Of a DNA stretch of 27,124 nucleotides, positions 1 to 27,124 are shown one piece after another. Position 1 is the stretch's first letter. Every line of letters begins with the position of its first letter. This DNA is from a virus. The notes under the pieces were generated by a model. That model had not been told where the DNA came from and made no database searches. It was given only the letters and a program-made list of their open reading frames with translations. The position numbers were made by a program, and so were the translations under genes. The stretch is taken from positions 1 to 27,124 of IMG/VR virus record IMGVR_UViG_3300030331_000171; one strand, written 5' to 3'.

Positions 1-485
1 TCCTTTGCATAGTTAATTAAAAGCCATTCATAAAGTTTTACAGGTTTTTGTGTTGGATGTATTCTAATTTCTTTGTTTTTCATATCTTTTTGTAGCATTC
101 CATTCCACCTAAACTTAAAAATTCTAACTGCAGATTTGAAACTTGTATAAGCTAATTCAGCATCTGCAAAACCGCCTGTATTATCTTTATCCCAAACAAT
201 CCAACAACTGCTGTTAAAAGGAAAGATAGATGTAAAATGATTAACACCCCAAATTATCTGATTTTTAGAAACTCTAAATAATTGTTTTTGATATTCTTTA
301 TTTGGTGCTAAATCCCATTCTTTATGATTATGTTTAACACAGCTAAATTTTGCTTTTGCAAGATTTGCACTTCCATATGTATTTTTTTTTAATCCATAAG
401 GAGGGTCAACTATTGCTAAATCAAAATGATTATCTTCATATCTTGACATCAACTCCATATTATCTTCGTTTGTAATATTAATCAT
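1..485 (-). CDS. DNA methyltransferase, N-terminal part (cut by window edge)
   Basis: The open frame starts at the ATG on 485-483 and runs off the left edge, giving 161 codons with no stop. It carries the amino-methyltransferase catalytic motif DPPY at residues 27-30, preceded by hydrophobic FDLAIV. Near the window edge is HPTQKP (about residue 143), typical of the segment before motifs X and I in DNA N6-adenine or N4-cytosine methyltransferases of the IV-TRD-X-I (beta-like) order. The AdoMet-binding FxGxG motif would lie beyond the window and cannot be checked. The ATG overlaps the last 8 bases of the sigma-like gene, which suggests translational coupling. Likely roles are protecting phage DNA from host restriction or marking its own DNA. 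The class is confident; target base and sequence are unknown. Confidence 0.85.
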   Translation of the reverse strand, partial: MINITNEDNMELMSRYEDNHFDLAIVDPPYGLKKNTYGSANLAKAKFSCVKHNHKEWDLAPNKEYQKQLFRVSKNQIIWGVNHFTSIFPFNSSCWIVWDKDNTGGFADAELAYTSFKSAVRIFKFRWNGMLQKDMKNKEIRIHPTQKPVKLYEWLLINYAK

Positions 486-1014
486 TAAATAATTCTATTA
501 GTTCTTTTCTTACTTTGTCTATTGTTGTGTACAAGCTGTTTCTACTTATACCTGTCTTTTCTGCTAGACTATCTAACGTGTTTTTTTCGTAGTAGTATAG
601 TTTGAATATTTCACGATCATACCAGTACATAGTATCTAACGCTGTGTCTATTTGTTCTAGCTTTTGGTAACTCTTAGGTATTTCAATAACTGGTATGTTT
701 TCTAGTTTATAATTAACACTTGTAGTTATATTACAAGTGTCGTCTAGTTTAGTGTAATACTTTTTATATTTGTAGAAGTATTGACTGCGTGGACTATTGA
801 AACTTCTTCTAAGTGCTACTGCACCATATTTAAGTATACCTTTTTTACCGTCTTTGTCGTATATATTTTTAAGTGTGTCTTTATTCATCTGTAAGAAGTA
901 TAGCATAAGTTCTTGTACTACTTCGTTTATCTCGTTTTCATCTGTTGTAAATGCGTATGACATTTCTATAAAATCTTTTCTGCAATCTGCTACTATTTTA
1001 TAAATTTTATTCAC
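478..1014 (-). CDS. Small sigma-70/ECF-like factor
   Basis: A 178-residue protein with the layout of a minimal sigma factor. Residues 15-45 (EINEVVQELMLYFLQM) look like sigma region 2, which in ECF factors has a comparable D/E-rich VQE-x-hydrophobic stretch. Residues 118-176 look like region 4, with a helix-turn-helix around DSLAEKTGISRNSLYTTIDK preceded by a hydrophobic YDREIFKLYYYE helix. Such proteins bind core RNA polymerase and recognise promoter DNA. The gene sits late in the early cluster, overlapping its upstream neighbour by 8 bases and the methyltransferase by 8. It is a natural candidate to recognise the repeated TCTATTATATA motif found before late genes, which is inference. It could instead be a non-sigma HTH regulator, since region 2 is weakly conserved. 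Confidence 0.65.
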   Translation of the reverse strand: MNKIYKIVADCRKDFIEMSYAFTTDENEINEVVQELMLYFLQMNKDTLKNIYDKDGKKGILKYGAVALRRSFNSPRSQYFYKYKKYYTKLDDTCNITTSVNYKLENIPVIEIPKSYQKLEQIDTALDTMYWYDREIFKLYYYEKNTLDSLAEKTGISRNSLYTTIDKVRKELIELFND

Positions 1015-1360
1015 TTGTAGGCTTAATGTCTCTAAGTTTACTAATAACCTCTACAATTATTTCTGATAGTAATAACTGATACGTTCTAAGCTGTGCTATG
1101 TTTCTTTTGTTTTCTATACCTGCAAAAAAACCATTAGTCATAGTTGTTACGTTAATAGGTATAATTAACAAAAAGTCTAGCCAGTTGCCAGTATGAGTTG
1201 TAATCTTATATTCGTTGTGATATTCTATGATACTATCAATAACTTCTAAATAATTAAGGTATTTAGGTTTACTTGCGCATTGTTGAGCAAAACTACATAC
1301 CGTGTCTAAATACTTTTCAATTATTATTTCGTGTTCTTTATTGACGTATATAGGTTTCAC
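1007..1360 (-). CDS. Hypothetical early protein, 117 aa
   Basis: I do not recognise this protein. It is 117 residues, mostly helical in character, with a hydrophobic stretch near the middle (WLDFLLIIPINVTTM) that could be a buried helix or a short membrane segment, and a long C-terminal helix (about 90-112). Cysteines occur only near residues 22-29. It lies between ninG and the sigma-like gene and overlaps the latter by 8 bases, so it belongs to the same early operon. No catalytic motif is visible. The start is the first ATG after a 22-base AT-rich gap. Confidence 0.7.
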   Translation of the reverse strand: MKPIYVNKEHEIIIEKYLDTVCSFAQQCASKPKYLNYLEVIDSIIEYHNEYKITTHTGNWLDFLLIIPINVTTMTNGFFAGIENKRNIAQLRTYQLLLSEIIVEVISKLRDIKPTSE

Positions 1361-1382
1361 GTTTGTAATTTAATTTTATTTT

Positions 1383-1787
1383 TTAATCTAAACCTTTTTC
1401 TTTTTTTAAGTTTTTAACAAGTGTTTTGTAATAAGTAATATTTTCGGTGTATTCTACTCTAGTAATCTTAACTTTGCTTTTACTTAGTAATTCTAAGTCT
1501 TGTGCAGTACCTATACCATAATCTTTGTCTAATTTAAGACCAAATAACCATTGTTCGCCTTGACTAAATATATTACACTTAGCGCATTGTACTTGACAGT
1601 TTTGCTCATTAAATCTTGTAGGTAAAAATTTACGTGATTGAAAATGTCCACATTGTAATTTTTTGTAGTGATCTACCTTACCACAGGTGTAGCATTGTGC
1701 AAGTCCTGTATCAGTTGCTTTACGCAGTCTTATATATAAAGAAAACCATTTGTCTAACTCTTTTTTAAGTTTACTTATTGTTTTCAC
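1383..1787 (-). CDS. ninG: NinG/Rap-like recombination protein
   Basis: A 134-residue protein resembling lambda NinG (Rap), a structure-specific endonuclease of phage recombination. A zinc-binding arrangement is visible: C32-x2-C35, then C46GH48 in CGHFQSR, then R58-F59 followed by C64, C68-x2-C71 and N72 (QCAKCN). The GHF-SR ... RF ... N-QC-CN pattern is the family signature. The C-terminal third is basic and helical. The gene overlaps the upstream 114-aa gene by 17 bases and lies in the replication/recombination cluster, fitting a role in processing recombination intermediates. A NinB-like fragment at the right edge of the window gives the phage a second lambda-nin-type protein. Confidence 0.85.
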   Translation of the reverse strand: MKTISKLKKELDKWFSLYIRLRKATDTGLAQCYTCGKVDHYKKLQCGHFQSRKFLPTRFNEQNCQVQCAKCNIFSQGEQWLFGLKLDKDYGIGTAQDLELLSKSKVKITRVEYTENITYYKTLVKNLKKEKGLD

Positions 1788-2115
1788 TATTTAATAAGTT
1801 CTGTTTATAGTAAGGTACTTTTTCAGGATCAGCACCAAGTGTATGTACTTCGTAATATGCTTCCTGAAGTCTTTTCTTATGTGTCAAGCACCACCTGTAG
1901 AAGGTTCTAATATTTAAAAAACTATCTTTTTCGTCTAGTCTAACACCTAACCTAAATGCTGTGTCTACGTCATCTATTGTTAAACGTCTAAATCTTTTAT
2001 CTGTCTCAAGATCGTAAGCAAATGTTTTAGATAATACTGCAAGTGTTTTGCCGTCTGTCTTATGCCCTAGCTCTATTGCAGTACGTGAGATAATATCGTA
2101 AAGTTTTTCTTTCAT
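1771..2115 (-). CDS. Hypothetical replication-cluster protein, 114 aa
   Basis: A 114-residue helical protein that I cannot assign to a named family. It starts 4 bases inside the end of the winged-helix replication gene and its end overlaps ninG by 17 bases, so it is tightly coupled in the replication operon. Visible features are an N-terminal charged helix, a central stretch (FAYDLETDKRFRRLTIDDV), an aromatic FLNIRTFYRWCLTHKKRL helix, and VPYYKQNLL near the C-terminus. The slot directly after an initiator-like gene is where lambdoid phages encode a helicase loader (P-like). No ATPase motif is present, so that role is only a positional guess. Confidence 0.7.
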   Translation of the reverse strand: MKEKLYDIISRTAIELGHKTDGKTLAVLSKTFAYDLETDKRFRRLTIDDVDTAFRLGVRLDEKDSFLNIRTFYRWCLTHKKRLQEAYYEVHTLGADPEKVPYYKQNLLNSENNK

Positions 2116-2771
2116 AAGTATTGTTTACCCTTTTCGTATTCTTTTAATTGTATGTCTATTTTAGACGTGCTTTTATTGTAGTCTTTGCTACGTTTAGACC
2201 ATGTCTTTAATCGTCTGTTAGTACACCACGTTTTTTGAATCTCGTAGCGCAACTTACCAGTCTTACTAGGTTCTGTCCAATAATCAAAAAATTCTTGTAA
2301 CATATCATTATTATAATCGTAAGAAAAAACTTCGTCCTTAAATATATTAATATTATTATTTATTCTTATTTCTTTATTCTTATTAATAGTTGTTAATTTT
2401 TTTAACTCCAAGTTGTTAAAATTTTTAACATCTAGTTGTTCAATTTTTTGACAACTGAGTAATTTAAGTAACTCATTGTCATTTATTCTAAAGTGTGTTT
2501 TAGCAGGTATACCTTGTATTTTGGTTTCTACTATGTTATGATCTTTGAGTAATTTTAGTGCGTTTCTTTGTTCGTGTGGTGATAGTGTAGTGTCTTCTTG
2601 TATGTTCTTTGCAGTATTAAAAAACCAACGATCTACTAACAAACCGTTGGTCTTAAAATACTCCTCTTTACTAATTAAATCAGCTAAGTAAACTGTGGTC
2701 TTTAAACCTAAGATGAACGCAAGTTTTTTGTTTACTATTAGAAACGCTGAACTGCTTAGTAAATGTTTCAT
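2112..2771 (-). CDS. Phage replication initiator-like winged-helix protein
   Basis: A 219-residue protein with an N-terminal winged-helix domain of the type found in phage replication proteins. Residues about 48-96 contain FFNTAKNIQEDTTLSPHEQR followed by a recognition-type helix and a GIPAKTHFRI wing. A poorly conserved Asn/Lys-rich linker covers about residues 110-150. The C-terminal segment (about 158-197) has FFDYWTEPSKTGKLRYE and WCTNRRLKTWSKR, matching the tail of O-like/replisome organiser proteins. It would bind the phage origin or primosomal DNA and recruit the helicase. It overlaps both neighbours by 4 bases. The linker DNA (about 2335-2400) is an extreme A/T tract and could hold unwinding sequence, but no clear iterons were seen there. 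Confidence 0.75.
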   Translation of the reverse strand: MKHLLSSSAFLIVNKKLAFILGLKTTVYLADLISKEEYFKTNGLLVDRWFFNTAKNIQEDTTLSPHEQRNALKLLKDHNIVETKIQGIPAKTHFRINDNELLKLLSCQKIEQLDVKNFNNLELKKLTTINKNKEIRINNNINIFKDEVFSYDYNNDMLQEFFDYWTEPSKTGKLRYEIQKTWCTNRRLKTWSKRSKDYNKSTSKIDIQLKEYEKGKQYL

Positions 2772-3274
2772 ACAAAAATATTAATGTTATGCTCATAGTT
2801 AATTAAAATTTTCTTTAGTTTTTTAATCGTGTCAATTAAGTTATTAAGATCAGTTTGTAAACTATGCTTAAAACGTTTAGTTTCTACATTTAATTCTATT
2901 TCTTCGTTATCTACTTTTTTAATATCTGACACTTTTAATTTAAGTTGAAACTCTGAAAGTGACATACCATATTCAGCAACGTCTCTATACTCTGTTAAAA
3001 TTTTATTATAAGTGTCTCTATATAAACGCCACGTGTAGTAATATTGGTGGTGCATTTCTTTATAGTGATATATATTAGTACGATCTCTGTTTAAATGTTT
3101 AGCTATTGTTTTATAGTTAATCTCTTCTTCTATTAATGCAATATTAGCTACAGCCACACGCATTACAATATAAGGTTGTTTACGTGAGTTAGAAGTAAAG
3201 TCTTTAACTTTTGTATTACAAACCTCTGATGTAATATTACAAATACGTTGCATTAATCTATCGTCTAAATTCAT
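2768..3274 (-). CDS. DnaA domain IV-like DNA-binding protein
   Basis: A protein of 168 residues if translation begins at the ATG on 3274-3272, two bases after the upstream stop. A longer frame opens at 3337 but would overlap the upstream gene by 61 bases, so the shorter start is preferred. Residues about 10-75 resemble the C-terminal DNA-binding domain of DnaA: an arginine-containing helix (PYIVMRVAVANIALIEE), then INYKTIAKHLNRDRTNIYHY, which matches the helix-turn-helix with its R-D-(H/R)-(S/T)-x-(V/I) DnaA-box recognition region. No AAA+ domain is present. The C-terminal half is a charged, probably coiled helix. It may bind origin sites or act as a DnaA decoy or regulator next to the initiator gene. 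Confidence 0.65.
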   Translation of the reverse strand: MNLDDRLMQRICNITSEVCNTKVKDFTSNSRKQPYIVMRVAVANIALIEEEINYKTIAKHLNRDRTNIYHYKEMHHQYYYTWRLYRDTYNKILTEYRDVAEYGMSLSEFQLKLKVSDIKKVDNEEIELNVETKRFKHSLQTDLNNLIDTIKKLKKILINYEHNINIFV

Positions 3275-3276
3275 AA

Positions 3277-3726
3277 CTAGAAAGGTATTTTGTCGTGTAA
3301 GTTGCTTTTTATTTGTCCTGAAACTATCCACGAGCAAAACATATTAGCCGTTTCTAATATCTCTTCAGGTGAACACTTATCTGCGTTACAATATGCAGTA
3401 GCATTATATAATGCAACCTGTCGTGAAATAACTAACTCTTTTCTGTTGTCCTTTTCTTCCCAGTCTTGTTTAGTCATTTTATCATTGTTTTTAACGTAAT
3501 TGTTGTATTCTTCTCGCATAGGACTAACTGATTTTGCTTTTGTAAACTCGTGCTGTCCTAAGTCACCTGTAAACTCGTATGTTAATTCATAACCTACTTC
3601 TTGTTTCTTTGTTTTACCAATGTCTAATTTATCTCCGTTTTCCATAATTAGTTTGTGGTAAAGAACTTTATATTGTCCGTAAGGTTCGCCTACGTTTACC
3701 ACTTCTTTAATTTTGCTTGTTTTCAT
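3277..3726 (-). CDS. Possible single-stranded DNA-binding protein
   Basis: A 149-residue protein. The N-terminal 70 residues are beta-rich (GQYKVLYHKLIMENGDKLDIG, then VGYELTYEFTGDLGQHEFTKAKSV), consistent with a small OB-like barrel. The protein ends in DKIPF, close to the acidic-IPF tip that bacterial SSB uses to recruit partner proteins. The middle is charged and helical, with a cysteine-containing CNADKCSPEEI segment. It is encoded immediately before the DnaA-like and initiator-like genes, where an SSB would fit. The classic SSB core motifs are not obvious, so this is a reasoned guess from fold character, tail and context, not a firm family match. Confidence 0.45.
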   Translation of the reverse strand: MKTSKIKEVVNVGEPYGQYKVLYHKLIMENGDKLDIGKTKKQEVGYELTYEFTGDLGQHEFTKAKSVSPMREEYNNYVKNNDKMTKQDWEEKDNRKELVISRQVALYNATAYCNADKCSPEEILETANMFCSWIVSGQIKSNLHDKIPF

Positions 3727-3745
3727 AATATTAAATTTAAAATTG

Positions 3746-3764
3746 CCTACGTTAAAGGTGTAGG
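3746..3764 (-). terminator. Weak hairpin after the 95-aa gene
   Basis: On the minus strand CCTAC and GTAGG can pair around a 9-base loop (ACCTTTAAC), followed by CAATTTTAAATTT. It lies just past the stop of the 95-aa gene and before the SSB-like gene. The stem is only 5 bp and the T-tract is broken, so it might be a weak attenuator or mean nothing. Confidence 0.2.
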
Positions 3765-3765
3765 T

Positions 3766-4053
3766 TTACCTTATAATGATTGCTAACGCTTTATCGTTAT
3801 TGTTTTTGTGCATATCTAAATAAAAGTCACGCTTTTCACTATTTTGTAGATCATATTCGTAAACACCTCGCATTTCCCAGTCTTGAGTTGCTCTGTATTC
3901 TTCTATTTGTTTTTCTGTACCTATTAGTCTTACATAGTTTGCAAAACCTATATCGTTATAGTATTCGTTAGTAGCTGCGTCTTGTCTCTGTACACCTACT
4001 TGCACACCTTGTTTTAGTAGGTAGTCTTCAGCTATTATTGTTATATCATCCAT
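3766..4053 (-). CDS. Hypothetical early protein, 95 aa
   Basis: I do not recognise this protein. It is 95 residues, charged and mixed alpha/beta in character, with acidic and aromatic runs (QDAATNEYYNDIGFANY, ATQDWEMRGVYEYDL) and a hydrophobic C-terminus (KALAIIIR). No transmembrane segment, signal peptide or catalytic motif is visible. Its start overlaps the end of the upstream membrane-protein gene by 13 bases in another frame, placing it in the early operon. Small unknown early genes in this position often act on host functions, but nothing in the sequence says which. Confidence 0.65.
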   Translation of the reverse strand: MDDITIIAEDYLLKQGVQVGVQRQDAATNEYYNDIGFANYVRLIGTEKQIEEYRATQDWEMRGVYEYDLQNSEKRDFYLDMHKNNNDKALAIIIR

Positions 4054-4301
4054 AGGTCTTGTATTAATTTAGTTACTAAATATCCTAACAGAAACATAAG
4101 CGTAAACATAACAAACTTGTAGTCGTATTTATCCATAAATCTGTAAAATTTATTTTTGTAAAATGTTTCTATACGATAAACAGGTTTAGAAAAAGTATGA
4201 TTGCTATTTGCTCTAAAGAACCTGTCAAGTTCGTCTGTTGTTAGATTTCTAGCAACCATATTGCCTGTATCTTTGTGGTATATATTGTGTAAAGTTTCCA
4301 T
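4041..4301 (-). CDS. Small tail-anchored membrane protein, 86 aa
   Basis: An 86-residue unknown protein whose C-terminus holds one clear transmembrane helix at about residues 63-80 (KFVMFTLMFLLGYLVTKLI). The N-terminal 60 residues are charged and aromatic and would face the cytoplasm by the positive-inside rule, since KNKFYRFMDKYDYK precedes the helix. It is the second gene after the candidate early promoter. No holin-like second helix is present. It might modify the host membrane early in infection, for example in superinfection exclusion; that is speculation from topology and position. Confidence 0.65.
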   Translation of the reverse strand: METLHNIYHKDTGNMVARNLTTDELDRFFRANSNHTFSKPVYRIETFYKNKFYRFMDKYDYKFVMFTLMFLLGYLVTKLIQDLWMI

Positions 4302-4303
4302 AG

Positions 4304-4492
4304 TTATAATTTTGTAGTTTCTAATAATTTGTATAGTTTTTCTCTTAATTCTATATATTGCAATTTATAAATCTCGTTGTTTTTCCTTAGTCTTGCATTA
4401 TCTCTTTTGTACTCCTGTAATTCTTGTACAAGGTCATCTTGTGTAAGTTGTAACGGAGTATTAATACTGTTTTTTGGTATATAAGTTTCCAT
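4304..4492 (-). CDS. Small coiled-coil early protein, 62 aa
   Basis: A 62-residue hydrophilic protein whose residues about 17-60 form a heptad-like helix (LVQELQEYKRDNARLRKNN, then YIELREKLYKLLE), suggesting a short dimeric coiled coil. It is the first gene of the early cluster, about 15-20 bases downstream of the start expected from the candidate promoter at 4514-4545. It shares the opening Met-Glu-Thr with the next gene, though the rest is unrelated. Function unknown. Confidence 0.6.
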   Translation of the reverse strand: METYIPKNSINTPLQLTQDDLVQELQEYKRDNARLRKNNEIYKLQYIELREKLYKLLETTKL

Positions 4493-4513
4493 AATTATTT
4501 TTGTTTTATGGTG

Positions 4514-4545
4514 CTAATTTACAATAATCTAAATTAGTTATCAAA
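4514..4545 (-). promoter_or_regulatory. Candidate Bacteroidetes-type early promoter
   Basis: In the 88-base gap before the early genes the minus strand reads TTTG (4545-4542), then 20 bases, then TAAATTAG (4521-4514). This fits the Bacteroidetes sigma-A consensus TTTG (-33) and TAnnTTTG (-7) with one mismatch and suitable spacing. The expected transcription start is near 4507, giving a leader of about 15 bases before the ATG at 4492. It would drive the replication operon with host polymerase. Reporter or RNA end data are lacking, and AT-rich DNA yields chance matches. Confidence 0.5.
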
Positions 4546-4580
4546 TTATTTTGTGTAAAAGTTATTAACAGATAGTTTGT

Positions 4581-5306
4581 TTATAACTCCATTAAGAGAT
4601 TGAGAGGTGTTTTACCGTTGTTAAGAATTACTGCACACCCTATTGCAGGTTTCTTACCATACTTAGCGTAAGCCATAGCGTAAGAATCGTGATCTATACC
4701 ACAACCTACTTGCGTACCGTATACTCTAAATTTTTTACCTACATAGTGTTCTGTGTATGCTTGTGTGTGTAAATGTCCTTGTACTGTGTTCATCATATCT
4801 GCACGGCATTTAGTACGAGCTGTGCCACCTTCACCATGTATATATTGTACGTTGTCTTGTTCGTATCGTTCTACAAAATCCCAGTTAGGTACTTCTAAAA
4901 CTTCTTTGTAGCTTCTAATCCATTTAGAAGGTATTGCGCTTGTCTGTGCTTTACGCATAACCATTCTATCGTGATTACCAATAATAACTTTAGTGCCTTT
5001 TTCGTTAAATACATTGTACCACCTTTGTATGCGTTGTATAGCTAATTCTAGCTCGTCTAAGCCGCCTAAACCATCTGCACTAGTTTCGTGATAAGAACTA
5101 TAGTGATTATCTATTATATCGCCTATAAATACTGTCTGTGTACAGTTGTACTTTTTGTATTGTTCAATACAGAAGTCAAGGTATGCGTCTAAACCAAAAG
5201 GTTCGTGTAAATCACCAATGACTAATACGTTTCTAGTTTGTTCAGAACGCATACGCATTAAAACTTCTATTTCGTGTGGTTTTAGTCTGAATCTATTGGA
5301 CTGCAC
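4581..5306 (-). CDS. Calcineurin-like metallophosphoesterase
   Basis: A 241-residue protein carrying the full metallophosphoesterase motif set in order: GDLHEP (D32, H34), GDIIDNH (D63, D66), GNHDR (N111, H112, D113), YIHGEG (H157) and GHLH (H178, H180). These coordinate two metal ions and hydrolyse phosphomono- or diesters. The substrate cannot be told from sequence; DNA ends, cyclic nucleotides or a host phosphoester are possible. The length is close to one catalytic domain with a short N-terminal helix. It overlaps the upstream small membrane-protein gene by 14 bases and is the last gene before the early promoter, so it is probably transcribed with the lysis/late genes. Confidence 0.88.
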   Translation of the reverse strand: MQSNRFRLKPHEIEVLMRMRSEQTRNVLVIGDLHEPFGLDAYLDFCIEQYKKYNCTQTVFIGDIIDNHYSSYHETSADGLGGLDELELAIQRIQRWYNVFNEKGTKVIIGNHDRMVMRKAQTSAIPSKWIRSYKEVLEVPNWDFVERYEQDNVQYIHGEGGTARTKCRADMMNTVQGHLHTQAYTEHYVGKKFRVYGTQVGCGIDHDSYAMAYAKYGKKPAIGCAVILNNGKTPLNLLMEL

Positions 5307-5484
5307 CCTTACCTAAGTCTGCTACGCCTTGCGCACCTGTTAGAGTGACTAAAGCCCAAAATATCTCACTTACTGCGTCTTCTGTAACACCTAATGCTCT
5401 AGCGACTGCAGGTATTACTATTGCAGCTATTGTAAACCATACTTTTTTTGACTTTAAAATTGTCATAATTAAATATTCTTTCAT
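5293..5484 (-). CDS. Small membrane protein, holin-like
   Basis: A 63-residue protein with a hydrophobic helix at about residues 15-30 (VWFTIAAIVIPAVARAL) and a second, weaker one at about 38-50 (VSEIFWALVTLTGAQ), preceded by a basic KSKK. Position right after the M15 endolysin gene makes a holin or lysis-accessory role plausible. A second ATG at 5466 would give a 57-residue form beginning MTILKSKK; dual starts are known in holin/antiholin pairs such as lambda S. Another small membrane ORF (5961-6116) competes for the holin label. Confidence 0.6.
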   Translation of the reverse strand: MKEYLIMTILKSKKVWFTIAAIVIPAVARALGVTEDAVSEIFWALVTLTGAQGVADLGKGAVQ

Positions 5485-5499
5485 AATAAAAATTTAAGG

Positions 5500-5874
5500 T
5501 TAATAATCGTATGTCCAAATAACGTTCTGATCTTTTATAGTATCTACGTCACAATGTATAAATGTTTTACCAATACCTATTCTATTTATACCTACGGACA
5601 TCAATGAATTTACTAATAGGTATCTCTCTCTACTTCCGTTATATGCTATGTCTGCTGCTAGTCCTTTTTTGTGTGAACTACCCACACGTGCTTTTATAAC
5701 GTAATCGTTATAGTGTTCGGTTCTATATCCTGATGTTATTTTAAATATCATTTGACCGTCTACTATATCTCGTGCTTTGTCTAATAGTGCTACAAATTCT
5801 CTATTCATTTGCAAACCACTATCAGGTTCGTCAGGACTTGCGAACTCTTGTAAGTTAAAATACTTGTATGTCAT
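5500..5874 (-). CDS. M15-family peptidase endolysin
   Basis: A 124-residue protein of the peptidase M15 (D-Ala-D-Ala carboxypeptidase-like) fold. Visible signatures are SGYRT (48-52), SSHKKGLAADI with H68 and D75, and FIHCDVD with H107 and D109; H68, D75 and H107 would bind the catalytic zinc. The opening (YFNLQEFASPD) is also typical of these phage domains. It would cleave peptidoglycan stem peptides for host lysis. There is no signal peptide, so release should depend on a holin. The ATG lies in a TAATG overlap with the tiny lysine-rich ORF upstream. Confidence 0.9.
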   Translation of the reverse strand: MTYKYFNLQEFASPDEPDSGLQMNREFVALLDKARDIVDGQMIFKITSGYRTEHYNDYVIKARVGSSHKKGLAADIAYNGSRERYLLVNSLMSVGINRIGIGKTFIHCDVDTIKDQNVIWTYDY

Positions 5875-5933
5875 TACATACGTTTCTTTTTCTTCTTCTT
5901 TGTTTTCTTTTTTGTTGGATAGTGATATGGCAT
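5874..5933 (-). CDS. Tiny lysine-rich ORF, 19 aa
   Basis: A 20-codon frame encoding MPYHYPTKKK followed by a run of Lys, Thr and Arg. Its stop overlaps the endolysin start (TAATG), and its own ATG overlaps the stop of another tiny lysine-rich frame in the same way. Very short MPY- or MPG-type lysine-rich peptides occur in some marine phage genomes, to my recollection. It may be a real peptide or a translated leader keeping ribosomes moving into the endolysin gene. The A-rich DNA makes Lys codons likely by chance, so confidence is low. Confidence 0.35.
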   Translation of the reverse strand: MPYHYPTKKKTKKKKKKRM

Positions 5934-5971
5934 TATTTTTTCTTTTTTTTCTTTTTGTGTTTACCTGGCAT
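5933..5971 (-). CDS. Tiny lysine-rich ORF, 12 aa
   Basis: A 13-codon frame, Met-Pro-Gly-Lys-His followed only by lysines. It begins inside the last codons of the small membrane ORF (5961-6116) and ends in a TAATG overlap with the next tiny ORF. It looks like a link in a translational-coupling chain or a decayed copy of the 19-aa ORF (both start Met-Pro). It is too short to claim as a protein on sequence alone. Confidence 0.22.
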   Translation of the reverse strand: MPGKHKKKKKKK

Positions 5972-6116
5972 TGAATTTTGTGAATTTATATATTGTAAAT
6001 GTTATAGCTAAGATTAGAGACACAAATGTAAGTACCTCATTAACCTGTGCTACGCTAACTCCTATTGCACTAACGTTTGCTAGTCCTACCTGTGCCGTGT
6101 CTTTTATCTCGTTCAT
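5961..6116 (-). CDS. Candidate holin, 51 aa
   Basis: A 51-codon frame starting at the ATG on 6116-6114. The protein has an amphipathic first half (EIKDTAQVGLANVSAIGVSV), one strong transmembrane helix at about residues 29-45 (LTFVSLILAITFTIYKF) and a short basic tail. This layout, short with a hydrophobic helix and Lys/Arg tail just before an endolysin gene, is what small phage holins show. The start is preceded by A-rich sequence (TTTAAAAA). It overlaps the 36-aa ORF in another frame by 47 bases, so probably only one of the two is strongly translated; this one is the better candidate. Confidence 0.6.
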   Translation of the reverse strand: MNEIKDTAQVGLANVSAIGVSVAQVNEVLTFVSLILAITFTIYKFTKFNAR

Positions 6117-6180
6117 TTTTTAAATAGCTTTTTAGTGCTTTCTCGTTTTTTGGTTTAGGTTTGTAATATTTTCTACTCAT
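6070..6180 (-). CDS. Small basic ORF, 36 aa
   Basis: A 36-codon frame whose ATG overlaps the stop of the connector-like gene (ATGAGTAG), a common coupling arrangement in this genome. The peptide is very basic (MSRKYYKPKPKNEKALKSYL then KNERDKRHGTGRTSKR) with no hydrophobic segment. It might bind nucleic acid or be a leader to the downstream membrane ORF, which begins inside it in another frame. No family recognised; it may be non-functional. Confidence 0.35.
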   Translation of the reverse strand: MSRKYYKPKPKNEKALKSYLKNERDKRHGTGRTSKR

Positions 6181-6739
6181 TTAGATCAGGTGTTAAAAAG
6201 TCACTTAATGTTATACCACCTTGTCTGTCTCTTACCTTTTCTAAATTCATACCTGAATAAAACGCGTTTTTAGAAGGTGATATGTCTTCATTGGTGTTTG
6301 TATTTAATTCAGGGTAACTACTATTGTTATGTCTTAGATAGTCTATTAACCTCTCGGTATAGAACTCTGCCGTGTTTCTAACTTCTTCACGAAGATCGTT
6401 AGCTTCTTGTCTACTTAAGGGTGTACTGTTTTCTGCTGTCTTTTGTACTATGTTATTGTTCATTACTTTAAATCGTAAGAACGGTATACATTCAAAGAAA
6501 GCCCAATGTACTAAAGCGTCTTGTACGTATTCGTCTACTAGTGTTTCGTAAACCCCTGACAACGTGCCACCTGATATTTTAGTTTGTAACGCTTCAAAAA
6601 GGTCTGTACCTAACACACGTTCTATGTGTTTCTTTTGTGCTACTTTTAGATAGGGTAAGATAAATTCAATATCTACGTTACCACCTATAGCAGTAGAATC
6701 TTTTAACTTGTTTTCTGAAATAAATAATACGTAACTCAT
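6173..6739 (-). CDS. Putative head-tail connector/neck protein
   Basis: A 188-residue helical protein. It opens with YVLFISENKLKDSTAIGGNV and then IEFILPYLKVAQKKHIERVL, followed by GTDLFEALQTKI, a run of helices ending near residue 130, and a Pro/Asn-rich C-terminal tail. The helical bundle and its position 3 bases after the portal gene suit a head-completion or connector protein of the kind seen in Bacteroidetes phages. I have no catalytic or signature residues to prove it. The C-terminal 40 residues look disordered and could thread onto the portal or tail. Confidence 0.5.
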   Translation of the reverse strand: MSYVLFISENKLKDSTAIGGNVDIEFILPYLKVAQKKHIERVLGTDLFEALQTKISGGTLSGVYETLVDEYVQDALVHWAFFECIPFLRFKVMNNNIVQKTAENSTPLSRQEANDLREEVRNTAEFYTERLIDYLRHNNSSYPELNTNTNEDISPSKNAFYSGMNLEKVRDRQGGITLSDFLTPDLNE

Positions 6740-6742
6740 AAT

Positions 6743-8944
6743 TTAACTTTTTCTACCTTGTCTAGGCATACGTTTAGGTGCTATTGCTACTCTTTTGTCG
6801 TTCTTCTTTGCAGTAAATCCTTCACTTCGTGCTTTTGTATATCCTATTAGTTCTGCGTCTTTTATCTTTGTACTAACGTCAATACCTAGTTTTGTCTTAT
6901 ATATTTGTCTTAACCAAAAGTGATGACATTGTGCGCCACCTTTGAATAAAAATTTATCATATCCTGCTTTACCTGTACCTTTTGGTGAAAACTCTTTATT
7001 TAGTTTAAACATTCTATCAATGTCTTCTTTTCTGTATAGTTTTTTTGCAGCCATCATTTTTTGGCAAAAGTCTCTTTTTTTACCTGTCTTACGTTTTAGA
7101 AATTGGTCTTCAGCGTAAATATATCTTACTCTAAAGTAGTCAAACGTTTTTTTACTAATACCGTCTTGCTCACTCTTAGCGTCAGGTATTGCTCTACCTG
7201 TACTTAGCTCTACTTTTTCTGTAGCTATCTTATTTAGTTCGCCTTCAAAATCAAATTCTACGTGTTCACCGTCTACTACTTCTTCTTCTACTAACTCCCA
7301 GTCTTCAGGTATGTCTTCTACAGTTTCTAAAAATAAATCTAGTTCTGTTTTATTTAATTGTAGATTAGTTATTTGATCGTGATTTTCACAGGGCATAAAA
7401 TATTCTTTACCGTCTTGGGTGTGTACATGATGACCACTACAACCAATTCTTTTTGCTTCTGCTTCTGCTTCTTCTATAGTGTCATATAACGGTAGTTCTA
7501 CACCGTCTGTGATCATACTACCAACTTTTTTTAAGTTAGTTTGTTCGTAATTCATAGTGTCTGATGCGTCCTTATGACTAGAACAAGGCATATACACGGT
7601 TTCTCCTTTGTGTTGCATTTCGTGAAAACCCTTACAGCCTAATTCTTTTGCTTTAATTAGTGCTTCTTCTACTGTACTATAAAAAGGCATACCATTTATT
7701 TCACCTATTTTAGCTAAACTTTCACTTTCTAAGTTTTCTTGTTCTAGTGGTTCAAGTCCTAGCTTTTCTCTAATTTCTTCTTTAGTCATTACATTACGCA
7801 TATCCTCAACGGTAAACGTAGTCATAATAGGACTAGACTGCACTATTTGTAAGTCTGCTTGTATATCGTTTACTAATAGTATTTTTTCAAGTGTTTTGAG
7901 TATGTGTTCTTGATAAGGTTTTACAACTGTGTTTTGGTATATCTCAAATGCTTGCATAAGTTCGTCACGACCACCTAACTGACCTTCTGTTTTGACACCT
8001 AGTAACATTGGACTTGTAACTCTGTGACCTGTCATTATGTTTTGTACTAATAATTCTTGTAGTGCTAAGTATTGCTTGTCAGCGTTACTTACATCTATAG
8101 GTGTTATTTCTGCTGCCCTGTCTTTACTGTCTGAAAAACTTAATACAAATTTACCTGCGTTGCCTGATCCTGTAAATTTCTTTTCTATACTACGTTCTAT
8201 TTGTAGTCTTTCTTCTGCTGTAGGTACTCCGTTGTTCATATTAATAAAATACGAACCTGAGAAACCTCTTTCTATGTTACCTAAATGATATTCACTTACT
8301 TTTTGATCTATTAACGCCCAGTTACACGCTGAACTATAGTCAGGTGTATAATACATTTCCATATTAGGACTATAAAGACCTGTGTATAATATCTGACTAG
8401 GTGTCGTTCTGTCTAGTGGGTTAAATGCTGCAACCTCTTGTGGTTTATTTCGTCTTATGTTACTCCAATCTGCTGAAATATAATATTTATCCACTCTACC
8501 CATTGCGTTCGGTAAACCTACTCTAAGACGTTCTACAGGCACGTGGTATACTTCTGCTACCTGCCCTGACTTAGAATATATAACATTTAAGGCAAAACCA
8601 CCTTGTAGTTTAAAGTCAAAAGCACATTTTTTAATTACCTCGTGTAGTGTTTCTTTACTATTAGCGTTTCTAAAGAAGTTTTCTAGCTTTGCGTTAAGCT
8701 CTACACTATCTGTTTCTTTTGCAGTTATGTCTTGTCCTGCAATCATTTGTGCAGTAGCGTTTATTATCGCCGAGTGAGTACCCGAATTGTAGTATAGATC
8801 AATAATAAAGTTAGGGTACAAATTTTTGTAGTCGTCTGTACCGTACTCAATCCAGTTTTTACCACGTGCTTCTTGTATTTGTGGTGCTGTACTGTACTCT
8901 AAGTTTATGTTTATTAGGTTTTCCATTATTCTGTTGTTGTCCAA
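6743..8944 (-). CDS. Portal protein with C-terminal Cys/His modules
   Basis: A 733-residue protein. Residues 1-400 look like a phage portal: YYNSGTHSAIINATAQMIAG near the start, FKLQGGFALNVIYSKSGQVA with HVPVERLRVG, then SPMLLGVKTEGQLGGRDELM and a VKPYQEHILKTLEKIL stem helix. Portals form the dodecameric DNA channel at the capsid vertex. An extension follows. Two 39-residue modules (419-457 and 484-522) each have C-x3-H-x12-C-x2-H with a shared YMPC/FMPC core, suggesting metal binding. An acidic linker and a final domain (about 595-685) with RDFCQKMMAAKKLYRKEDI and GAQCHHFWLRQIY follow. Portals usually run 400-550 residues, so the extension is substantial. The start overlaps the 81-aa gene by 19 bases. 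Confidence 0.8.
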   Translation of the reverse strand: MDNNRIMENLININLEYSTAPQIQEARGKNWIEYGTDDYKNLYPNFIIDLYYNSGTHSAIINATAQMIAGQDITAKETDSVELNAKLENFFRNANSKETLHEVIKKCAFDFKLQGGFALNVIYSKSGQVAEVYHVPVERLRVGLPNAMGRVDKYYISADWSNIRRNKPQEVAAFNPLDRTTPSQILYTGLYSPNMEMYYTPDYSSACNWALIDQKVSEYHLGNIERGFSGSYFINMNNGVPTAEERLQIERSIEKKFTGSGNAGKFVLSFSDSKDRAAEITPIDVSNADKQYLALQELLVQNIMTGHRVTSPMLLGVKTEGQLGGRDELMQAFEIYQNTVVKPYQEHILKTLEKILLVNDIQADLQIVQSSPIMTTFTVEDMRNVMTKEEIREKLGLEPLEQENLESESLAKIGEINGMPFYSTVEEALIKAKELGCKGFHEMQHKGETVYMPCSSHKDASDTMNYEQTNLKKVGSMITDGVELPLYDTIEEAEAEAKRIGCSGHHVHTQDGKEYFMPCENHDQITNLQLNKTELDLFLETVEDIPEDWELVEEEVVDGEHVEFDFEGELNKIATEKVELSTGRAIPDAKSEQDGISKKTFDYFRVRYIYAEDQFLKRKTGKKRDFCQKMMAAKKLYRKEDIDRMFKLNKEFSPKGTGKAGYDKFLFKGGAQCHHFWLRQIYKTKLGIDVSTKIKDAELIGYTKARSEGFTAKKNDKRVAIAPKRMPRQGRKS

Positions 8945-9171
8945 TTAAAACCTTTTAGTTCTTCTAATATTTCTGCGTGTGTGTAGGTAACTACGTCATT
9001 TAAAAAAACAGGCGTGTCGCCTTCCCACTTAGCTATAAATAATAAACCATCATTAGATGTTCTTATAGTTTCTCTACTAGACTCTAAGACCTTACCAAAA
9101 TCAAATACTGGGTTACCCTCTGCATCTACTTCGTCTAATAATTCTATGTCACATATTGCGTATTTTCTCAT
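8926..9171 (-). CDS. Hypothetical protein before the portal, 81 aa
   Basis: An 81-residue acidic protein (KYAICDIELLDEVDAEGNPV, then LLFIAKWEGDTPVFLNDV and a C-terminal HAEILEELKGFNW helix). It looks like a compact alpha/beta domain without known motifs. It sits between the LamG-like protein gene and the portal gene and overlaps the portal start by 19 bases, so it is cotranscribed with virion genes. Whether it is structural or an assembly factor cannot be told. A/T-rich sequence ending AAAATT precedes the ATG. Confidence 0.7.
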   Translation of the reverse strand: MRKYAICDIELLDEVDAEGNPVFDFGKVLESSRETIRTSNDGLLFIAKWEGDTPVFLNDVVTYTHAEILEELKGFNWTTTE

Positions 9172-9182
9172 AATTTTAATTT

Positions 9183-11096
9183 TTAACTTGGTACGTCATT
9201 TGTTATATCTGCTTCTGTCATATTTGTCATTAATGCTGGTACACCATTAACTTCTTTAAATGTAGCATTTTTATATTGTGCAGTAAATGTTTCTGTGCCT
9301 GAAGTAACTGCGGTAAGTTGTAATCTTAAAGTGACAGTAGTAGTTGAACCTGCATTACCTGTTGCAACAAAACAAATACTTAATTTTTCAAATTCGCCAC
9401 TACCTGAATGAAAATTACTGCCAGGAAAACTACCTCCAGGAGATCCAGTAAATACATGTAATCTAGCTTTGTCATTAGTGCTTTTTACTAAAGCTTCAAA
9501 TTTGTATGTTCTACCGACTGTTGCTGTATAATTTTGAAATAATTGTGATTCACTATTAGATCCACCTTGTTGTATGCCTCCTGTTACTATATATGTACTA
9601 CTATCCCAAGTCCAGGCACTACCAGCCAATACATTACCTGAAGGGAAAAAATTTTCAAACCAACCATTTAGATTTATTGGGTTTAAAAGAAAATCACCAT
9701 TAGTAACTAATTCACTACCTAAACTAGGTTCTACCATATCACATATTAAAGGGTGTGTGTCTAATATACCGTCACCCATTCTGTAATAGTTTCTAAGATT
9801 AGAAGAGCTGTAAGGTATTGAATTTAATTTAAGGTTAGTAGCTACATATTTTTGTTCTTCAGCCATTAAATTACTAATGCTACCTGTAAAACTAATATTT
9901 GGGTCTACAAATAAATGTGCTGAACCTGCACAAGTTAGTATCTGTGAATAAGTACCTGCTGTAGTTCTTACAGTACCATTTGTCGTTCCACATAATACTC
10001 TTACTCCATTACCTGCTGTTACTTCATTTATTGTAAAAGTAATTTTGTATGTTTTACCAATAGTAAATACGTTTGTTTGTAGTAGGTTACCTGTTGCTTC
10101 TGTTGCAATCATTTTTTCATCACCAAAAGAAAAACCTGTACCTAATGTAAACCTGTCGTTAGGGTCTACTTGTTTTACTGATACGTTGTCTATTTGTCCG
10201 TTAAAAACTCCACTTGAATTAGCATAAAATCTAAATGCGTCATTTGTTGTTGTTTGTTCTAAATATAAAGTATGTGTACCATCTGTAAATACTGATGTAA
10301 AACTTCCTGTTCCTAACCTTACTCGCACTCCACCTGATGTAGTATTACTAATAGTAAAAACTATTTTGTAAAGTTTGTTTTGAACTAAACCAATAGCTTG
10401 ATTTACATTGTTAGATGAAGTGGTTGTTAATATTAATTTACCATTACTAATTTGCCAATCATTACCCACATTATTATTCCAATCACTATCAGTTGCAAAA
10501 TCACCATTGGTAACCAACTCACTACCTAACTCATCAAAGTTACCATTCTGTACTAAGTTAGCACCATACTTTATTCTGTATATCTTTGTTACTTCTTCTT
10601 CTTCTAATGCTCTGTCAAATATTGCTAGTTCGTCTATTTTGCCTAAAAACTCTAAAGCTCTGTCATCAAAGTTTCTTGCACCTATTTTTGCGTTTGTGGT
10701 TACGCTTACTTCTTGTGTAGTGGTAGCAGACTGGTCTAAAGAACCATTTATATATAACTTTTGTGTTGTGCCGTCATAAGTACCTACTATATGCACCCAT
10801 TCATCTACATAACTATTTGTGCTAGTCAAGGCACTATCATTTACTCTATATATTATATTTTCAGACGAATCTGTTCTTAATCTTATACCATCATTTGCTG
10901 AATCTCTTGAATCAAATATAGTTTTACTAGAACCACTATTAGTAATTTTAACCCAAGTGCTTATAGTGTGTTGTGTATAGCTTATAGGTTCACCTAACTG
11001 TATAAAGTCATCTACTCCGTCAAAGTCTACGCTATGTAAGTTGTGAAACTTGTAGACAGGTTTGCCTATACTTTCTAAATTAGATAGTTTTAACAT
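9183..11096 (-). CDS. LamG and carbohydrate-binding-like virion protein
   Basis: A 637-residue beta-rich protein. Residues about 20-175 form a LamG/concanavalin A-like domain: VDFDGVDDFIQLG, HTISTWVKI, WVHIVGTYDGTTQKLYING and KIDELAIFDRALEEEEV are its hallmarks. Three further beta-sandwich modules follow. Modules 1 (about 190-310) and 3 (about 459-615) open with GSELVTNGDF, and modules 1 and 2 (about 310-412) share a GKTYKITFTI-like strand and end with an I-x-N-V/L strand, like CBM4/9-type carbohydrate-binding domains. The likely role is binding host surface glycans as a fibre or capsid decoration. It lies between small virion genes and the portal, so it could be head- or tail-attached. Confidence 0.75.
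   Translation of the reverse strand: MLKLSNLESIGKPVYKFHNLHSVDFDGVDDFIQLGEPISYTQHTISTWVKITNSGSSKTIFDSRDSANDGIRLRTDSSENIIYRVNDSALTSTNSYVDEWVHIVGTYDGTTQKLYINGSLDQSATTTQEVSVTTNAKIGARNFDDRALEFLGKIDELAIFDRALEEEEVTKIYRIKYGANLVQNGNFDELGSELVTNGDFATDSDWNNNVGNDWQISNGKLILTTTSSNNVNQAIGLVQNKLYKIVFTISNTTSGGVRVRLGTGSFTSVFTDGTHTLYLEQTTTNDAFRFYANSSGVFNGQIDNVSVKQVDPNDRFTLGTGFSFGDEKMIATEATGNLLQTNVFTIGKTYKITFTINEVTAGNGVRVLCGTTNGTVRTTAGTYSQILTCAGSAHLFVDPNISFTGSISNLMAEEQKYVATNLKLNSIPYSSSNLRNYYRMGDGILDTHPLICDMVEPSLGSELVTNGDFLLNPINLNGWFENFFPSGNVLAGSAWTWDSSTYIVTGGIQQGGSNSESQLFQNYTATVGRTYKFEALVKSTNDKARLHVFTGSPGGSFPGSNFHSGSGEFEKLSICFVATGNAGSTTTVTLRLQLTAVTSGTETFTAQYKNATFKEVNGVPALMTNMTEADITNDVPS
9690..9722 (-). repeat. 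Diverged direct repeat, downstream copy
   Basis: A 33-base segment matching 10497-10529 with three mismatches by eye. It encodes the GSELVTNGDF opening of the third beta-sandwich module. The near identity at DNA level points to recent module duplication or recombination inside the gene. Confidence 0.75.
10497..10529 (-). repeat. Diverged direct repeat, upstream copy
   Basis: Partner of 9690-9722, encoding GSELVTNGDF at the start of the first beta-sandwich module. Three of 33 bases differ, mostly at third codon positions, so the protein sequence is kept. Confidence 0.75.
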
Positions 11097-11372
11097 TTAG
11101 AGTGTGTCGTTCTTGTATATTAACGCTAAACCACTACTGATAGTTATAGCTGTAAATGATAAAAATAATGTAGTGCCTGCACCGTATGTTTGGTGTAAGT
11201 TGCTATCTGTACCTGTGACGTTAGAACCTGTGTCTAAGTTTGTTACTACAGTCTCTATAGGAAAAGCTACTGCGTAACAGTCCTTACCTGTTACTGCGCC
11301 TGTGCCTGATACTACTATTTCTACGCCACCCTTACCTAACTGTTCTGATAATAATTCTTGTGTTGTGTCCAT
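11097..11372 (-). CDS. Small virion-associated protein, 91 aa
   Basis: A 91-residue protein with a short N-terminal helix (TTQELLSEQLGKGGVEIVVS) followed by beta-strand-rich sequence with many Gly, Thr and Ser (TLFLSFTAITISSGLALIY). Its start follows the stop of the 160-aa gene directly, and its stop is immediately followed by the LamG protein ATG. It looks like a small structural or decoration subunit. No family is recognised, and the structural role is inferred from position and composition. Confidence 0.65.
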   Translation of the reverse strand: MDTTQELLSEQLGKGGVEIVVSGTGAVTGKDCYAVAFPIETVVTNLDTGSNVTGTDSNLHQTYGAGTTLFLSFTAITISSGLALIYKNDTL

Positions 11373-11855
11373 TTAATTTGTATATATATAATTTGTACTA
11401 TTTGTTTCTGTATATTGTGTATATTTTACCTGCTCACTACCTACTGTTTCGCTCACTAATAATTTGCCTTGTTCTACCAAACCTTTTACTGTGCCGTGTA
11501 CACTACCTGTGTCATTTGCTACGTCTGTTTCACTAATAGGTGCTGTGTCTTCATTTAGTGTTGGTACTGTACCATTAAAACTAACTTCATATAATTCGTA
11601 TTTATGGTAACCAAAAGGTTTTAAATTTATAGCACCTGTAAATACGTTTTCTGTTGTGTTATGTGTCAAAGTAAAATCTGTATATCTTTCTCTAATTGTT
11701 TGACTTTGTCCGTATGCATATTTTACTGTGCCTGACAGATCATTAGTTAGTTTTACTAAAAATCTAATCTGCGAACTTGGTACACTTGTATCTATTCTTT
11801 TGTCTTCTGTCGTGACATAAAACGTAGCTGTAGAACCGTAAGTAACGTGTTGCAT
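11373..11855 (-). CDS. Putative structural protein, 160 aa
   Basis: A 160-residue beta-rich protein (VTYGSTATFYVTTEDKRID, IRFLVKLTNDLSGTVKYAYG, NLKPFGYHKYELYEVSFNG) ending in a polar, Tyr/Thr-rich tail. It is the first gene after a strong intrinsic terminator and has a copy of the TCTATTATATA motif only two bases before its ATG, so it appears to open a transcription unit for the 160-aa, 91-aa, LamG, 81-aa, portal and connector genes. No catalytic motif is seen; a minor head or tail protein is likely. Family unknown to me. Confidence 0.65.
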   Translation of the reverse strand: MQHVTYGSTATFYVTTEDKRIDTSVPSSQIRFLVKLTNDLSGTVKYAYGQSQTIRERYTDFTLTHNTTENVFTGAINLKPFGYHKYELYEVSFNGTVPTLNEDTAPISETDVANDTGSVHGTVKGLVEQGKLLVSETVGSEQVKYTQYTETNSTNYIYTN

Positions 11856-11857
11856 AC

Positions 11858-11870
11858 TATATAATAGAAA
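11858..11870 (-). promoter_or_regulatory. Repeated late promoter-like motif, copy 4
   Basis: On the minus strand this reads TTTCTATTATATA, then GT and the ATG of the 160-aa gene. It lies 24 bases beyond a clear intrinsic terminator, which supports its acting as a new promoter. If the TATATA part is a -10-like element, the transcript would be leaderless or nearly so. The same 11-mer TCTATTATATA occurs at 14208, 15876 and 25373. Confidence 0.5.
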
Positions 11871-11893
11871 AACGTTTAATTTATTTTATAAAC

Positions 11894-11919
11894 AAAAAAA
11901 AAGGTGGTAAAATACCACC
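11894..11919 (-). terminator. Intrinsic terminator after the tail tube gene
   Basis: On the minus strand GGTGGTA (11919-11913) pairs perfectly with TACCACC (11909-11903) around a 3-base loop and is followed directly by nine T residues (11902-11894). This is a textbook rho-independent terminator. It starts 24 bases after the stop of the probable tail tube gene and should end the capsid/tail tube transcript before the next promoter-like motif. Confidence 0.88.
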
Positions 11920-11943
11920 CTTCTTTACTTATGAAAACATATA

Positions 11944-12537
11944 TTATGTTGTAGTTACTGTTGCTGTAAACGCTGAATTGTCAAAAGGTACGTTAGTGTA
12001 GTCTGCGACAATACAAGCAGGGTAGCTTTCTTGTCCACTAAATGTGAGGTCTGAACCTGACATATCACCTAGAGCTGCACCTGATGCGTTAGTACCTGCA
12101 TTAAGCTCTAAACCATTCTCTAAACCTAAAGCGACTATAACTCTTTTACCTGATGTATTGATTTGATTTAATTCTACAAATACAATTAATTTATTTCTTG
12201 ATAAAAGTTTTATTTCGTTTCTGTCTGCTATGCTTAGTTTGTGTAGTTTAATGTTTACTGACTGGTCAAAGAATATTGTACCATTTTCTGTGCTACCTGT
12301 GATAGTTTCTGTAAATGATCCTGTACCTCTAACTAACTCGTACTTAAATAGTTCATCACCTGTACCACTACCTGATAAATCTAAGTCTGTAATAGTACCT
12401 GATGCTGGTTCTATACCTGCACCTGCGTTGTTACCATTTATAGCTGCGTCTGCGTGTTGCACAAAGTATACTGCCTTTACACCACCTACGGTGTCTCTAC
12501 AATCTAATTGTCTTCCTGTTGTTAATTCACAAGCCAT
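11944..12537 (-). CDS. Probable major tail tube protein
   Basis: A 197-residue protein opening MACELTTGRQLDCRDTVGGV, a start seen in Bacteroidetes phage tail proteins to my recollection. The middle has GTGSFTETITGSTENGTIFF followed by VNIKLHKLSIADRNEIKLL and NKLIVFVELN, the order of strands and helix typical of tube proteins. It then ends in Gly/Ser/Thr-rich strands. Placement directly after the major capsid gene and before a strong terminator suggests a highly expressed virion protein. A head decoration protein is the main alternative. Three Cys are present, at residues 3, 13 and about 178. Confidence 0.6.
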   Translation of the reverse strand: MACELTTGRQLDCRDTVGGVKAVYFVQHADAAINGNNAGAGIEPASGTITDLDLSGSGTGDELFKYELVRGTGSFTETITGSTENGTIFFDQSVNIKLHKLSIADRNEIKLLSRNKLIVFVELNQINTSGKRVIVALGLENGLELNAGTNASGAALGDMSGSDLTFSGQESYPACIVADYTNVPFDNSAFTATVTTT

Positions 12538-12552
12538 ATTTATTGTTTTAAG

Positions 12553-12588
12553 GCAGTTTAAGAGGGTTTTGATACCCTCTCTTACTGC
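12553..12588 (-). other. Long imperfect hairpin between capsid and tail tube genes
   Basis: Ten bases after the capsid stop codon the minus strand can fold as GCAGT-AA-GAGAGGGT, a 6-base loop, then ACCCTCTT-AA-ACTGC: 8 pairs including one G-T, a 2x2 internal loop of A residues, then 5 pairs. There is no long T-tract behind it (TTAAAACAATAAAT), so it is not a classic terminator. It may protect the capsid mRNA 3' end, be an RNA processing site, or attenuate read-through to balance capsid and tube levels. Confidence 0.6.
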
Positions 12589-12598
12589 AAGTTAATTA

Positions 12599-13516
12599 TT
12601 AGTCTAATCTTACTATATCTGCACCTTGTGCGTGTTGCGTACCACCCGTGAACTTAGCTACCACTCTGATATTGTCAGAACCGTCTAAGTCACCCATATC
12701 TAACATTTTAATTTCTGTGTGGTCAGAAACTAAGTCTGTTCCAAAGAATAAGTTAGATGCTTGAGCTGCACACATTTTGTTATCTACCATACCTGGACAA
12801 ACTGCAATCTTAATACCGTTAAACATTGGTCTGAAACCTTCGCCCATATTGTATAGTCTTTCGTAACCTGCTGCTGCTTGGTTAGCTAAGTAAAGTCTGT
12901 AAGACGCTACTGACATATAGATATATAAGTCTTCTTTAGTGTATACTGCTGAAGGTATTGCATTTACAAGTGCATTTAGGTCGTCATCTATACTAGCTAC
13001 AGTAAATGCTGAACCTGCACCTGCAGAGTTATCTGCTTCTACGATAGCTGTGTCATTCTCAAAGTGTCCGTTACCTGCTTGCATAAATCCTGTGAACTCA
13101 CCTGAATTTGAATCTAGTCCGTTCCAAATGCTAGTTTCTACTGAATCTGCAATAGTTGCTGAAAGGTAAGACATTACAAAAGCTGCAAAGTCGTCACTCA
13201 TTCCGTCATTGTGTCTACCTGCTTGCATTTGTGCTGCTTGCCAGTCTGCTAGTAAATCTTTTTTACAAAGATCAACGTTAATTTCTAATTGTTTTGGTGT
13301 TAAAACTCTTTCAGTTAAAGTAAGTGTACCTGCGTCAGTGAAGTCACAAGTAGCATCTTTAATAAGTCCTGAAGTAGCAACTTTAGTTATGTTTCTTTTG
13401 AACTTTACATTTTCTAGTACAGTCAAAAACTCTAAAGATTTTGATGACTTTAACGCTGCGCCAATATACTGACCTGCGTGTTCACCACTATAATTTGATG
13501 TTATTGAAAAACTCAT
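12599..13516 (-). CDS. Major capsid protein (HK97-like)
   Basis: A 305-residue protein with features of HK97-fold capsid proteins. An N-terminal arm is followed by LTERVLTPKQLEINVDLCKK and a spine-helix-like region (DDFAAFVMSYLSATIADSVE). Next comes IWNGLDSNSGEFTGFMQ, a P-domain-like DLYIYMSVASYRLYLANQ, then FNGIKIAVCPGM and ASNLFFGTDLVSDHTEIKML, with a closing FTGGTQHAQGADIV. The FNG-x-I ... NLFFGTDL segment is the most diagnostic. It follows the acidic scaffold gene and, further upstream, the protease gene, the usual head-assembly order. The hairpin just downstream suggests mRNA-level control. There is no obvious Lys/Asn crosslink signature to report. Confidence 0.88.
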   Translation of the reverse strand: MSFSITSNYSGEHAGQYIGAALKSSKSLEFLTVLENVKFKRNITKVATSGLIKDATCDFTDAGTLTLTERVLTPKQLEINVDLCKKDLLADWQAAQMQAGRHNDGMSDDFAAFVMSYLSATIADSVETSIWNGLDSNSGEFTGFMQAGNGHFENDTAIVEADNSAGAGSAFTVASIDDDLNALVNAIPSAVYTKEDLYIYMSVASYRLYLANQAAAGYERLYNMGEGFRPMFNGIKIAVCPGMVDNKMCAAQASNLFFGTDLVSDHTEIKMLDMGDLDGSDNIRVVAKFTGGTQHAQGADIVRLD

Positions 13517-13534
13517 TTTGTTATTATTTAATTA

Positions 13535-14191
13535 TTATTTATTTAAGTTATAATAAAACCTTTCTTTGCTGTTCATATTAGCATAAGGTTTTGTATTAAG
13601 TTTTGTTTCGTTGAATTTAGAAACCTCAACAGGTTTAGTTGCAGGTTCTTTAGATAATTCTACGATTTGTGATTGTAATTCCTCTTTTTCAGTAGTTAGT
13701 TCACCGTTTATGTCTTTCATTTCTTCAAGTTCTGCTGAAAGTCTTGATACGTCTGACCTTACTTCTTCTAAAAGTTCTTTAATTACTACACCTATTTCTT
13801 CAATAAGTGCGTTCTTGTCAAAGTTTTCGTTTTCTACTTCTTCTGTTTCCTCAACAGTTTCCTCTGACATTTCTTCTTCTTCTACTGCTTCAACTTCTTC
13901 TTTTTCTTCTGTCTCTTCTTCTTCTTCTTCAGTTTCTTTTTTCTCCATTGATGCTACGATACCTTCTTTTTCTACCTTGAACTCAACTCCGTCTTCTGTT
14001 TCGTAAGTTCCTACTGGTACAGGCATTGTGCTACCGTCTTCAGCTAGTATCATTACTTCTACGCCTTCTGCAAGTTCATCTGCTTTTGAAACGACAATAG
14101 TACCGTCAATAAGTTTAGCTTGAAATTCTAGGTTTAATTCTTCTTCTTTGTCTAAACCTAATGCTGATAATATTTGTTTTTTTAAATCCAT
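13535..14191 (-). CDS. Acidic coiled-coil scaffolding-like protein
   Basis: A 218-residue protein just before the capsid gene. The N-terminal 80 residues are a small beta-rich region (VEVMILAEDGSTMPVPVGTY). A nearly pure Glu/Thr/Val linker covers residues 83-122, and residues about 128-182 are a strong coiled coil (IKELLEEVRSDVSRLSAELE). The C-terminus has a conserved-looking NMNSKERFYYNLNK that could contact capsid subunits. Acidic, coiled-coil proteins at this position act as internal scaffolds and are removed by the head protease; the XkdF-like protease is encoded two genes upstream. A copy of the TCTATTATATA motif lies 16 bases before the ATG. The long antisense reading of the Glu-rich tract is an artefact. 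Confidence 0.72.
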   Translation of the reverse strand: MDLKKQILSALGLDKEEELNLEFQAKLIDGTIVVSKADELAEGVEVMILAEDGSTMPVPVGTYETEDGVEFKVEKEGIVASMEKKETEEEEEETEEKEEVEAVEEEEMSEETVEETEEVENENFDKNALIEEIGVVIKELLEEVRSDVSRLSAELEEMKDINGELTTEKEELQSQIVELSKEPATKPVEVSKFNETKLNTKPYANMNSKERFYYNLNK

Positions 14192-14207
14192 TTTTTAAAG
14201 TCTTTAG

Positions 14208-14220
14208 TATATAATAGAAT
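14208..14220 (-). promoter_or_regulatory. Repeated late promoter-like motif, copy 3
   Basis: The minus strand reads ATTCTATTATATA in the 54-base gap before the scaffold gene, 16 bases from its ATG. It shares TCTATTATATA exactly with three other gaps. It would raise transcription of the scaffold, capsid and tail tube genes ahead of the terminator at 11894. Confidence 0.5.
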
Positions 14221-14245
14221 TATTTATTTGTTGTTTGATTTTGTG

Positions 14246-14617
14246 TTATATAACCATTTTTTGTAAAGATTTTATCATAGTTTTGGCGTGAGCTTTAACT
14301 ATTTTATCGTCTGTAATTTTACGTAAATCTGTTAGTAAACCTGCAGTATCTCTACTTACTCCTAATTCTCTGATTGTTTTATCAGTTTTTTTGTACAAAC
14401 TTTCTGCTTCGTCTTGTATTTTGTCCATATCTCTAACCCACCTTATTAGATCGTCTTCTACTCTACCTATAGGTGCAAAAATAACGTCATACTTTTCATT
14501 ATGATTTATGTATCTAGAATATAATCTTTTTACTTCGTCTTGAATTGCTAGATCTACCTTTTCACCTTTAGCGTTAGATAGTATTGTGTTTAGTTTGTCT
14601 TCGTAATTTTTGTACAT
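14246..14617 (-). CDS. Helical head-module protein, 123 aa
   Basis: A 123-residue, entirely helical protein starting MYKNYEDKLNTILS. It resembles the 109-aa protein encoded at 15533-15862, which starts MYEKYQKKLESLLD. Both also share an ELG(V/I) turn followed by an L-x-DL-x-K helix near the C-terminus. The two genes flank the protease gene and are probably paralogues. Likely roles are accessory scaffold or internal head protein, because coiled-coil proteins in this slot often guide assembly. No catalytic motif is visible. It ends before a promoter-like motif and starts 2 bases after the protease stop. Confidence 0.62.
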   Translation of the reverse strand: MYKNYEDKLNTILSNAKGEKVDLAIQDEVKRLYSRYINHNEKYDVIFAPIGRVEDDLIRWVRDMDKIQDEAESLYKKTDKTIRELGVSRDTAGLLTDLRKITDDKIVKAHAKTMIKSLQKMVI

Positions 14618-14619
14618 GG

Positions 14620-15519
14620 TTATATATTGTTTCTTATGTTTCTTAAATCAGTAATATTGTTTCTGTGTTTTTTTAATATTTTTTCAAAACTACTTTTTAT
14701 ATTTTCTGCTCTTTTTATAAGTTCAGTAGCCCCTAATTCTTTAGCTTTTTTTATACCTTGCTCGGTAAATTTAATACCTTGCTCTATACTTTGTGTACTG
14801 TCTGCAAAATCAGAAAGTGCTGCTAAAATATTTTTATTAGCTTTTTTACTTGCACTTATAGCTTTATCTCTTAATTTTTCAATATCTTGAAATATTGATA
14901 ACTTAACTTTATTTATCTTACCCTCTTTTACTAATTCGTTGTATGCTTCTACTATTTCTTCGTCTGTAACTGTTTTACTCATTTTTTCCATTTTGTCTAC
15001 AAAATAACCTTCTATTGATAATCCTTTTAGTTCACCTGCTTTTATCTTTTCCCACAAGTCATTGTTTTCTATTTTCATTTTTACAAACCACGTACCATTT
15101 GGTAAGTCGTAGCCATACATTTTAGACTTGTCTTGGTCGCCTTCTTTTATCCAACTTTCTACTGTTAGTACACCTGCTACTCTGTCTTGGTGTTGGTATG
15201 TAGCTTTGTGGTGATTATTGTATTTTAGATATAGTTCGCTAGCTTTTCTTACTGTGTCCGTAGAAAAATATACGTAATACTCTGAATCTGTATTAGGGTT
15301 GTATCTAAATATTTGTTTGTTAGGTATTAGTGCAGGACTAATTAACATTCTTTTTTCTTCGTCAATCTTTGAGAATGTAAGATTGTGTTTGTCTTTACCA
15401 AAAAATACAAAATCTACTTCTATTGCAGGACTTGTTACTAAACTTATTGCGTCTATAGATAGTTCTTCATTATCGTCACTTATTACAAGCTCTGTGATCT
15501 TAGTGAGTTTTTTCTTCAT
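14620..15519 (-). CDS. XkdF-like prohead protease with helical tail
   Basis: A 299-residue protein. Residues 1-180 match the XkdF-type phage serine protease (S78-related) pattern: IDAISLVTSPAIEVDFVFF near the start, RMLISPALIPNKQIFRYN, YYVYFSTDTVRKASELYL, HQDRVAGVLTVESWI (H110), then WFVKMKIENNDLWEKIKAGE and GLSIEGYF (S168). H110 and S168 are the probable catalytic pair. Such enzymes process scaffold and capsid during prohead maturation. Residues about 185-299 form a long helical extension with an AKELGA turn similar to those in both flanking coiled-coil proteins, so it may itself help scaffold. It lies upstream of the scaffold and capsid genes as expected. Confidence 0.82.
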   Translation of the reverse strand: MKKKLTKITELVISDDNEELSIDAISLVTSPAIEVDFVFFGKDKHNLTFSKIDEEKRMLISPALIPNKQIFRYNPNTDSEYYVYFSTDTVRKASELYLKYNNHHKATYQHQDRVAGVLTVESWIKEGDQDKSKMYGYDLPNGTWFVKMKIENNDLWEKIKAGELKGLSIEGYFVDKMEKMSKTVTDEEIVEAYNELVKEGKINKVKLSIFQDIEKLRDKAISASKKANKNILAALSDFADSTQSIEQGIKFTEQGIKKAKELGATELIKRAENIKSSFEKILKKHRNNITDLRNIRNNI

Positions 15520-15532
15520 TTATTTATTTATT

Positions 15533-15862
15533 TTATGCGTCAAGGACACTATCAGCTTCTTTTTTAAACTTTTTTAAATCATTAAATAGTTTTTGTAAAT
15601 TAATATCCTTAATTGGTATTCCTAATTCTTTAGAAGCTCTTTCAATATCCCCTGCTAGTTTGTTAAAACTTTTAATTTCTGTATCTACAACAATAGCTAA
15701 TCTTTTTGCCCTTGATAAATGGACGTCCATACTGTCTTTAGCTTTTTTGATTAAATTATATAGTTTAGTTACGTCTTTTATTTTATTAAAATTTATTTTT
15801 TCAGTATTCTCTAATTTTGTGTCTAAAAGACTTTCTAGTTTTTTTTGGTATTTCTCGTACAT
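15533..15862 (-). CDS. Helical head-module protein, 109 aa
   Basis: A 109-residue helical protein (MYEKYQKKLESLLD at the start, SKELGIPIKDINLQKLFNDL near the end). It appears to be a diverged paralogue of the 123-aa protein on the other side of the protease gene. The protease tail has the same K-ELG turn in helical context. It opens the head module, 13 bases after a copy of the TCTATTATATA motif, and so is probably expressed with the protease. Function is unknown; internal scaffold or protease cofactor are the best guesses. Confidence 0.62.
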   Translation of the reverse strand: MYEKYQKKLESLLDTKLENTEKINFNKIKDVTKLYNLIKKAKDSMDVHLSRAKRLAIVVDTEIKSFNKLAGDIERASKELGIPIKDINLQKLFNDLKKFKKEADSVLDA

Positions 15863-15875
15863 AAGATAAATTTAT

Positions 15876-15888
15876 TATATAATAGATT
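15876..15888 (-). promoter_or_regulatory. Repeated late promoter-like motif, copy 2
   Basis: The minus strand reads AATCTATTATATA in the 46-base gap between the tape measure stop and the 109-aa gene, 13 bases from the ATG. It would start a head-module transcript (109-aa protein, protease, 123-aa protein, scaffold, capsid, tube). Confidence 0.5.
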
Positions 15889-15908
15889 TAAATTAGTTTT
15901 ATTTGATT

Positions 15909-17381
15909 TTAGATAGTTGCTCTACGTCTAATGTTTGCTAGTTTGTTTTGACTATTTGTTATATCGTCACTTACTACAAACGCCCTTGCAGGTTCAAAGT
16001 CAGGTGTAGCACCACCTAAAGTAAATGCACCACTTACCATTTGGGGTGCAGGAGCTTGTTGAGTAGCTGAAGGTACAGAACCACCACCACCACCACCACC
16101 TGGTACGTCTGTAGCTAGTATTTTTCTTACGTTAGCTAAACCACCTGCTATGATTGCTGCACCTGTTACAAATCCTGCTACACCACCCTGTGCAAACGCT
16201 TTGTTAGCACCTGCAAAAGTATCTATAGTTGCTTGTGCTATTGCTAGTGCTTTGTTTTCTCCTGCTAAGTCACCTAATGCACCTGCTAGTGAGCTAAATG
16301 CTTCTAACTCTGCTTCTTTACGTTCTTTAGCTAGGTCTATAATTTCTTGATTTGCGTCTGCTTCTTCACGTTTTAGACTAATTGTGTTTGTTAGTTGCTC
16401 GCTTTCAAAACCTGTAACTTGTGCTATTATACCTTCACGTTCTGCTATTGCTTCATTTAGTGCTATTTGTAAGTCTACGTTTTCTTTGTTTTTGTCTAAT
16501 TCCTTCTGCGCTGCTTCTACTGCTATGTCTGCGTTAGCTAACATAACTTCTTTTTGTTTTTCTAGTAATGCTCCTAAGTCTTCATTTGCTTTTATTCTTT
16601 GTTCAAATGTTAAACTTTCGTCGTCTCTAACCTGTCGTAAACTTTCTGCTTGTGCATCAAATTGTTCTAATAATATACGATTTCTGCTTTCTGCTAATTG
16701 TGCTGACTTGTCAAGTTCTACGTTTGCTTTTGCTGCGTCTAATGTATTTTTAGTAAAGTTTTTAATTTTTTCAGTTACCTTAGTTATTGCGTTGTCCATT
16801 TGCGCAGTTTCTACAACGTTGCCAGTAACTGTGTCTTTCAGGTTACCTAGTGCAGTCTTTGCTGTTTCGCTAGCTTCTTTAAAATCACCTTTAAATACTT
16901 GGAACAACGCCTTACCTAAACCACCTACACCTTCTATAAGGTTTTTAACTCTAGTCATAACTTCTACGCCTAGCGTTCTACCAAATGATAGTGCGTTTTG
17001 TACTGCTTCACTACCAAAAAGTTTACTTATAAAACCTGTTGCTTTACCTGTGTTTTCTGATAAGAAGTTAAAAAACTTGTTAAATGTTATGTTAAGAAAC
17101 TCGGTTGCTGTGTTAAATATATCTACTACTTTTTGATTTTGTCCTAATACATCTTGAAAAACCTCAAATGCTTTGTTTAGTATAAATACAATACCTGTAG
17201 CTTTTGCCAACGCTTTAAAACCCACAGATAACTTTCTTATACCTGATTCACTTTCTTTTGATGCTTTTGACAAATCGTTTGTTTGGTCTACTGCGTCAGA
17301 AAGATTGTCAGTTAATTTGTCTACGTCTTTAGCTGCGTCATCTATATTACTATTTATTTTTAAGTTAATTTCTTCTGCCAT
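15909..17381 (-). CDS. Tail tape measure protein
   Basis: A 490-residue, mainly helical protein. The N-terminus has INLKINSNIDDAAKDVDKLT, the usual tape-measure opening, and a hydrophobic segment follows at about residues 57-75. Long Ala/Glu/Lys helices fill the middle. The C-terminal part has ALAIAQATIDTFAGANKAFA, a Gly/Ala-rich hydrophobic stretch (GGVAGFVTGAAIIAGGLANV) and a seven-glycine run before a flexible tail, all common in tape measure proteins. These set tail length and are ejected with the DNA. At about 1.5 angstrom per residue the length suggests a tail of roughly 70 nm. Unusually, the head genes follow it. Confidence 0.85.
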   Translation of the reverse strand: MAEEINLKINSNIDDAAKDVDKLTDNLSDAVDQTNDLSKASKESESGIRKLSVGFKALAKATGIVFILNKAFEVFQDVLGQNQKVVDIFNTATEFLNITFNKFFNFLSENTGKATGFISKLFGSEAVQNALSFGRTLGVEVMTRVKNLIEGVGGLGKALFQVFKGDFKEASETAKTALGNLKDTVTGNVVETAQMDNAITKVTEKIKNFTKNTLDAAKANVELDKSAQLAESRNRILLEQFDAQAESLRQVRDDESLTFEQRIKANEDLGALLEKQKEVMLANADIAVEAAQKELDKNKENVDLQIALNEAIAEREGIIAQVTGFESEQLTNTISLKREEADANQEIIDLAKERKEAELEAFSSLAGALGDLAGENKALAIAQATIDTFAGANKAFAQGGVAGFVTGAAIIAGGLANVRKILATDVPGGGGGGGSVPSATQQAPAPQMVSGAFTLGGATPDFEPARAFVVSDDITNSQNKLANIRRRATI

Positions 17382-17383
17382 AA

Positions 17384-18229
17384 TTAAAATGTTTGTAATG
17401 TTCTGTTAGTATATAAGTGTACACTTGAATACCAGTTAATATTTACGTTTGTAAGTCCTGTAACTTGTATGCTTATAAAAGGATCGGTAACTGCTACAAA
17501 TCTAGGAGTGGTGACTATTGATAAACTACCGTCTGCTATTGTACTTATTGATTGAGTAAATGTAGGGTTAAATCCATTGTCTGTTTTACAAGCACCTACT
17601 AGCTTATAGTAAATGTATTGTCCTGCTGTACCACTAGAACCACCTGTGCATAAAGCTATAATATGTGCTTCAAATCCTAATATAGAGTTGTTTTGTATTT
17701 CTACTAAGTTTGTACCGTCATTTTGTGTAGTTAAATTTGTAGCATCTGTGCCTGTAGTTTGCCCTGATAGTTGCGTAAATGACATTTGATTTGAACCAAC
17801 TTCACTACCGTCATATAAACCACCACCTATAACTACTTCGCCATTGTGTAACCCTAGACCGTGTGTACCACCTATTATACTTGAATTGCTAAGATTAGAT
17901 TGTATTTTGTTATTTTCACCTGTAATAAATATATTTTTGTTTATACCGTCTGTAGTGTTTTTTTGACCTGTAATAAAACTAGCTGACGTGTTAGTGCTAG
18001 TAGTGTTATTTTTACCTGACACTTTATTGTCTAAATTTTTACCTCTTTTTTCTATTAAACTATTAAACCTATAAGCATAACAAGTACCACTAACCGTGTC
18101 GTAATTATAACCATATTCTTGACATATCTTTTGATTTGCAAACACATCATTTGTACCGTCAGTAAAAATTACTTCGCCAGTTCTTTTAATACTTTTTGGT
18201 TTTATTTTAAATCCTTTTTTAAACTCCAT
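17384..18229 (-). CDS. Fibre-like protein with beta-helical repeats, 281 aa
   Basis: A 281-residue protein. The first 65 residues include CQEYGYNYDTVSGTCYAYRF, a small Cys-containing region. Residues about 70-150 hold repeated Asn/Gly/Ile phrases (ASFITGQKN, NIFITGENNKIQSN, SSIIGGTHGLGLHNGE, VVIGGGLYDGS) like the left-handed beta-roll of YadA-type adhesin heads. The C-terminal part is beta-rich. This layout suits a trimeric tail fibre or tip adhesin. Its ATG overlaps the hub stop (TAATG), implying coupled synthesis, and the tape measure gene follows two bases after its stop. Confidence 0.6.
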   Translation of the reverse strand: MEFKKGFKIKPKSIKRTGEVIFTDGTNDVFANQKICQEYGYNYDTVSGTCYAYRFNSLIEKRGKNLDNKVSGKNNTTSTNTSASFITGQKNTTDGINKNIFITGENNKIQSNLSNSSIIGGTHGLGLHNGEVVIGGGLYDGSEVGSNQMSFTQLSGQTTGTDATNLTTQNDGTNLVEIQNNSILGFEAHIIALCTGGSSGTAGQYIYYKLVGACKTDNGFNPTFTQSISTIADGSLSIVTTPRFVAVTDPFISIQVTGLTNVNINWYSSVHLYTNRTLQTF

Positions 18230-20883
18230 TACGGTATAAGTATAAATTCTACATTTGCTAGTTCGCCTGCTTTGTAATCTATTTTGTTTACTCTATATTC
18301 TTTATTCTTGATTAATACTGTATCAAAGAATCTAAACGTATTAATGTCAGCAGGTGTTAAATTTACTCTTAACGTCATAACACGTGTGTCTACGTTGTAT
18401 AGGTCGTCATAATATGTTGACCAATATGTATTATACAGATTATCTACTACAGGTGTTAAAGGGTTAAATAAATAACAGTAACCAAAATTGTAATCGTCTG
18501 TAGTCGCAGTAGTAGGTATTTCTGATAAATGACTAAATTGTAAAAAATCTGTTTTTGTTGTAGCTGCTACACCATTCTTTGCAGGTATTGCGTATGTCTT
18601 ACCTGTAGATTTTACGCCGTTGTCAAATAGTATACGTGGTGCGTTGTCAAAACTTTCAAATTCTGTTGCGTCATCATTTGCTTGAAATATAGAAGGAGTT
18701 ACAAAATTAGGTAAAAAATCTAGCAAAGGTTTTACTACTGTAACTGAAAAAGGTGTAGCTTTTATTTCTGTTTCACCTTCAAGCATTGTGTACTCACTTT
18801 TTTCAAATGTATAATGTCCATAGTTTTTACCTGCACTTTTTTTATAGACATTGTGTGTGTAGTCGTCATCATCTACTTCAAAACTAAAATTAGTTGTTTT
18901 AACAAGATCTAAGGGTTTTAAATTTATTTCTGATATGTCTACCTTATCTGTCCAGTTAAGTTGCTTAGGCGTAACCGTAGTACTTGTATTTAAGACGTGT
19001 ATAGGTTTTATAAATACGTCTTTATAAGGTTCTATAATTAAGTTATTAGGGTTGTCTTTGTCTTGTAAGGTGACTAAATTAAACATAGTCATTATACCTT
19101 TCAAAAACTCAAATTGTCCTAAGTCACCACGTAAGTTATTTAGTAATACTGCTGTAGTAATATTGTCTAATGTTAAATCTGCTATAATTCTAGCACTTGT
19201 TATATTGACTGTACCGCTTCCTCTTTGCACTTGAACTGATAATGTATCAGTAGCGTTTATAGTTATAGGTAAACTACTTACTGAATAACTTGTGCCTTGT
19301 GTAGCACTACTGAAACCTGAACCTAATACTGGTGTACTATTTTTAAATATTTGTGCGTTCCAAGTACCACTAATAGTCATATAACAACTTACCTGATATG
19401 TAGTGTCGTTTTGTGATGCTGTAAAAGTGTTAGTACCGTCATATCCAAATTCATTTGTAAAATTATGTGTTTGAAAATTTACTTTTGTATAGCTTGTACC
19501 TGTTATAGATTGTGTTGAAGATTGTTCACCTTCGCCTGTGTGTTGTGTGTCGTGTGGTGCATTACCTGCACCCCAGTTAAAGTCCATAAATAACTTAGTA
19601 AACTTTGTGCTACTTAAAAAGTCACTTTCAAAGGTGTAACCTGCTTCGCTAAATATTTTATCTATTAAGTATTTACATTGTATAAAAGGTCTAAACGCTT
19701 GTTCTAATTTTATTTCTAATTGACCTGATGCATTTTCTGTTATATTGTTATCCCAGTTGCAAAAAGGGTACTTTAACACTGCTGTTGTGCTTGCACCTGC
19801 TGTGCCTGCTAATGTATCTGAAGGTAAGGCGTTTGTCAATGCAAGAACACCTGTCCAACTATTAGTTACGTTTGTTATTGTATAATCGTGTTCTAATTCG
19901 TCTAAATCTAAATCATTTATTTTCTTATCTTTAAGAACCTCTGATAGCGCTACTGCTTCGCTGAATAAATTTACATTGTAAGATATTTCACCGTCTTTAT
20001 TAATTATGTCTATTAATCGTAAAGTACCTTCAAAGATTGTGTAAGTGTCTTCTTTTAATACTGCACGTGTTCTAACATAAGGGTTAAAATCAAAGTTACT
20101 ATCTATTGATTTTTGTACGTCAAATATACTGCTAAATATTTTATTGTTTCTTTTTGTTGCAGGTAAGTTAAAATCTTTTGAATGTGATTGTACTTTTTCT
20201 GCTGCGTTTTTGAAATCGTCTACACTAAGACTTAAAGGTATTGCTTCGTTGTCGTATAGATCACAAATTACAGAACCATCTTCTACATTACTTATTGCAG
20301 AAGGTATAACTTCTTTTAGAGTAATTTTTTGTATTTGAAACGTAGTACCACTACTACCTGCATAAGTTATAACTAATAATTGTTCTGTGTCAGTAGCAGT
20401 AAAGGTAAATGTAGTGTTTGTTTGTACAGTTGTGAAACTTACACCGTTACCAATAGCAAAACTACCGTTAGTATGTGTAAAGTTGTTTTGTCCAATAATT
20501 GTAAAACCAGTAATAGAAGGTGCATGTTTTATAAATATTTCATAGTCTGCACCTATAGTTAAATTGTCTACAGTTTGGTAAACACCTGAAAAAGATAAAG
20601 CACTACCACTTGAAGGTAAATTTAAGTTACCACTACTTACAAAAGGTACAGACGCTGCAGCAAATACACTAGAATCTGTACTAAAACCCTGCCAGTTACC
20701 TATTAGTGAAGCATTTGTGCTAATAGCTGCACCTAAAGGGTTAGATGTGCTTACTTGTATACTGTTTTGTAAAGCACTAGTAAATGAGCTATTAGCTAAA
20801 TATTGAACTTGTGTAGATGTAAAACTAAATCCATTGTTACCTATTGCAAATTGAGGATATAATATTAGCTGTGTGTTACGCAT
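18229..20883 (-). CDS. Tail hub/baseplate protein with inserted C1q-like domain
   Basis: An 884-residue protein. Residues 1-195 form a Ser/Thr-rich beta region resembling the carbohydrate-binding-like modules of the LamG protein (NLTIGADYEIFI, then IQKITLKEV). From about 200 the hub-like core begins: DGSVICDLYDNEAIPLSLSV, FNLPATKRNNKIFSSIFDV, TYTIFEGTLRLIDI. Residues about 460-570 look like an inserted C1q/TNF-like jelly roll (YDGTNTFTASQNDTTYQVSC, QIFKNSTPVLGSG). The core resumes to the C-terminus, which ends with a small beta domain (DTVLIKNKEYRVNKIDYKAG) typical of hub proteins. It should sit at the tail tip, with surface domains binding host glycans or proteins. Family assignment is by resemblance. 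Confidence 0.65.
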   Translation of the reverse strand: MRNTQLILYPQFAIGNNGFSFTSTQVQYLANSSFTSALQNSIQVSTSNPLGAAISTNASLIGNWQGFSTDSSVFAAASVPFVSSGNLNLPSSGSALSFSGVYQTVDNLTIGADYEIFIKHAPSITGFTIIGQNNFTHTNGSFAIGNGVSFTTVQTNTTFTFTATDTEQLLVITYAGSSGTTFQIQKITLKEVIPSAISNVEDGSVICDLYDNEAIPLSLSVDDFKNAAEKVQSHSKDFNLPATKRNNKIFSSIFDVQKSIDSNFDFNPYVRTRAVLKEDTYTIFEGTLRLIDIINKDGEISYNVNLFSEAVALSEVLKDKKINDLDLDELEHDYTITNVTNSWTGVLALTNALPSDTLAGTAGASTTAVLKYPFCNWDNNITENASGQLEIKLEQAFRPFIQCKYLIDKIFSEAGYTFESDFLSSTKFTKLFMDFNWGAGNAPHDTQHTGEGEQSSTQSITGTSYTKVNFQTHNFTNEFGYDGTNTFTASQNDTTYQVSCYMTISGTWNAQIFKNSTPVLGSGFSSATQGTSYSVSSLPITINATDTLSVQVQRGSGTVNITSARIIADLTLDNITTAVLLNNLRGDLGQFEFLKGIMTMFNLVTLQDKDNPNNLIIEPYKDVFIKPIHVLNTSTTVTPKQLNWTDKVDISEINLKPLDLVKTTNFSFEVDDDDYTHNVYKKSAGKNYGHYTFEKSEYTMLEGETEIKATPFSVTVVKPLLDFLPNFVTPSIFQANDDATEFESFDNAPRILFDNGVKSTGKTYAIPAKNGVAATTKTDFLQFSHLSEIPTTATTDDYNFGYCYLFNPLTPVVDNLYNTYWSTYYDDLYNVDTRVMTLRVNLTPADINTFRFFDTVLIKNKEYRVNKIDYKAGELANVEFILIP

Positions 20884-22303
20884 TTTGTATAACTCTGTTT
20901 TTACTGCGTTCTATTTCTAAAGTGTACTGTAAAAGATCGTCATTTGCTCTAGTTTGTTTTGTATATGTGCTAGATGTTATTGTAACTGGTTGTACGTATT
21001 TGTTTATATATCCTTCGCTACCGTCTGTACTAAACTCATTTAATATATATACTTCAGGACTTGTAAATAGTTCTTCTAACCACGTTGCTGTGCTTTCTGT
21101 TACAAAGTCTGTATTAAGTGTTAAACGTTCTTTAGCGTTAGTATTAAATGTTTTCTGACCTCCTTTATATCCGTGTGTCATAAATACGCTTTCGTTATAT
21201 AATCCTGATATTTGTTTGTAGCTTGTTCTTTGCGTTTCTACAGTCCTTACATTACGTTTAGTAAAAGAGTAGTAGTCCCATGCACCTAGTCTGTTTAACC
21301 ACGTCAATCTTATCTTTTCAAATCCTTTACAATCGTCATCTATTATGTTAAATGTATATTCTTGTGAAATTGTTTGTGATAAACTGTTCCTAGTTTTTAT
21401 TGTATATGATTTTGTGTTAGCATTAAAACTGCTGTGTGCTTTTATATTAGCAACACCACATCCTATAAATATTAGTTTGTTATTAGCTTCGTTTACAAAA
21501 CTACGTTTACCACCGTTTGCAGGTGTGTTATCTATAGTAATTGTTGCTAATTGCGTGCCTGTACCATTTATATCGTTGAATAATTTAATTACTACGTCTT
21601 CTATTTGACTATCTCCACTACCACCTATAGAAAAGTCTAGATTATAGTCACTAAAAAATGCTAGTGTGTGATAATCATTGGAACCTATATCTATAGTAGT
21701 AGGACAGTTAGTAAGGAACTTAGCATCTGTGTCGTTCATTATATAGTTGTTAGCGTCTAGATTATAACCGTAGTTACCACTTGCATCTAATGCTATAATG
21801 TCTTCGTGTTGTACTGTGCCGTTGTATATAATAAATTCGTCAGTTGATACTAATGAAGTTGGGTTTACTGATACTTCACCAGTTACTGTGTCAGAGTGTT
21901 GTATTTTAAATATAACTTTAAATATTCTTACTGACTTTTCGTTAGTACAAAACTTGTCTATAGTATGTATGCTATGTGGTGTAGTGTCACTAAATGCAGT
22001 ACTTTTAAACTGTGAACTTTCTGTAGGGTTTGCTGAACCTACAAAACTACCTAAGTTATCGCTTTCTACGTATGATTGTAAAATAGTGCTTAGATCAAAT
22101 ATACCAACACCTTTACTATTTGGTGTAGCTTTTAATGTAGCTATCTTATCACCTGCAGACAAAGATCCTTGTTGTCCTAAAAATACTTCTGCTATATATT
22201 TAACGTTAAATTTACTAGTTACTAATACTAAGTCTTGTACTGTAAATATAATATTTGAGTATGCAGGTACTAGTCTATATTTTGGTTTCTGTGTTATTAT
22301 CAT
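20876..22303 (-). CDS. Tail structural protein, 475 aa
   Basis: A 475-residue beta-rich protein. The N-terminal two thirds contain strands with a Gly/Asn-rich middle. The last third has a well-patterned segment: KIRLTWLNRLGAWDYYSFTK, ETQRTSYKQISG, GGQKTFNTNAKERLTLNTDF, ATWLEELFTSPEVYILNE and YTKQTRANDDLLQYTLEIE. The WLNRLGAWDYYSF phrase is familiar to me from tail proteins of Bacteroidetes phages. It overlaps the hub gene by 8 bases and the gp10-like gene by 4. A distal-tail or baseplate ring component adjoining the hub is the likely role. Confidence 0.6.
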   Translation of the reverse strand: MIITQKPKYRLVPAYSNIIFTVQDLVLVTSKFNVKYIAEVFLGQQGSLSAGDKIATLKATPNSKGVGIFDLSTILQSYVESDNLGSFVGSANPTESSQFKSTAFSDTTPHSIHTIDKFCTNEKSVRIFKVIFKIQHSDTVTGEVSVNPTSLVSTDEFIIYNGTVQHEDIIALDASGNYGYNLDANNYIMNDTDAKFLTNCPTTIDIGSNDYHTLAFFSDYNLDFSIGGSGDSQIEDVVIKLFNDINGTGTQLATITIDNTPANGGKRSFVNEANNKLIFIGCGVANIKAHSSFNANTKSYTIKTRNSLSQTISQEYTFNIIDDDCKGFEKIRLTWLNRLGAWDYYSFTKRNVRTVETQRTSYKQISGLYNESVFMTHGYKGGQKTFNTNAKERLTLNTDFVTESTATWLEELFTSPEVYILNEFSTDGSEGYINKYVQPVTITSSTYTKQTRANDDLLQYTLEIERSKNRVIQNA

Positions 22304-22821
22304 TTTATTACTGCTATATTGTCTTTAAAGTCTTCCTTAAATGCTAACGCTAATTCACGTGGCATATCTTTTAGTGCTAGTCTAACTGGTGTTGTAAAGA
22401 AACTTATACCTTGTATACCGAGTGACTTAATCTTACGTGCTATCAAATACTGTAAACTTTTTCTACTCATAAATCTACCTTTTTCGTCACGTGGCGCTAT
22501 ACCTCGTCTTACTATCCATTTGTCTAATGCACTTGCAGGTGGTTGTAAGTTCTTATATCTAAAAGGACTTTGTCTACGTGTGTTGTTTATGTCCTTAAAG
22601 TATCGTCTTTTGTTTTTACCACTTACACCCTTGTCCATAAACTTACCGTGATCTGCCATAGTAAATTGTACTGTAAAACCTTCTGCTGTTTTTAGAACCT
22701 TAAATTTGATAGAATTAAGTAAACTACCTGATACTACCTTGTCACCCTGTTTAAGGTTGTTCTTAGCTTGTCTTACAATCTTACGACCTACTGACTTTAA
22801 ATAGTTTTCTACGTTACGCAC
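22300..22821 (-). CDS. HK97 gp10-like neck/tail completion protein
   Basis: A 173-residue basic protein. The N-terminus (VENYLKSVGRKIVRQAKNNL then GSLLNSIKFKV) and the DHGKFMDKGVSGK phrase resemble HK97 gp10-like neck or tail-completion proteins, which have a matching S-L-x-x-S-I and F-x-x-x-G pattern. A Pro-containing loop and two C-terminal helices follow. These proteins join the tail to the head connector. It overlaps both neighbours by 4-8 bases. Confidence 0.65.
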   Translation of the reverse strand: MRNVENYLKSVGRKIVRQAKNNLKQGDKVVSGSLLNSIKFKVLKTAEGFTVQFTMADHGKFMDKGVSGKNKRRYFKDINNTRRQSPFRYKNLQPPASALDKWIVRRGIAPRDEKGRFMSRKSLQYLIARKIKSLGIQGISFFTTPVRLALKDMPRELALAFKEDFKDNIAVIK

Positions 22822-23281
22822 CTGCTACAAATAATTCTAGTTTAACTGTATTAGAACCACTATCTACCATTATACTTTCTAAATCGTGTGTTGCTGTTAA
22901 TGTATTAGAAGAATCTAGTACACCAATAGAATCGTGTGGTGTACCCATCATAAATGTTTTACCAGCTTCTAAAAGAATTGAAACACTTTCGTCTGCGTCG
23001 TTGTTATTTTCATCTGCATCTATTTGCATAGATAAGGTTACACTATTAGTGGAATCTAAATTTGTTACTCTTATATATTTAGTGTCTTGCATATCTATTG
23101 CACTATCTGAACTAGACACTGTAGCTTTTGTTAATAATACTGTAGTGTCATTGTCAGCAGGTATTGTTACTATACGTTCCATAACCTGTTCTATACCTGT
23201 AATTGTTAATTGATTTGTAGAACCTCTAACTGATCCGTTAAGGGTTACACTTTCTGTTAATGTTACTGTTAAATTTGCCAT
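22814..23281 (-). CDS. Small beta-rich virion protein, 155 aa
   Basis: A 155-residue protein made of beta strands rich in Thr, Ser and Val (ANLTVTLTESVTLNGSVRGS, TVLLTKATVSSSDSAIDM, YIRVTNLDSTNSVTLSMQID) with an Asp/Asn-rich loop near residue 90 (DADENNNDADES) that could bind calcium. No Cys. It could be a tail decoration, tube-associated or neck protein; the family is unknown to me. It overlaps the gp10-like gene by 8 bases and follows the basic two-domain gene, so it is part of the tail/neck operon. Confidence 0.6.
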   Translation of the reverse strand: MANLTVTLTESVTLNGSVRGSTNQLTITGIEQVMERIVTIPADNDTTVLLTKATVSSSDSAIDMQDTKYIRVTNLDSTNSVTLSMQIDADENNNDADESVSILLEAGKTFMMGTPHDSIGVLDSSNTLTATHDLESIMVDSGSNTVKLELFVAGA

Positions 23282-23291
23282 TGTTATTTAT

Positions 23292-24062
23292 TTATTTTTT
23301 TGTACTTTTTGGATGTTTCTTTGGTAGTAAATCGTAGTCAGTAGTATATTTAGGGTTTTGTGGTCTACCATTCTTTACTAAATATAAATATGCGTTCACG
23401 CGCGCAAACGCCCAACGTGAAGGTGATTTTATACGTGGACTATGTGACGTGTTAAACGCACCTAGACCTCGTTGAAATACTGCCTTTAATTGTCCTACTG
23501 TTACTCCGTAACCTAATTTCTTCTTATATCTCTCGTTAAAGTCATCTGACTTTTTTTGTAATGTCTTTAAATCTTGTTTGCTTACTTTAGCACCTCTGCT
23601 TGTGCTTGCGTCACCTTTAGCTGTACCCTTACCTTTTGGTCTTGGGTTTGGGGTTTTAGACTTAGGTGCTTTAGGACTTTTTCTTACTCCACCTCGTTCG
23701 CCTATTTCTGCAAGTTTCTGATCTATCTGTTCTAGCTTTCTTATTGCCCACTCTACTCCACTTGTTCCTCCCCAAGCGTCATACATTAGCCCTCCACAAC
23801 CTTCGTCATAAGGTACGTCTTTGTGTTGTTGATGTCTTTTAAAACTAGCCATACGTGCTATAGTTTCTCTACTTATCTTTTCTCTACGAGCTAATTGTCC
23901 TGCACGTGTCCAACCTACTCGTGTGCCACAAGTTGTGCCTTTTTCTTCTTTGTATTTAATTGCTCTTTTTGCGTTATTGCTAGCTGCTTTTGGGTAATCG
24001 TTATAAGTCTCTAATTTAACAACGATTGCACGCAGCTTTGTCATTACAGTTGCATATTTCAT
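23292..24062 (-). CDS. Basic two-domain phage protein (DUF5824-like C-terminus)
   Basis: A 256-residue basic protein with two recognisable segments and a Pro/Lys/Ser linker. The N-terminal one (about residues 20-115) has SNNAKRAIKYKEEKGTTCGT, RVGWTRAGQLARREKISRET, ARMASFKRHQQHKD and then AWGGTSGVEWAIRKL, a phrase found in many phage structural or head-maturation proteins. The C-terminal one (about 190-245) has GVTVGQLKAVFQRGLGAFNT and SPSRWAFARVNAYLYLVKNG, resembling DUF5824. The role of both is unknown; they recur near protease, capsid or portal genes in other phages. Here the protein lies among neck/tail genes. A 54-base gap precedes it without the TCTATTATATA motif. Confidence 0.6.
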   Translation of the reverse strand: MKYATVMTKLRAIVVKLETYNDYPKAASNNAKRAIKYKEEKGTTCGTRVGWTRAGQLARREKISRETIARMASFKRHQQHKDVPYDEGCGGLMYDAWGGTSGVEWAIRKLEQIDQKLAEIGERGGVRKSPKAPKSKTPNPRPKGKGTAKGDASTSRGAKVSKQDLKTLQKKSDDFNERYKKKLGYGVTVGQLKAVFQRGLGAFNTSHSPRIKSPSRWAFARVNAYLYLVKNGRPQNPKYTTDYDLLPKKHPKSTKK

Positions 24063-24116
24063 AACTAACTTTTGGTGGTATTAATGTTATTGTAAGTTTT
24101 CCTATTCTAAATTTTA

Positions 24117-24611
24117 TCATTTTCCTATCTGTGTTGTGGGTTGTGGTATATTGCAGCTCTCAAAACTTTGTTCTACTATGACTGGTAAAGTAAACACCCA
24201 ACCTGTTACTGAATTATCAAATCTCTCTGTGAAGGGTTCAAGCGTAAAACTATCGTCTACAAAATATTGTGGTATATCACCGTGACTAGCTTCGTAGTGA
24301 TTAAGACTTTTTCCGTGCTTAAATGTGCTTATAATATCTGTACACATACTAAGGCAATCACTTAATACTTCTTGTTCGTTGCTTTCGTCAGGTTCTACTA
24401 AATCCATAATAAATATTTGAAAGTTAAATATAAACTGTGATTTACTAGCTGTGACGTTTACTGGGTTAATATGCATTAGAGGGAATAAAGTGTTTTTCTC
24501 TAAGTCTATTTCAAAGATGTCACCTGATGTAACAGTTTTGATCTGAAAATGATTGTTACCCAGTTGCTCTAATGTGTCTACTAAATTATTATACGTCTTG
24601 TCGTTTACCAT
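24117..24611 (-). CDS. Putative tail terminator/neck protein, 164 aa
   Basis: A 164-residue alpha/beta protein (DIFEIDLEKNTLFPLMHINP, QFIFNFQIFIMDLVEPDESN, QEVLSDCLSMCTDIISTFKH) ending in FDNSVTGWVFTLPVIVEQSF and a short polar tail. The pattern of a strand pair, an LSDC helix and a final GW-x-F-T-L-P-V strand resembles tail terminator/completion proteins that cap the tail tube. It overlaps the frameshifted chaperone ORF by 23 bases and is followed by the two-domain basic gene. The assignment is by fold-like pattern and context. Confidence 0.5.
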   Translation of the reverse strand: MVNDKTYNNLVDTLEQLGNNHFQIKTVTSGDIFEIDLEKNTLFPLMHINPVNVTASKSQFIFNFQIFIMDLVEPDESNEQEVLSDCLSMCTDIISTFKHGKSLNHYEASHGDIPQYFVDDSFTLEPFTERFDNSVTGWVFTLPVIVEQSFESCNIPQPTTQIGK

Positions 24612-24849
24612 AATTTGTGTTTTGTGTTGTGTTTAAGTCTGTTTCGTAACTTAACCACGTTAGACATTCATATAAACTAAGTTTTGTAATCCTGTCTAAA
24701 TTTACTATCTCACCATTTGTTAGTCTATACATTACGCCAAACCAACCCCACTTCTTTGCGAATTGTTCATCAACTGTTGCCTCGCCTTCTTTAACTTGTC
24801 CGTTAAATACAACTGCAAAATTTTCAATAGTTCGCTTGCGAAAGTCCAA
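24589..24849 (-). CDS. Frameshift extension of tail assembly chaperone (T part of GT)
   Basis: An 86-residue frame with no ATG at its beginning; it opens at a TTG directly after a run of nine T residues. It overlaps the chaperone G gene by 118 bases in the -1 frame. Its second half (KKWGWFGVMYRLTNGEIVNL, ITKLSLYECLTWLSYETDL) looks like a tail chaperone T domain. It is best read as the end of a G-T fusion made by -1 frameshifting on T9, giving about 260 residues (174 of G plus 86). Independent translation from TTG is possible but lacks support. Confidence 0.65.
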   Translation of the reverse strand: MDFRKRTIENFAVVFNGQVKEGEATVDEQFAKKWGWFGVMYRLTNGEIVNLDRITKLSLYECLTWLSYETDLNTTQNTNYGKRQDV

Positions 24850-25370
24850 AAAAAAACTAATGCCTGCTGAACTTCTTGTGCTTTCATCTCTAAAAACTTT
24901 CTAGCTCTAAGTCTCATTGTACTACTGTCGTACGCTTCTATAGAATAATACTTACCTTCTGTTTGTGTAATAGGTCTGTATAATATTGCTACTATGTTAG
25001 GCATATTCTTTTCTATACCGCCTTTAATGTAGTGCTCTATGTCTGCGTATTCACCTAAAGTTATACGTTCTAAGTCAGGTATAAAACCATACTGATCGTT
25101 ACCTACTTTTATGACTTGTTTAAATTTACTGTTTTTACTAGTCTGTAGCTTTGCAATTACTCTTAAAACTTTTGTTACGTCTTCTAAAGTCAGTTGGTTT
25201 ATTAATTCTTTAGGCATATCTGTCATTAGGTTTATCATATCCTGTGACTTTTCTATTTCGCCTTTGTTTTCTGACTGAATCAGTTTTATCCAAGTTTCTA
25301 AAGTTACATCACTCCAATTCTTAATAGTAAATTTATGCTGCTTGTCGTCTTTAGTAACTTTAATTCGCAT
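24732..25370 (-). CDS. Tail assembly chaperone G-like protein
   Basis: A 212-residue protein with a small beta-rich start (RIKVTKDDKQHKFTIKNWSD), then helices (LETWIKLIQSENKGEIEKSQ) and a long C-terminal helix that ends in NNSQRSGVGLA. The layout matches tail assembly chaperones that wrap the tape measure protein during tail assembly. Codons for L171-V-F-F-W span a nine-T run; slipping back one base there joins the frame of the downstream 86-aa ORF, as in lambda G/GT. A TCTATTATATA motif sits two bases before its ATG. Unusually, it directly follows the terminase gene and lies about 8 kb from the tape measure gene. Confidence 0.65.
   Translation of the reverse strand: MRIKVTKDDKQHKFTIKNWSDVTLETWIKLIQSENKGEIEKSQDMINLMTDMPKELINQLTLEDVTKVLRVIAKLQTSKNSKFKQVIKVGNDQYGFIPDLERITLGEYADIEHYIKGGIEKNMPNIVAILYRPITQTEGKYYSIEAYDSSTMRLRARKFLEMKAQEVQQALVFFWTFASELLKILQLYLTDKLKKARQQLMNNSQRSGVGLA
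24848..24856 (-). other. T9 slippery run, probable programmed -1 frameshift site
   Basis: On the minus strand GTTTTTTTTTGG is read GTT TTT TTT TGG in the G frame and, after a -1 slip on T TTT TTT, continues TTG GAC TTT in the T frame. Both frames encode plausible chaperone ends: the G frame closes in a GVG tail, the T frame in a WGWFG domain. Confidence 0.65.
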
Positions 25371-25372
25371 AA

Positions 25373-25385
25373 TATATAATAGAAA
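25373..25385 (-). promoter_or_regulatory. Repeated late promoter-like motif, copy 1
   Basis: The minus strand reads TTTCTATTATATA followed by TT and the ATG of chaperone G. It lies in the 107-base gap after the large terminase gene. A short CCCT-TAT-AGGG hairpin (25431-25441) earlier in the gap is too weak to call a terminator. The gap otherwise holds only A/T-rich sequence. Confidence 0.5.
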
Positions 25386-25477
25386 TTTAGTTTATTTAGT
25401 TTAAAAATGTATATTTGTTTATCTTGTTTCCCTATAAGGGTTGTCTACTCTTTTAAATATCTAAGGCAGCCCTTTTC

Positions 25478-26680
25478 TTATTGTACAAAGTATTTACCTG
25501 CGTTAGGGTTGTCTAAATGATAAATAACATTATATCTAATACCGTCTATTGCGTGGTTATAATTATCTACATATAATTTAGAACCTTTGTCTGCGTATAC
25601 ATAGTTGTTAAGCTCTTTGACTATATTTACACTTTCAGGACTTACCACTAGCTCAAAGTCTTGCATACGAGTTACACCACTTTCTATAGTGCCTTTTTTT
25701 ACAGGTCTTATATTTACTCCTTTGTGTCTAAGGTCTTCTATTAGTCTAGGTTCTGCGCTATCTGCTACAATTAGTTTGTTACCTACTCTGTCAAGTATAA
25801 TCTTTGCTAGCTCGTGTGTCTTTAGTCCGTTTTTATATATGTGTTCGTGTACATATAATTTGTTCTTTGTTTTGTCAATAGCTACTTCTGTTAAGCTGTC
25901 AGGATCAACAGAAAACCCAAAGTCCATACCACAAGATGTTTGTAAGTTGTCAGGGTTAAATTTACCTATTGACCAGTTTTCAAATACTACACCTTCAGCT
26001 TTGTCTAACCACCCACCTAATATATTATGATTGTATTTCTTTATATTGTTTTTGCGTATAGCTTGTATACGATCTAAAAAACTTTGTGATAGGTTTTGTT
26101 TATTGTCTCTGTAGGTTGTGTGAATATAACAAACATTGTCTTTGATACCATTGTAACTAGGTGGTACACCTCTTTCTTCAAAGAATCGTTTATATATCCA
26201 ATGCTCTTTTGTAACTGGGTTTAGCACTAATATAATTCTATTTTGTACTTTCTTTTCTCGTATACTTAAATCAATAGTATCAAATGTGCTTTCGTCTATT
26301 AATTCTTCTGCTTCATCAAGTACCCAACAAGAAATACCTTGTAAACTCTTTAAACTTGCAGTTTGGTTACCTGCTGACGTTTTTATACCCCTAAATAGTA
26401 TGTCGCTACCATTTGCTAAGTTTACTACTTCAGACTTGTTTATGTCAAATATATTCTCAAATCCTAGTAAACTGATCTTTTCTAAAAATTCAGGTATTAT
26501 AGATAAGTGTGCTGAAACCATTGTATAACGTGTAAACAGTACCCTTATGTTTTGTGACATAGTAAGTAATGTAAGAAATACTGTTACTGCAAAAGACTTA
26601 CCTGAACCACGTCCACCTGTTATGATATAATACCTACAGTCCGATTGAAATAGTTTTTGATATTTATTGTTCAGTTCCAG
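25478..26680 (-). CDS. terL: Terminase large subunit
   Basis: The packaging motor ATPase/nuclease. The first ATG (26560) lies after the Walker A motif, so the true start is upstream. The frame is open back to a TAG at 26686-26684 and contains only ATT (26683) or CTG (26680) as possible starts; no ATG, GTG or TTG occurs. From CTG the protein has 400 residues: ELNNKYQKLFQSD, Walker A GGRGSGKS (22-29), Walker B CWVLDEAEE (D122, E123), then the nuclease acidic residues in GMDFGFSVDP (D253), IVADSAEP (D307) and HAIDGIRY (D379). This is the Terminase_3 layout. The start overlaps terS by 17 bases. A rare start codon, coupling from terS or a sequencing error could explain the missing ATG. Confidence 0.92.
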   Translation of the reverse strand: MELNNKYQKLFQSDCRYYIITGGRGSGKSFAVTVFLTLLTMSQNIRVLFTRYTMVSAHLSIIPEFLEKISLLGFENIFDINKSEVVNLANGSDILFRGIKTSAGNQTASLKSLQGISCWVLDEAEELIDESTFDTIDLSIREKKVQNRIILVLNPVTKEHWIYKRFFEERGVPPSYNGIKDNVCYIHTTYRDNKQNLSQSFLDRIQAIRKNNIKKYNHNILGGWLDKAEGVVFENWSIGKFNPDNLQTSCGMDFGFSVDPDSLTEVAIDKTKNKLYVHEHIYKNGLKTHELAKIILDRVGNKLIVADSAEPRLIEDLRHKGVNIRPVKKGTIESGVTRMQDFELVVSPESVNIVKELNNYVYADKGSKLYVDNYNHAIDGIRYNVIYHLDNPNAGKYFVQ

Positions 26681-26927
26681 AATCTACAAAATTTATTAAC
26701 GGTAAGTGTAAACTATCGTCATTTGTAGTTACGTCTACTCTTTGTTGTGGTTTACCGTAAAAGTATTCAAAGTATAATTTAACTGACCATTGTTCTTTTT
26801 TCTCTAAACCTTCTTGTAGAGCTCTAAGTGCTAAGTCATTAAAAGGTGTTAGTTTTTGTATTAGCTTTTGTTCTTCTGCTTTTGGTTTGCGTCCTGCGCC
26901 TTTTCTTTTACCACCGTGTGTGTTCAT
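26664..26927 (-). CDS. terS: Terminase small subunit
   Basis: An 87-residue protein opening NTHGGKRKGAGRKPKAEEQK, the basic Gly/Lys-rich start often seen on Bacteroidetes phage small terminases, followed by two helices (ALRALQEGLEKKEQWSVKLY, FEYFYGKPQQRVDVTT). TerS binds the packaging site and loads TerL onto DNA. It directly precedes and overlaps terL. The length is short for the family (often 120-180 residues), so it may be a minimal form. The closest promoter-like motif is 31 bases before the ATG. Confidence 0.75.
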   Translation of the reverse strand: MNTHGGKRKGAGRKPKAEEQKLIQKLTPFNDLALRALQEGLEKKEQWSVKLYFEYFYGKPQQRVDVTTNDDSLHLPLINFVDSGTEQ

Positions 26928-26958
26928 TTTGAAATAATTTGATTAATCAAGTCTATAT

Positions 26959-26971
26959 TATATAAGAGAAA
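26959..26971 (-). promoter_or_regulatory. Variant late promoter-like motif before terS
   Basis: The minus strand reads TTTCTCTTATATA, differing from TTTCTATTATATA by one base. It begins just after the stop codon of the NinB-like gene and lies at the border between early and packaging/structural genes. This is where a first late promoter is expected. Confidence 0.4.
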
Positions 26972-27124
26972 CTACTTGAATTCATTTGGTGGCATTAATA
27001 TTACGCCTAAGTCATTTTGCGCCCAAATACGTATTTCTTCACAATATAAAGTGAAGTCTTCTGTTGTTAAGTTACTACTACGATCAGGTATAAACATATT
27101 TTTTAAATGCTCGTGCATTTCGTA
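26972..27124 (-). CDS. NinB-like recombination protein, C-terminal fragment
   Basis: The final 50 codons of a gene entering from the right edge. They read HEHLKNMFIPDRSSNLTTED, then FTLYCEEIRIWAQNDLGV and a closing LMPPNEFK. The pattern HLK-x2-F ... S-x2-LTT-x-(E/D)F-x-x-Y-x-E-x-I-x-x-WA-x-x-LG(V)-x-(I/L)P-x-P-N-E is typical of the C-terminus of NinB-like or related phage recombination proteins. The N-terminus is outside the window, so family membership is a partial call. It ends the early module that lies to the right. Confidence 0.6.
   Translation of the reverse strand, partial: YEMHEHLKNMFIPDRSSNLTTEDFTLYCEEIRIWAQNDLGVILMPPNEFK

Follow-up and report, generated by a model that had tools for sequence, protein, structure and literature searches.

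Comparison across related viruses strongly supports the view that the short repeat found before structural genes of this virus marks a phage-specific late promoter class, because the repeat shows an intergenic and strand bias, a conserved initiator and concerted switching among genomes, and a sigma-like gene is present in every near-complete relative tested. We consider it highly probable that, in a group of marine flavophages, the repeat is the -10 element of a two-part late promoter and that a phage-encoded ECF-like sigma factor reads it. The motif, its two-block shape, its position and strand, and its switching in concert with sigma divergence are established by sequence comparison. The first-pass annotation had likewise proposed a phage-specific late promoter, which the comparison bears out; its T4-like detail, a single -10 box read by a gp55-type sigma, finds no support, since the element is bipartite, having an AA block at around -33, and the proposed sigma looks ECF-like and has a region 4.

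The repeat in the window and in related loci

The window, i.e. the whole stretch of 27,124 nt that was analysed, contains four exact copies of TCTATTATATA, all on the minus strand, where a third-order Markov model predicts 0.03. All four lie within intergenic DNA, which makes up 3.1% of the window, and a scan of the whole window revealed no exact copy on the plus strand or inside genes. The first-pass annotation had described these identical 11-mers and their confinement to gaps correctly, with the same start coordinates and ends 2 nt too long for an 11-mer; it was also right about a one-mismatch copy upstream of terS and about one copy following a strong terminator. Its statement that genes are free of the motif applies to exact copies: with one mismatch allowed, nine matches were found (2.7 ± 1.7 expected), two of which are intragenic (5110, plus strand; 21825, minus strand) and two of which are near-palindromic partners of real sites. 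The features are as follows, (-) denoting the minus strand.

25373-25383 (-): putative core of the late promoter preceding the chaperone-G-like gene, TCTATTATATA, with TATTAT as its -10 hexamer; A of ATG is the third base downstream
25394-25403 (-): upstream (-33) block TAAACTAAAT of the chaperone promoter
25370 (-): predicted transcription start at the A of ATG (leaderless), from the conserved initiator
24732-25370 (-): chaperone-G-like gene, presumably served by the 25373 promoter
15876-15886 (-): putative core of the late promoter preceding the 109-aa gene, TCTATTATATA
15897-15906 (-): upstream block TCAAATAAAA of the 109-aa gene promoter
15533-15862 (-): 109-aa gene, presumably served by the 15876 promoter
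14208-14218 (-): putative core of the late promoter preceding the scaffold-like gene, TCTATTATATA
14229-14238 (-): upstream block TCAAACAACA of the scaffold promoter
13535-14191 (-): scaffold-like gene, presumably served by the 14208 promoter
11858-11868 (-): putative core of the late promoter preceding the 160-aa gene, TCTATTATATA, following a terminator; A of ATG is the third base downstream (11855)
11879-11888 (-): upstream block TAAAATAAAT of the 160-aa gene promoter
11373-11855 (-): 160-aa gene, presumably served by the 11858 promoter
11896-11926 (-): intrinsic terminator directly upstream of the 11858 promoter (stem, z -4.8)
26959-26969 (-): putative variant late promoter core TCTCTTATATA before terS, one mismatch; many relatives carry exact TCTATTATATA at the same place
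26980-26989 (-): upstream block CCAAATGAAT of the terS promoter, the weakest of the five blocks
26664-26927 (-): terS-like gene, presumably served by the 26959 promoter
478-1014 (-): 178-aa probable ECF-like sigma factor, proposed late-promoter reader (PHROG, Pfam region 4, fold, conservation)
4514-4544 (-): promoter of host type (Bacteroidetes -33/-7), TTG-N20-TAAATTAG, opening the sigma-containing operon; one mismatch to TAnnTTTG

The same signal recurs in relatives. Across 149 related IMG/VR loci, TCTATTATATA occurs 172 times in forward and 14 times in reverse orientation, and the reversed sequence, used as a control, occurs once in each. The first-pass annotation had suggested looking at the same borders in related phages, and an exact copy does precede the chaperone gene in 124 of 144 orthologous loci; nor is the motif equally frequent inside genes, which would have spoken against a promoter, as 173 of the 176 coding-strand copies in these loci and the window are intergenic. 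Both biases hold over about 160 non-redundant sites. Most whole records carry four to five copies on one strand (none or one for the reversed control), and the motif is limited to few genes per genome. A pattern scan of genome contigs gave mostly single matches, probably chance, in AT-rich MAGs, and the binned phage contigs PAPR01000004, PAPR01000049 and PBGL02000003 were the only informative ones. A de novo 11-mer scan of whole genomes was dominated by A-rich words and a k-mer strand-bias ranking by coding words; motif types were taken instead from anchored orthologous start codons. Scanning for the E. coli consensus promoter gave 73 sites vs 60 in shuffles and was left unused.

Promoter shape and the candidate sigma factor

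The first-pass annotation had seen no -35 element, but a conserved block sits 11-20 nt upstream of each core. With this block, T[CA]AA[AC]T near -33, the element is bipartite and has the window-type consensus TMAAMT-N16-TATTAT(ATA); the AA of the -33 to -24 block is present in 127 of 128 non-redundant sites. The window group keeps AA(A/C)T at -31 and has TCTATTAT where the ECF form has CGT. The third base after the motif is A or G in 69 of the 71 sites whose ATG lies farther away, and this initiator base is conserved independently of the ATG. Late sites score 18.4, compared with 10.8 for other genes.

The 178-aa protein encoded at 478-1014 is, judging from its homologues and modelled fold, probably an ECF-like sigma factor and the reader of the late promoters. 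It has PHROG sigma matches, and 24 of the 27 records, among them all near-complete ones, were found to carry a homologue, one record having two. In being small and two-domained it agrees with ECF (group 4) factors, which consist of sigma2 and sigma4 only. Sigma70_r4/r4_2 was matched at E<0.01 by 17 of 30 family members, the window's own member falling 2 bits below the Pfam gathering score for region 4; Pfam region 2 was matched at the same threshold by one of the 30 and had no match in the window's protein. The predicted fold comprises two helical domains and a flexible linker, their arrangement not being fixed in the model. Structural matches over the whole length were obtained to SigL, AlgU, SigW and sigmaE, whose region 4 superposes at 2.6-3.0 Å over 68 aa; Foldseek E-values were weak (best 6e-3), and nearly all among the matches listed were sigma factors. 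Possession of a region 4 would fit recognition of the -33 block. A tblastn search with this protein against named phages gave no match. The operon that contains its gene is headed by the host-type promoter, and relatives have a comparable layout. For PF00940 (T7-type RNA polymerase) there was no match in 32 records, the control genomes likewise being without signal.

Concerted switching and the question of the reader

When orthologous start codons were compared in 33 genomes, the motif type was found to change in concert across the late sites of a genome, with CCCTTTATATA among the types besides TCTATTATATA, and to differ between genomes with closely related capsid genes. Cross-site promoter similarity correlates with sigma identity (rho 0.655; partial correlation 0.35, permutation p 0.001), compared with rho 0.03 for capsid (MCP) identity; an earlier Mantel run on 15 genomes with the window's TerL pointed in the same direction (p 0.027) and is superseded by the larger run. 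Related viruses have different signals with correspondingly different sigma factors.

The cultured Nonlabens phages P12024S and P12024L (NC_018271, NC_018272) resemble the window in their TerL (62% identical), in carrying ahead of terS a gene, gp33, with sigma-70 region 2, and in six late-type sites at a fixed distance of 12 nt before ATG. In P12024S, CGTTA stands exactly 12 nt before six ATGs, those at positions 179, 3031, 5412, 23961, 25201 and 26802, with an upstream AAC, so that the sites fit the ECF form AAC-N16/17-CGT. They differ from the window in the -10 sequence CGTTAATATA and in a sigma only 23% identical; gp33 of P12024S passes the PF04542 cut-off (sigma-70 region 2), and an HMM of the window's sigma family detects it at E 1e-4. 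Small genes of unknown function lie between sigma and terS in P12024S. The literature searched contained no earlier report of late-type promoters in these two phages.

Specificity could instead come from another phage factor of the same module, such as an activator working with the host sigma, the sigma-like protein having a different role. Promoter type follows the chaperone gene, itself linked to the sigma module, almost as closely as it follows sigma (0.644; partial 0.31), which makes such a factor statistically possible, and the small genes of P12024S would offer candidates. However, a -33 block, a 16-nt spacer, a -10 element and a purine start have the shape of direct sigma recognition, the P12024S sites match the ECF form, and near terS no predicted transcription factor other than the sigma was found; we therefore regard this alternative as unlikely. 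Still less probable is a variant host-type promoter read by the host primary sigma. An AT-rich -10-like box in an AT-rich genome might suggest one, but the host consensus is TTTG / TAnnTTTG (PMC6847099), the motif has no TTTG, and the motif types compared in relatives lack the TAnnTTTG box at -7 of Bacteroidetes housekeeping promoters. A separate TAnnTTTG-like promoter precedes the early operon, and a host sigma would leave motif switching among genomes with closely related capsids unexplained.

Our favoured model, a late promoter read by the phage sigma, would proceed in four steps. Host RNA polymerase with host sigma would start the early operon at 4514-4544; the gene at 478-1014, close to that operon's end, would supply the ECF-like sigma; this would redirect the host core enzyme to TMAAMT-N16-TATTAT(ATA) promoters before terS, the tail chaperone, the head/maturation genes, the scaffold and the post-capsid gene; and transcription would start at the conserved purine, the third base after the motif. 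We infer initiation at the motif, its exact start, its reading by the window's sigma and its timing. If true, this would set out how early and late transcription are ordered in marine Bacteroidetes phages of a group that is abundant but hardly studied and has hosts with a very unusual promoter code. The joint changes of motif and sigma would yield matched pairs in which to study how changes in a sigma and in its whole set of promoters go together. A wider reading, offered tentatively and held somewhat short of probable, is that these phages form a natural library of some ten co-evolved pairs of sigma and promoter, which swap between otherwise similar structural modules, with start-codon-fused promoters making key late mRNAs leaderless, unlike the mostly leadered host mRNAs.

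Predicted leaderless starts and known sigma/promoter systems

In 38 of the 128 non-redundant sites the third base after the motif is the A of ATG, as at the chaperone and 160-aa genes; if it is the transcription start, these late mRNAs would be leaderless. In favour of the promoter reading, distances to the ATG pile up at 2 nt, and at none of the sites is the ATG 0 or 1 nt from the motif. Leaderless mRNAs are uncommon in flavobacteria, amounting to 5.5% in F. psychrophilum (PMC9723704), and F. johnsoniae transcripts are mostly leadered (PMC6847099); this rarity counts against the leaderless explanation. The start-codon-fused promoters would make leaderless mRNA use directly testable in hosts without Shine-Dalgarno sequences. 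The same 38 sites, ending 2 nt before ATG, could hint at a translation-initiation or other mRNA element. Yet the distance to the ATG ranges from 2 to 48 nt, few genes per genome carry the motif, and the -33 block and initiator keep a fixed spacing to the motif, not to the ATG, leaving this reading scarcely credible. A dimeric repressor site, suggested by a handful of perfectly palindromic terS-upstream copies (TCTATTATATAATAGA), is equally improbable, given that most copies lack an inverted half-site downstream and that orientation is so strongly biased.

The late promoters inferred here have parallels in the excerpted text of PMC8948821. Salmonella phage 7-11 encodes the sigma SaPh711_gp47 and has late promoters of the form GTAAtg-(16)-aCTA; according to that excerpt it shares with the window a phage sigma with region 4, late promoters made of two elements 16 nt apart, use of host core RNA polymerase (proposed here), several late-gene promoters and early genes served by host-type promoters. 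It belongs to another phage group, infects another host phylum and has promoters of other sequences; fusion of a promoter to a start codon goes unmentioned in the excerpt, and the 7-11 system is experimentally proven, the window's being known from sequence. In phiEco32, by the same excerpt, the sigma gp36 turns host RNA polymerase to middle and late genes at tAATGTAtA promoters, and a relative whose sigma has diverged shows another consensus, as in the window's group; unlike those of the window, these promoters are single-element, gp36 lacks region 4 homology, and starts lie 6-8 bp downstream of the element (PMC8948821).

With its phage sigma-like gene and a shared promoter-like motif before late genes, the window holds a new version of a known kind of phage sigma/late-promoter arrangement, whose closest analogues are the 7-11 and phiEco32 systems, not T4 gp55. 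T4 late promoters (TATAAATA) lack a -35 element, and their use requires gp33 and the clamp. The gp45 clamp, gp33 and gp55 appear in the abstracts of PMC2988020 and PMC7892883. T4 and the window have in common a sigma-like factor of the phage and a -10 element rich in AT, but the window's sites carry the conserved -33 block with its nearly invariant AA.

A conserved intergenic motif and its anatomy

All recognisable genes of this 27,124-base IMG/VR phage record are on the minus strand, and so are all four exact copies of the 11-mer TCTATTATATA in the window, each of them intergenic; one further copy, with one mismatch, lies upstream of terS. A third-order Markov model predicts 0.03 exact copies, and intergenic sequence makes up 3.1% of the window. 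Repeat, strand and intergenic placement were as the first-pass annotation had described them, apart from end coordinates that were 2 nt too long, and the terminator it had placed ahead of the copy at 11858 was borne out.

Searches with the capsid protein gave 69 loci of relatives and those with TerL 80; sigma served as a third query. Across the first 149 loci, 1.52 Mb in all, the coding strand carried 172 copies of TCTATTATATA and the opposite strand 14, compared with one per strand for the reversed motif. With genes called by a simple longest-ORF method, 173 of the 176 coding-strand copies in these loci and the window were wholly intergenic, intergenic sequence being 4.6% of the total. Counted over whole records, most relatives carried four or five copies on a single strand (reversed control, 0 or 1), and an exact copy stood at the chaperone-like gene's start codon in 124/144 loci. 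Two phage contigs of this group, PAPR01000004.1 (36,104 bp; loci L186, L190, L203 and L211) and PBGL02000003.1 (L183 and L200), are placed in MAGs labelled Pseudooceanicola and Euryarchaeota, which looks like binning contamination.

The anatomy of the putative promoters was studied in 50 sites less than 75% identical to each other, non-redundancy being set by this identity and not by phylogeny, and in an enlarged set of 163 sites. A second block, T[CA]AA[AC]TAAAT, lies at fixed spacing 20 to 11 bases 5' of the motif, and its A's at -18 and -17 relative to the motif are each present in 127 of the 128 sites with an assignable ATG. Of the 71 sites in which 6 nt or more separate the motif from the ATG, 62 have A and 7 have G as the third base 3' of the motif, and 60 have T or C just before it; by this conservation, the two bases form a predicted -1/+1 pyrimidine-purine initiator, with transcription probably starting at the third base. 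Numbered accordingly, TATTAT spans -11 to -6, the second block lies at -33 to -24, and a 16-nt spacer separates TMAAMT from TATTAT. No site has its ATG 0 or 1 nt from the motif; in 38/128 sites the distance is exactly 2 nt, the A of the ATG is therefore the inferred start, and the mRNA would be leaderless, as we infer for the window's chaperone-like gene (start 25370) and 160-aa gene (start 11855).

A sigma-like gene as candidate reader

478-1014, minus strand: gene for the 178-aa ECF-like protein (sigma), proposed reader of the putative late promoters
4514-4544: host-type promoter TTG-N20-TAAATTAG, heading the gene run that contains sigma

The gene 478-1014 weakly matches sigma families (PHROG; Pfam region 4) and lies near the end of the run headed by the 4514-4544 promoter. 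A TTG/TAnnTTTG promoter occurs in about half of the relatives, mostly a few kb 5' of the sigma gene. The sigma family comprises 115 ORFs in the loci retrieved, often 2-3 kb 5' of terL, and is present in 24 of the 27 additional records, the other three being fragments of 13-19 kb; 17 of 30 members matched sigma-70 region 4. An AlphaFold2 model of sigma (pLDDT 79) has two helical domains joined by a loose linker. Among the structural matches listed for it, nearly all are sigma factors, many of them ECF, and E. coli sigmaE region 4 superposes at 2.6-3.0 A over 68 residues. One relative (G035, the record of L223) carries two clearly different family members, at 698-1252 and 29148-29708, near opposite record ends.

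Concerted change of putative promoter type

We aligned the sequences upstream of equivalent late genes in 33 genomes. Most late sites inside a genome share one motif, and the sites change together between genomes, the types including TCTATTATATA, TACATTATATA, TCTATTACATAA, TATATACTWTA, CCCTTTATATA, TTTATATTTACTAA and TTTTATATTTTATA. Scored solely between non-orthologous sites (for example, a chaperone site against another genome's scaffold site), promoter similarity in 31 genomes followed sigma identity (rho 0.655) and not that of the capsid (0.03), even though the capsid gene is flanked by two of the three sites. Where capsids were more than 70% and sigmas less than 40% identical, promoter similarity was 11.5, near background (10.8 for other genes), compared with 16.6 where capsids were below 55% and sigmas above 50% identical. 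Given capsid and chaperone, the partial correlation with sigma was 0.35 (permutation p 0.001) in a partial Mantel test, which does not fully remove shared ancestry. By statistics alone, a different factor from the sigma/chaperone module may possibly set the promoter type, because the correlation with the chaperone gene, itself linked to the sigma side, is nearly as strong (0.644).

Capsid and packaging modules appear to have been swapped between lineages. At E 1e-5, phmmer finds no window-related TerL in the relative records G014-G024, G026-G029, G033, G013 and G035, whose capsids reach 85% identity to that of the window.

A cultured relative, known systems and further elements

TCTATTATATA is absent from the Nonlabens phage P12024S, whose TerL is 62% identical to that of the window. 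Here CGTTA stands exactly 12 nt 5' of six ATGs (179, 3031, 5412, 23961, 25201 and 26802), and in the sites that were counted by eye AAC precedes it by 16-17 nt. The usual ECF promoter form is AAC followed 16-17 nt on by CGT, and the P12024S sites fit it. In F. psychrophilum, a CGT -10 box is regarded as ECF-type (PMC9723704). P12024S gp33, encoded 5' of terS, exceeds the Pfam cut-off for sigma-70 region 2 and is picked up by the window sigma family HMM (E 1e-4); within the phage collection it is limited to P12024S and P12024L.

Phage sigmas with late promoters of their own are already known. Phages 7-11 (GTAAtg-16-aCTA) and phiEco32 (tAATGTAtA) are the nearest systems, likewise pairing a diverged sigma with a diverged consensus (PMC8948821). 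Kinship with P12024S and the host-type promoters point to Bacteroidetes as hosts, and our literature search, whose coverage mostly left out subscription papers, found no report of such a system in Bacteroidetes phages. Novel aspects are the host phylum, the phage group, how many sigma/promoter variants a single group holds, a promoter type that varies independently of the capsid module, and putative promoters fused to the start codon in hosts with only a minority of leaderless mRNAs (PMC6847099, PMC9723704).

Two further elements were observed. The chaperone-like gene has a nine-T run close to its end (GTTTTTTTTTGG; 24840-24860, minus strand), where 24732-25370 overlaps a second frame behind it, 24589-24849; 137 of 145 relatives have at least six T's there, mostly as GGTTTTTTTTT, and this is likely a programmed frameshift of a tail-assembly chaperone. 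Between promoter and terS ATG (26928-26956, minus strand), a dyad TTGA-N4-TCAA is followed by TTCAA before the ATG. The dyad might serve as an operator or fold into a 5' hairpin that can pair in two alternative ways; it recurs in the terS leaders of relatives with differing sequence and complementarity often kept (ATTGAATAATCAAT, CTTGATTAATCAAA, AGTTAACT).
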